Of a DNA stretch of 64,000 bases, positions 1 to 64,000 are shown one piece after another. The position numbers and the translations under genes were made by a program. The notes under the pieces are model-generated. The model ran no database searches, was not told where the DNA came from, and saw nothing but the letters and a program-made list of their open reading frames with translations. Within the stretch, counting starts at the first letter, position 1. Each line of letters starts with the position of its first letter. The DNA is from Colwellia psychrerythraea 34H (GTDB taxonomy: Bacteria > Pseudomonadota > Gammaproteobacteria > Enterobacterales > Alteromonadaceae), in contig NC_003910.7 in NCBI RefSeq assembly GCF_000012325.1, positions 3,844,001-3,908,000 of the forward strand, read 5' to 3'.

Positions 1-815
1 CTGCCAATTAAGTCAGGACGTTCAACGTAATATTTAAAATAAAAAGTGCCCGTGCTACCTCTTAATGAAATGGTCATCATGATAATAAGGGCTAAAACAA
101 ACAAGACTTTCCAAGGTTTATTCTGCGTTAAGTCTTTTAAATCCTGCAATACCGGTGTTTTTTGCTCTGCCGGCGGGGAAACACGCTCAGTAGTGGATAA
201 GAAGGTAATTACAAAAAGTACCGCTGCAATTAAACCATAAACCAACATAGTATACTGCCAACCTAAGGCTTCATTGCCCTGCCCCAAATAATTGACCAAT
301 TCAGGCGTCATATAAGCAACGAGACTTCCTCCTGAAAACGCACCAATAAAACGAAAGCTTGTTAACGTAGTTCTTTGTTGGCTATCAGGGGTGATAACAC
401 CCAATAAAGCGCCATAGGGCACATTAATGAAGGTGTAAGCCAACATCATAAAGATGTAAGTGCCGTAAGCCCAAATTAACTTATTACCATCACTGACATC
501 GGGTACGGTGAAAGTAAGTACGCCTGCGGCCACCATAGGGATAATTCCCCAAAGTAAATAGGGTCTGAATTTACCAAATTTTGTTTTAGTGCGATCAGCT
601 ATTGCGCCCATCAGTGGATCAGAGAAGGCATCTATAAGCCGGGTAACCAGCATCATAGTACCGACAGCAGCCGGAGAAAGGCCAAATACATCGGTATAAA
701 AGATAAACAGGAATACATCAAAGACCCGCCAATAAAAATTTGAGGCGATATCACCACAGGCGTAACCCATTTTCTCGCCTAAGTTAAGTTGATGCTGTTT
801 TATTTTTTTTATCAT
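1..815 (-). CDS. GPH-family sugar:cation symporter (3' part outside window)
   Basis: My reading of the minus strand from the ATG at 813-815 stays open to the window edge, giving about 271 residues of an MFS protein of the glycoside-pentoside-hexuronide (GPH) family. Family marks seen are the N-terminal GEKMGYACGD stretch, FYTDVFGLSPAAVGTMMLV, then DPLMGAIADRTKTKFGKFRPY, with several hydrophobic segments after it. It is closely similar to the four other GPH proteins in this window (12378, 13980, 46497 and 55199). It should be an inner-membrane importer of small glycosides. It diverges from the TonB receptor gene at 1254 and shares a promoter region carrying three LacI-type operators, so joint repression is likely. 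The C-terminal part lies left of the window. Substrate cannot be read from the sequence. Confidence 0.9.
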   Translation of the reverse strand, partial: MIKKIKQHQLNLGEKMGYACGDIASNFYWRVFDVFLFIFYTDVFGLSPAAVGTMMLVTRLIDAFSDPLMGAIADRTKTKFGKFRPYLLWGIIPMVAAGVLTFTVPDVSDGNKLIWAYGTYIFMMLAYTFINVPYGALLGVITPDSQQRTTLTSFRFIGAFSGGSLVAYMTPELVNYLGQGNEALGWQYTMLVYGLIAAVLFVITFLSTTERVSPPAEQKTPVLQDLKDLTQNKPWKVLFVLALIIMMTISLRGSTGTFYFKYYVERPDLIG

Positions 816-906
816 TATAGGTTCGCTGTTATTGAAAAAATTCACATTGATTCTTTAAGGCACAAAAAACGTATTACATTTAGTTTTTAACCATTTCACA
901 ATTAAA

Positions 907-920
907 TGTAAGCGCTTACA
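907..920. promoter_or_regulatory. LacI-type operator, copy 1
   Basis: Perfect 14-bp palindrome TGTAAGCGCTTACA, about 90 bp upstream of the GPH symporter start and nearest to that divergent gene. The central CG and flanking AAGCGCTT are typical of LacI-family operators. The likely ligand protein is the LacI regulator at 15386 (inference). Confidence 0.85.
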
Positions 921-1115
921 AATATACTGTTATTTATAATTTTTTCAATGTGAATTTTGTCTAAAGATAAAAAGTAATGAATAAAGATTTGTTTAGTAAC
1001 AGTTTTAATATAAAAAATTAAAAATGCGATTGTATGTAAAACCTTCGTTTAGTGTATAAACTTTAATTTAAATTGAAATATTTATTGACCAATTTTTATT
1101 ATTAACTTACCTTTA

Positions 1116-1129
1116 TGTAAGCGCTTACA
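1116..1129. promoter_or_regulatory. LacI-type operator, copy 2
   Basis: Second perfect copy of TGTAAGCGCTTACA, extended to a 16-bp palindrome by flanking A and T. It lies 209 bp from copy 1 and 75 bp from copy 3, both close to whole numbers of DNA turns, which would suit repression by looping (inference). Confidence 0.85.
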
Positions 1130-1190
1130 TTTTACTTTAATTTGTAACTTGTTAAAAAATACTGGTTTGTTTTATTTTTTTGTATCATTA

Positions 1191-1204
1191 TGTAAGCGCT
1201 TACA
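1191..1204. promoter_or_regulatory. LacI-type operator, copy 3
   Basis: Third perfect copy of TGTAAGCGCTTACA, 49 bp before the receptor start codon, where bound repressor would block initiation or elongation. No convincing sigma-70 promoter could be fixed in this very AT-rich stretch. Confidence 0.85.
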
Positions 1205-1253
1205 CCAACACATAATTATAATATAATATGGTCCACTCGACTGGGGATGTAAC

Positions 1254-4238
1254 ATGAGTAAGAAAATATTCACTAAGACAAGAATAGCGACAAGTTTATC
1301 ACTGATACTTGGAGTAACAGCACTGCCAGCAATATCAGCAGAAGAAGCAAGCTTGAAAGACAGTGATGAAATTGAAATCATTGCCGTAACTGGCATGCTT
1401 TCAAGTATTAAAGAATCGACAAGAATTAAGCGTGATGCTTCTGGTGTCGTTGATGCTATCTCAGCTGAGGATATTGGTAAATTTCCTGATACCAATTTAG
1501 CAGAATCTTTACAACGCATTACGGGTGTATCAATTGATCGTACTAATGGTGAAGGTAGTAAAGTAACCGTACGTGGTTTTGGTCCCGACTTTAATATGGT
1601 TACCCTCAATGGCCGTACAATGCCAGCATCTGGCTTACCTGCTGGTGGTGGTGTCGCAAATTCACGAGCCTTTGAATTCTCAAATTTAGCATCTGATGCT
1701 GTTAAATCTGTTTCTGTCTATAAAACAGGTAAAGCTAACATAGCTACTGGTGGTATTGGCGCAGTTATTGACATAGTAACAGGCAAACCCTTAGATAACC
1801 CGGGCATGCATGTTAGTGTTGGTGCAAAAGCACTCATGGATACAAGTAACCGTGTAGGTGATGATGTTACACCTGAGTTATCCGGTTTATTCAGCTGGAC
1901 TGATGATGATGAGATGTTTGGCGCCTCATTAACAGTTAATACACAAGAACGACATAGTTCTACCTCTGGTGCATTTGTTAATCAATGGCGAACCGGTGCC
2001 TTCGATGGCACAATCCCACAAGCAGCTGATGATATTCAATTAAACAATGCACCTGATATTGGTCAACTTTATTCAATGCCATCAGATTTACGCTACTTTA
2101 TTACCGACCAAGAACGTGAGCGTACTAATGCTCAACTTACCTTACAGTTCAGACCTGTCGAATCTTTAACTGCAACGCTTGATTACACCTATTCAAAACA
2201 GGATACTTTTCAGGCACGCGCTGAACAATCTATTTGGATGGACACCTACAAATCTAGTTTAGGTTTTGACGATGAAACGACAGCCACTCCAATCGATTAT
2301 AATGAAGATCGTGGTGATCAACCCCCACGTGATTTAGGTTTAGCGCAACAAGAGCTAAACCAAGTAAATGAAAATGATTCAATTGGTTTAAACATTAGTT
2401 ACGACGTTAATGACTATTTTAACATCACTTTTGATGGTCATAGCTCAACAGCTGATAGCTCTCCTGATGCAGAATATGGTAGTTGGGTTAATGCAGGGTT
2501 AGGTGCAAACATTTCTGCTGGTCAAGGTGTTGATTTTAGTAATGACTACCCTACTATGCGAGTCGATTTTGACGATTGTGACCCAAGAAGAGGTTTAAAT
2601 TGTAACGGCATACTTGATCAAGATGATGTCGGTACATCAATTCTTGATATGAACTATGCATCTCAAAAAACCGATATTAATGAATTTCGCCTGATTGGTG
2701 CTTATGAGTTCGAGGAAGGCAGTATCGAATTTGGTGTTGAGTCTCGTTCTATGGAGAGTCATTCTGTACAAAGCTTAACACGGCACACTATGGGTAACTG
2801 GGGTGTTGAAAACCCTGGCGAGTTACCTGCTGATTTCTTAACTCCTGTTAACTTCACCAAAGAAATTAATGATTTTGATAAAAATGGTGCCTTCAATCAA
2901 GGTTTCACTGGTAGTGCTTCACAAATTGGTGCTTGGGCTGCTGGCGAATATGGCTTTGATTTTGTAGCCAATGGAGCGTCCGCAACTAACCGTACTATTA
3001 AAGAAGATATTACCGCCGCATTTTTTCAACTGGACCTTTCAGGTGAGTTAGGCGGTCGTCCATATAACATATCTGCTGGTCTACGTCTTGAAAGTACTGA
3101 CGTCACTTCTTCAGCTAATGTAGCACTACCTAATGCCGTTGCATGGGAGGGTAATAATGACTTTAACGTACGTTTCGGTAATGGAATGCAAGACTTCTCT
3201 GCCGATGCAAGTTATGACCATGCATTACCAAGTTTTGATTTTGACATCGAAGTTGTTGATAATGTTGTAGCGCGGTTCTCTTTCAGTAAAACTATTGCTC
3301 GACCTACTTATGATCAATTAAGTGCAGCCGCTTCTGATGTTAGCGGACCGACCGGCCCAACTAGCTTGCCAGGTGTTCAACTAGGTACGGCTTCTAATGG
3401 TAACCCTGGTTTATTACCATTAGAGTCAAATAATATCGATTTATCTGCTGAATGGTACTTTGCAGAGACGAGTTATGTATCGATTGGTTATTATGAAAAG
3501 CGTGTTAATAACTTCGCTGGTCGTCAACCTGTTGAAGAAAATGTATACGGTTTACGTGATGCAACTGCAGGCCCTCGTGCTCAAGCGGCCGCTTTAGCGT
3601 TAACTGCATTAGGTGAAGAAATAACTGATACCAACTTATTTGCTATGGTTGCTGCAACCGAAAATAATGTTGATTTCTATTCGATGCCAGCTGAAGATTT
3701 TGAAGTTCAATATGATGTTTTACCTAACGGTGAAGATCCCTTAATGGACTTTACGGTAACTAAGTTTGTAAACAATAAAGAAGCTAAAATCGATGGTTTT
3801 GAGTTTGCTGTTCAACACTTTTTTGGCGAAACAGGTTTTGGTTTTCAAGCGAACTACACCACTGTTAATGGTGATGTAGGTTTTGATAACAACGGTGACC
3901 CCTCAGTAACTCAGTTTGCCCTAGTGGGTTTAAGTGATACAGCTAACTTAATACTAATGTATGAAAACGATGACTTCCAAGCACGTATTGCTTATAACTG
4001 GCGAGACAAGTTCTTAAATACACAAGCTCAATATATAAATGAGCCTGGTTATACAGAAGAATACGCACAGGTAGACTTTAATGTGGCTTATCAAGTTACT
4101 GAACAGCTATCTGTCTTCTTCGAAGGTATTAATATTACTGGTGAAGATACTCGAACTCACGGTCGTACCACAGCACAATTGTGGAATTTATCAGAGCAAG
4201 AAGCACGTTATGCTTTAGGTGGTCGTTATACTTTCTAA
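1254..4238 (+). CDS. TonB-dependent receptor (oligosaccharide type)
   Basis: Outer-membrane receptor of 994 residues. A signal peptide (about 1-29, cut after AISA) precedes a TonB-box-like stretch (IEIIAVTG). The plug domain reads DAISAEDIGKFPDTNLAESL and GVSIDRTNGEGSKVTVRGFG, and a long beta-barrel ends in the canonical aromatic terminus YTF. This plug signature is typical of the receptor group found in proteobacterial carbohydrate-use loci. The start follows a GGGGAT ribosome site by 5 bases. Three LacI-type operators lie upstream and a strong hairpin follows the stop, separating it from two halogenase-like genes. It is paralogous to the receptor at 51482-54466, which has the same length and an almost identical signal peptide. 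The substrate is inferred to be a beta-glucan oligosaccharide from the neighbours. Confidence 0.93.
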   Translation: MSKKIFTKTRIATSLSLILGVTALPAISAEEASLKDSDEIEIIAVTGMLSSIKESTRIKRDASGVVDAISAEDIGKFPDTNLAESLQRITGVSIDRTNGEGSKVTVRGFGPDFNMVTLNGRTMPASGLPAGGGVANSRAFEFSNLASDAVKSVSVYKTGKANIATGGIGAVIDIVTGKPLDNPGMHVSVGAKALMDTSNRVGDDVTPELSGLFSWTDDDEMFGASLTVNTQERHSSTSGAFVNQWRTGAFDGTIPQAADDIQLNNAPDIGQLYSMPSDLRYFITDQERERTNAQLTLQFRPVESLTATLDYTYSKQDTFQARAEQSIWMDTYKSSLGFDDETTATPIDYNEDRGDQPPRDLGLAQQELNQVNENDSIGLNISYDVNDYFNITFDGHSSTADSSPDAEYGSWVNAGLGANISAGQGVDFSNDYPTMRVDFDDCDPRRGLNCNGILDQDDVGTSILDMNYASQKTDINEFRLIGAYEFEEGSIEFGVESRSMESHSVQSLTRHTMGNWGVENPGELPADFLTPVNFTKEINDFDKNGAFNQGFTGSASQIGAWAAGEYGFDFVANGASATNRTIKEDITAAFFQLDLSGELGGRPYNISAGLRLESTDVTSSANVALPNAVAWEGNNDFNVRFGNGMQDFSADASYDHALPSFDFDIEVVDNVVARFSFSKTIARPTYDQLSAAASDVSGPTGPTSLPGVQLGTASNGNPGLLPLESNNIDLSAEWYFAETSYVSIGYYEKRVNNFAGRQPVEENVYGLRDATAGPRAQAAALALTALGEEITDTNLFAMVAATENNVDFYSMPAEDFEVQYDVLPNGEDPLMDFTVTKFVNNKEAKIDGFEFAVQHFFGETGFGFQANYTTVNGDVGFDNNGDPSVTQFALVGLSDTANLILMYENDDFQARIAYNWRDKFLNTQAQYINEPGYTEEYAQVDFNVAYQVTEQLSVFFEGINITGEDTRTHGRTTAQLWNLSEQEARYALGGRYTF

Positions 4239-4266
4239 TTCAAAGTAGAGAGTAGACTATGCTTAT

Positions 4267-4292
4267 AAATGCCGTGCACTTGCACGGCATTT
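4267..4292 (+). terminator. Strong hairpin between receptor and halogenase genes
   Basis: A perfect 12-bp stem (AAATGCCGTGCA with TGCACGGCATTT) and a 2-base loop, 28 bp after the receptor stop. Only a short T stretch follows, so it may be a leaky terminator or an RNA-stabilising hairpin that lowers expression of the downstream genes. A TATAAT at 4307-4312 could serve a separate promoter, but no good -35 was found. Confidence 0.65.
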
Positions 4293-4338
4293 ATTGCATG
4301 ACACTTTATAATATTATTACTATTCGGCAGGAACTAAC

Positions 4339-5883
4339 ATGGGCAAAGCTATTAAAAAAATTGTTATTGTTGGTGGAGGATCCGCGGGTTGGATTACCGC
4401 CGGAAGCCTCGCAGCAGAGCATTGCGTCGATGCAGCGAGTAGTATAGAAGTTATTTTGATTGAATCACCTGAGGTTAATAGTATCGGTGTTGGAGAAGGC
4501 ACTTGGCCCTCAATGCGTAATACTTTAGAAAAAATTGGCATAGATGAAAAAGAGTTTTTGCAACAATGTGATGCCTCATTTAAACAGGGGTCAAAGTTTA
4601 TAGGTTGGACAACCGGTGATGACACCGACTCTTACTATCATCCCTTTATGACACCTGATGGTTATGGCCACATAGATTTACATGCCGCATGGCAAGCTAA
4701 CCATTCAGAGCAAGCTTTTGGTGATGCGGTTAATATTCAAAGCCATGTTTGCCAAGCAGGTCTCGCACCTAAACAACTGGCAACACCAAGTTACGCTGCA
4801 GTTACCAATTATGGCTATCACCTTGATGCAAAGAAATTTGCCTCACTTCTACATAAACACTGTACTCAGAAATTAAATGTTCAGCATATTGTTGATCATA
4901 TGGACGGTATTATTTCTGCAGACAATGGTGATATTAACGCCATAAGTACCAAAGAACATGGTCATATAGCCGGTGATTTATTTATTGATTGTACCGGTAG
5001 CGCATCATTGCTGCTGGGAAAGCATTTTAATATTGGCTTTATCAATAAACAGCACATTTTATTTAATGATTCCGCCCTTGCTGTACAAGTTCCCTACCCT
5101 GATCAAGTAAACCCAATAAATTCAGCCACGTTATCAACAGCACAAAGTGCTGGCTGGATTTGGGATATTGGTTTACAGACACGACGAGGTGTTGGTTACA
5201 CCTACTCGAGTCAGTATATCAGCGATGCAGAGGCTGAAAAATCATTAAGACAATATCTAATCAATTCCGTTGGCGAAGAGCAAGCTAATTTACTCAAGCC
5301 CAAAAAATTAATTTTTGAACCCGGTCATAGAGAAAAGTTTTGGCATAAAAACTGTGTTGCCATAGGAATGTCTGCAGGGTTTCTTGAGCCTCTTGAAGCT
5401 TCTGCCTTAGCCATGGTTGAATTATCATCAACTATGGTCAGTGAAGAGTTACCCGTGACGCGTGCCCATATGGATATTATTGCTAAGCGATTCAATGAGA
5501 GGTTTAACTATCGCTGGCAGCGTATTATCGATTTTTTAAAATTACATTACATTTTAAGTAAACGCACTGATTCACACTACTGGAGAGATAACCAACAACC
5601 TAACAGCATTAGTGAAGAACTTCAGGAGCTGATAAAATTATGGCAATATCAACCTCCAAGCCGTTATGATTTTGTTCAAAATGAAGAAGTATTTCCTTCA
5701 GCAAGTTATCAATATGTACTCTATGGTATGGGGTTTGAAACAGAGCAACGCGCTAACCCAAGAAAATTTGAGGCTAATCCCCTAGCGGAAAAAACGATTG
5801 CAGAGACACAAAAAAAAATAGATAAATATCTTACGGGTTTGCCCACTAATAGAGAGTTACTCAATAAGTTAAAAGAGAAGTAA
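4339..5883 (+). CDS. Flavin-dependent tryptophan-halogenase family protein (variant motif)
   Basis: Protein of 514 residues of the PF04820 family. It starts with an FAD-binding GGGSAGW motif (residues 12-18). Lys82 in FKQGSKF and Glu350 in GFLEPLEAS align with the lysine and glutamate known to be catalytic in PrnA and RebH. The diagnostic WxWxIP motif is altered: WIWDIG at 273-278, with Gly in place of Pro. No signal peptide is seen, so it is cytoplasmic. It lies 30 bp before a second family member and follows the TonB receptor. Halogenases of this clade are commonly found next to TonB receptor genes in proteobacteria; their natural substrates are largely unknown. A free-tryptophan halogenase role should not be assumed. 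An FADH2 supply (flavin reductase) is not encoded nearby. Confidence 0.88.
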   Translation: MGKAIKKIVIVGGGSAGWITAGSLAAEHCVDAASSIEVILIESPEVNSIGVGEGTWPSMRNTLEKIGIDEKEFLQQCDASFKQGSKFIGWTTGDDTDSYYHPFMTPDGYGHIDLHAAWQANHSEQAFGDAVNIQSHVCQAGLAPKQLATPSYAAVTNYGYHLDAKKFASLLHKHCTQKLNVQHIVDHMDGIISADNGDINAISTKEHGHIAGDLFIDCTGSASLLLGKHFNIGFINKQHILFNDSALAVQVPYPDQVNPINSATLSTAQSAGWIWDIGLQTRRGVGYTYSSQYISDAEAEKSLRQYLINSVGEEQANLLKPKKLIFEPGHREKFWHKNCVAIGMSAGFLEPLEASALAMVELSSTMVSEELPVTRAHMDIIAKRFNERFNYRWQRIIDFLKLHYILSKRTDSHYWRDNQQPNSISEELQELIKLWQYQPPSRYDFVQNEEVFPSASYQYVLYGMGFETEQRANPRKFEANPLAEKTIAETQKKIDKYLTGLPTNRELLNKLKEK

Positions 5884-5913
5884 TAAGATAAACATCAGTG
5901 AAAGGTAGTTATT

Positions 5914-7398
5914 ATGAAAGATAAAATTGAAAATATTGTTATTGCTGGTGGCGGCACCGCTGGTTGGATGGCGGCAGCAGCTTTTTCAAAACTACTAGGG
6001 AAGAACTTAAATATCACCTTAGTTGAGTCAGATGACATTGCCTCAGTAGGCGTAGGTGAAGCCACCATACCTCCGATAAAAACATTCCATAAATTACTCG
6101 GTATTAATGAGCAAGAAGTTATGCGAGCCACGCATGCCACTTTTAAACTCGGTATAGGATTTGAAAACTGGGGACAACAAGGTGATCATTACATTCACTC
6201 CTTTGGCGTCACAGGTAAAGAATGTTGGGCAGGTGAATTCCATCATTTTTGGTTACATGGTCTTCGCAAGGGTATTAAAGCCGACTTTGGTGATTATTGT
6301 TATGAGTTACAAGCAGCGAAAGCAAATAAGTTTGCTTTATCAAAGAACACGCCGATTAATTATGCGTATCACCTTGATGCCACACGCTACGCAAAATATT
6401 TACAAGAATTTAGTAAAAAACTGGGCGTAACTCGTGTCGAAGGAAAAATTCAACAGGTAAATAAAGGTAATAAAACAGGCGAAATAAACTCACTTACACT
6501 AGCTTCAGGACAAGTCATTGAAGGTGACTTTTTTATAGATTGTACTGGTTTTCAGGGGCTTTTAATTGAACAAGCTCTTCACACTGGATTTGATGATTGG
6601 TCACACTGGTTACCCTGTGATAGAGCGGTAGCAGTGCAAACCAAAGCGGTTGCAGCACCTTTACCTTACACACGTTCAATAGCCCGGAAAAGTGGCTGGC
6701 AATGGAGAATACCATTACAAAATCGTGTTGGTAATGGCCTGGTTTTTTGTAGTAAATATTGCTCAGATGAAGAAGCGATAAGTACGTTAACAGCAAACAT
6801 CGAAGGGGAGTTACTTACAGAGCCACGAATCATAAAATTTAACACCGGCCGCCGTCGAAAGGGTTGGAATAAAAACTGTGTAGCTTTAGGTTTATCAAGT
6901 GGTTTTATCGAACCTCTTGAGTCAACAAGTATTCATTTAATTATGTCTGGAATTATCCGCTTATTACGTTTATTTCCTTTTGATGGCATCCATCAATCAG
7001 CTATTAATGAATACAATAACAAACTCGATTCAGAATTAAACGCCGTTCGTGACTTTATCATACTACATTACAAAGCAACTCAGCGTGAAGATAGTAATTT
7101 TTGGTTACATTGTAAGAATATGGAAATCCCCCCTTCCCTAGTGCATAAAATGCAATTATTTAAAGATACAGGTCGTGTCTTTTTAGATGATGGCGATATT
7201 TTCCGCGTAGACTCTTGGACCCAAGTAATGCTCGGCCAAGGCATTATGCCAACGCAGTACCACAAAATAGCTGAAATAATGAATGATAAAGAGCTGGAGA
7301 ACTTCATGAGTAACCTGAAAGCATCGATAACTAATGCTGTTGAACAATTACCTAGTCACACAGAATTTATACAAAGTTATTGTAAATCAGACTATTAA
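5914..7398 (+). CDS. Flavin-dependent tryptophan-halogenase family protein
   Basis: Protein of 494 residues of PF04820. Key features are the FAD motif GGGTAGW (12-18), Lys78 in FKLGIGF, the complete halogenase signature WQWRIP (262-267) and Glu333 in GFIEPLESTS. It is more like the third halogenase at 48101-49591 than the neighbour at 4339, with long shared stretches such as FIDCTGF and DWSHWLPCDRAVAVQT. It is probably transcribed with the gene 30 bp upstream. All residues known to be needed in PrnA/RebH-type catalysis are visible, so activity is plausible; the substrate is not known. Codon use and base composition resemble its neighbours. Confidence 0.92.
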   Translation: MKDKIENIVIAGGGTAGWMAAAAFSKLLGKNLNITLVESDDIASVGVGEATIPPIKTFHKLLGINEQEVMRATHATFKLGIGFENWGQQGDHYIHSFGVTGKECWAGEFHHFWLHGLRKGIKADFGDYCYELQAAKANKFALSKNTPINYAYHLDATRYAKYLQEFSKKLGVTRVEGKIQQVNKGNKTGEINSLTLASGQVIEGDFFIDCTGFQGLLIEQALHTGFDDWSHWLPCDRAVAVQTKAVAAPLPYTRSIARKSGWQWRIPLQNRVGNGLVFCSKYCSDEEAISTLTANIEGELLTEPRIIKFNTGRRRKGWNKNCVALGLSSGFIEPLESTSIHLIMSGIIRLLRLFPFDGIHQSAINEYNNKLDSELNAVRDFIILHYKATQREDSNFWLHCKNMEIPPSLVHKMQLFKDTGRVFLDDGDIFRVDSWTQVMLGQGIMPTQYHKIAEIMNDKELENFMSNLKASITNAVEQLPSHTEFIQSYCKSDY

Positions 7399-7485
7399 AA
7401 AATACTGCTTATGTACAAGCGACTAGCATTGTATTGTTAATAGTTTTTGCTAGTTAATATCAACACTCACACAGTTGAGAAGTCT

Positions 7486-8265
7486 ATGAAAAAAACACCT
7501 AAACTCAGTGTGCAACTTTGGTCTGTCAAAGATGCCATTAACCAAGACTTTAATGGCACACTTAAGACGTTATCTAACATGGGTTTTGACGGTGTTGAGT
7601 TCGCCGGTGAATTAGGCTCATATGCGAATGATGCCAAAGCATTAAAACTCTTTTTAGATTCAATTGACCTAAAAGCCAGCGGCGCTCACGTATCTTTTGA
7701 ACAATTGGATCAAGACAACTTTCAAAAAACTGTAGATTTTTATCATCAATTGCAAGTTGATACCTTGATCATTGGTTTGGATGACAGATCTTGGCATCCG
7801 CAAGGTATAGAAGAGGTGGTAAAATTACTCAATCAACTTGATACAAAGCTAGATCCTTATAATATAAAAACCGGTTTTCATAATCATGAACACGAATTTG
7901 ATAACTTTAAAGGCACTACTTACTGGGACTATCTAGCCATGAATACTAAGGATTCCGTCGTATTACAACAGGACGTAGGTTGGACAACATATGCAGGTAA
8001 AGATGCCGTAGAGTATGTTTATAAGTACCCTAATAGAAGCTTTACCACGCATTATAGAGTATGTATTCCCGAAGGAGTTAAAGGTAAACAACCTATTATT
8101 GGTCGAGATACAATTGATTGGCTGAGGCTGTTAAAGGCTAATATAAATGTTGGCGGGACAAAATGGATAGTTGTTGAGCAAGATGTATACCCCAATGGCA
8201 TGAGTTCTTTAGCAGCAGTTGCCTTGTCTAAAAATGGATTAGAGCAATATATCGATAAACTTTAA
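7486..8265 (+). CDS. Sugar phosphate isomerase/epimerase-like TIM-barrel protein
   Basis: About 259 residues of the xylose-isomerase-like TIM-barrel superfamily (AP endonuclease 2 fold). Recognisable parts are LSVQLWSVKDAI at the first strand, GFDGVEFAGE, the metal-ligand region TGFHNHEHEF and QQDVGWTTYAG. An in-frame TTG at 7447 would add 13 residues, but the ATG at 7486 follows a GAGAAG ribosome-site-like stretch and gives the usual family N-terminus MKKTPKLSVQ, so I chose it. No signal peptide is seen. It is the last gene of the receptor-halogenase group. Relatives work with Gfo/Idh/MocA oxidoreductases on keto-sugars; the matching oxidoreductase here is only a relic at 17.7 kb. The exact reaction is unknown. 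Confidence 0.8.
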   Translation: MKKTPKLSVQLWSVKDAINQDFNGTLKTLSNMGFDGVEFAGELGSYANDAKALKLFLDSIDLKASGAHVSFEQLDQDNFQKTVDFYHQLQVDTLIIGLDDRSWHPQGIEEVVKLLNQLDTKLDPYNIKTGFHNHEHEFDNFKGTTYWDYLAMNTKDSVVLQQDVGWTTYAGKDAVEYVYKYPNRSFTTHYRVCIPEGVKGKQPIIGRDTIDWLRLLKANINVGGTKWIVVEQDVYPNGMSSLAAVALSKNGLEQYIDKL

Positions 8266-8311
8266 TAAACCTACCGGTTAATTTTTATTTTGTTAGCTAC
8301 AATTTATTGCG

Positions 8312-9375
8312 TTATTGACAAGAAATATTAGCTTGTTCAAGGCTATTAGGTCGAATATAAACATCAGTAAAGTCTATATTTAACGGACCTGGCTTTTCAA
8401 AAAAGGCCGGTTCTGAATTTAACACGCAAAATTCTGCTAACGGTATCATCAATACGCGTTTGTGCAATTTCACCACTGTTAACTTGTGCAAGAGTACTTT
8501 CATAAAGTATTTTCCAAGTATCCATAGGTACCATAAAAATATTTAAAGCTGCATTTATCGCTTGTGGACAACTTTCATTTGAACAGCCTTTCATTTGTCC
8601 ATGACCATTCCAGTCACCAACAACAAAACCGTCAAAACCCATTTATCTTTTAAAAAATCCGTTAATAAATATTTATAGCCATGATTTTTTACCATGCCAA
8701 CTGTTGAATGAAGCCATCACAGATTGAGCGCCCGCGGTTAAACCACCTACATAACCTTGGCCATGTACATCAAGTAATTCTTGCTCCGATGAGAGAGTAT
8801 TACCTTGATCGCCCCTAAAGCAATATTATGAAGGAACAAAGTAGCACCAATAACATTCTTATGTCCGTGCACTGCATCTCTGCCCCACACAGTAGAAATT
8901 CGATTACCATCTAAAGAATCATCGATTGATGTTTGATACATGGTCTCAGCTAGGTTGACCCAATCATCATGCGTGGCATGTTTATCATTATTAGGAAAAG
9001 CGCCACCGCCATTTAAATAAGACCCAAAGCCATATTTACGCATATCTTCAACCGTGATATCTCGTATTTCGGGTTGGATCATTTATGCTACTTTTTGCTC
9101 AAGCGTCATTGTGCTTAATAGCGAGACTATTTTCCTTCATTATCAGCATCAGTTTTAACGGCTATATCAAGTGTCGGCCAGATATCAATGTTAGATGAAG
9201 CTATTGAGACTTGTGATGACCCAGCTGTTTTATCCTGCTTTATGTCCGTTACTTGTTTTTGTTTATTTCCATTACAGCCAGCCAACTAACCAACCAACCA
9301 ACCAACCAACAAATAAAGATGCCATAGCCATGCAAAGTATGCTGGCACCTGGACTATTTTTTATCTTTTTTTCAT
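8312..9375 (-). pseudogene. Decayed GH3 beta-glucosidase/exo-glucanase lipoprotein gene
   Basis: Reading backwards from about 9375, GH3 pieces appear in order. First come a lipoprotein-like leader (LAGCNG) and SLLSTMTLEQKVA, where a TAA replaces the expected Gln of QMIQPEI. Then GGGAFPNNDKHATHDDW and GRDAVHGHKNVIGATLFLHN appear. A jump follows that deletes the central barrel part, then VGGLTAGAQSVMASFNSWHG, a frameshift, and MGFDGFVVGDWNGHGQMKGC with the nucleophile region. RIDDTVSRILRVKFRTGLF is joined directly to a short tail ending in ANISCQ. The whole second GH3 domain is missing. At least two frameshifts, two large deletions and one nonsense codon rule out a working enzyme. It resembles the ExoP-type GH3 group more than the three intact GH3 genes here (inference). 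Confidence 0.85.
9288..9310. repeat. Tetranucleotide microsatellite (AACC)5-6
   Basis: AACC is repeated five times plus a partial unit, inside the signal-peptide part of the decayed GH3 gene. On the coding strand it reads (GGTT)n and encodes a VGWL-type repeat. The leader is out of frame after it, consistent with slippage having helped break the gene. Confidence 0.8.
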
Positions 9376-9454
9376 TATGTTGTTTCTTGTTTATTTTAAT
9401 TTCTAATTTTGAATTTTGAATTTTTAATCAAAAGGTTAAATAGATAACAATTTA

Positions 9455-10723
9455 TTAGTTGGCAATCGCTTTTACTTTACTGCCTGATAGACCGTAATAA
9501 GCAATAAAAAAATAGCAGAATATAGGTAATAAAAAGGCAGGTTGTACACCAATATTGTCTGCTAAAACACCTTGAAAAAGAGGAATAATTGCACCGCCAA
9601 CAATTGCTAAACATAAGATACCCGAACCTTGACTGGTATGCTTACCTAAGCCTTGAATGGCTAAACTAAAAATTGTCGGAAACATAATTGAATTACATAA
9701 ACCAACAAGCAAAATTGCCACCATGGCAAGTGTACCTGAAGAGAATACAGCAACTAAAATCAATATAACGGCGAGCGTTGCGTTAAAAAATAGTGCTCTA
9801 CCCGCAGCAACTTTTTGCATAACAGCAGCACCAATAAAACGTCCTACCATAGCTCCTCCCCAATAATAAGCAATATACTTTGCTGCTTGGTATTCTTCTA
9901 AACCAGCAATCGAAGGCTCGGCAAAAAAGCTGACCAAAAAGCTACCAATAGCAACTTCAGCACCAACATAGACGAAGATACCAACAGCACCGAGTACCAA
10001 GTGACGATATTGCCATGCACTGCCACTATCCTCTTGTTCATCTTTTTGAGCGTCTTCTTCGACCAAGGATAAATTGGGTAATTTTAACCAAGCAAAAACG
10101 GCAGCCAGAACTAATAACATAGCTGCTAGAAAAACATAAGGCATTTGAACTGATTCTGCTGACGTTTGGGGCGACAGGGCATCAGCTGCTTCATTTAAAA
10201 TTAGAAAGGCGCCAAAAAATGGTGCTACTGTTGTGCCTAAAGCGTTAAACGCTTGTGTCATGGTCAAACGAGATGATGCAGTTTTAGCATCACCTAACAT
10301 ACTTACATATGGGTTAGCTGATACTTGAAGTAAGGTAATACCACTAGCCAATATAAATAAAGCCATCAAGAAAACGGGATAACTATGCATAGATGCAGCA
10401 GGATAGAAAAATAAGCAACCAATAGCAGCGATGAGCAGCCCTAAAACAATACCTTTTTGATAACCCAGCTTTTTCACGATTGCGCCTGCGGGTAATGAAA
10501 AAAGGAAATATGCACCAAAAAAGCAAAATTGTACCAACATAGCCTGACTATAAGATAAATCAAAAACGCCTTTCAAATGCGGAATTAAAATATCATTTAG
10601 ACACGTTATAAACCCCCACATAAAAAATAACGACGTTAATGACGTTAGAGCGAATGCAAAATTTTTATTGTCTGGCATATCGTTCACCTGATTAAAAGTA
10701 CCTGAATTTGAATGCGTTGCCAT
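9455..10723 (-). CDS. FucP/GluP-family glucose/galactose-type MFS transporter
   Basis: Protein of 422 residues with about 12 membrane segments, of the fucose/glucose-galactose proton symporter family. Typical stretches are [47 protein letters not shown] and [17 protein letters not shown]. The ATG at 10723 follows AGAGGG, a good ribosome site. It diverges from GH1 beta-glucosidase across two LacI-type operators, so it probably belongs to the same beta-glucoside regulon and brings in glucose released outside the inner membrane. Substrate is assigned by family only. Confidence 0.9.
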
Positions 10724-10877
10724 AATTCCCTCTTCTTAAATTACTTTGTTGTTATTACTTAACTTGTCACTGACTAATAAAATATAAATAAACCGTTATA
10801 TTTCAATACTTTAAATAAATTTAAATTGAAATACCATGAAAATGGTTGACCTAAGTCTTATAAAGCTCTAACCTAAA

Positions 10878-10891
10878 TGTAAGCGCTTACA
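10878..10891. promoter_or_regulatory. LacI-type operator, copy 4
   Basis: Perfect TGTAAGCGCTTACA in the 277-bp divergent region between the FucP-like transporter and GH1 genes, identical to the three copies upstream of the receptor at 1254. Confidence 0.85.
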
Positions 10892-10932
10892 TCCATATTA
10901 AAGAGCATCCAGATACATTTATCAACCTTTTT

Positions 10933-10946
10933 TGTAAGCGCTCACA
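10933..10946. promoter_or_regulatory. LacI-type operator, copy 5 (one mismatch)
   Basis: TGTAAGCGCTCACA, one base off the perfect palindrome, 55 bp from copy 4 and 54 bp before the GH1 start codon. The spacing of about five helical turns would allow cooperative binding. Confidence 0.75.
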
Positions 10947-11000
10947 TAAAAAAAAGATAATTGCCAAAATTAATTGGCTTAAGAAATAGGTATTTAGTTA

Positions 11001-12332
11001 ATGACTGTCAAACTGACTCTACCCACTCAATCTAAAATGCTTTCAAAAGATTTTGTATACGGTGTAGCAACCGCTTCATTTCAAATTGAAGGTGGAAAAG
11101 CATCAAGACTTCCCTGTATTTGGGACACTTTTTGTGACACACCAAATACAATTGCTGATGGGTCAAATGGTGAAATGGCTTGTGATCATTTCAATCGTTG
11201 GCAAGACGATATTGAATTAATTGATTCAATAGGTGTTGATGCCTATCGGTTATCTATTTCATGGCCACGCGTAATAACAGAGTCAGGTGAGCTAAACCAA
11301 GAAGGTGTCGCTTACTATATGAACATTTTAGATACGCTAAAGTCCAAACGTATTAAAGCATTTGTTACACTATATCATTGGGATTTGCCACAGCATCTTG
11401 AAGATAAAGGTGGCTGGTTAAATCGAGAAACCGCATATGAATTCAGAAATTACGCTAATTTAATTTCAAAGGTTTTTGGTAATCGTGTTCATGCTTACGC
11501 AACACTAAATGAACCTTTTTGTAGTGCCTTTTTAGGATATGAAGTAGGTACTCATGCACCGGGTATAATCGGAAAAGAATTTGGCAAAAAAGCAGCGCAC
11601 CATTTATTACTTGCTCATGGCTTAGCAATGGAAGTATTAGCTAAAAATAGTCCTAATACGTTAAATGGTATCGTACTTAACTTTACGCCTTGTTATCCTG
11701 AATCGGAATCTTTAGCTGACATAAATGCTGCAGCCTTTGCAGATGATTATTTTAATCAATGGTATATAAAGCCATTGTTTGATGGCAAGTATCCAGAAAT
11801 CTTATCGACACTGCCAGCTGCCCATCAACCTGATATTCATGAGGGGGATATGGCAATCATTGCTCATTCTATGGATTATTTAGGTGTCAATTTCTATACA
11901 CGAGCGATTTATCGCGCCGATGTTGATGAGCACTTCTTACAAATAGATCCCCCAGAACCTCGTACAGATATTGGTTGGGAAATATATCCCAAAGCCTTTA
12001 CCGAACTCTTAGTTTCTCTTAATGAAAAATACAGACTCCCCCCTGTCTATATCACTGAGAACGGTGCGGCAATGGCTGACAAGATTATCGATGGTGTAGT
12101 AAATGATCAAGATAGAGTAGATTATTATCAACAACACTTAAATGCCGTTAATGACGCTATTGAACAGGGTGTAAAAGTTGATGGTTATTTTGCCTGGAGT
12201 TTAATGGACAACTTTGAATGGGCTGAAGGTTATTTGAAACGCTTTGGCATTGTTTATGTCGATTATGAAACACAAGTAAGAACAATTAAAGCTAGCGGAT
12301 TTGCTTATAAAGCGTTAATAACGAATAGATAA
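11001..12332 (+). CDS. GH1 beta-glucosidase
   Basis: Protein of 443 residues, the normal GH1 length. The (beta/alpha)8 barrel is complete: FVYGVATASFQIEG at the N-terminus, YRLSISWPR, HWDLPQHL, acid/base Glu171 in TLNEP, NFYTR, nucleophile Glu353 in ITENG, and the sugar-binding stretch WSLMDNFEWAEGY with RFGIVYVD. There is no signal peptide, so it acts in the cytoplasm and should release glucose from imported beta-glucosides such as laminaribiose or cellobiose. It begins the run GH1, two GPH symporters, LacI regulator and glucokinase on the same strand, with two LacI-type operators upstream. Assignment to family is very secure; the preferred linkage is not determined. Confidence 0.96.
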   Translation: MTVKLTLPTQSKMLSKDFVYGVATASFQIEGGKASRLPCIWDTFCDTPNTIADGSNGEMACDHFNRWQDDIELIDSIGVDAYRLSISWPRVITESGELNQEGVAYYMNILDTLKSKRIKAFVTLYHWDLPQHLEDKGGWLNRETAYEFRNYANLISKVFGNRVHAYATLNEPFCSAFLGYEVGTHAPGIIGKEFGKKAAHHLLLAHGLAMEVLAKNSPNTLNGIVLNFTPCYPESESLADINAAAFADDYFNQWYIKPLFDGKYPEILSTLPAAHQPDIHEGDMAIIAHSMDYLGVNFYTRAIYRADVDEHFLQIDPPEPRTDIGWEIYPKAFTELLVSLNEKYRLPPVYITENGAAMADKIIDGVVNDQDRVDYYQQHLNAVNDAIEQGVKVDGYFAWSLMDNFEWAEGYLKRFGIVYVDYETQVRTIKASGFAYKALITNR

Positions 12333-12377
12333 CTGAATGTATTAGCTAAGAATTGCAGTTAAATGATAGGAAACCAA

Positions 12378-13913
12378 ATGACTAAACTCCCCTTTTATGA
12401 AAAAGTAGGTTACGCCATGGGCGATGCTGCAGCTAATTTAGTTTGGCGCGGTGCTTTAGCTTACTTAGCCGTATTTTATACTGATACTTTTGGTTTAACC
12501 GCTGCCGCTGCCGCCATGCTATTTTTGGTGGTACGTTTATCAGATGGTGTAACCGACATAATAATGGGTATGATTGGCGATAGAACCAATACTCGTTGGG
12601 GAAAGTTTCGCCCTTGGATATTATGGTCAACACCTTTTTTAGCCTTGTTTATGGTACTAAGTTTCACTACTCCTGACTTAAGTTATAGCAACAAACTTAT
12701 TTATGCTTATGTAACCTATATCGGTTTGACGCTTGCATACACAGTAAACAACGTACCTTATTCGGCGTTAATGGGCGTGATGACGCCAAGTGATACAGAG
12801 CGTACTAGTTTATCTGGCTTTCGTTTTGCTGGTGCCTTTGCAGGTGGTTTGCTTGTAATGGGTTTTCTACCTGACTTAGTTGCCTATTTTGGTGAGGGTA
12901 ATGATGCCATAGGTTATCAATATAGCATGTACTTATTTGCCGCAATTTTGATAGCCTTAATGTTAATTACTTTTGCGAGTACCAAAGAACGTGTTACGCC
13001 AAACACTGATGAATCAAGTAATTTAAAATCTGACTTGCTCGATTTAAGTAAAAACCTACCTTTTATTGTTCTACCACTATTAGCGATGACATTATTCTTC
13101 TATTACCGTGATATTTATAGCGGCATATTTTTTGTTATTATCATGGGCTCCATGTTAATTCTCATTAAGAGGTTAATCAAAAAAACACCTAAAAACTTAG
13201 GTGGTACTCAAAGAGATATGGTGGACTTACTTACCAATAAACCTTGGTTAATATTACTCGGCATTGGTTTTCTAACTATGATGTTTAATGGCATTAAATA
13301 CGGCACTATTGCCTACTATTTCAAATACCAAGTGGGTGATGAACTCATGGCAGGGAAATACTTTATTGCCTTATTACTCGTTTCTATATTAGGCGCATTA
13401 TCAACAAGTTATTTATCAAAAAAATTAGGTAAACGACAATTATTTATTGTCTCACTTCTGCTAAGTGGTTTGCTTACTACTGCTTTTTATTGGGTACCTA
13501 AGGGCAATGTTAGTGCTATTTTTGCTTTAGGTTGTAGTGCTGAATTTTTTGCAGCCATAATGCCAACATTATTCTTTACCATGCTAGGTGATTCAGCGGA
13601 TTACTCTGAATGGAAAAATGGTCGCCGTGCAACCGGCCTCATTTATTCTGCTGGAACGTTCGTGCAAAAAACCGGCGGTGGTTTTGCTGGTGCACTAGTA
13701 TTGGTTGTGCTTGCTGGCTATGGCTATGATGGCATGGACAAATCAACTATCGCATCGTCACTGCCTGGCATGCAATTATTAATGAGCTGGATTCCAGCTT
13801 CCTTTGCCTTTGCTGGCGCTGCCTTAATGATTTTTTACCCGCTAACTTGTAAGCAAAATCAACAAATTGGTAATGAATTAATCCTACGTAGAACACCTTT
13901 AGCTGCAGCTTAA
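12378..13913 (+). CDS. GPH-family sugar:cation symporter
   Basis: About 511 residues and roughly 12 membrane segments. GPH marks are LPFYEKVGYAMGDAAANLVW, DGVTDIIMGMIGDRTNTRWG and NVPYSALMGVMT. The open frame begins at an ATG at 12363, but AGGAAA lies 4 bases before the second ATG at 12378, whose product begins MTKLPFYEK like other family members; I prefer that start. It is longer than its neighbour because of an extra central hydrophobic insert around residues 215-275. It follows GH1 by 45 bp, suggesting import of the GH1 substrate. Confidence 0.92.
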   Translation: MTKLPFYEKVGYAMGDAAANLVWRGALAYLAVFYTDTFGLTAAAAAMLFLVVRLSDGVTDIIMGMIGDRTNTRWGKFRPWILWSTPFLALFMVLSFTTPDLSYSNKLIYAYVTYIGLTLAYTVNNVPYSALMGVMTPSDTERTSLSGFRFAGAFAGGLLVMGFLPDLVAYFGEGNDAIGYQYSMYLFAAILIALMLITFASTKERVTPNTDESSNLKSDLLDLSKNLPFIVLPLLAMTLFFYYRDIYSGIFFVIIMGSMLILIKRLIKKTPKNLGGTQRDMVDLLTNKPWLILLGIGFLTMMFNGIKYGTIAYYFKYQVGDELMAGKYFIALLLVSILGALSTSYLSKKLGKRQLFIVSLLLSGLLTTAFYWVPKGNVSAIFALGCSAEFFAAIMPTLFFTMLGDSADYSEWKNGRRATGLIYSAGTFVQKTGGGFAGALVLVVLAGYGYDGMDKSTIASSLPGMQLLMSWIPASFAFAGAALMIFYPLTCKQNQQIGNELILRRTPLAAA

Positions 13914-13979
13914 TAATTTTCAATAGTTTTATTTTAAGCTTACATGAACAAATTTAGATGATAAAAAAGTGGGATATTA

Positions 13980-15308
13980 ATGATTAGTGTAAGAGAAAAA
14001 ATTGCTTATGGTTTAGGTGATACTGCCAGTAATATAATCTTTCAAACGGTAATGATGTTCTTATTACTGTTTTACACTGACGTTGTTGGTTTATCTCCTG
14101 CTGTGGTTGGTACTATGTTTTTATTCGTACGACTAATCGATGCGGTTACCGATCCAATCATGGGCAACTTAGCCGATAAAACCCGCACTAAGTGGGGACA
14201 GTTCCGTCCTTATCTGCTGTGGTTAGCGCTACCTTTTGCTTTGATCAGTATATTAGCTTTCACCACACCCGACTTAACCGGTAATAATAAAGTTATCTAT
14301 GCTTTTGTCACTTATACCCTTCTTATGATTGCTTATACGGCAATCAATATTCCTTATTGTGGTTTAGGTGGTGTTATTACTGCTGATGCAAAAGAGCGAG
14401 TCACGGTACAATCATATCGTTTTGTATTTGGTATGTTAGGCGGCGTCATTGTTGCAGGCGCAACTATGCCAATGGTGGAATGGTTTGGCCAAGGCGATAC
14501 TGCAAAAGGCTACCAATATACAATGGTCGCAATGAGCAGCTTAGGCGTCGTCTTGTTTTTGTTATGTTTCTTAGGAACAAAAGAACGAGTAAAACCACCA
14601 GAAAACCAAGACTCATCGATGAAAGAAAATCTGCAATCATTATGGAAGAATGACCAATGGCGCATATTATGTATTGCTTCTTTTTATTTACTCACGGGGC
14701 AAGTTTTACGCCTTACCCTTGCTGTTTATTATGTTAAGTACTTTCTCGGGCGCGAAGATTTAATCACGTCATTTTTAACACTAGGCGTAGTGGCAAGTAT
14801 GATAGGTTGCGCGGTAGCACAGCCGCTCGCTAAACGTGTATGTAAAATAAAAGCCTATATAGCACTGCAAAGTTTATCCGCAGTTATATGCCTAGCGAGT
14901 TTTCTTATTTCCCCCAACCAAATTATTCTTGCGTTTGTCGCCTTTATTTCTTGGAAGTTTTTTCTTGATATGGCTTCACCACTACTGTGGGCAAAAATGG
15001 CAGATACCATTGACTATGGTCATAAAAAAACAGGTATTAGGGTAACAGGCCTTGTTTATTCTGGCGTAATATTTTTTATCAAAATGGGTATTGCTATTGG
15101 TGGTGCACTTGCTGGATGGTTATTAACTTTTTACGGTTACCAAGCTGATTTAGAACAGAGTGAGGCTACCAAGCAAGGTTTATTATTATCATTTACCGTT
15201 TTACCTGCATTAGGTTCATTTGCTGTAGCTTGGGTAATGCGAAAATATACCTTAACCGAACAAAGAGTCGTTCAAATACAGGTAGAATTAAGCACGGAGA
15301 CTAAGTAA
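13980..15308 (+). CDS. GPH-family sugar:cation symporter
   Basis: Protein of 442 residues, GPH family, with REKIAYGLGDTASNIIFQ at the N-terminus and DPIMGNLADKTRTKWGQFRPY. It is a close paralogue of the protein encoded at 46497-47828: the first 60 residues are nearly identical, as are blocks such as QWRILCIA and ADTIDYGH. Two adjacent but clearly different GPH genes in one operon suggest import of two products, for example different beta-linked oligosaccharides (inference). It is followed by the LacI regulator after a 77-bp gap. Confidence 0.92.
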   Translation: MISVREKIAYGLGDTASNIIFQTVMMFLLLFYTDVVGLSPAVVGTMFLFVRLIDAVTDPIMGNLADKTRTKWGQFRPYLLWLALPFALISILAFTTPDLTGNNKVIYAFVTYTLLMIAYTAINIPYCGLGGVITADAKERVTVQSYRFVFGMLGGVIVAGATMPMVEWFGQGDTAKGYQYTMVAMSSLGVVLFLLCFLGTKERVKPPENQDSSMKENLQSLWKNDQWRILCIASFYLLTGQVLRLTLAVYYVKYFLGREDLITSFLTLGVVASMIGCAVAQPLAKRVCKIKAYIALQSLSAVICLASFLISPNQIILAFVAFISWKFFLDMASPLLWAKMADTIDYGHKKTGIRVTGLVYSGVIFFIKMGIAIGGALAGWLLTFYGYQADLEQSEATKQGLLLSFTVLPALGSFAVAWVMRKYTLTEQRVVQIQVELSTETK

Positions 15309-15385
15309 CTTATTGACGAATATGCTAGAATTTTGCCGTTACTACTCAAATTATTTACAATTTAATTGCACAACCTAGGAATAAC

Positions 15386-16387
15386 ATGGCGACAATATAC
15401 GAAGTTTCAAAACTTGCTAGAGTCTCTTTAGCAACCGTTTCTCGTGTGATAAATAAAAGCCCACAAGTTAGCGATAAAACACGCCAAAAAGTTATGGATG
15501 CGATGGCAGAGCTTGGTTACCGTCCTAATTCTATTGCGCAATCATTAGCATCAAACAGAACCAATAGTGTGGGAATTTTAGTGTCAGAATTACATGGTCC
15601 ATTCTTTGGCCAAATGATGGCTGGCATAGAGTCCGAATTAAGAGCGGCGGGCAAACATGTCATTATTACCACTGGGCACAGTGAAGAAGATAAAGAGAAA
15701 GACGGTATCGAGTTTTTAATTAGCCGAAATTGCGATGCTATTATTTTGCATGTAGAAGCGGTTAGCGATGAATACCTCATTGATTTGTGTAAAGGCCACA
15801 CACCAGTTTATTTAATGAGTCGGTACGTCGATGAGATCAGTGAAAATTGTATTAGCTTAAATAATGAATTAGGTGGATATCTTGCCACCCAATCAGTAAT
15901 AGAATTAGGTCACTCTGCTATTGCTTATATCGGTGGACCACAATTTAAAGCCGATTCAAAAGACAGATTAGTAGGTCATAAACGAGCATTAGCAGAAAAT
16001 AATATTTCTTTTAATGACACCTTATATTTTGAAGGTGACTTCAAAGAAAAAGGCGGTAGCGACGGTTTAAAATACTTCAATGAGAGTAATAAAGGATTTA
16101 GTGCATTAATTTGTGCCAATGATGAAATGGCTTCAGGCGCGATAACTTATGCCCGAGAGCAAGGACTTTCTCTACCTAGAGATCTATCCATAATAGGCTT
16201 TGATAATATCATTTTTGCACGCCATACCTATCCCAAACTAACGACGATAGACAATCCGGTAAATTCGATGGGGCATATGACTGCGAAATTGGTGTTAAAA
16301 AATATTTATCAACAAAAGAATATCTCTATTACTCACTTCTTTGAGCCGACACTTATCACTAGAGATTCCATTATTTCCAAAACTTAG
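15386..16387 (+). CDS. LacI-family transcriptional regulator
   Basis: Protein of 333 residues. The N-terminal helix-turn-helix reads ATIYEVSKLARVSLATVSRVIN, with the hinge region YRPNSIAQSLASNRTNSVGI. The periplasmic-binding-like ligand domain follows, containing SLNNELGGYLA, HSAIAYIGG, ICANDEMASGA and IIGFDN. It is the only LacI protein seen in the window, and five TGTAAGCGCTTACA-type operators sit in front of two divergent gene pairs, so it most probably represses them and responds to a beta-glucoside or glucose-derived ligand. This matches the family's known role in beta-glucoside regulons of Alteromonadales; the operator link is inference. Confidence 0.94.
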   Translation: MATIYEVSKLARVSLATVSRVINKSPQVSDKTRQKVMDAMAELGYRPNSIAQSLASNRTNSVGILVSELHGPFFGQMMAGIESELRAAGKHVIITTGHSEEDKEKDGIEFLISRNCDAIILHVEAVSDEYLIDLCKGHTPVYLMSRYVDEISENCISLNNELGGYLATQSVIELGHSAIAYIGGPQFKADSKDRLVGHKRALAENNISFNDTLYFEGDFKEKGGSDGLKYFNESNKGFSALICANDEMASGAITYAREQGLSLPRDLSIIGFDNIIFARHTYPKLTTIDNPVNSMGHMTAKLVLKNIYQQKNISITHFFEPTLITRDSIISKT

Positions 16388-16444
16388 CGCTACGGTCATT
16401 ACAGTTAAAAAATAAATACATTTGAAAGAGAAGTAACACAAAAA

Positions 16445-17437
16445 ATGAAAAATTCACAAGATACTCAAGTAATTAATTTAGTGGCTGATATTGGTGGTAC
16501 CAATATCAGACTAGCAATCACTGATAAAGACAATAATATCAACGAAATTAAGACTTATCAATGCAAGGACTTTCCACATTTAAGTAATGTGATTTATCAT
16601 TATTTAAAGGAAAATGGCTTACTTAACTCCCAAGTTAATGCTTGTTTAGCTATAGCTTGTCCTGTTGATACAGACTCAATCTCAATGACAAACTTGCCCT
16701 GGAAGTTTTCACAAAAACAGCTTAAGGAAGAGCTTAAATTACATAGTTTAACGCTAATAAATGATTATACTGCTATTGCAATGGCTATTCCGTTATTGAG
16801 TGATAAGCAAAAAGTAAAAATTGGCCACGGCGAAGCCGAAAATAAACAGCCTATTGCGGTATGTGGCCCAGGAACTGGTCTCGGTGTTGCTAATTTAGTA
16901 AACATTAACAATCACTGGTACTGTTTAGGTGGCGAAGGGGGACATACCGATTTTGCACCGGTAGATGAACTTGATGTAAAAATATTTCAACAATTAAAAA
17001 CAACTAAAAAACGACTCTCTTATGAACAGTTACTTTCTGGCTATGGATTAGAACAAATATACCAAGCATTAGTAATAATCAATAATCAAGAAGCGACAAA
17101 CGCTGAGCAAAGTAAGTTATCCGCTAAAGAAATTAGTACTCAAGCAATAGCTGGAACTTGTCCTATATGCCAACAAGCGTTGTCACAATTTTGCAAAATT
17201 TTAGGAAGCTTTTCGGGTAACTTAGCATTAACCACGGGCTCTTTTGGTGGCGTGTACATAGCGGGTGGCATAGTGCCTAGGTTTATCGATTATCTGAAAA
17301 ACAGTGAGTTTAGAGCAAGGTTTGAAACTAAAGGACGTATGTCTCATTTAAACGAGCAGATACCTACTTACATCATTACCGAAAGCCAACCAGGATTACT
17401 CGGTGCGGCTGCTTACCTTAATCAAGTTTTCCCATAG
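16445..17437 (+). CDS. glk: Glucokinase
   Basis: Protein of 330 residues of the bacterial glucokinase (Glk, PF02685) family rather than ROK. The phosphate-binding motif DIGGTN lies at residues 15-20. LINDYTAIAMAIP holds the catalytic aspartate, and GPGTGLGVANLV and LGGEGGHTDFAP are glucose-binding stretches. It phosphorylates glucose with ATP to glucose 6-phosphate in the cytoplasm, the step needed after glucosidases release free glucose. It is the last gene of the GH1-symporter-LacI run, and a good terminator follows 30 bp after the stop. Confidence 0.94.
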   Translation: MKNSQDTQVINLVADIGGTNIRLAITDKDNNINEIKTYQCKDFPHLSNVIYHYLKENGLLNSQVNACLAIACPVDTDSISMTNLPWKFSQKQLKEELKLHSLTLINDYTAIAMAIPLLSDKQKVKIGHGEAENKQPIAVCGPGTGLGVANLVNINNHWYCLGGEGGHTDFAPVDELDVKIFQQLKTTKKRLSYEQLLSGYGLEQIYQALVIINNQEATNAEQSKLSAKEISTQAIAGTCPICQQALSQFCKILGSFSGNLALTTGSFGGVYIAGGIVPRFIDYLKNSEFRARFETKGRMSHLNEQIPTYIITESQPGLLGAAAYLNQVFP

Positions 17438-17465
17438 TTCAAGTAAGCAGTTGAACTATAAAAAT

Positions 17466-17494
17466 AAAAAGCTCAAGATTACTTGAGCTTTTTT
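17466..17494 (+). terminator. Rho-independent terminator after glk
   Basis: Stem AAGCTCAAG pairing with CTTGAGCTT, 4-base loop and a run of T, directly after glucokinase. The A run on the other side would also let it work for minus-strand transcripts. Confidence 0.9.
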
Positions 17495-17522
17495 ATTACA
17501 AAGACTCGATTGTCAAAGCGAC

Positions 17523-17543
17523 TTAAAACGGCATTTTCATCCC
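17523..17543 (-). repeat. 21-bp copy of the ybaB 3' end (possible attachment-site remnant)
   Basis: These 21 bases are identical, in the same orientation, to 61897-61917. There they form the last codons and stop of ybaB, encoding GMKMPF and stop on the minus strand. Sequence on both sides differs completely, so no further ybaB is present here. It lies 30 bp after the glk terminator, at a border next to decayed genes. Confidence 0.75.
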
Positions 17544-17695
17544 AAATGAAGGTACCTTGATTATTTGTTATTAACTATCATTAGATCTCGTTTTCATTGA
17601 CGTAAAAAGTATTATTGGTATTCAAATTTCATCATTATTAATCTGCAAATGCCCCCCTATTTGTCCCCTAAAAAAACGGCTCAAACTATTTAAAT

Positions 17696-18084
17696 CAAGT
17701 TGCTACTGGCGAAGAGAATAACTTAACGATTCGTATTTATGGTGAAAAATACCGCGTAGAATGGCAACAACAAGAACCTAAAAGCGTGATACTAAAATGG
17801 TTAAAGGAGCCAATACAAATACTAAGAACGGGTGGTAATCATACCTCATTACCACTAGCTAATATTCGCACGCCTATGGAACACCCTGAAGAATATTTAG
17901 ACGCTTCGCTGATATATAACATAACTCTTCACAAGCGGTAAGAGCCTATCAACAAGGTAAAGATGCGAGTCCTCATACATTCGATTATCCGGGTATAAAT
18001 GACGGCGTACACGGTATGGCAATAATTGAAGGGCTGGTTGAAAACCATCAGTCTGATGAAAAGTGGCTCACAATAAACAACTAA
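17696..18084 (+). pseudogene. Relic of a Gfo/Idh/MocA-family oxidoreductase (C-terminal part)
   Basis: In frame from about 17696 the translation reads GEENNLTIRIYGEKYRVEWQ, then KWLKEPIQILRTGGNH, NIRTPMEHPEEYLDA. After a frameshift near 17930 it continues SQAVRAYQQGKDASPHTFDY, PGINDGVHGMAIIEGLVENH to a normal stop at 18082-18084. This is the typical C-terminal third of a secondary-metabolism-type NAD(P)-dependent sugar oxidoreductase. The N-terminal Rossmann part is missing, so it cannot function. The base region 17544-17695 holds nothing I recognise. Confidence 0.8.
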
Positions 18085-18098
18085 GTGGAGTATATAAT

Positions 18099-18270
18099 AT
18101 GAAACAAATTCAAATTCCAAGTTGGGACCCTCTATGTATGGATCTCGCCAAGACAGCTAAACTAGTAGTCAGGATTATTGCGTTGAACTAACAGGTACCG
18201 CAGCAGAGTTTGATTTAACAATTACCTAACTTTCTACCCACTTATAAGGGCATTTTTTACCTTAAGTTAA
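18099..18270 (+). pseudogene. Relic of a sugar phosphate isomerase/epimerase
   Basis: From the ATG at 18099 the frame gives KQIQIPSWDPLCMDLAKTAK. A frameshift then leads to SSQDYCVELTGTAAEFDLTI followed by LSTHL, with TAA codons where Glu (ITELSTHL) and Gln (HLQG) are expected. This matches the N-terminal region of the isomerase that usually follows a Gfo/Idh/MocA gene, with an internal deletion after the first few residues. Only about 60 codons survive. From 18270 to 18334 nothing is recognised. Confidence 0.75.
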
Positions 18271-18334
18271 TGACATTTCCCTTTACGAGATAGAACTTAA
18301 GAGCTCTTATAGTAATGATTGTTATACATAAAAA

Positions 18335-19252
18335 TTATCTTTTCTCACCATTTTCAATGTCATTAGATTGAAAATTATTAATCTGTTCCTTACGCCAGCG
18401 ACCAGGGCTTAAACCATAGTCTTTCTTAAAACGGTGAGCAAAGCTTGCACTATCGCCATAGCCTACTGTGTCAGCTATTTGGTCTAAATTATATTGGGTA
18501 TAACGAAGTAAGTAGCAAGCATATTCTAAGCGAGTGTGAGTTAATAATTTGATTGGTGTCATTCCCATTTCTTTCTTACATAAACGAAAAAAATGCGGCT
18601 CAGACATATGCATTTCTGCAGCTAATTGCTTAACAGTCCAAGACAGTTGTAATTGCTTATTTACACGTCGTATTAGGGAGTGAAACTTTTGTTGTTGCTT
18701 TGTTAGTTGTTGCCCCATATTCAGTGTTTGCGCAATTTGATAAACTAAGACTTCTACTAAGCGCAATATAATATCTGACTGATAAATACTTTCACCGTGT
18801 TGGAATTCTCTAATAAGTGACATTGTTTGATACAGTCGTTCCGCATTTATACTGGAATAAACTGAAGGATGTAGTTGATGAACAAACTTATATTCAGAGC
18901 AATCATGCAATAACAACCAACACATTTCCCAATATTCACCCGAAAGTTCATACAAAAAAGGAGTTCCTGCTGGCAGTAAAACAATACTACCGGGTTTAAC
19001 TAAATATTCGTTATTACCAAGCTTGATCTTTCCCTCTCCTGCATGAGTAGAAATTAAGTAATGAACATGCCCGCTGTTATTTTCATTATTTAAACAAATA
19101 TTTCCTTTACCTGTTTTTCCAATTTTATACTCTGTTTGTAAATACGACATTCCTGCAAAGGCTATAAGACTAGCTGCTTGGCCTGGTAATTTATCAAAAT
19201 TAATGAAATCCTCTATACAATCAGGATGAATATTTAAAATATCTTGCCACAT
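18335..19252 (-). CDS. AraC-family transcriptional regulator
   Basis: Protein of 305 residues. An N-terminal cupin-like sensing domain (about 30-140, with GKIKLGNNEYLVKPGSIVLL) is followed by two helix-turn-helix motifs at the C-terminus. The first reads SWTVKQLAAEMHMSEPHFFR and the second NLDQIADTVGYGDSASFAHR, then FKKDYGLSPGRWR. It is a sugar-responsive type by family. The two relic genes just to its left (oxidoreductase and isomerase) may have been its targets; the divergent neighbour is a MATE transporter. Its present targets are unknown. Confidence 0.92.
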   Translation of the reverse strand: MWQDILNIHPDCIEDFINFDKLPGQAASLIAFAGMSYLQTEYKIGKTGKGNICLNNENNSGHVHYLISTHAGEGKIKLGNNEYLVKPGSIVLLPAGTPFLYELSGEYWEMCWLLLHDCSEYKFVHQLHPSVYSSINAERLYQTMSLIREFQHGESIYQSDIILRLVEVLVYQIAQTLNMGQQLTKQQQKFHSLIRRVNKQLQLSWTVKQLAAEMHMSEPHFFRLCKKEMGMTPIKLLTHTRLEYACYLLRYTQYNLDQIADTVGYGDSASFAHRFKKDYGLSPGRWRKEQINNFQSNDIENGEKR

Positions 19253-19369
19253 AAAATTACCAAAAGGATAGTTTTAAACATGATACATGACAATTTCACT
19301 TATGTTTATTTTATCACTATATTTTATAATTCTATGCAATATTCTAGTAAACTATAATGACTAAAACCA

Positions 19370-20734
19370 ATGAGTAATAATGAACCTTCATCATTAAAGC
19401 AAAGTATTAAATTAGCTTGGCCTATCTCTTTACAGAGCATATTGGTCACCATGCTAGGTATGAGCGACATTATGATGGTGGGCCACTTAGGTGATACTGC
19501 CGTCGCTTCTGTTGGGCTTGGTAACCGAATTCAATTTGTTTTTTTAATAATCTTAGCGGGACTTGCCTCTGGTGTTGGCACTTTATCTGCGCAGCACTTT
19601 GGTGCAGGGCAAATAGGTGTGATTAGACAAATAATTGTTAAAACGCTTGTCATTGCTGCCGGAATATTACTGCCTATATTACTGATTACCTTCTTATTCG
19701 CTGGCAATATAATGGGTATTGCCACAACAGATCCCAGCGTTATAAACACAGGGACCAGCTATTTGTGGTTAACAATGCCTAGTTTGATTTTTGTTGTCGT
19801 TGTGATGATATTTGAAAATGCCTTAAGGGGACTTGGACAAGTAATTTTCCCTATGTTTATTAGTATCATCGCCATTATTACTAATATTATTTTAAACTAT
19901 TGGTTAATCAAAGGTGGCTTAGGTATAGAGCCAATGGGTGTCATTGGGGCTGCTTTAGCCACACTGCTTGCTCGAGCACTTCATGCTTTATTAATACTTA
20001 CTTACTTAGCAAAAGTTAAGCACAGTATTTTTCCAACAACGTTCTTTTGTGCTGATTTTTATAACAAACAAGCGTGGACTAAATTACTTACCTTAGTTTG
20101 GCCAATGATGTTGAGCTTTGGCGTTTGGTCTTTAGGCACTTTTGTATATCAACTGATATATGGACGAATTGGTACACAAGAGCTTGCTGTCATGAGTCTA
20201 TTAGCCCCTATCGAAGGTTTACTCGTTTCGTTCTTTTTCGGCTTCGCTTCCGCGTGCGCAATTTTAGTTGGTCAGCGTTTAGGTAAAAATGAGTTTTCAA
20301 ATGCATGGTCTTTAGCCAAGAACTACGCTATCAGTGCGCCAATCATTACCTTTTTACTTGCGTTAATATTACTCCAATATCAATATTTGGTCTTTATGCC
20401 ATTCAGTAATTTATCATCAGAAACAATCACATTATCCCAAGAAATTTTGGTATTGATTTGCTTTGGAACCTGTTTAAAAGTATTCAACATGACTATTGCT
20501 ATGGGGATATTGCGTGCTGGAGGTGATAATAAGTATTGTATGTTCATAGATATATCGGGGATGTGGATAATAAGCATACCATTAACATTTATGGCAGCAT
20601 TCTACTTTATGTTACCCCTGTATTGGGTCGCTCTCATCGCTTACTCTGAGGAAATAATTAAAGCAGTTATGTTTATTTTCAGAATGAAAACTAGGCACTG
20701 GTTAAAAAACCTAACCGCTGAAAGTATGGCGTAG
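19370..20734 (+). CDS. MATE-family efflux transporter
   Basis: Protein of 454 residues with about 12 hydrophobic segments in two halves. Family stretches are SIKLAWPISLQSILVTMLGM, DIMMVGHLGDTAVASVGLGN, GVGTLSAQHFGAGQ and, in the second half, KLLTLVWPMMLSFGVWSLG. It exports small cationic or aromatic compounds with Na+ or H+ by family; the substrate is unknown. It is divergent from the AraC gene and has no obvious link to glucan use. The ATG at 19370 lies in a poor ribosome-site context, so a nearby start is possible. Confidence 0.92.
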   Translation: MSNNEPSSLKQSIKLAWPISLQSILVTMLGMSDIMMVGHLGDTAVASVGLGNRIQFVFLIILAGLASGVGTLSAQHFGAGQIGVIRQIIVKTLVIAAGILLPILLITFLFAGNIMGIATTDPSVINTGTSYLWLTMPSLIFVVVVMIFENALRGLGQVIFPMFISIIAIITNIILNYWLIKGGLGIEPMGVIGAALATLLARALHALLILTYLAKVKHSIFPTTFFCADFYNKQAWTKLLTLVWPMMLSFGVWSLGTFVYQLIYGRIGTQELAVMSLLAPIEGLLVSFFFGFASACAILVGQRLGKNEFSNAWSLAKNYAISAPIITFLLALILLQYQYLVFMPFSNLSSETITLSQEILVLICFGTCLKVFNMTIAMGILRAGGDNKYCMFIDISGMWIISIPLTFMAAFYFMLPLYWVALIAYSEEIIKAVMFIFRMKTRHWLKNLTAESMA

Positions 20735-20775
20735 TTGGCACTACGCTTAATTAACTTAACGCGGTTACTGTCCTT

Positions 20776-20801
20776 TACTATTAAAAACCTTTTTAATAGT
20801 A
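20776..20801. terminator. Bidirectional terminator between MATE and phosphatase genes
   Basis: A perfect 12-bp stem, TACTATTAAAAA with TTTTTAATAGTA, and a 2-base loop between two converging genes. T-rich arms serve both strands. Confidence 0.75.
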
Positions 20802-20802
20802 A

Positions 20803-21315
20803 TCAAAACTTATCTGCCGAGTTTTTCAACTGACTATTTAAATAGTTAATTTGCTTTTGAATTCTTAATGCTTTGGGTTTTATTAATTGTACTTCTTGTT
20901 TAATTTTATCTGCTGACCAGCCAAGTTGTAATAGTAATAAAGAAATAACAGTGCCTGTTCGTCCTGTCCCCCCCTTGCAATGTACAGCTACCACCCCTTT
21001 ATTCTTAATCTCATTCAGGATTCGATCTTTCTTCTTTTGCCACTCTTGATGAAACGCCTCTTGCGGGGCTTCATCATCAATAATGGGGAGTTGTAGCCAC
21101 TGGATCTTATATTTATGGCAAAGCAGTGGCAGCTTAATGGCATTATTTTCTAGCATTTCTTTATCAAACATTAGGGTAAGCAACATAGATACGCCCTGTT
21201 GCTTGAGTTGCAGTATTGACTGCTCAAGGTTAACAGCTTTAGTTCCGGGGCAAGGTGTAAATAATAGCTTTGCCCCATTTGACAGTGCTAAGGTTTCGAA
21301 GGGATGTATATTCAT
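20803..21315 (-). CDS. Dual-specificity/tyrosine phosphatase-like protein
   Basis: Protein of 170 residues with the cysteine-phosphatase loop HCKGGTGRTG: nucleophile Cys113, Arg119. A likely general acid lies in PIIDDEAPQ near residues 79-85. This organisation is like the CDKN3/kinase-associated phosphatase group found in bacteria as stand-alone cytoplasmic enzymes. No signal peptide or membrane segment is seen. It lies between MATE and GH30 with its own flanking hairpins, so it is probably expressed alone. The substrate is unknown. Confidence 0.85.
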   Translation of the reverse strand: MNIHPFETLALSNGAKLLFTPCPGTKAVNLEQSILQLKQQGVSMLLTLMFDKEMLENNAIKLPLLCHKYKIQWLQLPIIDDEAPQEAFHQEWQKKKDRILNEIKNKGVVAVHCKGGTGRTGTVISLLLLQLGWSADKIKQEVQLIKPKALRIQKQINYLNSQLKNSADKF

Positions 21316-21334
21316 TAAATTTTCTCACATTTAA

Positions 21335-21369
21335 TATATACAAGAGCATTTAGTATGCTCTTGTATATA
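21335..21369 (-). terminator. Long hairpin after the GH30 gene
   Basis: A perfect 15-bp stem, TATATACAAGAGCAT with ATGCTCTTGTATATA, and a 5-base loop, directly downstream of the GH30 stop and upstream of the phosphatase start. Only weak T runs follow on the minus strand, so it may be a terminator or an RNA-stabilising structure. Confidence 0.65.
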
Positions 21370-21374
21370 AGCAC

Positions 21375-23078
21375 TTATAATTGAGCTTGAATTGTTTGAA
21401 CAGAATTAGCAGGAATTGACACTTCTACAAATTGATCACCAATTTGTAGTGAAAAGTTAATAGCTGCTTTGGTTGTGTTTAACAATTGTGTACTAACTAA
21501 ATTGCTTTTACTCATGGCCGCACTTGCATGCAATGCATCACTATCTAGCCCAGCTAATTGAGTTTCTACTTGCAATGCTTTATCGCCAGGGCGGATCGTT
21601 CGACTAAACTGAGCCAGTACATGATAAATTGGCGTGTAATACACCTCTCCCGTTTCAGTATCTATCATAATCGGTGCACCACAGAAGTTTCCAACATGAT
21701 TAGGTCCACCATTACTATCGAGTACAATGTTCCAATCAATCCAGCCTTCAAGCCAGTGATCTAAACTCACAATAATGTTTCGGGCATAACGATGCACTGG
21801 TGTATAAATTGGGTGTTCTTCTGGCTTTGGTGCCCATGTCGCGGTATATGCCCAATCGGTCGCATTTTCATTCCACCAAAAGTTATCATTATTAAACCAG
21901 TTAGACTCTTTAAATCGGATGGGATCTAAAATACCTTCTGGTGCATCTTTACCTAAATCATCAATGGTGCCTTCTGTGTGAATAATCGAAAACTCGGGGA
22001 ATTTATTATGAACGCGGTCAAAGACTTCTTCGTTAACCTTATTTGTACTTTCATACCAATGAACCGCCGTACCATAAACATACTGAGCCGTTTCTTTATC
22101 CGCTAATATTTCATCTGTCCAATGCTCCATTTCATCACGATTTTGATCATAAATGAGTAATTTTACCTGCTCATGAGCACTTACTTTTAATTTTGGTCCC
22201 AAATGATCTTTAATAAAAGCACTTTGTGTTTTAGGCGTGAAATGCATACTTTCCCACTGACCACTATTACCATGAGGTTCATTTACCGGAGTTAGTCCCC
22301 AAATATCAATGCCTTCTTTTTTATAGGCATCAAGGTATTTAATAAGGTAATCAGCATACGTTGCTCTATATTGCTGCTTTAATTCCCCACCTGTTCCCTG
22401 ATGGTTATTTTTCGCTGTAGGTTTAATATAATAGTCTTCAATGTCTTTCATCCATGGTGGTGCTGTCCATGCTGATGCTACTATTCTTAAATCTTTATCA
22501 CTTTGTTTACTTTTAATTTCATAGGCTTGTTTGATCATTGGCAATAAATCGAATTGCTCATCTTTAATACCTGCATGGTCTTGCTGTTTAAAACCATCTT
22601 GATCAACAGCGATACTAAAAGACGAGAGTGCTACATCATCTTTAACTGGTGCATAAGAATACTTACCATCCACAGCAAAGTCTGTCGCGCCAATATGAGT
22701 TCGAGCAATGGAAAAATTAGCCCCTTTTTCACCATAAATATTTTCCATGACTTCTGCTCTTTTTTCTTTGCTTAAATGCGCAAGAACAAAAGCAGAAGAT
22801 TCGGTAAAAGAAGTACCAATACCCAATATGTTCTGTTTAATAATATCAGGTCTAATGGTAATCACTTTGCCTTGAGCTTTACCTTGTTGAAAGGTCAAGT
22901 TTGGCTGTGGTGAAACTTTAGCACCCGCCTCACTCGTTAACAGAATTTCACTTGTTGTTGATAAATGATAACTAATTTCTTTCGTCTTGTTATTCACTTG
23001 AGATCCTTGATCTTGAAACATACAGCCAGTCAACGTTATAGAAGATATGAGCCCGATGAGTATCGCTTTGTTTTTCAT
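21375..23078 (-). CDS. GH30 beta-glucanase/glucosidase lipoprotein
   Basis: Protein of 567 residues. The lipoprotein signal peptide ends in the lipobox LTGC (Cys19). The GH30 barrel is marked by GIGTSFTESSAFVLAHL and SIARTHIGATDFAV. VASAWTAPPWMKD, acid/base Glu267 in TPVNEPHG and nucleophile Glu369 in IIHTEG follow, with a C-terminal beta-domain ending in VSIPANSVQTIQAQL. GH30 members in laminarin loci often cut beta-1,6 glucosyl linkages, so removing laminarin side branches is the best guess. The lipobox is followed by M and F at +2/+3, so export to the outer membrane is possible. It is followed upstream by a CBM9-like gene on the same strand, 53 bp away. Confidence 0.93.
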   Translation of the reverse strand: MKNKAILIGLISSITLTGCMFQDQGSQVNNKTKEISYHLSTTSEILLTSEAGAKVSPQPNLTFQQGKAQGKVITIRPDIIKQNILGIGTSFTESSAFVLAHLSKEKRAEVMENIYGEKGANFSIARTHIGATDFAVDGKYSYAPVKDDVALSSFSIAVDQDGFKQQDHAGIKDEQFDLLPMIKQAYEIKSKQSDKDLRIVASAWTAPPWMKDIEDYYIKPTAKNNHQGTGGELKQQYRATYADYLIKYLDAYKKEGIDIWGLTPVNEPHGNSGQWESMHFTPKTQSAFIKDHLGPKLKVSAHEQVKLLIYDQNRDEMEHWTDEILADKETAQYVYGTAVHWYESTNKVNEEVFDRVHNKFPEFSIIHTEGTIDDLGKDAPEGILDPIRFKESNWFNNDNFWWNENATDWAYTATWAPKPEEHPIYTPVHRYARNIIVSLDHWLEGWIDWNIVLDSNGGPNHVGNFCGAPIMIDTETGEVYYTPIYHVLAQFSRTIRPGDKALQVETQLAGLDSDALHASAAMSKSNLVSTQLLNTTKAAINFSLQIGDQFVEVSIPANSVQTIQAQL

Positions 23079-23131
23079 GACTCACTTTCCACTATTTAAA
23101 GATTTATTAATGGGTAATTTAGTTAACCTAT

Positions 23132-23911
23132 CTACTTGGATAGAATTAACTTGCCAAACATGCCCGCATCTTTCCAACCACGGTCAGGCGATTTACCTGC
23201 GGCTGATTCAGAGCCAATAAAATTTTCTCTTAGTTCGCTGCCATCGTTATCGCAATAAGCAACCATTAAGCCCATGACTTTACCTGCAAATAACTCAATA
23301 GCTTTATTGTTATCGTCCTTTCCTTGTAGAACGTCCTGGTAATTATCTTGATAGATCTCAATGCCTAGCTCCCAGAACAGCTTGTTACCCTGCTGTAACC
23401 AACGGCTTTCAACATGGTGTGAATAACTTTGAGCAAGTTTATTTGTCCCTATATCTATCGCTTGATTGTCCAAAGACATATGGTAGGCAAAAGCATTATG
23501 GTTATACTGATGATCACCGCCAGAGAAATCTTCGTCTAAAAATATCTCTAACGTGTCATCATCCCAATACTGAGTTAATGGGTCACGATGGGTATCAATT
23601 AAAATATCATCCACAATTTCAGTCAAAATATATAACTTGGATTTGCTCCAAACAACTTTGTAGCGGCCTTGAAAGTCTTCTTTTGAAAACTCTGGACCTA
23701 ACCAACGTTGGTCTAAGTTTTGCCATTTAGCTGATTGCCATATACTTTCGTCAGCGATCCCATCAACTTTAATCGCTTTTCCTGCGTAAGGAGCAAAATA
23801 TTCTGTTCGTTCAGGAGCATGAGACTCTTTGGAATATGCACTGTGAGCCTGAAAAACAAACAACATAAAAAGTGTTGTTAAACTAACATTTAGAACTTTT
23901 ATTTTTGTCAT
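23132..23911 (-). CDS. Secreted CBM9-like carbohydrate-binding protein
   Basis: From the ATG at 23911 this gives about 259 residues: a signal peptide (NVSLTTLFMLFVFQAHSAYS), then a single DOMON/CBM9-like beta-sandwich. Marks are IKVDGIADESIWQSAKW, YKVVWSKSKLYILTEIVDD, DDDTLEIFLDED and WELGIEIY. The frame is open further upstream (24 more residues), but that start has no ribosome site and would bury the signal peptide, whereas AAGAGAG lies just before 23911. The protein has no catalytic domain; it probably binds sugar or glucan in the periplasm or at the surface. It lies just upstream of the GH30 gene and is probably co-transcribed with it. Confidence 0.85.
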   Translation of the reverse strand: MTKIKVLNVSLTTLFMLFVFQAHSAYSKESHAPERTEYFAPYAGKAIKVDGIADESIWQSAKWQNLDQRWLGPEFSKEDFQGRYKVVWSKSKLYILTEIVDDILIDTHRDPLTQYWDDDTLEIFLDEDFSGGDHQYNHNAFAYHMSLDNQAIDIGTNKLAQSYSHHVESRWLQQGNKLFWELGIEIYQDNYQDVLQGKDDNNKAIELFAGKVMGLMVAYCDNDGSELRENFIGSESAAGKSPDRGWKDAGMFGKLILSK

Positions 23912-24083
23912 TATTATTCTCTCTTTTAGTGGAAGTTCATCCCCAAGACAATCCCTGAAATTAACAACCTGATGATTCATCATCTAATGATGATTTCAAC
24001 AAGACAACTGTATTACGCTAAAGCGGATTAATGCTGCGGTAAGTTGGAAAGTATGCAGGTAGTTATGTGTATAGACATAAAAA

Positions 24084-24113
24084 AGCCCTACTGACCAAAA
24101 GGTAAGTAGGGCT
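24084..24113 (-). terminator. Rho-independent terminator after the giant GH16 gene
   Basis: Stem AGCCCTACT with AGTAGGGCT and, on the minus strand, a following run of six T. It ends 22 bp after the GH16 stop, separating it from the CBM9-like gene. Confidence 0.88.
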
Positions 24114-24135
24114 AGGAAGTTAATAAATTAGCTAT

Positions 24136-27100
24136 TTATTTTGAAATATTTAAATCAGTAATGTAAATTTTATTACCTACACCACCACCTTCACCAAATA
24201 TCGCTATTTGTGTAATTTTAGATAAGTTAAGTGGTATATCAGCCACATTGATGCTTACCTCTGTCCAGTTACTATTAACCGTAACCGGTACTTTGAATTC
24301 TGCACCATCAACAATAAAATCGATAAAATAAGCAGAGAAGGCACCTTGAGCAGCAATTTTGAAATTAATGGTGCTATATTTAGCCACATCTAATTTGTAC
24401 TCTTGCACACCTCCATAAGTATCTCCCATTAACGCAAGTACCGCGCCCCAACCTGCACCTTTTGTTAATTCAAAAGCATTTAAGCCATTGTAAACAACAT
24501 CAGATGTTAGCGTGGTGCCAGTTGACCATTCGCTAATAGTGGTATTGCCATTATGCGCTGAGTCATCTCCATCAAAGATCATATCTGAACTCTCGCCGCT
24601 AGATGAGAAGAATACAAATTTATCATCTGAGCTTTCTTTTGCTGGCGTAACTTTACCAGTGTCATAAAGCACCATATCGGTGATATAGATTTTTTGACTA
24701 GCAGAGCCGCCTGCATAAACCCCAAACACTGCCATTTGATTTACAGTTGATAAATTAACACCGTACTGTGCTAAATCTATATCAATGCTATTCCAATCAG
24801 CGGGATTTGCTAAGCTAAAGCTAACTTCTTGAGCAGTTTCATTTGCACCGACTTTAGAAACAATAGATAACGCATAACGCTCGAAAGTCCCTTGTGAAGC
24901 GACTTTAAACTTAATGTTAGTATAATTAGCCATATCAACATCATAGTTATCAACATTTACGCCATCAGAAATATCACCTTGTAGGGCAAGTACTGCACCC
25001 CAACCACCACCAGCGGTAAGTTGAATAGCATCTAAACCTGAATAGTTAATTTCGCTTATTGCCGTACCTGTGCTCCACTCACCAAAGATAATGTTGCCAG
25101 CAGCACTATTGTTGTCATCATCAACAATTAAGTCGCTGGTGATATCTGCATCGGATGAAATAAAGACAAAGTCATCATTCGTTTCACTATCAAAGGCAAT
25201 GGCTTCATTTTTAATAAGCGAGAAGTCAGTCACATTAATAGTTGAAACGCCTGTTTGGCCACCAATACCATAGACGGCAATCCAATCAATTGATGATAAG
25301 TTCAATGGGATATCAGCAGCATCAATTGAAATTGTTTGCCAAGTTGCAATACTTTGATCTAGAGGCAGGCTAATTTCTTTACTAACTCCGTTAGCTGATA
25401 TCGCCACTTTAAAGCCACCATCATAACCGCCACTAGTCGCTAGTGTTAATTCAACACGGTTGAATAAACTAAAGTCACCCAAAATACCGTTTTGGAAAGC
25501 TAATACAGTGCCCCAGTTACCTTGTTCTGGTGAGTTAGCACTAGAAGTAAGCTCCCACCCCATTAAGCCATCAAAAGTAACATCAGCTTGAATTACCGTG
25601 CCAGTGCTCCATTCACCAATAGTATCTGGGGTAAGGCTAACATCAGTGTCATCCGTAGAAGAAATAATAACAAACTCATCGTCAACTACTTGACCTCCAG
25701 TATCTCCACCACCAGTATTTCCGTCGGTATTAGCTTGAATAGAAACACTAACATCATCAATATAAACTGAACCTGCTTCAGCGCCTAAATCAAACAACAC
25801 CCGGCTGTTATCATCACCAAAACCTGCAATAGTGAACACATAGTTATAGGTTTGCCACTCCGTCGTTAATGCTACGGTTTCCGTAACATTTGTCCATGGG
25901 TCTGAATTAAGACCAAGACCGGCAATCATACTCCGCGCTATAGATGCTTTTGCTTTAAACGATAAAACATAAGTTTCACCGGGAATTAAAGTCATTATTT
26001 GACTTAAGTTAACATCCCATGGGTTACCTGCTACTGCAATATCCGCTTGATAGAAAGTATTATCACCTTCGGTATTAACAGCAACAGCGCCTATCCAACC
26101 TTCAGTGCCATTATCAAAAGAACCATTGCTTAGAATTTCTTCACCTGCAACTGGACCAGAATCTCCGTCACCTGTGTCTCCACCAGAGCCGCTATCGCCG
26201 CCAGTGTTTTCACCTTGCAAAATAGTGATATTATCTACTCTAAAGACAGCACCTTCACCTTGAGCCCAATCTGGAAAAATCATGATAACGTCAATACCGT
26301 TTAGCTCTAAACCAGCATTACTTAAATCGTTTAGTGATATTGCATAATGCTGCCATTCTGCGGTGGGTGTAGATATTTGAATAAGCGCTTCAGTCGTTGT
26401 ACCACCTTGTTCAACTTTCAAATTCCAGTTGGCATTGGCATTATTTGGTGGCGTCACCAATTTCATGTCAAATTCCAACCAACCGTTATTTAACATCGGT
26501 GAACCGTCATACGCTACTGGAATATCCGCTTGAGAGGTATTAAAACCAACGACAGCCGGTGCTGCTCCCATTGAAAATTCAACCACTTGGTCATGGTCGA
26601 CATCATCGGTAACAACAGCAAATGTTGTTTCTTCATTACTGCTCCATGCAGGCCAACTTTCATTATTAGCATTATCAAATACAACGAGATCAATTGCTTC
26701 ACCTGTTGAAGGTTTTATTGGTGTTGGTGCATCACCATCAACTAATGAACCACCCTCGCTAATAGGATCTAAATAACCATCACGAACACTTGCACAACCT
26801 TGACCAGTTATAGGGTCAACTGAACACTCATAAACGCGAACGTAATCAAACTCAAAAGCATTGTCAGCATTAAAGGCTGAGGCATCGATACCGCCATTAT
26901 TAACATTTTCAGACCAACTTCCCCCCACGGCAAAGTTTAATATCAAATGGAAGTCTTGGTTGAATGGCGAGTTATCCCAATGGAATTCATTCTCATAGTC
27001 AGCAAACCAACCACGGTGTAATAAACCATTAGCATCGCCGTCACTGTCAATATTCACTTGTGACCTTAATTGTGTTTGATATAAGTAACCATCGACATAC

Positions 27101-29931
27101 CAGCGAATTTCGCCTTCTTCCCATTCTATTGCATAAATATGGAAGCCGTCAGCAGGGTTTGCTTCTCCAGGTAAACTAAAGTGAGCACCACTGTTTGATT
27201 GATTTGGCCAGCTACGACCATACCAAAGATTACCATGTACTCCTGCCTCTTCAATACCTTGATTATTAATGGTTTTCAAGTTAACGGATTCAAAAATATC
27301 AATTTCCCCCGAATGCGGCCAACCACCATAAACGTCTTCAGTTGGTAACATCCATATTGCCGGGAACGAACCTTGACCACGTGGAGGTTTAGCTCTTACT
27401 TCAACTCGGCCATATTTCCAGTCACCTTTATATTTAGTACGTAAACGTGCTGAACTATAAGGTAATGCTTGACCAGATTCTGGTTTAGCAACAATTTTTA
27501 AAGCACCATTTTCTACAAATGAATTTTCAGGGTTGCTGGTATAACATTGTTTCTCGTTATTACCACCACCACTACAGTTAACTTCATGTTCCCATTTGCT
27601 TAAGTCAATGTCGCTACCATCAAATTCATCGTTCCATACCATCGACCAATCTTCACTTGGCGCGGTTCCATCAGTGCCAGTGTCGCCACCATCAGAATTT
27701 TGTAGGATTACACTGATATCATCTAGATAAACCGTACCAGCTTCGCTACCCATATCAAACAGTGCGCGACTGTTATCATCACCAAAACCTGATGTGGTCA
27801 AAGTGTAAGTGAAACTCTGCCATTGTGTAGATAATGTTGCTGTTTCAGTGGTATTAGTCCATGGGTCGTGCGCTAGACCAAGTCCTGCAATAATAGTACG
27901 TGCCACTGATGCTTTTGCCTTAAAACTTAAAACATAAGTTGCATCTGGAACGAGTGTCATTACTTGGCTTAAGTTAACATCCCAAGGGTTACCTGGTGCA
28001 GCAACATCTGCAGTAAAGATATTATTATCACCTTCAACAATAACAGTTCCTCCACTCCAACCTTCAGTACCGTTGTCAAAAGAGCTGTTCGTTAATAACT
28101 CACCTTCAGTGCCAGTATCGCCGCCATCAGTACCCGTGTCACCACCGCCTGTGCCATTATCGCCACCGCCAGTACCAGTGTCACCACCGCCTGTGCCGTC
28201 TGAAAAGCTAATATTATCAAAATAAACCACATTCTCTTGACTACGAGCAAAGTCAAAATCAGGGAATACGATGATTTGGTCAATATTAATGCTTTCGACT
28301 GCACCTATGTTACCTGAGAAATCAAAGGTTAATTCTTCCCATTGGTTAACTAAGGTATTCGCTACTTTAATTTCACCTTGTGCACCGCCACTAGCGATAG
28401 AAAATTTAAGTCCGACATCACTGATGACTGTTTTATAAACCATAATTTTTACAATGCTGTTTGAAGCATCTAACGTTAATGGTCCGAAATCGCCATGTGC
28501 TGATTCAGCACCTGCCCAAGGAGCACTTCCTTGTCTAGCGATAAATTTAGCTACGCTGGTTGATGTGTTTGTACCCGTTGCATCAGGGTTAGTGACAATT
28601 TCTACTGCTGGGTTGTCGAGGTTTTCAAAAACATTCCAGCTATAAGCCGTGCCTGTGCCACTAGCTTCAAAAGTGATAGTTTCAATAGTACCGCTAGTGT
28701 CGCCATCACCACCCGTACCGGTATCACCGCCACCTGTATCAGCACCATTACCGTTAAAAGTAATGTTGTCAAAATAAACCACATTCTCTTGTGCTCTACC
28801 CGCCAAATTAAAATCTGGGAAGACGATGATTTGATCTACATTAATAGACTCAAATAAACCGATGTTACCTGAAAAATCAAAGGTTAATTCTTCCCATTCA
28901 TTGATTAAAGTATTAGCCACTTTAATTTCTGGTTGAGCACCGCCATTGGCAATGGCCAGTTTAAGTCCAACATCACTGATAACGGTTTTATACACCATTA
29001 TTTTTATGATGCTGTTAGTGGCATCTAGCGTAATTGGTCCAATATTACCGTGTGCCGTTTCAGCACCTGCCCATGGAGCACCATCGACTCTCGCGGTAAA
29101 CATAGCGACTGTTGTAGAAGAATTTACACCTGAAGATTCTGGATTAGTAACAAATTGTACTGCGGGGTTATCAACATTTTCAAATACGTTCCAAGAAAAG
29201 CTTTCGCCGGTACCACCTACCTCAAAATTGATAATTGGAAGACCATTATCGCTTGTAGGTGGAATTGAAAGACAGCCATTGGTATCAACTACAGCATCTA
29301 CAGCAGTATCTGGACACTGATCAATGTCATCATTTACGCCGTCATTATCACTATCTAATTGTCCAAGTGAGCAACCATTAGCATCGACTAACGTTTCAGC
29401 AAAAGTATTTGGACAAGAATCAAAATCATCTACGACACCATCATTGTCGCTGTCTTGTAGAACGGGAGTATTTAAGTCTTCAATTATAGCTTTAGCAACA
29501 GAAATTTTTTCTTTTTCACTTTCTATTTTACTCAATGCTTGAGTAATTTTCTCAATAGACCTTTCAATTTTTCTATTTGATTTTTCAATTTCATTCATAG
29601 CTTTCGCTATTTTATTTTCTTTATTTTTACCTTTTGCCTTGGCTATTTTTTCTTCTTGTTTCTCGATCTTTTCTTCATACTTAGCAATTTTCCCTTCTTC
29701 TTTAACGATCATCTTTTCTAGTTTATTTATTTCTTTTTCTGATCTTCGAATCTGTTTATTAGCTTTCTTGATTATTTTTTCATTTTTTTTATCAACGCTG
29801 CTTATTTTTTGAGTATTATCCGTACCGATATTACTTTGAACAGAACCAACGGTATTGGGCATTGCAAGCGATTGTGGTGCTACCGCAAACATCCCCACTA
29901 ACGCTAAACTTTTTATTATTTTATTCATCAT
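24136..29931 (-). CDS. Giant multimodular GH16 endo-beta-1,3-glucanase (laminarinase)
   Basis: Secreted protein of 1931 residues. Order: signal peptide (1-23); Lys/Glu-rich coiled coil (about 45-150); two thrombospondin type-3 calcium repeats (DSDNDGVVDDFDSCP and DSDNDGVNDDIDQCP, 160-220). Next are two near-identical modules (235-392 and 418-577) and a CBM4/9-like module (611-743). The GH16 catalytic domain (about 762-1037) has GEIDIFES, catalytic Glu876, Asp878 and Glu881. A galactose-binding-like module (1082-1238) and a second CBM4/9-like module (1264-1400) follow, then three copies of an unassigned module (1418-1573, 1586-1757, 1770-1931). Thr/Gly/Asp linkers join the modules. It should cut laminarin or other beta-1,3-glucans outside the cell, with many binding modules for insoluble glucan. 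No sorting or anchor motif is seen at the C-terminus. Confidence 0.94.
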   Translation of the reverse strand: MMNKIIKSLALVGMFAVAPQSLAMPNTVGSVQSNIGTDNTQKISSVDKKNEKIIKKANKQIRRSEKEINKLEKMIVKEEGKIAKYEEKIEKQEEKIAKAKGKNKENKIAKAMNEIEKSNRKIERSIEKITQALSKIESEKEKISVAKAIIEDLNTPVLQDSDNDGVVDDFDSCPNTFAETLVDANGCSLGQLDSDNDGVNDDIDQCPDTAVDAVVDTNGCLSIPPTSDNGLPIINFEVGGTGESFSWNVFENVDNPAVQFVTNPESSGVNSSTTVAMFTARVDGAPWAGAETAHGNIGPITLDATNSIIKIMVYKTVISDVGLKLAIANGGAQPEIKVANTLINEWEELTFDFSGNIGLFESINVDQIIVFPDFNLAGRAQENVVYFDNITFNGNGADTGGGDTGTGGDGDTSGTIETITFEASGTGTAYSWNVFENLDNPAVEIVTNPDATGTNTSTSVAKFIARQGSAPWAGAESAHGDFGPLTLDASNSIVKIMVYKTVISDVGLKFSIASGGAQGEIKVANTLVNQWEELTFDFSGNIGAVESINIDQIIVFPDFDFARSQENVVYFDNISFSDGTGGGDTGTGGGDNGTGGGDTGTDGGDTGTEGELLTNSSFDNGTEGWSGGTVIVEGDNNIFTADVAAPGNPWDVNLSQVMTLVPDATYVLSFKAKASVARTIIAGLGLAHDPWTNTTETATLSTQWQSFTYTLTTSGFGDDNSRALFDMGSEAGTVYLDDISVILQNSDGGDTGTDGTAPSEDWSMVWNDEFDGSDIDLSKWEHEVNCSGGGNNEKQCYTSNPENSFVENGALKIVAKPESGQALPYSSARLRTKYKGDWKYGRVEVRAKPPRGQGSFPAIWMLPTEDVYGGWPHSGEIDIFESVNLKTINNQGIEEAGVHGNLWYGRSWPNQSNSGAHFSLPGEANPADGFHIYAIEWEEGEIRWYVDGYLYQTQLRSQVNIDSDGDANGLLHRGWFADYENEFHWDNSPFNQDFHLILNFAVGGSWSENVNNGGIDASAFNADNAFEFDYVRVYECSVDPITGQGCASVRDGYLDPISEGGSLVDGDAPTPIKPSTGEAIDLVVFDNANNESWPAWSSNEETTFAVVTDDVDHDQVVEFSMGAAPAVVGFNTSQADIPVAYDGSPMLNNGWLEFDMKLVTPPNNANANWNLKVEQGGTTTEALIQISTPTAEWQHYAISLNDLSNAGLELNGIDVIMIFPDWAQGEGAVFRVDNITILQGENTGGDSGSGGDTGDGDSGPVAGEEILSNGSFDNGTEGWIGAVAVNTEGDNTFYQADIAVAGNPWDVNLSQIMTLIPGETYVLSFKAKASIARSMIAGLGLNSDPWTNVTETVALTTEWQTYNYVFTIAGFGDDNSRVLFDLGAEAGSVYIDDVSVSIQANTDGNTGGGDTGGQVVDDEFVIISSTDDTDVSLTPDTIGEWSTGTVIQADVTFDGLMGWELTSSANSPEQGNWGTVLAFQNGILGDFSLFNRVELTLATSGGYDGGFKVAISANGVSKEISLPLDQSIATWQTISIDAADIPLNLSSIDWIAVYGIGGQTGVSTINVTDFSLIKNEAIAFDSETNDDFVFISSDADITSDLIVDDDNNSAAGNIIFGEWSTGTAISEINYSGLDAIQLTAGGGWGAVLALQGDISDGVNVDNYDVDMANYTNIKFKVASQGTFERYALSIVSKVGANETAQEVSFSLANPADWNSIDIDLAQYGVNLSTVNQMAVFGVYAGGSASQKIYITDMVLYDTGKVTPAKESSDDKFVFFSSSGESSDMIFDGDDSAHNGNTTISEWSTGTTLTSDVVYNGLNAFELTKGAGWGAVLALMGDTYGGVQEYKLDVAKYSTINFKIAAQGAFSAYFIDFIVDGAEFKVPVTVNSNWTEVSINVADIPLNLSKITQIAIFGEGGGVGNKIYITDLNISK
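28201..29229 (-). repeat. Tandem duplicated module-coding DNA in the GH16 gene
   Basis: The segments 28756-29229 and 28201-28680 encode the two FE..GTG..SWNVFENxDNPAV modules and are strikingly alike at DNA level too, for example around 28220-28240 and 28770-28790. They point to an internal duplication. A second, more distant duplicate pair (CBM4/9-like) lies at 27703-28101 and about 25732-26142. Confidence 0.8.
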
Positions 29932-30151
29932 TTACCTCAATATTTTTGTTAGTGCATTCCAGCTTTATAATTGATAAATAGACATTCAACGTTATCGGAA
30001 TAATTTGAATGTTTTTGAACATGACCGTACTAATCGTATTTTTTCACAGTACTGGTTTTCTGTTCGCCTATTAAAATCAATCAAGTAAAGACAATAAATC
30101 CTGAAATATAGACGACAATTAATCATCTTATTAGGTGATTAATTAAACAAC

Positions 30152-30240
30152 GACAATGCGCTAACATGGACTTTGTCAAAGACGAATCGGATAAGTTAAA
30201 ATGACAATGCGCCAACATGGACTTTAGCAGCGATGAATGG
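30152..30240. repeat. Two imperfect direct repeats upstream of the GH16 gene
   Basis: The stretches 30152-30190 and 30203-30240 share GACAATGCG, AACATGGACTTT and GA(C/T)GAAT, with 51 bp between equivalent points. They lie in the 533-bp gap between the giant GH16 start and the response regulator stop. LytTR regulators bind pairs of direct repeats, so this could be a control site; alternatively a chance duplication. The rest of this gap (29932-30151 and 30241-30464) shows no gene. Confidence 0.5.
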
Positions 30241-30464
30241 GAAATTGATGACATCAATTAAAGGATACAGTGAGGCTCAAATTTCAAATATTCACAATTT
30301 ATGAAATAATTAACCGCAGTAATGATTACTTTTTATAAGGAGTAAGGTGAATATGGGTATGACAGTTTAAGGACAAGCGGTAAAAGCTAGATGCATAAGT
30401 TGAATTACCGGGTCATAATTCAATTTAATAACTGTCATCGATTGCGAAATATAGGGATATTCCG

Positions 30465-31292
30465 CTACCAGTCAGATAAAAAGTCCTTGATCACGTCTCG
30501 GTAGTTTCGACTAACTTTGACTTGATCATACTCTCCAAGCTTTAGAAAATATTCGCCTTTGGTATGAGGTATAACTTTTTGAATATAGTTAAGATTTACT
30601 ATTGTTGAACGGTGAACTCGTTTAAATATTGATGGATCTAAATCATCTAACAAGTTTTTTAGCGTACTTCGCTTAATATGAGTAACACCTTGAGCGTGAA
30701 CACAGCAATAATCACCTGCGGCGTCAACCCACTCAATATCAGCCTGTTTTAGCAAAGTAATATCATCTCTATCTTTAATGATTATTTTATGCTCAAGGTT
30801 ACCCTTGTTTTGGCCTAATGAACTTTGCCCTTGTGAGCTTTGGCTTGAACTAGCACTATTTTCTCTTTCATTAATGGTATCTATTGCACCAATAATTCTT
30901 GATTTATGCTCAGTTTCTTCTTCGGTTTCAAAGCGGACAATCGCTCGACTAACTGCCCGAGTAATTCGTTCTTCATCTATTGGCTTAAGAATATAGTCAA
31001 CAGCATGCACATCAAAAGCATCTAATGCGTATTGCTCAAAGGCCGTTGTAAAAATGACCAAGGGTACAATATCTGATTGGAGTTTTTTAATAACACCAAA
31101 ACCGTCAACACCCGGCATTTGGATATCCAAAAAGATCAGATCGGGTGCCAAGTCCATTGTCTTCTCAATTGCTTCTCTACCGTTCTTACACTCAGCAATT
31201 ATTTCGATTTCAGGAACTTTATTTAATTTGGCACGTAATAAATTAAGTGCCAATGGCTCATCATCAACTATTATTGTTCTTAATTTATGCAT
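30465..31292 (-). CDS. LytTR-type response regulator
   Basis: Protein of 275 residues. The receiver domain (1-120) has acidic pocket Asp10-Asp11, phospho-acceptor Asp56 in FLDIQMPG and the conserved Lys in ILKPID. A polar Ser/Gln-rich linker (about 148-165) precedes a LytTR DNA-binding domain (about 172-270) with IEWVDAAGDYCCVHA and FKRVHRSTIVNLNYI. It starts 4 bp after the kinase gene stop, so the two are certainly co-expressed. It may control the adjacent GH16 or GH17 genes (inference); no target is proven. Confidence 0.94.
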   Translation of the reverse strand: MHKLRTIIVDDEPLALNLLRAKLNKVPEIEIIAECKNGREAIEKTMDLAPDLIFLDIQMPGVDGFGVIKKLQSDIVPLVIFTTAFEQYALDAFDVHAVDYILKPIDEERITRAVSRAIVRFETEEETEHKSRIIGAIDTINERENSASSSQSSQGQSSLGQNKGNLEHKIIIKDRDDITLLKQADIEWVDAAGDYCCVHAQGVTHIKRSTLKNLLDDLDPSIFKRVHRSTIVNLNYIQKVIPHTKGEYFLKLGEYDQVKVSRNYRDVIKDFLSDW

Positions 31293-31296
31293 AAAC

Positions 31297-32475
31297 CTAA
31301 CAAACCTTCATTGAATTATATGCTTGATTAACTATATCAGGTTCACCCTGACTATCTAGTGGTAATTTAATGGTAGTTTTTAAACCACCAGAAGGTCTAA
31401 CATTAAGGTTATATACATAATTATCGGTATACAACGCTTTAAGGCGTTCATCGATATTACGCAGTCCAACACCTCGGCCTGTTTTGCTCTTAATTTTATT
31501 TATATCAACTCGTTTTGCTGACCCTGTATCACTTAATTCTAGTACCAACATATTATCAATTACATCAGCCGATAAACTTATGACTCCACCTTCTTCATTT
31601 TGTGCAATAACATGTTTCATCGAATTTTCAATAAGAGGTTGCAGTAATAAACTAGGAATGAACGCGGCTTTTGCTGCTTCTGATATTTGAAAATCAAGTT
31701 GTAGTCGCTCTCCAAAGCGAGTTTTTTCTATTTCTAAATAAAGTTCTAATGCTTTTAATTCAAATTCTAACGCTATTTTAGTATCAGGGTCATTATCTAG
31801 TGAATAACGTAAGAATTTACTCAACTGAACCGTCATCAGCTGTGCTTTTTCTGGAAGCTCACATTCAATCAAGGAATTAATTGCATTCAATGTATTACAA
31901 AGAAAATGTGGATTTAACTGATACCTAAGCATTTTGATTTTGGCATCTCTTGCAACGGTCTGAGCACTTAACCTTTTTAATTGTTCTGTTTTTGCTTCAG
32001 CTTCTTTTTTAAGCATGATTTCATGCTCAAATTGCAATAATTGATAATAGCGGATGCCATGGAAAAAACCTGTCCAACAAAAATAAATAAAGATACTACT
32101 AAAATACCAACCGCCAAATTGAGTCCAAATTTCATCAGTGCCCGTCAGTCTTATGTAGAGTTCTACTCTAATAACTGTCCAGATAAAAGAAATCAATAAT
32201 ACCGAAGTAATACTAACGAATACACGTATAAAAATGGAGGTATTCCAACACCTCATAAAAGCCCAATACAAGGGCAGTGAGAATACTACACCAACAAAAG
32301 ATTGTAAAAAGGTGTGATTTAGGTGTGCAACATCTATTTGAACATACCAAAGTGTTAAGGAAACTAGACTGATTAAAGAAACAAAAGACCAAAAACAGAA
32401 CTGTAAAAACCAAAATAGGTAGATAGGATTTTCTGATATAGAGTTGTATTTTTGTTGTAAAAAATGTTCGGACAT
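31297..32475 (-). CDS. LytS/YehU-like sensor histidine kinase
   Basis: Protein of 392 residues. Four hydrophobic segments lie in the first 145 residues (about 20-45, 57-72, 80-102 and 120-140) with no large extracytoplasmic domain. A short coiled linker is followed by the His_kinase (PF06580) region with phospho-acceptor His190 in QLNPHFLCNTLNAINSL, and an ATP-binding domain with LLLQPLIENSMKH and GRGVGLRNIDERL. It senses a signal at or in the membrane and phosphorylates the response regulator encoded directly downstream. Confidence 0.93.
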   Translation of the reverse strand: MSEHFLQQKYNSISENPIYLFWFLQFCFWSFVSLISLVSLTLWYVQIDVAHLNHTFLQSFVGVVFSLPLYWAFMRCWNTSIFIRVFVSITSVLLISFIWTVIRVELYIRLTGTDEIWTQFGGWYFSSIFIYFCWTGFFHGIRYYQLLQFEHEIMLKKEAEAKTEQLKRLSAQTVARDAKIKMLRYQLNPHFLCNTLNAINSLIECELPEKAQLMTVQLSKFLRYSLDNDPDTKIALEFELKALELYLEIEKTRFGERLQLDFQISEAAKAAFIPSLLLQPLIENSMKHVIAQNEEGGVISLSADVIDNMLVLELSDTGSAKRVDINKIKSKTGRGVGLRNIDERLKALYTDNYVYNLNVRPSGGLKTTIKLPLDSQGEPDIVNQAYNSMKVC

Positions 32476-32626
32476 AGTGTCTCCTGGCGTTTCAACTTAT
32501 TATGTTACAACTTATTATCAACCGGATCGATCGTAAAATTCCTATCCGTCGCATGTATGACCCACCTTAACGCAAACAGTAAAAAATAATAAATACCATT
32601 AAGTCATTATCTTAGTCTATAAAAGC

Positions 32627-32657
32627 AATAACCCCCGTTTAAAAAACGAGGGTTATT
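32627..32657 (-). terminator. Terminator after the GH17 genes
   Basis: Stem AATAACCCCCGTTT with AAACGAGGGTTATT (one mismatch) and a short A/T loop, 26 bp after the GH17 stop; on the minus strand it is followed by CTTTTA. It closes the phosphorylase-GH17-GH17 operon. Bases 32476-32626 contain nothing else I recognise. Confidence 0.8.
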
Positions 32658-32682
32658 AAATAAGCTACACCGCTAAATGAAA

Positions 32683-33693
32683 TTAGGCCACTTCATCCTT
32701 TGTATTAATATTAACGATTGTATCTGCATGAGTTGTTTTTCTGGGGAATATGTCTTTCATGACTAACTTAGGTGTGCGATCAACATAAAACAATCCCCAA
32801 TGTTTTTCTGGCTCTAGTGGATCTGACGAGCCCTTCCATGGTTCATCAAAAGCTTCAAAGACAAACGTTAATATTTTCTCTTGTGTTGTCCATGCAAGCA
32901 ATTGTTCATAATAATGAGCCTGTAAGTCTTCGTTAGCATTCCACGGTTCTATACCCCTGCCATTTGATGCCGTTGTCCAACCCGCTTCAGTAATAATCAC
33001 TGGCTTATCAGGGTAATGATTTGCCACACTATAATAATTTTGTTTGGTATATTCGAGCGCATCTTCCATCGTTCTAAATTCCCATGCAGGATAAGTATGA
33101 ATGGAAATAAAATCTAATTCAGCAACCAAAGGCTCCAATTTGTACGTCCATGGAACGTAGTTTTCGCAAAAAGTAACAGGTTGTTTAATTTCTTTTTTGA
33201 TTTGACGAACATAATTCACTAGTCTATCTACTGGCACCATATGATCGGTCCATTCAACACTAGCTTCATTACCGACAGATACTGAGAAAACAATGTCATC
33301 ATACTTTAATGATAACTCGATCATTTTATGTATTTCATTACAGTTATTCTGTCGGTTAGCACTAAGAGTTTCTTCGCTAAATTCAGCACCCCATGGACAA
33401 TGAGGGTTACTCATTTCAGCAGCCATATCAACACCGAGCATTACTTTGAAATGTAATGCTTCTATACGAATAACATCTAAAACAATTTCAGCATGTGGTC
33501 CACAATCGTAAATACGAAGGTAATTCCAATTGCTTGCTAGTATAAGTAAGTCTTCCTTAACTTCGTCATACGTTGGATAAATGCCCTCTCTTGGATTTTG
33601 TCCCTCACGATAGCCAGAATAACAAATAGCATTGGCATGGCTTAAATTCATTGAACTAATTGTTGCTACTTTATCACTGTGTTTCTTAAACAT
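32683..33693 (-). CDS. GH17-family beta-1,3-glucanase/glucosidase, cytoplasmic
   Basis: Protein of 336 residues of the GH17 (beta/alpha)8 family. It has AICYSGYREGQNP, WNYLRIYDCGPHA, acid/base Glu143 in VSVGNEASVEW, FISIHTYPAW, nucleophile Glu236 in IITEAGW, and FEAFDEPWKG with HWGLFYVDRTPK near the end. No signal peptide is present, so it acts inside the cell on imported beta-1,3-gluco-oligosaccharides. Its start overlaps the stop of the other GH17 gene by 8 bp, so translation is coupled. A relic of a related gene lies at 40222-40482. Confidence 0.9.
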   Translation of the reverse strand: MFKKHSDKVATISSMNLSHANAICYSGYREGQNPREGIYPTYDEVKEDLLILASNWNYLRIYDCGPHAEIVLDVIRIEALHFKVMLGVDMAAEMSNPHCPWGAEFSEETLSANRQNNCNEIHKMIELSLKYDDIVFSVSVGNEASVEWTDHMVPVDRLVNYVRQIKKEIKQPVTFCENYVPWTYKLEPLVAELDFISIHTYPAWEFRTMEDALEYTKQNYYSVANHYPDKPVIITEAGWTTASNGRGIEPWNANEDLQAHYYEQLLAWTTQEKILTFVFEAFDEPWKGSSDPLEPEKHWGLFYVDRTPKLVMKDIFPRKTTHADTIVNINTKDEVA

Positions 33694-34573
33694 ATTTCAT
33701 TTTCCCGTCTTTATCCCAAAGTCCCCAATAAGCACCTACATCGCCTTCATCAGCGACTTTCCATGTTTCATCAAATGATGAAAAATAGAAAATTTCGATA
33801 CCATCTTCTTCCGCCCATAAGTAAGTATTTATAAAATACTTCAAGGCATTTTCATACGATGGCTCTGCACCTCTTTCAGCAGTACCAACATTAGGCCAAC
33901 CGGTTTCGGTGATAATGACTCTTTTGCCCTTACCTGCTTTCACGGCACGTCGATACATATCTTTCATATAAAGTAACGCATAATCCGCTGAGCAGCCTTC
34001 CCAGAATGGGTAACAATTGGCTAAAATAACATCACAGGCATCGGCTATCCGTGGGTAATCTTCAAATTCAAAGTAAGCATCAACATAACCCACTTCAACA
34101 TTCGGCAAGGCTTGTTTGGCGCGATTGATATAGTCCAACAATTGCTCTTCCGATAAATCACCACGCAGTAGTACTTCATTGCCTACCGCCAAAATATCTA
34201 CATGTCCTTCTGTTGCAGCACAAATGGCATTAGCGAGCTCTTTTTCATTGTTTTCTAGATCGCTATCTAACCAAACACCTACCATAGTATTAAGGCCATT
34301 GGCTTTTGAAATAGCGGGGATTTTTTCATTACCTTCTGTACAAGAAAAAGAGCGTACCCAATTTATATTGGGCTTAATTATGTTTAAACGCTCAGATATT
34401 TGTTCCGCTTCAATTTGTGTACCCGGTCCTTGTCCTTCAACATAGGGACTAAAAGATATGCCATGAATTTTCTCAGTTAAAATATTGCTTGCTAAAGCTC
34501 GCAATTCATCAACTGACAAGTTTGAAAAATTCACACCTGCCAATGACATATACTTATTGTATTTACTCGACAT
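33686..34573 (-). CDS. GH17-family beta-1,3-glucanase/transglycosidase-like, cytoplasmic
   Basis: About 295 residues from the ATG at 34573. The frame extends 12 bases further to a TTG, but that TTG overlaps the GGAG ribosome site of 34573, which fixes the start. GH17 marks are GVNFSNLSVDELRALASNIL, GISFSPYVEGQGPG, acid/base Glu133 in LAVGNEVLLRG, ANCYPFWEG, nucleophile Glu223 in IITETGWPNVG, and FDETWK with GAYWGLW. No signal peptide is seen. It differs strongly from the coupled partner, so the pair may work on different chain lengths or one may be a transglycosidase. It lies directly after the phosphorylase gene. Confidence 0.9.
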   Translation of the reverse strand: MSSKYNKYMSLAGVNFSNLSVDELRALASNILTEKIHGISFSPYVEGQGPGTQIEAEQISERLNIIKPNINWVRSFSCTEGNEKIPAISKANGLNTMVGVWLDSDLENNEKELANAICAATEGHVDILAVGNEVLLRGDLSEEQLLDYINRAKQALPNVEVGYVDAYFEFEDYPRIADACDVILANCYPFWEGCSADYALLYMKDMYRRAVKAGKGKRVIITETGWPNVGTAERGAEPSYENALKYFINTYLWAEEDGIEIFYFSSFDETWKVADEGDVGAYWGLWDKDGKMKYV

Positions 34574-34641
34574 TTTGTACTCCAAAAAATTTCGTTTTAT
34601 TATTCAAATAACGTTTTATTAGTATTATTTACTCAGCAATC

Positions 34642-37600
34642 TCATTCAGAGAAGAGCTGAGTTGAATTTAGGTTAAGTGAAATTTGACGAATATGACCAT
34701 TGCGTAAGAACAAGTTTGAGCTTTCTTTCTCTGGTAACGTCAATTGATTTAAGATTTGCTGTCTCCCATCTTCCCATGTAATCGTCAATGTTGACTCTTC
34801 ACGATCACTGACTTGATAAACAATGGGAACCTGACACCAAGTAAAGGCTAACCCCGATTCAGGTACTGTAATTTCTTGCCAATTATCATCAACATCCAAA
34901 TAAGTAAATGGGGTTACTTCTTTAACAAACTCACATGGGCGTAGTAAATTAGTTTGAAATTGAACTGTGCCTGCTTTGACCCTAATCCCCAACTCGCCAA
35001 AACGGGCAAGGATTTCTTCTTTAACTTGTCCAGTCATCCCTGGTTGTTGAGCGCCTGCATGTTTTGGGGTATGAGAATAAGGGTCCGCAGGGAATGCACC
35101 ATATTCACTCGGTGTTTTATTAAAGCCTAATCCTTCACGCACTCGGTAATACAACTTACCTAAATGGCTGCAAGTACCTTCATCTTCACCATTATCTACC
35201 GCAGTGAAAAAGTTTTCTTCTACCGCTAGTAATAACTTAGCGACCATATGCCAATAAATACAACCTAAACCTTCAAAACCAAACATGCCACCAGAACGCC
35301 CAGTAAACTCCTGATGATTAAAAACTTCTTCATAAATAGCGACTAAGGGAGATCTCGACATTTCAACTAGATCGCCATAAACACCAGACAGCGCATCTAA
35401 CTGTGTCATTAAATCATCACCATTGGTTAAGTCTGCATTAAAGCGATATACGCCATCACTATCTTGCAAAATGATGCGTTCATCCTGCTCTCTAAGCATT
35501 TGCTTTAACAATGGATTTGTTTGAACTTTATTAGTATCAACACAGTTTTTTTGCAAAAAGCTAGGTAACTTTCTGTCTGGATATAGCATAAAGGTATCTT
35601 GGTCTTTACGATAAACATCGCTTTTAAACAATGCCTCTACTACAGAGATAACTTTCTCTGAGCTAAATGCTCCGGAACTTAACGCTGCCACTTGCCCTTC
35701 TAACATAGGATAAAGATCATCAATAGTTAAACTTTCCTGTTCAAAGGCAAGTAAGTTATAGGCATTATAAAGGCCATCTTCACGCTCATTGGTGTGAATA
35801 GTATGCTCAATTGCAGCCAACGCATCTTCAAGCATTGACTTAATTTGCTCAATTGGTTGCAACATTTTTCCAGAGAATGCTTCTTGACTATAAATTGTTT
35901 CGCGGTATCGACTTGATGCCTGCCCTAGTTCAGATGCACATTGATAACGTTCATCAGCACTTATTGGTGCATTATTTAATAACGGACGCACTTTCTTCAA
36001 TGCATTGGCCGTTTCAACGATCCAATCGTTTACTTCTTTAGAAATAATGGTCGATTCTGACTCTTTCGCTAATAGCTTTTGCAAGAAACAAACATATCTG
36101 CGTAAATAATATAAAGTCACGACAGATACCCCCTGACCCACTAAGGCATTATTGGCATCATTCCATTCAGGTCTTTGGGTATTTAACCAAATGCCTCCGT
36201 CTATCACTAAATTACCCAACTTACAAAGTAGTGGTACCATTAACTTTTCAAGCAAGTTAACTTGATAAACTTCACCACTTGAGTCGAGCATCAATTTACC
36301 ATCAGCACCTATTTTGCTAACACGTTTTTCAATTCGTTCAGCTAACTCTTCATCATAAGTAACGGTGCTTTTAGCATTTTTAACTAAGGCATCAAATGGT
36401 TTTATTCTATAGGGCACATTAGCGTAACTAAACAGTGGTTGACGTAACAATTCGCTCAGTTTATCTGGATGAAACGCTTTTGAAAGTTCCAACATTTTTT
36501 GTAAATAAATGATCTGATGATCACCCCAATAACCGATATAACTCCACGGGTCATCTGGCTCTTCAACTTCCCAGTCAATTCCCTCTTTAGTAATACGGTA
36601 AGGGTTATAGCCATCAATGGTGGAAGCGTTAACGAATTTGGCTATCACATTTTCAATAAACTTAGGGTAGCTGAATGTTAACGCTTCCCAATTTTGAAAA
36701 ATGTCTCGCCAATTACCTTGATAGGTCAACAAACTATTGTTGTTGTCATCTTTTAGTTTAATGGCAAATTGGTTCCATGGACGACTTGGGTCTCCATGTC
36801 TTCGACCAAAAAATATCGGCAGATATTCATAACAAAGACGTTCAAGCTGTTGATCTTCTTGTTGCTTAACCAGTGTAAGTAATTGCTCTATATTGATGCT
36901 TTCGGGCAAACATCTAAAAAACTCTTGGTGACGTAAATAAACATCACTATTAAACAAGTTAACGGTACTTGAGAAATCTTTTGACGATATTTGATAATGT
37001 TCATCAAAAGCACCACCACGCAACACATTAAACTGCACGTTAGCGTAATGGTGTACAGAAACATTTTCTTCTGCAGTGACTTGAAAGCCATCTGCTGTTG
37101 CCATAATGCGGGCTAAGCCATCAGAGCCCTGCGCAATAGACGAAAGTATGTTATTTTCCAATGTTGAGGTACTAGATAGTTGACTACGCAGTTCTGTCGC
37201 TTGGCTTTGACTTTGTTCAACATTAGCAACAAATTGCCAAGTTTTATTCTTAAGCGGCTCTAGTGTTATAGTTGAATTCACTAAGAATGCGCCACGAATA
37301 CCACGTTTATGTGTTTCCTGTTTTATTGGCATTCCTGTGCGAAAATTAGCTAGCTGTTCAGACGACAGTAATATTTTTGACTGCTCTAAACCTGAACAAA
37401 ATACCGTATTTGTTTTTAATGACTCACAAGGCTCTGCTCTATCAGTAATACCTGAGTAAACAGTAAAAAATGCCAATCCTGAACTTTCATCCAATTCAGT
37501 CCACTTATATGCATCAACTAAATTACTTGAATTAGTTTGCGTAAAACGTGGCGTGCCTGCAGGTAGGATATTTTGAAAACCATCAATAAGTTCAACATTT

Positions 37601-38091
37601 GCAGGCTTGTCTGATAAGTTCACCAATTCACATTGACGAACAAAACCATACTCTTCACTTGTCGCCCATGTGTATTTATATTTAAGCTGAAGATCATTAT
37701 TTATTTCTTCAAAACAAAGCTTATTGCCCAATAAGTTTTTATATAAATTACGCGTGATTTTATAACGATTGTCATGTTCTCGGTTAAAGGGTTCCCAATT
37801 TACAATCTCGCCTTTGTGATCAACACGTAATAGCGTTTTACAACCCGTATGAAGATCACTTTCATGTATTCTATCTACTGTGATATACGGAAATAATGCT
37901 GTTTCTGGAGAAACTCTTCCGGCAGTTAATCCACCCGTTGATGATACAAATAACCAATGATCACTATTTGAAATGACACTGATAAAAAAGGGTGCCATGT
38001 TGTTAACATTATTGATGGCGTAATATCGCTCATCATCTAACATAATGAATTCACCGGTTGTTTGATTGTTATCTGTTTTACAATTTTTCAT
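34642..38091 (-). CDS. GH149/GH94-like beta-1,3-glucan phosphorylase
   Basis: Protein of 1149 residues resembling the large glycoside phosphorylases of the GH94/GH149/GH161 group. An N-terminal beta-sandwich region (about 20-300; VSSTGGLTAGRVSPETALFP, ITVDRIHESD) precedes an (alpha/alpha)6 barrel. In the barrel, YQGNWRDIFQNWEAL (457-471), WGDHQIIYLQ and the catalytic-type Asp645 in PEWNDANNALVG are visible, and later FEGLGCIYWHM and PKHAGAQQPG. Length and the neighbouring GH17 genes favour a GH149-type beta-1,3-oligoglucan phosphorylase, releasing glucose 1-phosphate with inorganic phosphate in the cytoplasm. No signal peptide. It is the first gene of a three-gene operon with both GH17 genes, 68 bp apart. 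GH161 or cellodextrin-type activity is an alternative. Confidence 0.8.
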   Translation of the reverse strand: MKNCKTDNNQTTGEFIMLDDERYYAINNVNNMAPFFISVISNSDHWLFVSSTGGLTAGRVSPETALFPYITVDRIHESDLHTGCKTLLRVDHKGEIVNWEPFNREHDNRYKITRNLYKNLLGNKLCFEEINNDLQLKYKYTWATSEEYGFVRQCELVNLSDKPANVELIDGFQNILPAGTPRFTQTNSSNLVDAYKWTELDESSGLAFFTVYSGITDRAEPCESLKTNTVFCSGLEQSKILLSSEQLANFRTGMPIKQETHKRGIRGAFLVNSTITLEPLKNKTWQFVANVEQSQSQATELRSQLSSTSTLENNILSSIAQGSDGLARIMATADGFQVTAEENVSVHHYANVQFNVLRGGAFDEHYQISSKDFSSTVNLFNSDVYLRHQEFFRCLPESINIEQLLTLVKQQEDQQLERLCYEYLPIFFGRRHGDPSRPWNQFAIKLKDDNNNSLLTYQGNWRDIFQNWEALTFSYPKFIENVIAKFVNASTIDGYNPYRITKEGIDWEVEEPDDPWSYIGYWGDHQIIYLQKMLELSKAFHPDKLSELLRQPLFSYANVPYRIKPFDALVKNAKSTVTYDEELAERIEKRVSKIGADGKLMLDSSGEVYQVNLLEKLMVPLLCKLGNLVIDGGIWLNTQRPEWNDANNALVGQGVSVVTLYYLRRYVCFLQKLLAKESESTIISKEVNDWIVETANALKKVRPLLNNAPISADERYQCASELGQASSRYRETIYSQEAFSGKMLQPIEQIKSMLEDALAAIEHTIHTNEREDGLYNAYNLLAFEQESLTIDDLYPMLEGQVAALSSGAFSSEKVISVVEALFKSDVYRKDQDTFMLYPDRKLPSFLQKNCVDTNKVQTNPLLKQMLREQDERIILQDSDGVYRFNADLTNGDDLMTQLDALSGVYGDLVEMSRSPLVAIYEEVFNHQEFTGRSGGMFGFEGLGCIYWHMVAKLLLAVEENFFTAVDNGEDEGTCSHLGKLYYRVREGLGFNKTPSEYGAFPADPYSHTPKHAGAQQPGMTGQVKEEILARFGELGIRVKAGTVQFQTNLLRPCEFVKEVTPFTYLDVDDNWQEITVPESGLAFTWCQVPIVYQVSDREESTLTITWEDGRQQILNQLTLPEKESSNLFLRNGHIRQISLNLNSTQLFSE

Positions 38092-38212
38092 GTTAATTCC
38101 TACCTTAACTAGCGGCCTATGTGCTACTTAAATATTTAAATTAGTCAGTACAGTTTTATTCTTACGTCTGTATCTACTCGTTATTTTGTTAATGGATTCA
38201 AAGTTAATTCTT

Positions 38213-39649
38213 TCAAGGTAATGGTTTAAAAACTCTCACGTAGTCGACTTCCATTGATACAGGAAAAATACTGTCATCAATTGGTCCCCCAGCCGTACCC
38301 CACGAACCACCAATCGCTAGATTGAGAATAACGTGGTAAGGGTGATCAAAGGGCCAAGCCTCCCAACCAGTTGACTCGTTTGAATAAAAGAAATATGGGG
38401 TTTCATCAAAGAACACAATAATATGTTCTGGTGTCCATTCTATGGAGTAAACATGAAAAGCTTGGTCAACAGTTTCACCTTCAAAACTTGCTTTTCTTTG
38501 TTCCGAATTAACCCAATAATATGCCTTATTATGTACAGTGCCATGAATTGTTTGCATGTCGTAACCAACATGTTCCATGATGTCAATTTCACCAGAATTA
38601 GGCCAAGCATCACAAGTTGAATTTCCTTGCCAGTCTTCATCTTGTGAGCAAGTTGTTTCGTACTTAAAGGGATCACTAGGTAACATCCAAATAGCAGACC
38701 ATGTGCCTTGCCCTTTAGGTAGTTTGGCTCTTACTTCAACACGCCCATATAATAAATCACCTTTTCCTTGGGAATGAATTCTGCCCGACGTGTATTTAGC
38801 ATTACCATAGTCTTCTTTGTGAGCGGTAATAATAAGGTTTCCATCTTTAACCTGAACGTTTTCAAGAAGGTCAGTGTACGTTTGGTCTTCATCATTTACC
38901 TTACCAGCAGGCCAGATGTCATAGCTCCATTTGTTTGGATCCGGTTTACCTTCATAGTCGAACTCATCGTTCCAAACTAACTCCCAATCATTTGAGGTTT
39001 GTATGTCAACTGATGTGGTGGTGGTTTTACGTACTACGAGCGCATTTAGAATAGCCTGCCCTTTAGATGCCTTTAGTTCAATATTAAGCAATCCATCAGT
39101 GACGGTGACATCATGAACAGCACGTACCAGCTCAGAGTTATTTTTACCATCGCGTGCCAGTTTTATATCAAGCTCATCAATAACTAACTGCCCCTGAGCG
39201 TACACATCAAAAACGCGCTCTCCAATAGCAGGGTTTTCTGGCTCTGCAAATTTAAAAGTAACTTCGTAGCTGCCATTTTCTACTGGCTGTTGTATGGTTA
39301 AATCGCCAAAACGATAGCTTTGAAACAGAGCACTATCTTGCGATCCTTTAATTGCCTCAAATATAGTGCCTTTATTGTCTCCTAACACTAAGCTGTCAGT
39401 TTGATATGTGATCCCATCAGAACCTTGATACTGCTCTCCACCGATATTAACGGCCCAGACAATATTGCGATTAAAAGCATGAGAGTTCGATTTTTCTTTA
39501 ACTGCATTTTCAGTGGATAGCTGAGAAGACTGTTTAGTTGCTGGGATGGTTTTTATACTTTCCTCCGAAGTGCATGCACATAAAACTAGGATGGCTGACA
39601 TTGAAAGCAAAGTGCTTTTCAAGCGATTAATGTTTAAATTTTTTTTCAT
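38213..39649 (-). CDS. Malectin-domain GH16 beta-1,3-glucanase lipoprotein
   Basis: Protein of 478 residues. A lipoprotein signal peptide with lipobox LCAC (Cys26) is followed by a Ser/Thr-rich spacer, a malectin-like beta-sandwich (about 62-208; IVWAVNIGGEQYQG, GERVFDVYAQGQLVIDELDI, KASKGQAILNALVV) and a GH16 domain (221-478). The catalytic set is Glu354, Asp356 and Glu359 in GEIDIMEH; WSAIWMLPSD and MEVDYVRVFK are also typical. It is an anchored endo-beta-1,3-glucanase for laminarin, with the malectin domain probably binding glucan ends. It lies upstream of the phosphorylase gene on the same strand, with a 121-bp gap. Confidence 0.93.
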   Translation of the reverse strand: MKKNLNINRLKSTLLSMSAILVLCACTSEESIKTIPATKQSSQLSTENAVKEKSNSHAFNRNIVWAVNIGGEQYQGSDGITYQTDSLVLGDNKGTIFEAIKGSQDSALFQSYRFGDLTIQQPVENGSYEVTFKFAEPENPAIGERVFDVYAQGQLVIDELDIKLARDGKNNSELVRAVHDVTVTDGLLNIELKASKGQAILNALVVRKTTTTSVDIQTSNDWELVWNDEFDYEGKPDPNKWSYDIWPAGKVNDEDQTYTDLLENVQVKDGNLIITAHKEDYGNAKYTSGRIHSQGKGDLLYGRVEVRAKLPKGQGTWSAIWMLPSDPFKYETTCSQDEDWQGNSTCDAWPNSGEIDIMEHVGYDMQTIHGTVHNKAYYWVNSEQRKASFEGETVDQAFHVYSIEWTPEHIIVFFDETPYFFYSNESTGWEAWPFDHPYHVILNLAIGGSWGTAGGPIDDSIFPVSMEVDYVRVFKPLP

Positions 39650-40221
39650 TTGTTCTCAAACCTTAAACAAGTGTAAATAAACAATACATTTGTTATTTGG
39701 TATTAAATAATTACATTCAACAATAAAGTAGCCTGAAATAATGACAATCAAAACGAGTTAAAACGGACTGAGGGTGCGGTAAATACGACAAATAGTTATT
39801 TTCAGCGAGAATATATATCTAAGAAATTACTCCTATGAAGCCAGTAAAATAGTCCTTTGACCCATACAATTGAAATATAAGATAAGAACAGGGCCAGTAG
39901 TTCGTTTCATCCTCCAGATAGTCCGCTTGACCGCTTTTAACTATTATTATTTCACCAACCCTGAAATTATAATTATTAGTGTTATTTATTAATGCTGATA
40001 TATAGCAGGGCCAACAGCGCTCAATATTTAAACAATATGTTACCTATTGTCGATATTCCCTTAGCCTAGGTCTAACATTTAATTTATATGAAAAAAACTG
40101 ATGAAACTTAATCCGTTTTATAAAAAAAAAACAGCTAACATTTTTACTAAATAAAAATTTAATATCGCTATTAATTATAGGGTTGATGATAATTCTACAG
40201 CTCTCGCCGTAAAACGCTTTA
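39650..40221. other. Intergenic stretch without a recognisable gene
   Basis: I see no coding region, strong hairpin or operator here. It is very AT-rich and includes CAGGGCCA twice (39891 and 40006 regions). It should contain the promoter of the malectin-GH16 gene on the minus strand and may include unrecognisable remains of the GH17 gene whose tail survives directly to the right. Confidence 0.5.
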
Positions 40222-40482
40222 GCCAAGCTGCTTAGCATTACTGAAGGAGGTTGGGCACTTAGTGCAAATGAATTTGGTGAACACGCCAGCGAAGCAAATT
40301 AAAAACAGTACTTTGATGAAATTAAACAATGAGCTAAATCAAGCAACACCACTTTCTTCTTTTTCGAGGAATTTGATGAACCATGGAAGGGAAAGCCGGA
40401 TAATTTAAAGGGTGTAGAAAAGCATTGGGGATTATTTAATGTAGATAGAACACCACAAAAAGTATTAAGTAAGTTGGATTAG
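40222..40482 (+). pseudogene. Relic of a GH17 gene (C-terminal part)
   Basis: One frame reads LLSITEGGWALSANEFGEHA, then KQYFDEIKQ, AKSSNTTFFFFEEFDEPWKG, VEKHWGLFNVDRTPQKVLSK and a stop at 40480-40482. It corresponds to the nucleophile region and end of GH17 enzymes (compare FEAFDEPWKG and HWGLFYVDRTPK in the gene at 32683). TAA stands where Gln is expected and TGA where Trp is expected. About 87 codons remain with no frameshift; the first two thirds of the gene are gone. Confidence 0.82.
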
Positions 40483-40550
40483 TCTACATTGATCTTACAA
40501 AATGAAACCAGAACAAAGTTCTGTAAAGAAGAGTATAAAAAAGGACTGAG

Positions 40551-42368
40551 ATGAAAACATTGTGGTTATTAATTTTATCCTTAGTGATCTTTGGATGCAC
40601 AACTTTTGGGACAAACAATACTAAAGTCGACGTAAATGTGATCTGTAAATGGGGAACACAGCAGTTTGATTTGTGCCAATACAAAAATCAGGAACAGATG
40701 ATTGATGCGCTGTTACTGGCGATGGTTCTGGACGAAAAAATTGGCCAAATGACTCAGTCGGTTTGGCACAATAATGTGTCTCCTGAAACCATCCGTGATA
40801 AAGCTATCGGCTCTATCATTCATACTGAAGGCCCCACACCAGGGCCCAATGCCATGGACTGGGTCAATAAATTTAATGAATTTCAAGCGAGTGCATTGCA
40901 AACCCGTCTGGGTATTCCGCTACTGATTGCAGTCGATGCCGTTCATGGTCAAAATACCTTTGAGGGTGCGGTAATTTTTCCTCATAACATTGGTATGGCT
41001 GCCACCAGAAACCTGAACCTGATCAAGCAGGCCGCTCAAATCACAGCACTAGAAGTAGCCGGAACGGGATTTAACTGGACATTCTCTCCCTGCATTGCCA
41101 TGCCGCAACATGAGCATTGGGGCCGGGTCTATGAGGGATATACTGAAGACAGAGATTTAACCACAGCGGCCGTTATCGCGTCTGTTCAGGGACATCAAGG
41201 AACGAGCCTTGCCCACCGTGATACGGTAGCAGCCACCGCAAAACATTTTATCGGTGACGGCGCCACTGACGGCGGGGTTGAAGGCGGAAATGCGATAATG
41301 ACTGACCAAGTCATGCGCGAACACTATTTACCCCCATACACCGCGGCCGTTAACGAGGGCGTTGCGTCTATCATGGTTGGGTTTAACTCTTATAATGGCC
41401 ATAATATGCATCAACATACTCACTTAGTCACCGATGTATTAAAAGGTGAACTGGGCTTTGAAGGCGTTGTTGTTAGCGACTGGAATGGCGGATTGCGCTT
41501 TGGAGATCCCCATACCGTTATCAACGCTGGTATTGATATAGCCATGCAACCGGGCAATCACAATGAGTTCATGGCAAAACTTAAAGCATCGGTCTTTGAT
41601 CAAACTGTCCCAATGAGCCGCATTGATGATGCCGTGCGCAGAATTTTAACCATGAAATTTAACCTTGGCCTGTTTTCAGATCCCTTTGCCAAAAAAGAAT
41701 TCGCCGAAAGTGTTGGTTCCCCTGCCCATCGAGCGGTTGCCCGACAAGCGGTGCGAGAATCATTGGTGCTGTTGAAAAGCGACAATGATGCATTGCCACT
41801 AAGCTCATCTGATTCGATTGCCGTGATTGGTAGCCATGGTAACAACAGTGGTCTGCAAAGTGGTGGTTGGTCTATTCACTGGCAGGGACAAGCAGAAAGT
41901 TATCGCGGGGCAACGACCATTTTTGACGGTATCAAAGCGCAAGGAACACAGGTTGAATATGCTGAACATGGCTGCTATCCGGATATGCCTGCAAGCAAAG
42001 CCATTGTGGTTGTCGGAGAAGCCCCTTATGCCGAGGCTCTTGGCGATAGTGATGAGTTATGGCTAAGTGATGCCCACAAAAAACTCATTACTGGCTGCAA
42101 AAATCTCGGTAAAAAAGTCATTGTGATACTTATTTCAGGTCGGGTCTTGGCGATTAGCGAAGATTTAGACAAGAGTGATGCGTTTATAGCAGCTTGGTTA
42201 CCCGGCTCTGAAGGTGCTGGTGTTGCCGATTTCTTGTTTGCCACCAATGGCTTCAAACCAACAGGTAAGTCACCTTATTCATGGCCGGTTGCCGTGACCG
42301 ATATACCACTGGCACCGAACGCAGAACATGCTTTATTTAAATTTGGCTATGGTTTACAAGATTATTAA
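40551..42368 (+). CDS. GH3 beta-glucosidase lipoprotein
   Basis: Protein of 605 residues with both GH3 domains. A lipoprotein leader with lipobox IFGC (Cys16) is followed by ALLLAMVLDEKIGQMTQS, LIAVDAVHGQNTFEGAVIFP, KHFIGDGATDGG, nucleophile Asp310 in VVSDWNGG, and the second domain from about 385 (AVRESLVLLKS to LFKFGYGLQDY). It should release glucose from beta-gluco-oligosaccharides in the periplasm or on the outer membrane. The gene and its GH16 neighbour are clearly more GC-rich than the surroundings: I counted 37 G+C in the 60 bases 41161-41220, against 24 of 60 in 57661-57720 within another GH3 gene. This suggests recent transfer. Confidence 0.95.
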   Translation: MKTLWLLILSLVIFGCTTFGTNNTKVDVNVICKWGTQQFDLCQYKNQEQMIDALLLAMVLDEKIGQMTQSVWHNNVSPETIRDKAIGSIIHTEGPTPGPNAMDWVNKFNEFQASALQTRLGIPLLIAVDAVHGQNTFEGAVIFPHNIGMAATRNLNLIKQAAQITALEVAGTGFNWTFSPCIAMPQHEHWGRVYEGYTEDRDLTTAAVIASVQGHQGTSLAHRDTVAATAKHFIGDGATDGGVEGGNAIMTDQVMREHYLPPYTAAVNEGVASIMVGFNSYNGHNMHQHTHLVTDVLKGELGFEGVVVSDWNGGLRFGDPHTVINAGIDIAMQPGNHNEFMAKLKASVFDQTVPMSRIDDAVRRILTMKFNLGLFSDPFAKKEFAESVGSPAHRAVARQAVRESLVLLKSDNDALPLSSSDSIAVIGSHGNNSGLQSGGWSIHWQGQAESYRGATTIFDGIKAQGTQVEYAEHGCYPDMPASKAIVVVGEAPYAEALGDSDELWLSDAHKKLITGCKNLGKKVIVILISGRVLAISEDLDKSDAFIAAWLPGSEGAGVADFLFATNGFKPTGKSPYSWPVAVTDIPLAPNAEHALFKFGYGLQDY

Positions 42369-42444
42369 CGTCGGTAAAACGCCTTTACTTAACCAGAAAT
42401 AACCAATTTAACAGAATATAACAATTTAAACTCTTGGAGAATAT

Positions 42445-43308
42445 ATGAAGTCTACTTTACCCCTGATCCCACTTGCATCAGCATTACTATTGATTGCATG
42501 CTCTGGCGAAGTAACAACTAACGAGTCAACAAAACAACAAAGCACAGTGAGCAATTGGCACGTTGATTTTTTCGATGGTTTCGATACGTTCAACCCCGAC
42601 AACTGGCAAGATCAGCGCATATGGGTTAATAATGAGACCCAATGTTATGTTCCAGACAACCAGTTTGGCACGCGTGAAGTGAGCAATGGCAGCATCAAGC
42701 TGAAAGTTATCGATACTGGCGAGAAACGCAGTTGTGATAATTTTGACAAACATGGCAAACAACATCCGGATACCCAATATGTTGCAGGTCGTATAGCTTC
42801 TAAAAATCTTAAGGAATTTGTTAAAGGCAAATGGACCGCTCGCTTAAAAGTCGAAAACAGTGGTCAATCCGGCATGTTCCCTGCTTGGTGGCTCCTCGGT
42901 GCTCAAAATAATGAGCCCCCCGTACAACAGCCTGATGAAAACGTGTGTTGGCCTATGGTCGGCTCGGGTGAAATTGATATTTTTGAGCATCACAGTGATG
43001 GCGGCCCAGATCATTATGCAGCACGAGCCATTAAAAGTAATGGCAAGTGTGGAGACGGTGATTGGCAAGCCCTGATGTTGGTACAAGAAGCCAAGCTAGA
43101 CGAATACCATGATTATTCAGTGGAATGGGTTGGCGATGATGTTATTTTCCGCCTAGATGAAGTTGAAGTATATCGACTCCCTGGTGAAGCAGATAAACTT
43201 GCTGAGCCCTTCTTCGCCATCTTGAATTTTGCCAAGATCAATGATTCAGCCATGACAGCTAACTGGGTTATGGAAGTCGATTGGGTGAAGCACGAAGCCT
43301 GGTATTAA
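42445..43308 (+). CDS. GH16 beta-glucanase lipoprotein (short form)
   Basis: Protein of 287 residues. The lipoprotein signal ends in LIAC (Cys19), followed directly by one GH16 domain without binding modules. DGFDTFNPDNWQ, ETQCYVPDNQF, GRIASKNLKEFVKGKWTARL and FPAWWLLG lead to the catalytic set Glu176, Asp178, Glu181 in GEIDIFEH. The following region (HSDGGPDHYAARAIKSNGKC) is unusual for the common laminarinase subfamily, so beta-1,3-glucan is only the likely substrate. The gene lies 76 bp after GH3 on the same strand, with an AGGA-like ribosome site (TTGGAGA), and shares its GC-richer composition. Confidence 0.92.
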   Translation: MKSTLPLIPLASALLLIACSGEVTTNESTKQQSTVSNWHVDFFDGFDTFNPDNWQDQRIWVNNETQCYVPDNQFGTREVSNGSIKLKVIDTGEKRSCDNFDKHGKQHPDTQYVAGRIASKNLKEFVKGKWTARLKVENSGQSGMFPAWWLLGAQNNEPPVQQPDENVCWPMVGSGEIDIFEHHSDGGPDHYAARAIKSNGKCGDGDWQALMLVQEAKLDEYHDYSVEWVGDDVIFRLDEVEVYRLPGEADKLAEPFFAILNFAKINDSAMTANWVMEVDWVKHEAWY

Positions 43309-43365
43309 TAGTAGCTTTTCATTAACCATGTACAGGGATACCTTTATCGCATCCCTTGATCATTT

Positions 43366-43436
43366 ACAGGTGAATCGCCTTGTTTATGGCCGGTTGCTAT
43401 TACCTATATTCCAATGGCACTGAACATGTGTTGATG
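43366..43436 (+). pseudogene. Decayed copy of the GH3 3' end
   Basis: This stretch aligns over about 65 bases with 42261-42331 in the GH3 gene: both contain ACAGGT, ATGGCCGGTTGC and a TATAyyCCA(A/C)TGGCAC block. Translation gives TGESP, LWPVAIT, IPMALN against TGKSP, SWPVAVT, IPLAPN of the intact gene. Nothing else of a second GH3 is visible in 43309-43550. Confidence 0.75.
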
Positions 43437-43550
43437 TCTGTTTGTATCCATATCACCCCTCCTTTTAGCTCGGCTATTGGCACTGTCTTTTTGAGACCTC
43501 TGTTTTAGTAATATCCGACTATTCAAAAGGATTAATTTTCAGGAATTTGA

Positions 43551-44390
43551 ATGAAACCTCTATTCGGTAAGGTTGCACTTGTTACTGGAGCAAGCCGTGG
43601 TATTGGAAAAGGTATTGCGCTTAGCTTGGGCGAAGCAGGCGCGAAAGTCTATATTACGGGAAGAACTGTCGAGGAAGGGAAATCTGCTTCATGCCTGTCC
43701 GGAACAATCCACCAGACAGTTGAAGAGGTCATTAAATTAGGGGGAGAATGTGTGGCTATTCAATGTGACCATAGCATTGATTCTGAAGTGGAAGCCGCGT
43801 TTAATCGTATTAATGCAGAGAATAAGCGACTGAATATTCTGGTTAATAATGTTTGGGGTGGTTACGAACATTATACTGATGGTACCGAGTTCTGGCATGA
43901 AAATGGATTTTGGACTGTACCAATTTCACGTTGGGACGCTATGTTTCACTCTGGAGTTCGAGCCAATTATATATCCAGCGTACTTGCTGTACCGCTATTA
44001 ATGCAGCAAGAAGATTCCCTTATAATTACTCTTTCATTTTTCGCCGCTCAACGTAATGACAAAGGAGTAGCATACGGTACTGCTAAAGCCGCCTCCGATC
44101 ATATGGTAGCGTGTATGGCAGAAGAGTTACGAGAACATAATATTGCTGCTGTTTCTCTGTATCCTGGCCTTGTACGTACTGAGTCGGTAATGAAAGCCGC
44201 AAAGCATTTAGATTTATCCAATTCTGAATCACCACAATTTATTGGACGGGCAGTTGTAGCACTTGCTAGCGATACTGATATCATGAAAAAATCGGGACGG
44301 GTATTGGTTGCCGCAAAGCTTGCCCAAGAATATGGTTTCACTGACATCAATGGAGAGCAACCACGCCCTTTAACGGCACAAGATGTTTAG
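43551..44390 (+). CDS. SDR-family oxidoreductase
   Basis: Protein of 279 residues of the short-chain dehydrogenase/reductase family. The nucleotide-binding motif TGASRGIG lies at 12-19, NILVNNVWGG holds the structural Asn region, and the active-site pair is Tyr175 and Lys179 in AYGTAKAA. The overall pattern (NNVWGGYE and FWTVPISRWDAMF) resembles the DHRS1-like group. It is soluble and cytoplasmic. The region before the ATG contains no operator. A link to glucan use is not apparent; the substrate is unknown. Confidence 0.9.
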   Translation: MKPLFGKVALVTGASRGIGKGIALSLGEAGAKVYITGRTVEEGKSASCLSGTIHQTVEEVIKLGGECVAIQCDHSIDSEVEAAFNRINAENKRLNILVNNVWGGYEHYTDGTEFWHENGFWTVPISRWDAMFHSGVRANYISSVLAVPLLMQQEDSLIITLSFFAAQRNDKGVAYGTAKAASDHMVACMAEELREHNIAAVSLYPGLVRTESVMKAAKHLDLSNSESPQFIGRAVVALASDTDIMKKSGRVLVAAKLAQEYGFTDINGEQPRPLTAQDV

Positions 44391-44504
44391 TGTTTAGATT
44401 TGGACTTAACCGGATTAATAAGTCACTGAAAAATAGTAGTAAATCCGTACTTTAATGAAATATTAAAGCTTATATAGTTTAAGTTATTAAAAGAGAATTG
44501 AGTC

Positions 44505-44933
44505 ATGGAACCACGTATCAGCATCATCACGTTAGGTGTAAAAAACCTAAAAAAGTCTTTTGATTTTTATACAACTCTTGGGTTTCCATCATCGAGAAAC
44601 CCTGAAGATGGTATTATTTTTTTTAAAACTAGTGGTGTATGTTTAGCTTTATACCCTTTAGATAAACTAGCAGAAGATGTATTTCCTAGTCTTAATTCAA
44701 ATCCTTCAGGATTTTCAGGTGTTACATTTGCTCACAATACTCGATCTAAAGTAGAGGTCGATTCTATATTGGAATTAGCCAAGACTGCTGGTGGCAATAT
44801 CGAAAAACCAGCTCAAAATGTTTTTTGGGGTGGCTATAGTGGTTACTTTTCAGATCCAGATGGATATTTATGGGAGATAGCATTTGGTGATTGTTGGGAG
44901 TTCAATGAAGATGGAAGTCTAATCATAAAATAA
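44505..44933 (+). CDS. VOC-family (glyoxalase/bleomycin resistance-like) protein
   Basis: Protein of 142 residues with the paired beta-alpha-beta-beta-beta VOC fold: ISIITLGVKNLKKSFDFYTT at the first module, then GVTFAHNTRS and FSDPDGYLWEIAF at the second. The metal-binding glutamate is probably in WEIAF. Family members are metal-dependent dioxygenases, isomerases or resistance proteins; function here is unknown. It is a stand-alone gene between SDR and the deacetylase-like gene; the ATG is preceded by AGAG. Confidence 0.88.
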   Translation: MEPRISIITLGVKNLKKSFDFYTTLGFPSSRNPEDGIIFFKTSGVCLALYPLDKLAEDVFPSLNSNPSGFSGVTFAHNTRSKVEVDSILELAKTAGGNIEKPAQNVFWGGYSGYFSDPDGYLWEIAFGDCWEFNEDGSLIIK

Positions 44934-45050
44934 TGATCTAAAAACTGGACGTCATCAATACAAAAACTAATCAACTTTATAGCACTAAGTAGAGACTACA
45001 ACGACTAAAAAACCTGCACTATAATATTTACGTTTTGGAGCGAAATTCAA

Positions 45051-45830
45051 ATGATTTTTAAGATAAAAACTACCTTTCTACTTTTAGCATTACTATTTTC
45101 AGTATCTAGTAACTCTCATGCTAAAAATAATGATTTCACTTGGCCTAAAGGGAATAAATTAGCTGTAAGTCTTTCCTATGATGATGCCCTAAACAGCCAA
45201 TTGGACAATGTGATTCCTGAGCTGGATAAATATAATCTAAAAGCATCCTTTTATGTCATTCCAAACTCCCCTGTGATGAATGCACGAATGGGGGAATGGA
45301 GAGCAGCAGCAAAAAATGGCCATGAACTAGGCAATCATAGTATCTATCATCCATGCAGTGCCTCACTACCAAATAGGGAGTGGGTTCAAGAACATCATGA
45401 CCTTGATAATTACAGCGCCTCACAAATGGTTGAGGAACTGACAATTGCTAATACCTTTCTTAAAGCTATTGATGGTAAAACCGAACGTACTTATACCGTT
45501 CCCTGTGGTGATTTACTCGTCGGTGGTGAAGAGTACCTCAGTAAAGTAAATCATCTTTTTACTGCGATTAAAGGTCACGGGGCTGACAAAAGGTTTTCTC
45601 TTATATGGGATCCAACAAATTCAACAGGAAAGGAACTAATTGATTATATTAAAAATATCCCTGCTGAAATATTATTAGTTAATATTATTTTTCATGGTGT
45701 GGGGGGAGATTATTTATCTGTTTCATCAGAGGCTCATGCCGCGTTATTAACTTTCTTAGCGAATAATCGGGATGCCTATTATGTAGATTCATATATAAAT
45801 TTGATGAAATATGTAGGTAACATGGAATAA
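45051..45830 (+). CDS. Secreted polysaccharide deacetylase-family (CE4-like) protein
   Basis: Protein of 259 residues. A signal peptide (1-24, cut after SHA) precedes a NodB-type domain: motif 1 LSYDDA (Asp44-Asp45), motif 2 HSIYH (His96 and His100) for metal binding, and later YTVPCGD and IIFHGVGGDY, where a distal His is kept. It should remove acetyl or related groups from a polysaccharide in the periplasm or outside. Laminarin is not acetylated, so the target may be another algal glycan or cell-wall material. The stop codon lies inside a 20-bp palindrome. Confidence 0.88.
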   Translation: MIFKIKTTFLLLALLFSVSSNSHAKNNDFTWPKGNKLAVSLSYDDALNSQLDNVIPELDKYNLKASFYVIPNSPVMNARMGEWRAAAKNGHELGNHSIYHPCSASLPNREWVQEHHDLDNYSASQMVEELTIANTFLKAIDGKTERTYTVPCGDLLVGGEEYLSKVNHLFTAIKGHGADKRFSLIWDPTNSTGKELIDYIKNIPAEILLVNIIFHGVGGDYLSVSSEAHAALLTFLANNRDAYYVDSYINLMKYVGNME

Positions 45831-45840
45831 TTATTCCATG
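45821..45840 (+). terminator. 20-bp perfect palindrome over the deacetylase stop codon
   Basis: CATGGAATAATTATTCCATG is its own reverse complement; the TAA stop (45828-45830) is part of it. It could act as a hairpin at the 3' end of the mRNA, but there is no T run. Confidence 0.5.
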
Positions 45841-45957
45841 AATGTATGCAGACTCGCGAAATTTCCCCCCTCTTAATATCAAGTTTTAAGTGCAACAAAA
45901 GTCATTATCGATACAAAAACCAATCAACATAATGAATTCAATTAACGGGTCGAGACC

Positions 45958-45983
45958 AAGCCTCAATTAATTAATTGAGGCTT
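45958..45983. terminator. 26-bp palindrome, candidate terminator
   Basis: A perfect inverted repeat: AAGCCTCAATTAA and its complement TTAATTAATTGAGGCTT share one centre. It could form a hairpin closing the deacetylase transcript, although T-rich sequence after it is weak. From 45984 to 46137 I see nothing else. Confidence 0.5.
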
Positions 45984-46137
45984 AAGTATATAGTCAATAT
46001 CTTCCAGCCACTCTTGCTAACATTTTATAACACCCAGTTTGTAGCCATTTCCTCGGTATAATTAACTTGATTACTAACACTCATGAAAATATAGCTATTG
46101 ATACGTCTGCAAGTTTAAACCTTATAAATAGTAGCTA

Positions 46138-46494
46138 TATACCCATTACCATTCAAGATGCATGTTTCAAAGTGCTTAAGCAATTTCAATTCAAGGCGCT
46201 GTGATGAAATAATGGTTATTCAGGAGAATATGCTCAGGATAATTGCTCCTGCATTATCTAATAAGGTACTTCCTGTACCGTCTGCATTCTCTAATAACAC
46301 CATCCATGTAGCGCCATTATAAATCACAGCAACGATGAAGTGATGTTGCTCAAGCGCTTCTATGATGGACTTAAAATCACTTTATACGTCGTTAAATAAT
46401 CAAACCATAGAATGACTATGCTTAAATTATCTTCCTTGCCTAAAGTCCTTTTAATTCCCATTGAAATCCTGCACTTTGATTGGTAACGGGTATA
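46138..46494. mobile_element. MITE-like repeat, long form (357 bp)
   Basis: The ends are imperfect inverted repeats: TATACCCATTACCATTCAAG at the left and TGATTGGTAACGGGTATA at the right. The right 150 bp match the element at 54961-55136 almost base for base, including the AGAATGACTATGCTTAAATT and CCTTGCCTAAAGTC blocks. A roughly 180-bp middle segment is present only in this copy. It has no coding potential and ends 2 bp from the stop of the symporter gene. I see no transposase, so mobility would depend on one elsewhere. Confidence 0.8.
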
Positions 46495-46496
46495 TA

Positions 46497-47828
46497 TTAC
46501 GCTTGTTGTGCTTCATTGAGCTCACCATGAATCTGCTCTACCCTTTTATTATCAAGAACATACCAACGCATCACTAAAGCTACTAGAATTGAGCCAATTG
46601 CAGGATAAACAGTAAAGGACAATAAGATCCCTTGCTGAGTCGCCTCCGTCTGTTCAACATCGGCTTGGTAGCCATAATAAGCAAGCAACCAACCGGCAAA
46701 AGCGCCACCAAAAGCGACACCCAGCTTAATAAAAAACACCACGGCAGAATAAACCATTCCCGTAATACGAACACCAGTTTTCCAGTGGCCATAGTCAATG
46801 GTATCGGCCATTTTGGCCCATAACAATGGTGTCGCCATTTGTAAAAAGAAACTCCAAAGGAAAAACAATGCAAAGGCCATGATGTCATATTCTTTAGGGA
46901 CAAAATAACTGATGACACATATGAATGCTGCGATTAATTGAAGCGTTATATACGCTTTGATCTTACAAACTTTTTTGGCCAGGGGTTGAGCCAAAGCACA
47001 CCCTAAAATACTACCAATCATTCCGAGTGTAATAAACAAAGTTATATACTGTTCGAGATTAAGAACATATTTCACATAATAAATAGCTAAAGTCGCTCTT
47101 AATACTTGTCCCGTTAATAAAAAGAGACCGGCTAAGCATAAGATTCGCCACTGGTCATTTTTCCAAAGTGATCTTAAGTCATCAAAAAATGACGTTTTTT
47201 GCTCTGCAGGCGTGGAGACCCTTTCATTAGTGCCACTAAAGCATAATAAAAATAACACCACACCTAAAAGACTCATCGCCATCATGGTTAATTGATAACC
47301 TTTGGCTTTATCACCTTCACCAAACCACTCAACTAACGGAAGTGTACTGGCTGCGACAATAAGCCCGCCTAACATGCCTAAAACAAAGCGATAAGATTGC
47401 ACAGAAACACGCTCAGAAGGCTCTGCTGTTAATACACCGCCTAATGCAGAATACGGGATATTAATCGCCGTATACGCAATCATAAGTAAAGTGTAGGTGG
47501 CAAAGGCATAAACAACTTTTCCATTATAGGAAAAATCCGGTGTAGTAAATGCCATGACTGAGATTATGCCAAAAGGCACCGCTAACCATAAAATATAAGG
47601 CCTAAACTGTCCCCATCGGGTTTTAGTTCTATCTGCCATAGCCCCCATTAAGGGGTCAGTAATCGCATCAAAAAGTCGAACCACTAAAAATAAAGTACCC
47701 ACCAGCGCGGGAGAAAGACCAACGACATCGGTATAAAATATCAGCAAAAACATCATCACTGTTTGAAAAATGATATTACTGGCAGTATCACCTAAGCCAT
47801 AGGCAATTTTTTCTCGTATTGTTAACAT
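46497..47828 (-). CDS. GPH-family sugar:cation symporter
   Basis: Protein of 443 residues, GPH family, starting REKIAYGLGDTASNIIFQTV and carrying DPLMGAMADRTKTRWGQFRP, TAINIPYSALGGV and ADTIDYGHWKTGVR. It is very close to the protein at 13980-15308 and so may carry the same sugar. It is the last gene on the minus strand after receptor, SapC, cupin and halogenase, but a 272-bp gap separates it from the halogenase, so it may have its own promoter. A MITE-like repeat abuts its stop codon. Confidence 0.93.
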   Translation of the reverse strand: MLTIREKIAYGLGDTASNIIFQTVMMFLLIFYTDVVGLSPALVGTLFLVVRLFDAITDPLMGAMADRTKTRWGQFRPYILWLAVPFGIISVMAFTTPDFSYNGKVVYAFATYTLLMIAYTAINIPYSALGGVLTAEPSERVSVQSYRFVLGMLGGLIVAASTLPLVEWFGEGDKAKGYQLTMMAMSLLGVVLFLLCFSGTNERVSTPAEQKTSFFDDLRSLWKNDQWRILCLAGLFLLTGQVLRATLAIYYVKYVLNLEQYITLFITLGMIGSILGCALAQPLAKKVCKIKAYITLQLIAAFICVISYFVPKEYDIMAFALFFLWSFFLQMATPLLWAKMADTIDYGHWKTGVRITGMVYSAVVFFIKLGVAFGGAFAGWLLAYYGYQADVEQTEATQQGILLSFTVYPAIGSILVALVMRWYVLDNKRVEQIHGELNEAQQA

Positions 47829-48100
47829 AAAATCTCACTTCTAATTCTTTGGTATGATGATAGTTGAATTAATGAATTCAATACTTGGGTGATATTACCA
47901 TCATACTTTTTTCGGTTATTTACCATGAAAGGTAAAGCTGAAAATACTGTTGTCTTTTTATCATTATTGTCACTGTTAGCCCTGACACTGGAAGAGATTA
48001 AGCATCAAGCTGTTGTTGCTCTATTTTTCAGCAATACTGCTTAAATACTGAAACAGGCATCTTGAAGTAGCGCAGGTCTCAGTGTTCATCAACACATCAA

Positions 48101-49591
48101 TTAGGCTTTAGAATTACAATATTGATCTAAGTATTGTTTATGCGTAGGTAGTGATTTGACCGTTTGCTCTATCGAATTTTTAATACCATTTAAAAACATG
48201 TCTTGTTCATTCGTTGACATCATATCAGCTATTGGATGGTGATTTTGTGGGGACAAACCTTGCCCTAACATGACTTGAACCCAAGAATTCTCAGCAAATA
48301 AATCCCATGGTGCTTTAAAGACATAACCATGTTCTTTAAATAATTCAATACGATGACTCAATGAACTTGGAACATCCATTTTGCTACAATAACGCCAAAA
48401 AGTTGAATCGTTTCTATTGGTAACATGGTAATGCAAAATGATAAAATCTCTAATGTATCGAATTTCTTCTTCAGATTGATAATTATATTCATTTATTACT
48501 GAGTCAGTTATCCCCATTTTAGGGAACATTTGCATCAGTCTAATAATACCTCGTTGAATTAAATGTATACTGGTAGACTCTAAAGGCTCAATGAAACCGC
48601 TTGATAAACCTAAGGCTACACAGTTTTTATTCCAATGTTTTCGGCGCTGGCCGGGGGTAAATTTAATAAATAAAGGTTTCTTTAATGTTTTACCTTCAAC
48701 ATTTTCAAGCAACAGTTTCTCAGCGTTTTCATCATTCAAATATTTACTACAATAGACGAGGCCGTTTCCTGTTCTATTTTGTAATGGAATCTTCCATTGC
48801 CATCCAGATTCATGGGCAATAGAACGCGTATAAGGTTTAGGCTCTTCAGTACTTTCTGTTTGCACTGCAACAGCGCGATCACATGGCAGCCAGTGTGACC
48901 AATCATCGTAGCCTGTATGTAAAGCTTGCTCAATCAGTACACCTCTAAAGCCCGTACAGTCAATGAATAAATCACCTTCTATAGTTACGCCTGAAAGCAA
49001 GGTAAGAGATTTTATAAAACCTGATTTCTCATCGATATTTACTTGCTCTATTTTACCTTCTATTCTTTTTACGCCATTTTTTTCAGATAGTTTACGTAAA
49101 AATTTTGCGTATAATGTTGCATCCATATGGTAAGCGTATTTCAAGCCACTATTTGGCAGGTGAGCGAATTTTTCATTTAGTCCAGCTTGGAGTTCTAAGC
49201 AATATTCTTCATACTTTGCCTGATAGCCTTCTTTTTTACTTCGATTGTAAAATTGTAAAAATGTTGTTGCCCAACAATCCCTACCAGTAGTGCCAAAAGA
49301 GTGAAAATATTCGCTATCGTTATCTTTCCAATTTTCAAAATTGATGCCTAGTTTAAATGTTGCGTTTACACTACTCATAAATTCAGCTTCATTAATCTTT
49401 AACATTTTATGAAATGTTAACAGAGGGGGAATTGTTGCTTCGCCAACACCAACCGTTGATATTTCATCGGACTCAACTAAGGTAATATTTAAGTTATTAC
49501 CAATAAGTTTTGCTAATGCTGTTGCAGCCATCCAGCCAGCGGTTCCTCCGCCAGCAATAACAACATTTTTTACTTCTGATAGATTATTCAT
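48101..49591 (-). CDS. Flavin-dependent tryptophan-halogenase family protein
   Basis: Protein of 496 residues, PF04820. The FAD motif GGGTAGW (14-20), Lys80 in FKLGINF, the WQWKIP signature (264-269) and Glu335 in GFIEPLESTS are all present, so catalysis is plausible. It is most like the protein at 5914-7398. It lies 13 bp after the cupin gene and is surely co-transcribed with cupin and SapC. Cytoplasmic; substrate unknown. Confidence 0.93.
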   Translation of the reverse strand: MNNLSEVKNVVIAGGGTAGWMAATALAKLIGNNLNITLVESDEISTVGVGEATIPPLLTFHKMLKINEAEFMSSVNATFKLGINFENWKDNDSEYFHSFGTTGRDCWATTFLQFYNRSKKEGYQAKYEEYCLELQAGLNEKFAHLPNSGLKYAYHMDATLYAKFLRKLSEKNGVKRIEGKIEQVNIDEKSGFIKSLTLLSGVTIEGDLFIDCTGFRGVLIEQALHTGYDDWSHWLPCDRAVAVQTESTEEPKPYTRSIAHESGWQWKIPLQNRTGNGLVYCSKYLNDENAEKLLLENVEGKTLKKPLFIKFTPGQRRKHWNKNCVALGLSSGFIEPLESTSIHLIQRGIIRLMQMFPKMGITDSVINEYNYQSEEEIRYIRDFIILHYHVTNRNDSTFWRYCSKMDVPSSLSHRIELFKEHGYVFKAPWDLFAENSWVQVMLGQGLSPQNHHPIADMMSTNEQDMFLNGIKNSIEQTVKSLPTHKQYLDQYCNSKA

Positions 49592-49604
49592 TTGTAATTC
49601 CTTA

Positions 49605-50612
49605 CTAATAGCGTAAACGTTTAATTAGGTAATCTTTAAACTTTCGTAATGCTTTTTCACTTTGAGGATTGAGCATCCCTTTTGCATGTTCTGGAATGTG
49701 ATCTAATGGCGTCGCTTCAAAAATATAATGTTTGAATAAATTGAACCAAATATCTTTTTTATCTTTTGGCAAGTTCCTAAGCGCCATAACGGCATAAAGC
49801 AAAGCGTTACCAGACTCATCAGTAAGATGGTCGGTGGATGACCACCAAAATGTGGTTAACAAATTAAAATGTGCTAAACCTTCAACATGGTGCCACCACA
49901 TACTGGGTAAAAATAGTGCATCACCCGCTTCTAATTCCCCAACTTGGGCATGTGCTAATGCTTGTTTGAACTTAGGGTATTTAATAAAATCGGATTTTTT
50001 AAAGTCAACTAGGCTTATTGATTGTCCCGCAGGGGTGAAATCAAGTGGGCCAATATAAAGGTTTTCAATTTGTTCTGGTGGGAATAACGTAAAACGTCTT
50101 TTGCCATAGATATTACAGGCTATATTATTAGGTACATCGTAATGGGCAGGTATTGTACTTTCATTGCCCATCCACATATTCATAGCGGGTGATTTACCTG
50201 CTATATGAATATTGTTTTCTTTTCTTAAGTTGGGGAAGTATGCATCTACAGGTGTTGTACCCATATAATAAAGAGAAGGAGGTGTATCACCTTGGGACTT
50301 ATTTATTTGTCCAAACAAGTCTGCTAATGACATTTTATAGGCTTTGCAGTTAAGCGCTGTGAGTGCTTTGTTATAGAATATGCGCCCGTCAATATCAGGT
50401 GTTCCGCAACCAACGACTAAATCTTGGCCACTAGCATATTTCAAAAGATAACGTTGTAATGCGGTTTCAGATTCTTGCCCTTTTTTAACCATGGGCCAAT
50501 CTTTAATAAAGCCCTTTAAAATAAGTGGCTGTTTTGATTCGATTATAAAAGAAGGAACATCACAAGCAGATATACCCTCTACACTGGCAATTTTTTTAAG
50601 AGTTCCTAACAT
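49605..50612 (-). CDS. Cupin-8/JmjC-like Fe(II)/2-oxoglutarate oxygenase-type protein
   Basis: Protein of 335 residues of the cupin_8 (PF13621) family. The iron-binding facial triad can be read as His157-x-Asp159 in PAHYDVPNN and a distal His241 or His242 in MWWHHVEGL. IYGKRRFTLFPPEQ gives the usual 2-oxoglutarate-side Lys/Arg region. Family members hydroxylate protein side chains or small molecules. Here it sits 9 bp from SapC and 13 bp from a halogenase, an order seen repeatedly next to TonB receptors. It is cytoplasmic; its target is unknown but could be the same molecule as the halogenase acts on. Confidence 0.88.
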   Translation of the reverse strand: MLGTLKKIASVEGISACDVPSFIIESKQPLILKGFIKDWPMVKKGQESETALQRYLLKYASGQDLVVGCGTPDIDGRIFYNKALTALNCKAYKMSLADLFGQINKSQGDTPPSLYYMGTTPVDAYFPNLRKENNIHIAGKSPAMNMWMGNESTIPAHYDVPNNIACNIYGKRRFTLFPPEQIENLYIGPLDFTPAGQSISLVDFKKSDFIKYPKFKQALAHAQVGELEAGDALFLPSMWWHHVEGLAHFNLLTTFWWSSTDHLTDESGNALLYAVMALRNLPKDKKDIWFNLFKHYIFEATPLDHIPEHAKGMLNPQSEKALRKFKDYLIKRLRY

Positions 50613-50621
50613 TTTATTTCT

Positions 50622-51353
50622 CTACGTTGTTTGTAATAACTTGTTTTTTCTTTTGATTAAATCACCCATATTTAGAAGTGATGCTATTGCCATATAGAGT
50701 GGTTTTAAAAAGCCTTTCTGACTTAATTCAGCCAGCTGTTGAGATGTTAAGTTATTTAATGATTCTTCATTGATAGTATAGAATCCAGATAATCTATTAT
50801 GACTTTTATCGTTAAGTTCTATATCAAAAACAAATTTTTCTAGTAAGTTATACTCATTTAAGAAGTTTAGAAAATCTTGACTCTCTGCAAAACCTTTATC
50901 TATCTCTCCCAAAACGTCGCCTATATGCTCTATAAAAGGAGTGTTTTGACCAAACTCTGTGAATATGCTCTCACCTCGTTCTTTATTAATTCTAGGACTA
51001 TCGACATCAAGGTGGATAACTCTTTGTTTTTGTACATTGCCATTTATTTCTTGGTTCTGAAAACCAATTAAGAAAGGTTGTGCCTTAATTGTATGAGGAA
51101 GGTAACCACAATCCCAATCGCCATTAGTTAAAAATAAATTTTCTTTCTTTTCCAAGCCAAGTAGTGCGTATGATTGAAATTTTTCTGTTGCTTCATCTTT
51201 ATGAAAAACAATAGGATAATAAGCTTGAATATCATAAAACTCATTAGGAAAGGTAAGTGTAAGCATTATATTATCGCCTAACTCAGAGCTTCTTTGTGTA
51301 TCAACCTTTAAGTTTCTATGTTGTTCATTATTCAACATTTGATGATTTGACAT
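50622..51353 (-). CDS. SapC-family protein
   Basis: Protein of 243 residues of the SapC (PF07277) family. Recognisable stretches are FPNEFYDIQAYYPIVFHKD, YALLGLEKKENLFL, YLPHTIKAQPFLIGF and IDLDSPRI-like HLDVDSPRI. No signal peptide or membrane segment. The family was named after a Campylobacter surface-layer gene cluster, but its activity is not known. It begins a three-gene run with cupin and halogenase, and a terminator-like hairpin separates it from the receptor upstream. An AAGAGAT ribosome site precedes the ATG. Confidence 0.9.
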   Translation of the reverse strand: MSNHQMLNNEQHRNLKVDTQRSSELGDNIMLTLTFPNEFYDIQAYYPIVFHKDEATEKFQSYALLGLEKKENLFLTNGDWDCGYLPHTIKAQPFLIGFQNQEINGNVQKQRVIHLDVDSPRINKERGESIFTEFGQNTPFIEHIGDVLGEIDKGFAESQDFLNFLNEYNLLEKFVFDIELNDKSHNRLSGFYTINEESLNNLTSQQLAELSQKGFLKPLYMAIASLLNMGDLIKRKNKLLQTT

Positions 51354-51377
51354 AATTTATCTCTTTTTTATTTGAAA

Positions 51378-51391
51378 TATTACGCATAAAC
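51378..51391. promoter_or_regulatory. Candidate operator before SapC (TTTATGCGTAA core)
   Basis: On the minus strand GTTTATGCGTAATA. Its 11-base core TTTATGCGTAA recurs upstream of the receptor at 54505-54518. It resembles a near-palindromic LacI-type site (GTTTAyGCGTAAAC) but differs from the TGTAAGCGCTTACA class. Confidence 0.45.
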
Positions 51392-51438
51392 AATTATCTA
51401 TATACATTAAAGCATAGACATATTTAGTTTTAATTGAT

Positions 51439-51465
51439 AAAAAACCGCCCAATGGCGGTTTTTTA
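51439..51465 (-). terminator. Rho-independent terminator between receptor and SapC
   Basis: AAAACCGCC with GGCGGTTTT, 4-base loop and T/A runs on both sides, 17 bp after the receptor stop. It would reduce read-through into the SapC-cupin-halogenase genes. Confidence 0.88.
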
Positions 51466-51481
51466 AATTATAAAGACGTCG

Positions 51482-54466
51482 TTAGAAAGTATAGCGAGCG
51501 CCGATATTGTAACGAGGACCTGATTGAATAGCATTTAACAGTTCGTTTCTGCTACGGCTATACATACGTTGAGTTTCATCCGTTATGTTAATTCCTTCAA
51601 AAAACACAACTAAGTCTTCATTGATGTTATAACTCGCATTGATATCAATTTGTGAGTATGACTCATTGATGCGCGGGTTATTAAGGTTGTTGTCTGTTTT
51701 CACTAAGAATTCATCACGCCAGTTATAAGCGATACGAACTTGTATGCCATTTTTATCGTAAAATGCGACTAAGTTGGCAGTATCACTTAAGCCAGGAAGG
51801 GCAAATTGACTGTCAAAAACGGTTGGGTCATATTCAGCATCACTATCTACGAAAGTTAAGTTGGCTTGTATACCAAAGCCACTTTCAAGTGCATGTTGGA
51901 AAGCTATTTCAAAACCGTCGATAGTAGCATCACGCTCATTAAATGGCACCGTGACATCAAACTGAATTAGTTCATCTTCGGCAACAGAGTGTATTTGCCC
52001 TGTTGTGGTTCCGCTTGCGTCTACGCCGGTTATGGTGCTTGACTCTGGATAGTTATCAAAAATATATTGTCTAATGGCAGTATTGTCACTACTACCTACG
52101 GCAGCCATAGCTTCATCAAAGCGAGGTCCACTTGTAGGACTTCTAAGGCCGAATAATTCACTTTTATTTTTCGTTGTGCCAATGAAGTTTTCTATATCTT
52201 TTCTAAAATAACCTACAGACGCATAACTTCCTTCGTCAAAGTACCATTCTAATGATAAATCAACATTGACAGACTCAAAAGGAATTAAGCCCGGATCACC
52301 ACTGCTAGCTGTCGCAAAACCTTGTCTGATTTCACCAATACCAACACCACCTCGAATATTATTGTAGGTAGGTCTTGAAAGTGTTTTACCGAATGAGGCT
52401 CTTGCTACCCAATCATCATCAATCTCTAAACTGATATCAAGGTTAGGTAAAAAGTTATTATAATCGCCATCAAAGTTAGTAAAGGCGCTTTCTCCAGTAT
52501 CAACTGTTGCAAATTCATTGTTAGAAACCCAATCCACACCTGTGTATGCAGGTACCATTGCGCTTGCTTTAACATCAGTTTCTTCATAACGGAAACCCGC
52601 AGATATATCTAAGGGCATATCTGCAATTTCAAATTCCATATTTATTTGAGCATAAATAGCAGTATATTCTTCTGATATAAGTTCATCAGTTGTCCATTGA
52701 TCATTCACACAAAAACGATCTGCGCATGGCCAAATACCAGGTGAAACTTCGTTATTACTATTAGCTGGCGCAGCATAAGAAGCTACTTCATTCGATGCAT
52801 CGACAAAACTAAAATTGTAAAACAAGTCAAAAAGGTCAATTGTTTCTCCTGCTGCGTTAGTCCCTGTACTTGGTAAGTTATCTAATTGAGAGGAGCTGCT
52901 ACCCGGCGTAAACAAACTATCGGTAACATCATCTACACTGCCTTCACCGCCCCAAGTATCTCGCTGAGCAGTCATAATCGAAGCTCTAATATCATTCTCA
53001 GTTTTTGAGATACCAAAATCTACACTCGTGATAACACCCTCATCAAAAACGTATTGCCCTCTTAACTGAATTTGAGACAAATCATTTTCAAATTGGCTGT
53101 TTCTTAAAGAACTACCTGTTGTAATTAATTCAGCGGGACTGCCTGTTAAACCGTCCAATTGTGAAATAGACATTACAGGGAAGTCAGGCCTAAAATCAAT
53201 CGTGGTACTCTGACGAGAGTTAACGGCATACTCCATAGTTGAGCTATTACCGTAAGGGCTATCTGCTTTCGATTTTGCTGAAGAGTCGTGATAATCAAGT
53301 TCAAATCTTAGGTTATCAGTAGCTTGCCATTCTAGATTTAAACCAATTGATTCATTTTTATTTATTGAAGCATCTGATGACGTAGAGAATGATAAATCAG
53401 GACCTGCGCCTGAATGCCAAACAACAGGAGAGTGGTTTGTGCCTGTTGTAAATTCATTTAAGCTGCCATCAATAGTTTCACCTTCCCAAAACCAAGCACC
53501 AATGCCGTTTGATGTAGACTCAACCGTTTGTTCTGAAAAAGTATAATCAGCAGTAATAGTGATGCGGTCACTTGGAGCATATTGAAAAACAAGTTGTCCA
53601 TTATCTCTGGTGCGATCAAATTCGGTAAAGTTGTAACGAAATTGTTGTGGACGGTTGAATGTATCACCATCTTCCCAGTCCGTATTATTGATACCGCCAT
53701 TCCAGCCGTCAACGGGGGCAATGGCTTGAGTATGCCATTGCGGAACAACAGCCTCTTTAGTTGCACCATTTCTTTCTTGGTGACTAAATGAAATACCAAA
53801 ACCAATGGTATCATCGGCAAAAGTATTACTATAAAGACCTGAAATTTCAGGGGTGACGCTATCACCTTCGTCAGTTGACTGGTCCATCACAGCTTTGACC
53901 CCAAGAGACGCTTTTTGTCCTGGTGTATTAAGTGGTCTTGCTGTCAAAATGTTGATAGTTGCACCGATACCGCCACTTGACACTTCTGCTTTAGCAGTTT
54001 TATAAACTTCTACACCGCTGACAGCTTCAGAAGCAAGATTAGCAAAATCAAATGAACGAGAGTTACTAATGACGGTAGATTCAAGGTTAGACGAAGGCAT
54101 TTGACGGCCATTTAAAGTGACTAAGTTGAAGTCTGGACCTAAACCACGAACAGTAACTTTAGAGCCTTCACCGTTAGATCTGTCAATCGATACACCAGAG
54201 ATGCGCTGTAATGATTCAGCTAAGTTAGAATCAGGAAATTTACCCATATCCTCTGATGATATAGCATCAACAACACCTTGTGCGCTACGTTTGATATCCA
54301 TCGCTTTGACTAAGCTACTGCGGATACCTGTGACAGCTATTACTTCAACATTTTCTTTATCTTTTAAACTTACTTCTTCTGCTGATAGTGCAGGTAAAGC
54401 AGTTGCTCCAAGTATCAGTGACAAGCTCGTTGCAATTCTTGTTTTAGTAAATGTTTTCTGGATCAT
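51482..54466 (-). CDS. TonB-dependent receptor (oligosaccharide type)
   Basis: Protein of 994 residues. The signal peptide (about 1-29, cut after LSA) is followed by the TonB-box-like stretch NVEVIAVTG and a plug with DAISSEDMGKFPDSNLAESL and GVSIDRSNGEGSKVTVRGLG. The barrel ends in GARYTF. It equals the receptor at 1254-4238 in length and shares almost the same leader (FTKTRIATSLSLILG), but the barrel loops differ, so it should take a different oligosaccharide or size class. It heads the cluster with SapC, cupin, halogenase and symporter. A terminator follows the stop. Confidence 0.94.
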   Translation of the reverse strand: MIQKTFTKTRIATSLSLILGATALPALSAEEVSLKDKENVEVIAVTGIRSSLVKAMDIKRSAQGVVDAISSEDMGKFPDSNLAESLQRISGVSIDRSNGEGSKVTVRGLGPDFNLVTLNGRQMPSSNLESTVISNSRSFDFANLASEAVSGVEVYKTAKAEVSSGGIGATINILTARPLNTPGQKASLGVKAVMDQSTDEGDSVTPEISGLYSNTFADDTIGFGISFSHQERNGATKEAVVPQWHTQAIAPVDGWNGGINNTDWEDGDTFNRPQQFRYNFTEFDRTRDNGQLVFQYAPSDRITITADYTFSEQTVESTSNGIGAWFWEGETIDGSLNEFTTGTNHSPVVWHSGAGPDLSFSTSSDASINKNESIGLNLEWQATDNLRFELDYHDSSAKSKADSPYGNSSTMEYAVNSRQSTTIDFRPDFPVMSISQLDGLTGSPAELITTGSSLRNSQFENDLSQIQLRGQYVFDEGVITSVDFGISKTENDIRASIMTAQRDTWGGEGSVDDVTDSLFTPGSSSSQLDNLPSTGTNAAGETIDLFDLFYNFSFVDASNEVASYAAPANSNNEVSPGIWPCADRFCVNDQWTTDELISEEYTAIYAQINMEFEIADMPLDISAGFRYEETDVKASAMVPAYTGVDWVSNNEFATVDTGESAFTNFDGDYNNFLPNLDISLEIDDDWVARASFGKTLSRPTYNNIRGGVGIGEIRQGFATASSGDPGLIPFESVNVDLSLEWYFDEGSYASVGYFRKDIENFIGTTKNKSELFGLRSPTSGPRFDEAMAAVGSSDNTAIRQYIFDNYPESSTITGVDASGTTTGQIHSVAEDELIQFDVTVPFNERDATIDGFEIAFQHALESGFGIQANLTFVDSDAEYDPTVFDSQFALPGLSDTANLVAFYDKNGIQVRIAYNWRDEFLVKTDNNLNNPRINESYSQIDINASYNINEDLVVFFEGINITDETQRMYSRSRNELLNAIQSGPRYNIGARYTF

Positions 54467-54504
54467 ATTAGTTCCCCTTGATGCTATTTATTCAACACCT
54501 TATA

Positions 54505-54518
54505 ATTTATGCGTAAAC
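54505..54518. promoter_or_regulatory. Candidate operator before the second receptor
   Basis: ATTTATGCGTAAAC, about 40 bp upstream of the receptor start; its core TTTATGCGTAA is also found before SapC at 51378-51391. A partial form, GTTTACGC, occurs at about 54848-54855. No matching regulator gene is identified. Confidence 0.45.
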
Positions 54519-54960
54519 GAATGTGTTCTCTGAGCTGACACTATTTTTAATAAAATAATAGTCATTAATACAATAAATCGTACATATTGCCCAAATATGA
54601 TACTACTCTTTCAAAATAGAAAACCTATGCCTTTACGCTCAAACGCCCCCTTTTACAAGGTAAAGTGGACTAGTTAAAAAAAGGGCATTTACATCTATTA
54701 AGCCCCATATTTATCCCTGTCGTTAAATTTAAAAAGTCATTGATTATCTTTGGTAATACTTTTTAGGATCGTGCCAATGTTAGTACTATGGTGAATAATA
54801 TTGAGGTTAGATGGAATGTTTTCGCTGTAAACTTAGGGGGTATTAAGTTTACGCTTAAGCTTTTCAATACATTTTGAATGTATTATGGGGACAGAGTTTA
54901 TGAGTGTTTCAGTAGAGATAACACAGTGATTGTTCTATTGAACAAGTAGAAATGAATACA
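54519..54960. other. Intergenic region upstream of the second receptor
   Basis: No gene is visible. It holds a small hairpin (AATACATT with AATGTATT, 54866-54884) and a ten-residue open frame from 54900 which I do not consider a gene. The receptor promoter should lie here or just to the left. Confidence 0.5.
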
Positions 54961-55136
54961 TATACCCGTTACCATTCAAGATGCATGTTGCTCAAGCGCT
55001 TCTATGATGGGCTTAAAATAACTTTATACGTCGTTAAATAATCAAAGCATAGAATGACTATGCTTAAATTATCTTCCTTGCCTAAAGTCATTTTAATTCC
55101 CACTGAAATCCTGCACTTTGATTGGTAACGGGTATA
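54961..55136. mobile_element. MITE-like repeat, short form (176 bp)
   Basis: Terminal inverted repeats TATACCCGTTACCATTCAAG and TGATTGGTAACGGGTATA (about 25 bp with few mismatches). The interior from about 54988 matches the right part of 46138-46494. It lies 62 bp after the stop of a symporter gene, again at the 3' end of a GPH gene. Non-coding. Confidence 0.82.
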
Positions 55137-55198
55137 GTTAGTGTGATTGTTATAACTGCATACCCAAGTGACTTTGAGTATGCATTATATAAGAAGCT

Positions 55199-56713
55199 TT
55201 ACGATGAAGGATTTAATTCAACGTTCTGTATAGGTTCGTCATCATCGACGGTCATTTTTCCACGTCGAGCTTCTAGAGCTTCTCGCACTTCACGCGCTTT
55301 ATCTTCAGTTAATGGATAAGCCATTATCATCCAAATAGCGATTAACGAGGTTATTATCGGGATAATCACGTCGCATAAACGCATGAAGAAAATAGTGTCT
55401 GCTGACTGTTGGCCTGCTAATGCAACATCAAATCCTGTCGCATTGAGTAGAAAACCACCTGCAGCGAGTGCTACAGCCATTCCGAGTTTTACAACCCACC
55501 AATAAATTGAGCCAAACATTCCCTCTCGTCTTTGTTTAGTATTCAATTCATCAAGATCACATACATCTGCAACCATAGATCCCATTAAGGTGAACAATCC
55601 ACCTAGACCAAAAGCAATAAAAATTGAAGGGATTAACAACAACATCGGACTTTCTGGTGTATAGCAAACCCATTTAAGTGCATAACCAATAATAGAAACA
55701 CCTGTCGAGAAAAAGAAGGCATTACGTTTTCCCATTATGGTAGATAGTTTAGTGACAAGAAAAATAACACAAAATGTTGATATTGCTGACACCGTTCCAG
55801 CCCAGCCAGCAAATTCAGCACCTAATGATTGATCACCACCAAAAACATAATAAATAATGACGTAAGTTTGAAACGAAGAGACCAACATAAAACCGTTAAA
55901 TACTAGAAAGGTTGCAGCGCATAAATAAAGAAATGGCTTAAATTTAATGGTTGTTAAAAAGCCCTTGATAAAGTCCTTGAAGCCAGCTGGGAATTCTTCG
56001 TTAGCTTCATTTTTATCACTTGAGCTGACATTCAAACTTTCTTTGTTTGTTTTTTCTTCTTGATGTTTTGAACGTTCTTTCAAAAATATAGCGGGTAAAA
56101 TCCCAACACAGACAGTAAAAACGCCAATAATAATAGCTAACCACCCTGCTCCTTCAATCATATCTTCAAATAACATATCATTTTGCATAAACCATAGGAA
56201 CCAAGGAGCCACTAACCAAGCCATTTGTCCCATGAAATTTTGTACCGCCATGAGCCTAGTTCGTTCATGATAATCAGGCGTTAACTCATATCCCAAAGCT
56301 ACCCAAGGTGTTGCAAATACGGTATAAGCTAAATAAAAAATGATTGAACCAATCAAAAAGAACCAAAAATAAAAATTTTCACTTTGATCTCGGGGAAGTT
56401 GCCACAGTAAAGCAAAAATGACTGCAGCTGCTATAGCGCCAAAGAAAATATAAGGCCTGCGACGACCCCATTTTGATTTAGTGTGGTCAGAAATATAGCC
56501 CATTAAAGGATCTGTTATAGCATCAGTTAATCTAGGCAAGGCACCAATAAGACCTACCAAAACAGGGTTCATCCCTAAACCAAGATTCAAGACAATAAGC
56601 ATACCGCCAATCGCAGCACCCAATAAATTATTAACAAATGCCCCTAAGCCATATATGAATTTTTGAACAAACGGAATCTTATCTCTATCACTTGTTTCTA
56701 CAGTATGGGCCAT
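55199..56713 (-). CDS. GPH-family sugar:cation symporter
   Basis: Protein of 504 residues, GPH/MFS_2 family, with IPFVQKFIYGLGAFVNNLLG, DPLMGYISDHTKSKWGRRRPY and TPWVALGYELTPDYHERTRL. A charged loop of about 40 residues (around 215-255, rich in Glu, Lys and Asn) separates the two halves, and the C-terminus is a soluble tail (REALEARRGKMTVDDDE). It is the most divergent of the five GPH proteins here. It diverges from the GH3 pair at 57095-61141, so import followed by intracellular hydrolysis is likely. Confidence 0.93.
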   Translation of the reverse strand: MAHTVETSDRDKIPFVQKFIYGLGAFVNNLLGAAIGGMLIVLNLGLGMNPVLVGLIGALPRLTDAITDPLMGYISDHTKSKWGRRRPYIFFGAIAAAVIFALLWQLPRDQSENFYFWFFLIGSIIFYLAYTVFATPWVALGYELTPDYHERTRLMAVQNFMGQMAWLVAPWFLWFMQNDMLFEDMIEGAGWLAIIIGVFTVCVGILPAIFLKERSKHQEEKTNKESLNVSSSDKNEANEEFPAGFKDFIKGFLTTIKFKPFLYLCAATFLVFNGFMLVSSFQTYVIIYYVFGGDQSLGAEFAGWAGTVSAISTFCVIFLVTKLSTIMGKRNAFFFSTGVSIIGYALKWVCYTPESPMLLLIPSIFIAFGLGGLFTLMGSMVADVCDLDELNTKQRREGMFGSIYWWVVKLGMAVALAAGGFLLNATGFDVALAGQQSADTIFFMRLCDVIIPIITSLIAIWMIMAYPLTEDKAREVREALEARRGKMTVDDDEPIQNVELNPSS

Positions 56714-57094
56714 ATTTTTATTCCAATATTAATTTTTATGAGTGCTATGCTAAAATTACACCTTGTTCTCCGAGCATAATTGAACAAAAAACACATTATA
56801 TAGATAAGAAAAATACTCAATACTAAAACGATGAGATGACCTTCAAAAAACGGTGAAATGGTCAATAATGCTATTTAATACAAATATGAACACCTAGAAA
56901 CGTAACGCCACTATCCCTAAAAAATCTTTTTAAAGTCCAGATAATCTACTGATAAGTCCACCTTGTCGTATTTAACTTGTATCCTGAATTATTAGTAATA
57001 ATGTAGGTATATAGCTTCTCCTAACATACTTACATACGGAATAATATTTTCATCCGTAACAACGCAATCCAACAAATAAATTTAAGGGAAGTAA
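56714..57094. other. Divergent promoter region, symporter/GH3
   Basis: The 381 bp between the diverging genes are AT-rich and contain no copy of the TGTAAGCGCTTACA operator and no clear hairpin. Promoters for both genes are expected but could not be fixed. Confidence 0.5.
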
Positions 57095-59317
57095 ATGCTA
57101 TCAAAATCGTGTCAACAAGTTCATGAGTTAAATTTTTCGGATGTAGAATCTGAAGTAGTTACACTGCTATCGAGAATGACTATCGAAGAGAAAATTGGCC
57201 AAATGAGTCAACTTTCTGGAGATGGATGTATTGTGTCAAAAAACTTGCGCAAGGCGGTCATAGCTGGACATGTAGGTTCTATTCTTAATGAAGTGGACCT
57301 TGACACAATTAACGAGTTACAACGGATTGCTATACAAGAATCACGACTAGGCATACCATTATTAATTGGTCGAGATGTGATTCATGGCTTTAACACCATT
57401 TTTCCCATACCACTTGCTCAAGCCGCAACATGGTCGCCAAAAATTGTTGAACGGTGCGCTAAGATTGCTGCAATAGAGTCTTCAAATAGTGGTATAAACT
57501 GGACCTTTGCACCCATGATCGATATTGCTCGAGATCCTCGTTGGGGGAGAATTGCTGAAAGTCTAGGAGAAGACCCATATTTATGTAAGACCCTTGCAAA
57601 CTCAATGGTAAAAGGGTTTCAGGGTGACAGTTTATCAGACACAAATTCAATTGCTGCTTGTGCTAAACATTTTGCAGGCTACGGAGCAAGTGAAGGTGGA
57701 AAAGATTACAACACAACTAATATTCCAGAAAACGAGCTACGCAACGTTTATCTCCCCCCATTTAAAGCGATAGCCGAATCCGGAGTTGCCACATTTATGG
57801 CATCTTTCAGCGATTTAAATGGTGTACCAGTCACAGGAAATAGCTGGCTTTTAACGACTGTACTCCGCGACGAATGGAACTATTCTGGCCCTGTAGTCAG
57901 TGATTGGGAAGCCGTTCCACAGTTAGTCATACATGGATTTGCCTTCGATGATTATGACGCTGCAGGTAAAGCATGTACTGCGGGGATCGACATGGAAATG
58001 GCCAGTGATTGTTACTTGAAACACATGAAGCATTTAATGAATAATAACGTTATCTCCCTAGATAAAATTGACAGTGTTGTAAAACGAATACTCACACTGA
58101 AATTTAACTTAGGGCTTTTTGAATCTGCCATTACATCCCCAAATCAACCATCAAATAGTTTAAATACAGACCATCTAAGCATTGCTAAAGAAGCAGTAAT
58201 AAAAAGTTGTGTCTTGTTAAAAAATGATAATCAAATATTACCCATAGCTAAATCGACAATTAATACCCTTGCGGTAATAGGGCCTCTTGCAGATGATGGT
58301 TATGAACAAATGGGCACGTGGGCTTTTGATGGTAAAGAAAACCAAAGCCATACGTGTTTGAATGCATTAAAAGAAGTAGCCAGAAACGCATTTAATATAA
58401 ACTATGCTGTAGGGATGGAAACCACGCGTTGCAACCATCACGACGGTTTCGCTGAAGCGATTGATACAGCAATAAATGCAGATATAGCGTTGATGTTTTT
58501 AGGTGAAGAAGCTATTTTATCGGGAGAAGCTCATTGTCGGTCGAGCATCGATTTACCCGGTGCTCAGGAACAACTGATTAATGTAATCCACGCAACGGGG
58601 ACACCTATTATTTTGGTGATAATGGCTGGAAGGCCCATTACTTTGGAAAAAATCATTTCAAAAGTAGATGCCATTTTGTTTGCATGGCACCCAGGAACAA
58701 TGGCAGGTCCTGCTATCACTGATTTATTGTTTGGGGTAGAAAGTCCGTCAGGAAAATTACCGGTTACCTTTCCTCGAACGGTTGGTCAAATTCCACTTTA
58801 TTATGCACAAAAAAATTCTGGCAGACCCCCCATTGATGAAAAATTTATTAATATAGATAATATTAAAATGAGAGCGCCACAAACTTCCTTTGGTATGACT
58901 GCAACCTATTTAGATACTCATTTCTCTCCATTATTTCCTTTTGGCTTTGGCCTATCCTATAGTCAATTTTGTTATACAAAGATCAAATTAAATAATAAAG
59001 TGATTCCTATGGGGGGCGCTGTTGAAGTAAGTGCAACGATTAACAATGTTGGTAATTATAATGCAGAAGAGGTAGTTCAACTCTATATTAGAGATATTGT
59101 TGGTAATGTAACTCGCCCTATAAAAGAGCTTAAGGGTTTTCAACGAATCACTTTAGGAAAAGGTGAAAGCATGGTAGTCACATTTAAACTACACACTGAT
59201 GAACTTGCGTTTTATAACCAACAAATGGAATATAAACCCGAAGCCGGACTATTCCATGTTTGGATCGGCGGGGATTCAAGCACGACGCTAAAAACAGAAT
59301 TTGAAGTGACAGATTGA
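57095..59317 (+). CDS. GH3 beta-glucosidase with C-terminal FnIII-like domain, cytoplasmic
   Basis: Protein of 740 residues, BglX-like in layout. TIEEKIGQMSQL, LIGRDVIHGFNTIFPIPLAQ, DPRWGRIAESLGEDPY, KHFAGYGASEGGKDYNT, then nucleophile Asp270 in VVSDWEAV; second domain from about 370; and a fibronectin type III-like domain (about 645-735; VQLYIRDIVGNVTRPIKELK). Unlike typical BglX it has no signal peptide, so it acts in the cytoplasm. The next gene, another GH3, follows after 24 bp. Confidence 0.95.
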   Translation: MLSKSCQQVHELNFSDVESEVVTLLSRMTIEEKIGQMSQLSGDGCIVSKNLRKAVIAGHVGSILNEVDLDTINELQRIAIQESRLGIPLLIGRDVIHGFNTIFPIPLAQAATWSPKIVERCAKIAAIESSNSGINWTFAPMIDIARDPRWGRIAESLGEDPYLCKTLANSMVKGFQGDSLSDTNSIAACAKHFAGYGASEGGKDYNTTNIPENELRNVYLPPFKAIAESGVATFMASFSDLNGVPVTGNSWLLTTVLRDEWNYSGPVVSDWEAVPQLVIHGFAFDDYDAAGKACTAGIDMEMASDCYLKHMKHLMNNNVISLDKIDSVVKRILTLKFNLGLFESAITSPNQPSNSLNTDHLSIAKEAVIKSCVLLKNDNQILPIAKSTINTLAVIGPLADDGYEQMGTWAFDGKENQSHTCLNALKEVARNAFNINYAVGMETTRCNHHDGFAEAIDTAINADIALMFLGEEAILSGEAHCRSSIDLPGAQEQLINVIHATGTPIILVIMAGRPITLEKIISKVDAILFAWHPGTMAGPAITDLLFGVESPSGKLPVTFPRTVGQIPLYYAQKNSGRPPIDEKFINIDNIKMRAPQTSFGMTATYLDTHFSPLFPFGFGLSYSQFCYTKIKLNNKVIPMGGAVEVSATINNVGNYNAEEVVQLYIRDIVGNVTRPIKELKGFQRITLGKGESMVVTFKLHTDELAFYNQQMEYKPEAGLFHVWIGGDSSTTLKTEFEVTD

Positions 59318-59341
59318 GAAATTACTGGATATAAAAATAAT

Positions 59342-61141
59342 ATGCACTCATTACTTAATAACTTAGTGGTAAAAACTAAAGTGGATGAACTAATGTCAAA
59401 TATGACATTAGCACAAAAAATTGGACAAATGACACAAGCTGAACGGCAAAGCTGTACGCCCGCAGAAGCAAAAAAGTTTCATTTAGGTTCAGTTATGTGT
59501 GGTGCGGGCTCTACCCCTGGGGAAAACAAACTTAAAGATTGGTTAACAATGGCTGACAGCTATTGGCAAAGCTCATCAGTAAAAGATGCATGTCATCATG
59601 GCATACCCTTACTTTTCGGGGTAGATGCTATTCATGGTCATAATAACCTTTGTCAAGCCACTATTTTTCCTCATAATATCGGCTTAGGCGCTGCTAACGA
59701 TCCCGCACTGATTAAAGAAATAGCCATCATTACCCGTAAAGAAGTATTGGCCAGTGGCCTTGACTGGACCTTTGCACCAAATCTTGCGGTTGCAAAAAAC
59801 CAGCATTGGGGTCGGTTTTACGAAAGTTTTTCACAATCACCCGATATAACTAATAAATATGTCAATAACATTATTACGGGACTGCAAAATCAACTACACA
59901 CCGAAGGTATTCTCGCTTGTGCAAAACATTGGGTTGGCGACGGAGCAACGTCTTACGGTATTGATCAAGGTGATGCCAAAATTTCGTGGCAAGTGTTAAA
60001 TAAAACTCATATAAGTCCATACATCACAGCGATTAACTCGGGAGTGATGACGGTCATGGCATCGTTCAATAGCTGGAATGGTGACAAATGCCATGGCCAT
60101 AAGTTTCTACTTACTGATATTTTAAAAAAACAGCTTAAGTTCTCTGGTTTTGTCGTCTCCGACATGAACGGCATTGACTATCTTTCAGACGATTTCTACT
60201 TATCAATTGCACAAGGCGTAAATTCGGGCATTGATATGTTTTTGGTTTCAGAAAACTGGAAACAATTTATTCGATACTTAAGTAACCACGTAGAATTAGG
60301 GACAGTATCAATTTCAAGAGTTAATGACGCTGTACGTAGAATTCTTACAGTAAAAGTCGCAATGGGCTTACTTGAAGCCCCTAAACCAAGTAAACGAAAA
60401 TGGGCAAATGATAATAGCTTTGGCTCTATGGAGCACAGAGAAGTTGCACGTAAAGCCGTTAGAAAATCACTCGTTTTACTTAAAAACCATCAAAACACAC
60501 TACCTTTAGATAAAGCGGCACGTATTTTAGTAACAGGAAAAAATGCTAATAACATTGGTCATCAATGTGGTGGATTTACAATAGCTTGGCAAGGTGTTTC
60601 AGGAAATGATGAGTTTGAGCAAGCAACATCGATATGGCACGGTATTAAAAAAATTGCACCTAATGCGTTTTTAAGAGAACAAGTTGAACATGTAAATGCA
60701 AATGATCACGATGTTGCTATTGTAGTCATTGGTGAAACCCCCTACGCTGAAGGATTTGGTGATATTAGAAATGACGATAATCTTATTATAGAAGCAGGAT
60801 CACAAATAAATGGTCAAATTAATGTTTCAGAGCCTTATGGTAGCACGATAGAATTACAAAGCTTACACTCGGAAGATTATGCAACAATTAAAGAACTTAC
60901 TGATAAAGGATTACCTGTCGTTGTCATTTTAATATCGGGTAGAACACTAATTATTAATTCAGAACTTGAAGAGTCAGCAGCATTTGTTGTCGCTTGGTTG
61001 CCTGGTACTGAAGGACAAGGAATTAGTGATGTTATATTTGGAGATGTTAATTTTCAAGGTAAACTATCCTTTGATTGGCCTAAAAACACCGTAACAAGCT
61101 CTTTGCCACTATTCCCTCAAGGTTTTGGATTACATTATTAA
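59342..61141 (+). CDS. GH3 beta-glucosidase, cytoplasmic, ExoP/cellodextrinase-type
   Basis: Protein of 599 residues with both GH3 domains. NMTLAQKIGQMTQAERQSCT, LFGVDAIHGHNNLCQATIFP, FAPNLAVAKNQHWGRFYES, KHWVGDGATSYGIDQGD, then nucleophile Asp274 in FVVSDMNGID; the second domain ends at LFPQGFGLHY. There is no signal peptide and no FnIII domain, so it differs from the upstream GH3. Both form an operon (24-bp gap). It should hydrolyse short beta-gluco-oligosaccharides; the pair may have different linkage preference. Confidence 0.94.
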   Translation: MHSLLNNLVVKTKVDELMSNMTLAQKIGQMTQAERQSCTPAEAKKFHLGSVMCGAGSTPGENKLKDWLTMADSYWQSSSVKDACHHGIPLLFGVDAIHGHNNLCQATIFPHNIGLGAANDPALIKEIAIITRKEVLASGLDWTFAPNLAVAKNQHWGRFYESFSQSPDITNKYVNNIITGLQNQLHTEGILACAKHWVGDGATSYGIDQGDAKISWQVLNKTHISPYITAINSGVMTVMASFNSWNGDKCHGHKFLLTDILKKQLKFSGFVVSDMNGIDYLSDDFYLSIAQGVNSGIDMFLVSENWKQFIRYLSNHVELGTVSISRVNDAVRRILTVKVAMGLLEAPKPSKRKWANDNSFGSMEHREVARKAVRKSLVLLKNHQNTLPLDKAARILVTGKNANNIGHQCGGFTIAWQGVSGNDEFEQATSIWHGIKKIAPNAFLREQVEHVNANDHDVAIVVIGETPYAEGFGDIRNDDNLIIEAGSQINGQINVSEPYGSTIELQSLHSEDYATIKELTDKGLPVVVILISGRTLIINSELEESAAFVVAWLPGTEGQGISDVIFGDVNFQGKLSFDWPKNTVTSSLPLFPQGFGLHY

Positions 61142-61307
61142 AATCAAGTAAAAGATCGTTGTCAGAGACAACTTAATGCCAACCTCTAAAGCACCAATAA
61201 AATAAGCCAATAATCCCGATATTGTAAATTAATATTGTGGAGTATGTCACAAAGTACCACCAACCTGCTTAATACCTAAGGAAAACTGGACACTGGCAGT
61301 AAGAGTT

Positions 61308-61595
61308 ATGTCAGATCTTTTTGCTAAACGAATGGGGAGAGAGCTTATCTCTAAAGAGATAGGTAACATTATTTCTTATAATTACGTAAGAAATAGCTCT
61401 GCTATGCCTATTTCACCTTATTATCCCAGCGTACTCTCAAGTAGAATATTTCAAAAAATAAATGTACCAAAGAAATCAGCATTTCTTTTTATTCTTAATG
61501 CAAAATTTATTCATGTCAACTTGAAATCAAGCAAAGAGCTACTGTTCAGTGATGCTGAACAATATGAAATTATTATTTTGAGCCAAGTTCAATGA
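61308..61595 (+). CDS. Hypothetical small protein (95 residues)
   Basis: An open frame of 95 residues, beginning MSDLFAKRMGRELISKEIGN and ending EQYEIIILSQVQ, with AAGAG just before the ATG. I recognise no domain, signal peptide or membrane segment. It lies in the gap between the GH3 pair and ybaB, an area that looks like degraded sequence, so it may be a relic or chance frame rather than a gene. From 61142 to 61307 I see only a short GTTGTC/GACAAC stem (61158-61172). Confidence 0.35.
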   Translation: MSDLFAKRMGRELISKEIGNIISYNYVRNSSAMPISPYYPSVLSSRIFQKINVPKKSAFLFILNAKFIHVNLKSSKELLFSDAEQYEIIILSQVQ

Positions 61596-61625
61596 AAATG
61601 GCAGGAAACAATTTTGGCACAGTAA

Positions 61626-61736
61626 ATGGGGTATAAAGACAGAGGATTAATAAAAAAATATACGGGGGAATCGATTGACGATGACGAACCAGATTATATT
61701 AATCAGATAACTAATAAACTCGGCCAACTAAAGTAA
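61626..61736 (+). CDS. Possible tiny ORF or gene remnant (36 residues)
   Basis: ATG at 61626 to TAA at 61734-61736; the product starts GYKDRGLIKKYTGES and includes DDDEPDYINQITNKLG. The composition looks protein-like, but there is no good ribosome site and no recognised family. It may be the tail of a lost gene. Confidence 0.25.
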   Translation: MGYKDRGLIKKYTGESIDDDEPDYINQITNKLGQLK

Positions 61737-61763
61737 TTAGATTGTTACTACAGATTTTCCATC

Positions 61764-61796
61764 AAAAAAACTCAAGAACCTCTCGAGCTTTTTTAT
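61764..61796. terminator. Bidirectional terminator between hydrolase locus and ybaB
   Basis: CTCAAGA with TCTCGAG (one mismatch) flanked by seven A on one side and six T on the other, so it can serve both strands. It would end ybaB transcripts coming from the right. Confidence 0.75.
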
Positions 61797-61896
61797 TGGG
61801 TTAGAAAGAGCTTTTGAAATGAACTAAATATTGTCCCCTCTTCCACTTTTTAGCTTTAAACAACTATTAAACCACTGTTATATAATGGATTTATAT

Positions 61897-61917
61897 TTAA
61901 AACGGCATTTTCATCCC
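61897..61917 (-). repeat. 21-bp repeat at the ybaB 3' end
   Basis: Identical and in direct orientation to 17523-17543; it starts with the ybaB stop codon and runs into its last six codons. The two copies bound a segment of about 44.4 kb. Confidence 0.75.
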
Positions 61918-62223
61918 TGGTGGTAATTGCATACCGCCAGTAAGTGCGCCCATTTTATCTTTATTTTGCTCTTCAACACGACGTACAGCATCATTTACAG
62001 CAGCCGCTAGTAAATCTTCAATCATGTCTTTATCATCTTCCATTAAGCTGTCATCAAGCTCAACTTTACGAACACTATGACTACCCGTCATTGTTACTTT
62101 CACCATACCTGCGCCTGCTTCACCAACAACTTCCATTTGCGCTAGTTCTTCTTGCGCTTTAGCCATTTTAGCCTGCATTTGTTGGGCTTGCTTCATTAAG
62201 TTACCCATTCCGCCTTTCATCAT
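61897..62223 (-). CDS. ybaB: YbaB/EbfC-family nucleoid-associated protein
   Basis: Protein of 108 residues: [20 protein letters not shown] coiled helix, [16 protein letters not shown] strand pair, then [20 protein letters not shown] and the flexible end LPPGMKMPF. It is a DNA-binding dimer that coats the nucleoid. It sits downstream of dnaX, its usual place, 153 bp away. recR, normally next in the operon, does not follow. The start could be the second Met. The last 21 bp are duplicated at 17523. Confidence 0.95.
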
Positions 62224-62376
62224 TTATTCTCCAATATTTCTAAGTAGACTGTTTATAAATTATATTTAAATGCTCAATGTAAGTATTTTACCTGAAACAC
62301 TGTAAGTTTTGAAATGAATTTATTCTAAAAGAATAATGGCAGTTCCAAAAGAAACGTTCAAAGTTATCATTCAACA

Positions 62377-64000
62377 TTAGCGAGGTGAAATACTCTCTTC
62401 ATTCAAACTTGCTTGAAAAGTTTCTTGCAAGGCAATCACCACGGCATCTTCTTTTAATAAAGTCTTAGCGTACTCTAGACGCTTATCATTAATTTGACCT
62501 TGAATTTGATATGGGTCGGCAACCGTTTCTTCCACAATATCAAGTGTAACCGTGATTTGTCTTGCTAAGAATTCACAAATAGCGCTCTGTAAATGTTGAT
62601 GAGCGATTTCAGTACTTAAATGTCTAGTTGCCTGATCTAGCTTAAGAATCAAATTATCATCAGTAGATTTTTCACTGATTGTTGCATGTATTGCTAATTG
62701 ACGAATACGCGCGGTAAGCTGCATTGAATCGATCATATGCGCCCATTTATCAACTTGATTCGCTTTTGTTACTTTTGCGGGATCTATACTATCTTGATGA
62801 AACGGTAAGTCAGGTTCTGGCGCAATGACCAAGCTTTCAGTTGATACAACTTGAGGCTTAACTGTAGCGTTAACACTGTCCTGAGTTTTATTTTTACTAT
62901 TGTCTGCCCTATTAGGTTGACGCAGAGTTGCGTCACTGGACTTTTTTGTTTGCTTCTCCAACTCTTTCTTTCGACTACGTAGCATATTCCGAGTCGCGAG
63001 CACAGAGCCTACCGGACTATGGATACTAAGTTGCCCTACTTGTTCATTGGGCACAATGGGCGCTGTATTTTGTTTTTCTTTATAACTTTCTACCACAGGC
63101 ACTTGTTGTGGAGCTTTAACTTCTTGAGAAACCACATGCTGCGCTGGGGTTTGATTTAATGAGTTATTCTCACTCTGTTTGAGTTCATCAGCTTGTTGCT
63201 CAATGGCAAGCATTTGCTCATTTAACTCAGTTTGTTGAGTATTGTCCGTAGCAGCAGCGGAGTCACTAATATCCACTTCAGCAAAGCTCTCAACAACGGC
63301 CTCTGTAACCGCTGCTTTAGCTATGTCAGCATTATTTGAAAGAGTTTCAGTGGTTTTTGACAAGTTATCATCATCGAAGCTAATCGCTGTGTTTTGCTCA
63401 ATATTATCTATAGTAGACTCATTGGTAAGCTGTGACTTTTGCATTGGTTTAAAAGCAAATAGTCGCAACAACGTCATATCAAAAGCAGCTTGTTCGTCAA
63501 AAGCGTACGGTAAATCTTTTCGGCCATTAAGGCTTATTTGGTAATAAAGTTGAACGTCTTCAGCTGACATGGCTTGACTAAACTTTTTCAATAAAGCCAA
63601 TAAGTCTGCCGGTAAATCAAAAGGTTGCTCAACTATTTGCATTAGAGCTATTTGATGAAATAGTTGAATTAATTCAGCAAATAAACGGCTATAACTTGGC
63701 GCATAAGAGGCTATCTCTTGAGATAAAGTCATCAACGCTTGGCTGTCTTGTTTTAGTAAAGTAATCACCAACTGGTAAACCCAGTTTTGATCTATACCAC
63801 CGAGCATCTGTTGAATATTAGTTAAGTTAATATGACCTTGCCCTTGAGCAATAGCCTGGTCGGTTAAACTTAATGAATCTCGCATACTGCCACGAGCAGC
63901 TTTAGCTAATAACGTCAGACAACCTTGCTCGTGACTCACTTGTTCATGAGAAAGTATTTCAGCAAGCTTATCTTCAATTTGTTTGACAGTTAACGCTTTT
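62377..64000 (-). CDS. dnaX: DNA polymerase III subunits gamma/tau (5' part outside window)
   Basis: The frame is open to the right edge; the visible part has 540 residues. It begins within the clamp-loader AAA+ region (KALTVKQIEDKLAEILSHEQ, CLTLLAKAARGSMRDSLSLT, DQAIAQGQG) followed by domain III. A long Gln/Glu/Ser-rich tether (about 185-330) comes next, then the tau-specific C-terminal part that contacts helicase and polymerase (WAHMIDSMQLTARIRQLAIH and the end NEESISPR). It loads the beta clamp and joins the replisome. A programmed -1 frameshift signal at 62918-62959 should produce the shorter gamma form. Confidence 0.95.
   Translation of the reverse strand, partial: KALTVKQIEDKLAEILSHEQVSHEQGCLTLLAKAARGSMRDSLSLTDQAIAQGQGHINLTNIQQMLGGIDQNWVYQLVITLLKQDSQALMTLSQEIASYAPSYSRLFAELIQLFHQIALMQIVEQPFDLPADLLALLKKFSQAMSAEDVQLYYQISLNGRKDLPYAFDEQAAFDMTLLRLFAFKPMQKSQLTNESTIDNIEQNTAISFDDDNLSKTTETLSNNADIAKAAVTEAVVESFAEVDISDSAAATDNTQQTELNEQMLAIEQQADELKQSENNSLNQTPAQHVVSQEVKAPQQVPVVESYKEKQNTAPIVPNEQVGQLSIHSPVGSVLATRNMLRSRKKELEKQTKKSSDATLRQPNRADNSKNKTQDSVNATVKPQVVSTESLVIAPEPDLPFHQDSIDPAKVTKANQVDKWAHMIDSMQLTARIRQLAIHATISEKSTDDNLILKLDQATRHLSTEIAHQHLQSAICEFLARQITVTLDIVEETVADPYQIQGQINDKRLEYAKTLLKEDAVVIALQETFQASLNEESISPR
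62918..62959 (-). promoter_or_regulatory. Programmed -1 ribosomal frameshift signal in dnaX
   Basis: On the minus strand, in order: an internal ribosome-site-like GGAG (62959-62956); 8 bases later the slippery heptamer A AAA AAG (62947-62941) with the correct phase (zero-frame codons AAA AAG); 5 bases later a perfect 7-bp stem TGACGCA/TGCGTCA with an ACTC loop (62935-62918). A -1 slip gives Val, Gln and then TGA. This is the same three-part layout known from Escherichia coli dnaX. Confidence 0.9.

Follow-up and report, generated by a model that had tools for sequence, protein, structure and literature searches.

The end of ybaB occurs twice in the 64,000-nucleotide stretch of Colwellia psychrerythraea 34H DNA that we analyzed (hereafter the window). 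The gene itself (61897..62223, minus strand; 108 aa, Pfam YbaB_DNA_bd) is unbroken, and the reverse complement of 61897..61917 reads GGG ATG AAA ATG CCG TTT TAA, its last six codons (GMKMPF) and stop. The same 21 bases, TTAAAACGGCATTTTCATCCC on the plus strand, recur at 17523..17543, so that a direct repeat of the 3' end of the gene stands at both ends of a 44-kb segment, the two copies being 44,374 bp apart and set in unrelated flanks. To the left of the distal copy lie the ybaB-glk spacer and terminator seen in congeners and then glk (16445..17437, plus strand), which directly follows ybaB in congeners without the insertion; to its right a stretch of decayed genes begins. A preliminary description of the window had reported these exact repeats, had judged a chance match unlikely and had placed the left copy between an intact glk operon and decayed genes. 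Direct reading of both copies and the end of glk at 17437 confirmed the layout. Allowing up to three mismatches, the 21-mer had two matches in the window and none in 100 dinucleotide shuffles, and the whole 5.37-Mb genome holds the same two matches and no other, so this is not a dispersed repeat. A scan of the window for direct pairs of at least 17 bases returned 15, including the ybaB-end 21-mer; the seven longer pairs fall within a large gene (24136..29931) or behind two MFS genes.

Most of the segment is a cargo block (18279..61141) whose genes were identified with Pfam, NCBIfam (GH149) and PDB 6hq6. It encodes a GH149 β-1,3-glucan phosphorylase (34642-38091; NCBIfam NF058639, 1774 bits; PDB 6hq6) together with GH30, CBM9, three GH16, two GH17 and three GH3 domains (Pfam), MatE, two MFS_2 and SapC proteins, a TonB receptor, an AraC regulator and a LytTR/histidine kinase pair, and a phosphatase, SDR, glyoxalase, deacetylase, tryptophan halogenase-like protein and cupin. 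With glucanase families, GH149, transporter and TonB receptor side by side, the gene set fits the use of β-1,3-glucan (laminarin), the substrate being a prediction from the genes. Between this block and the distal repeat copy lies a decayed end (17544..18278), which holds what is left of the C-terminus of a Gfo/Idh/MocA oxidoreductase (17684-17938, plus strand) and then of a xylose-isomerase-like gene. The former was found by a six-frame genome search, Pfam on two fragments giving nothing, and the sugar isomerase remains were seen by eye against L221.

Some parts of the cargo stand out. The genes at 40551-44390 (GH3a, a short GH16 and an SDR) have a GC content of 43-49% in the kilobases 41001-44000, compared to mostly 35-40% elsewhere. 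Nothing in stretches from six other congeners with a glucan locus matched them at >50% identity across >40% of their length; these genes are perhaps a later addition. Near-identical pieces, with exact repeats of 21-42 bp, follow two different MFS_2 genes (46137-46494 and 54969-55136) and occur in the near relative G292 as well. Outside the segment, repeated palindromes around TGTAAGCGCTTACA at 903, 1113, 1188 and 10874 lie near the left sugar genes and resemble a LacI-type operator.

We then compared the locus with 295 genomes of the family, locating ybaB by a pattern search and reading the places among the matches listed. In five genomes of the same genus (G222, G135, G207, G247 and G259), glk lies tail to tail with ybaB with one core copy at the site, and the stop-to-stop gap is 81-113 bp; joining the outer flanks of the window's insertion gives 85 bp. 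The joined ybaB and glk flanks align with all five congeners, including a terminator-like AAAAGCTCAAG...CTTGAGCTTTTT, indicating that the 44 kb are absent there exactly at the ybaB end. A further congener, G317, has the same glk-ybaB arrangement with its ybaB site empty, and G038 has another ORF between the two genes. At up to three mismatches, and among the matches listed, G135, G207, G247 and G259 each have one core match in the whole genome, while G222 has a second on another contig. L051 and L053 have extra four-mismatch core matches, which lie on the opposite strand.

The preliminary description had proposed searching relatives for ybaB followed directly by recR. This order exists in G191, G109 and G155, but the five congeners above have glk beside ybaB instead, and in the window's genome about 69 kb separate recR from ybaB. 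Because either recR or glk adjoins ybaB in congeners, the glk block (from recR to the left repeat copy) is separate from the 44-kb insertion. Synteny does not make the window's order the general one and so does not bear out the objection, named in the preliminary description, that the whole locus is ancestral in its present order. The preliminary description had also suggested that the 17.5 kb to the left might be a further, earlier insertion; a second insertion of this kind finds no support there, as the glk block lies beside ybaB in congeners that lack the 44 kb, and no third copy of the core exists genome-wide at up to three mismatches. The same genome-wide count, and a search from recR to the left copy that found none at up to six mismatches, led us to reject a tandem insertion marked by a third copy close to recR. 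That the glk block is itself an older element of the same kind was likewise rejected, no repeat framing it among the matches listed, at up to three mismatches, for G135, G207, G247, G259 and G222. Across the genus, the recR-ybaB spacer ranges from less than 150 bp (G109, G155, G191) to more than 40 kb (G207, G247), and glk and MFS genes sit beside ybaB in several genomes. In two draft genomes, G120 (L033:8118) and G092 (L038:8360), a copy of the ybaB end lies directly beside recR with ybaB on another contig, the arrangement expected if an element separates recR from ybaB; neither genome is complete, and there are two recR contigs in G120.

The insertion is common to the window and G292, which has two exact 21-mers 49.4 kb apart (among the matches listed), is 98% identical to the window's DNA over stretches of 33.6, 9.7 and 6.5 kb, and, like the window's genome, has recR some 25 kb past the left copy. 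Its giant GH16/CBM gene differs from that of the window (24136-29931) at 27694-29912, and the 5 kb of extra length in its element seems to stem from repeated domains. The GH30 gene, used as a marker for the glucan locus, occurs in 8 of 39 genus genomes. The closest copy outside G292 is that of G317 (GH30 89% identical), which sits elsewhere in its genome beside genes whose homologues are about 1.1 Mb away in the window's genome; the 15 kb beyond those neighbor genes had no match to the window's proteins. In G297, marker and ybaB share a contig but lie 463 kb apart. These two placements show that the glucan locus occupies different places in different species.

The preliminary description saw no integrase between the repeat copies and proposed looking nearby for a site-specific recombinase. 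Pfam searches of the 26 proteins of the element likewise found no intact one, but a decayed remnant is present. In G228, a 442-aa tyrosine recombinase (Pfam Phage_integrase) ends 62 bp behind the ybaB stop with its C-terminus towards ybaB. With this protein as the query, tblastn matched the window at 61596-61727 with 43% identity over 44 residues and one internal stop (E 9e-5). The remnant (61596..61737, plus strand) lies just inside the ybaB-side repeat copy and points at ybaB, the same place and orientation that the G228 integrase has relative to its ybaB. An HMM built from 13 integrase C-termini recovered it at E 4.7e-9 in a six-frame search of 124 kb, a result repeated in an overlapping chunk; the next place in the 124 kb scored E 3.9 and the best in reversed sequence 12. 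Of eight ybaB-side integrases compared with a 697-bp target around the relic, a small target, five matched at E <1e-6, and L069, L073 and L075 had no match to it. Both integrase copies of G080, which are not beside ybaB, also matched the relic, as did the more distant integrase L077 (2.6e-5). Relatives have near-full-length integrase genes beside the junction where the window has a decayed C-terminus, whose 44 residues are too few to be placed on a tree.

To see how closely such recombinases are tied to ybaB, we used the G228 integrase as a query against the 295 family genomes and obtained 19 matches in 18 genomes. Eight of the ten matches with at least 42% identity lie beside ybaB with their C-terminus towards its 3' end (G228, G139, G206, G115, G161, G231 and fragments in G120 and G049), the other two both being in G080. 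None of the nine weaker matches (<42%) has ybaB within a flank of about 1.5 kb. In named genomes, 15 of 80 integrase loci have ybaB, as judged with the window's YbaB as the query at E 1e-6, a test that may miss the ybaB of far relatives and that we also applied to viral-collection loci. It lies beside 12 of the 16 near-full-length matches of at least 39% identity, which point at its 3' end, and beside the fragments L140, L179 and L186. The near-full-length matches that lack it are L126, L128 (with 398 bp of room behind the match), L133 and L138, and the short matches L198, L199, L201 and L202 are also without ybaB. Where ybaB is present, the gap between it and the integrase is 66-190 bp in 12 of 15 loci and 1.1-2.7 kb in L134, L135 and L139. 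Among nine viral-collection loci, L204 reaches into ybaB, and the remaining eight stop 39-60 bp beyond the match, too short to tell.

A tree built from 50 of the 89 loci (80 named and nine from the viral collection) placed 13 ybaB-associated rows in a single clade of 16 (support 100/98). The presence or absence of ybaB changed three times on this tree, compared to a mean of 11.7 for shuffled labels, and none of 500 shuffles was as low. Clade members L126 and L133, and L138 in the sister group, are without ybaB in the DNA examined, and so the tie between the family and ybaB is not absolute. The 3' end of ybaB appears to be the site used by a family of tyrosine recombinases in the Alteromonadales.

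Other elements at this site resemble the one in the window in their ends. We inspected 13 stretches and found a far-side copy of the local ybaB end in eight (G228, G139, G115, G049, G268, G278, the window's own genome G000, and G292); five of these stretches (G228, G268, G278, G000 and G292) had been picked for two known copies, so that 8 of 13 is not an unbiased rate. The remaining five (G206, G231, G161, G120 and G195) had no second copy within the DNA examined. Among the 16 ybaB loci of the named and viral scan, each about 10 kb or less, one exact copy was found, in L132 (10.3 kb away), and the other 15 had none. Five integrase-bearing elements therefore have a second copy of the ybaB end 10-23 kb off: those of G228 (12.4 kb), G139 (12.6 kb), G115 (22.5 kb), G049 (12.3 kb), whose integrase is a fragment, and L132. 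Their cargo varies. G228 carries a KAP NTPase and G049 a type I restriction system with AbiE, and G115 carries a second sugar locus: a TonB receptor, MFS transporter, DeoR regulator, GatZ/KbaZ-like aldolase subunit, ROK kinase and amidohydrolase. The G115 integrase is an open frame of 427 aa; the search match, a longer stretch, counted two stops.

Two inserts at ybaB have a far copy but no visible integrase: 2.8 kb in G268 (L031:7862-10728) and 8.0 kb in G278 (L032:6777-14834). Their far ends have TCATTT before the core, in common with the window's element, and both may be non-autonomous elements of the same kind. The ybaB-adjoining copy in G278 encodes GMKMPF, and the far copy, beside recR, encodes GFKMPF; this one case suggests that integration may swap in the element's own ybaB end.

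Taken together, the repeat, the precise insertion at a site that is empty in congeners, the relic and the tie of its family to ybaB lead us to conclude that the 44-kb segment is very probably a former integrative element, or genomic island, of the ybaB-specific tyrosine recombinase family, now fixed in the chromosome. The preliminary description had taken the repeat as a hallmark of such elements, and its reading gains from the empty site, from an integrase relic at the position typical of the family and from elements at the same site that have integrases and repeats of their own. On this view, a matching core carried by the element would have recombined site-specifically with the last ~21 bp of the chromosomal ybaB, which makes the 21-bp core the likely crossover site. 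The element would have brought its own ybaB 3' end, keeping the gene whole and leaving the second copy on the far side beside glk. The enzyme that made the insertion was presumably a tyrosine recombinase of the ybaB-3'-end family, of which the C-terminal relic alone remains. With the integrase reduced to this relic, excision and a circular form are not expected, and we infer that the element is now immobile. The glucan locus was probably already aboard, and the cargo may have arrived in one piece.

The alternative that fares best concerns this last point. A small element could have inserted at ybaB first and, as it decayed, have been joined by the glucan locus through recombination or nested insertion, a history that we consider possible though less likely. 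The mosaic look of the cargo is in keeping with it, since the 40551-44390 genes, with their high GC, have no close match in the stretches from the six other glucan-locus congeners. So is the comparison with G317, in which the long match to the glucan locus starts only at 18279 and leaves a separate decayed end, the 735 bp next to the left copy having no long match in 40 kb of G317; inserts without a visible integrase also occur at ybaB (G268, G278). However, the decayed end itself contains remains of sugar catabolism, and the family already includes an integrase-bearing element with a sugar locus, that of G115.

A second alternative is that the 44 kb were ancestral and were precisely excised in the congeners with empty sites. 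Excision and absence give the same sequence, and gain in the window's lineage and precise loss elsewhere leave an identical empty site, so sequence alone does not settle between them, but the spread of the glucan locus favors gain. The GH30 marker, in its 8 of 39 genomes, was seen at ybaB in G000 and G292 alone; in G317 it lies elsewhere with the ybaB site empty, and in G297 it is far from ybaB. G235, G295 and G310 have the marker and ybaB on separate contigs, with recR beside ybaB in G295, and in the GH30-bearing G311 ybaB was not found. We regard ancestral presence as improbable. That homologous or illegitimate recombination duplicated the ybaB end by chance, with no site-specific recombinase involved, would agree with the lack of an intact integrase among the 26 element proteins, but the insertion is exact, at the site of a whole recombinase clade, and retains a relic of such an enzyme, making this reading very improbable indeed. 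Other classes of element were rejected on the same 26 proteins: an integrative and conjugative element, as no conjugation or relaxase Pfam domain was found; a prophage, as there was no phage structural Pfam domain and PHROGs searches of two of the proteins gave no match; and a Tn7-like transposon, as the repeat is 21 bp and no transposase domain was found. Tn7-like transposons encode Tns proteins and make a 5-bp target duplication.

The former integrative element may also be one instance of something broader. The ybaB 3' end could be a general docking site used by a family of Alteromonadales recombinases (in Colwellia, Thalassotalea, Pseudoalteromonas, Paraglaciecola, Salinimonas, Shewanella and Psychromonas), with elements that bring their own ybaB ends and shuttle entire polysaccharide-use loci as well as defense genes, the laminarin locus having come as such a unit and been frozen by decay of its integrase; we give this proposal about an even chance. 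Laminarin is a main storage glucan of algae, and to our knowledge the gain and loss of laminarin genes in marine gammaproteobacteria has mostly been inferred from patchy gene distribution. In the window, defined attachment copies enclose an entire β-1,3-glucan locus, together with what is left of a recombinase whose relatives are testable. A second ybaB 3' end offers a simple marker for finding such islands, and related marine bacteria have other gene islands at the same spot.

Islands inserted by tyrosine recombinases at the ends of conserved genes are well known, among them the prfC, guaA and dusA types. The window's element shares with these its precise insertion, a repeat that equals the gene end, the restored end, an integrase (here a decayed remnant) beside the junction and variable cargo. 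The yicC island is another genomic island at a conserved-gene end (PMC8978831). Unlike islands of the prfC, guaA, dusA and yicC types, the element described here targets ybaB, has a decayed integrase and carries a β-1,3-glucan locus. In the full-text literature searched, which includes few subscription journals, the sole parallel met among the papers listed for ybaB as an integration site was in streptococcal prophages. Group B Streptococcus prophages with the integrase GBSInt8 integrate at a gene of the YbaB/EbfC family (PMC7487436, PMC12046356), with the listed attachment sequence TTTTGCATATTCATCATA (PMC7487436). The prophages have the YbaB/EbfC-family target in common with the window's element and differ in that TTTTGCATATTCATCATA does not resemble its core, in their phage cargo and in belonging to another phylum. 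The kind of element is well known, while the ybaB site, its recombinase family and the glucan cargo were not met in the literature text searched.

In gut Bacteroidetes, polysaccharide utilization loci are carried by integrative elements. A sugar locus as cargo is common to those elements and to ours, which differs in its gammaproteobacterial locus, in its target and in that no conjugation domain was recognized. The cargo itself has the same GH16/GH17/GH149/GH3/GH30 set as known GH149 β-1,3-glucan (laminarin) loci (NF058639, 6hq6), and differs from them in being framed by attachment repeats.
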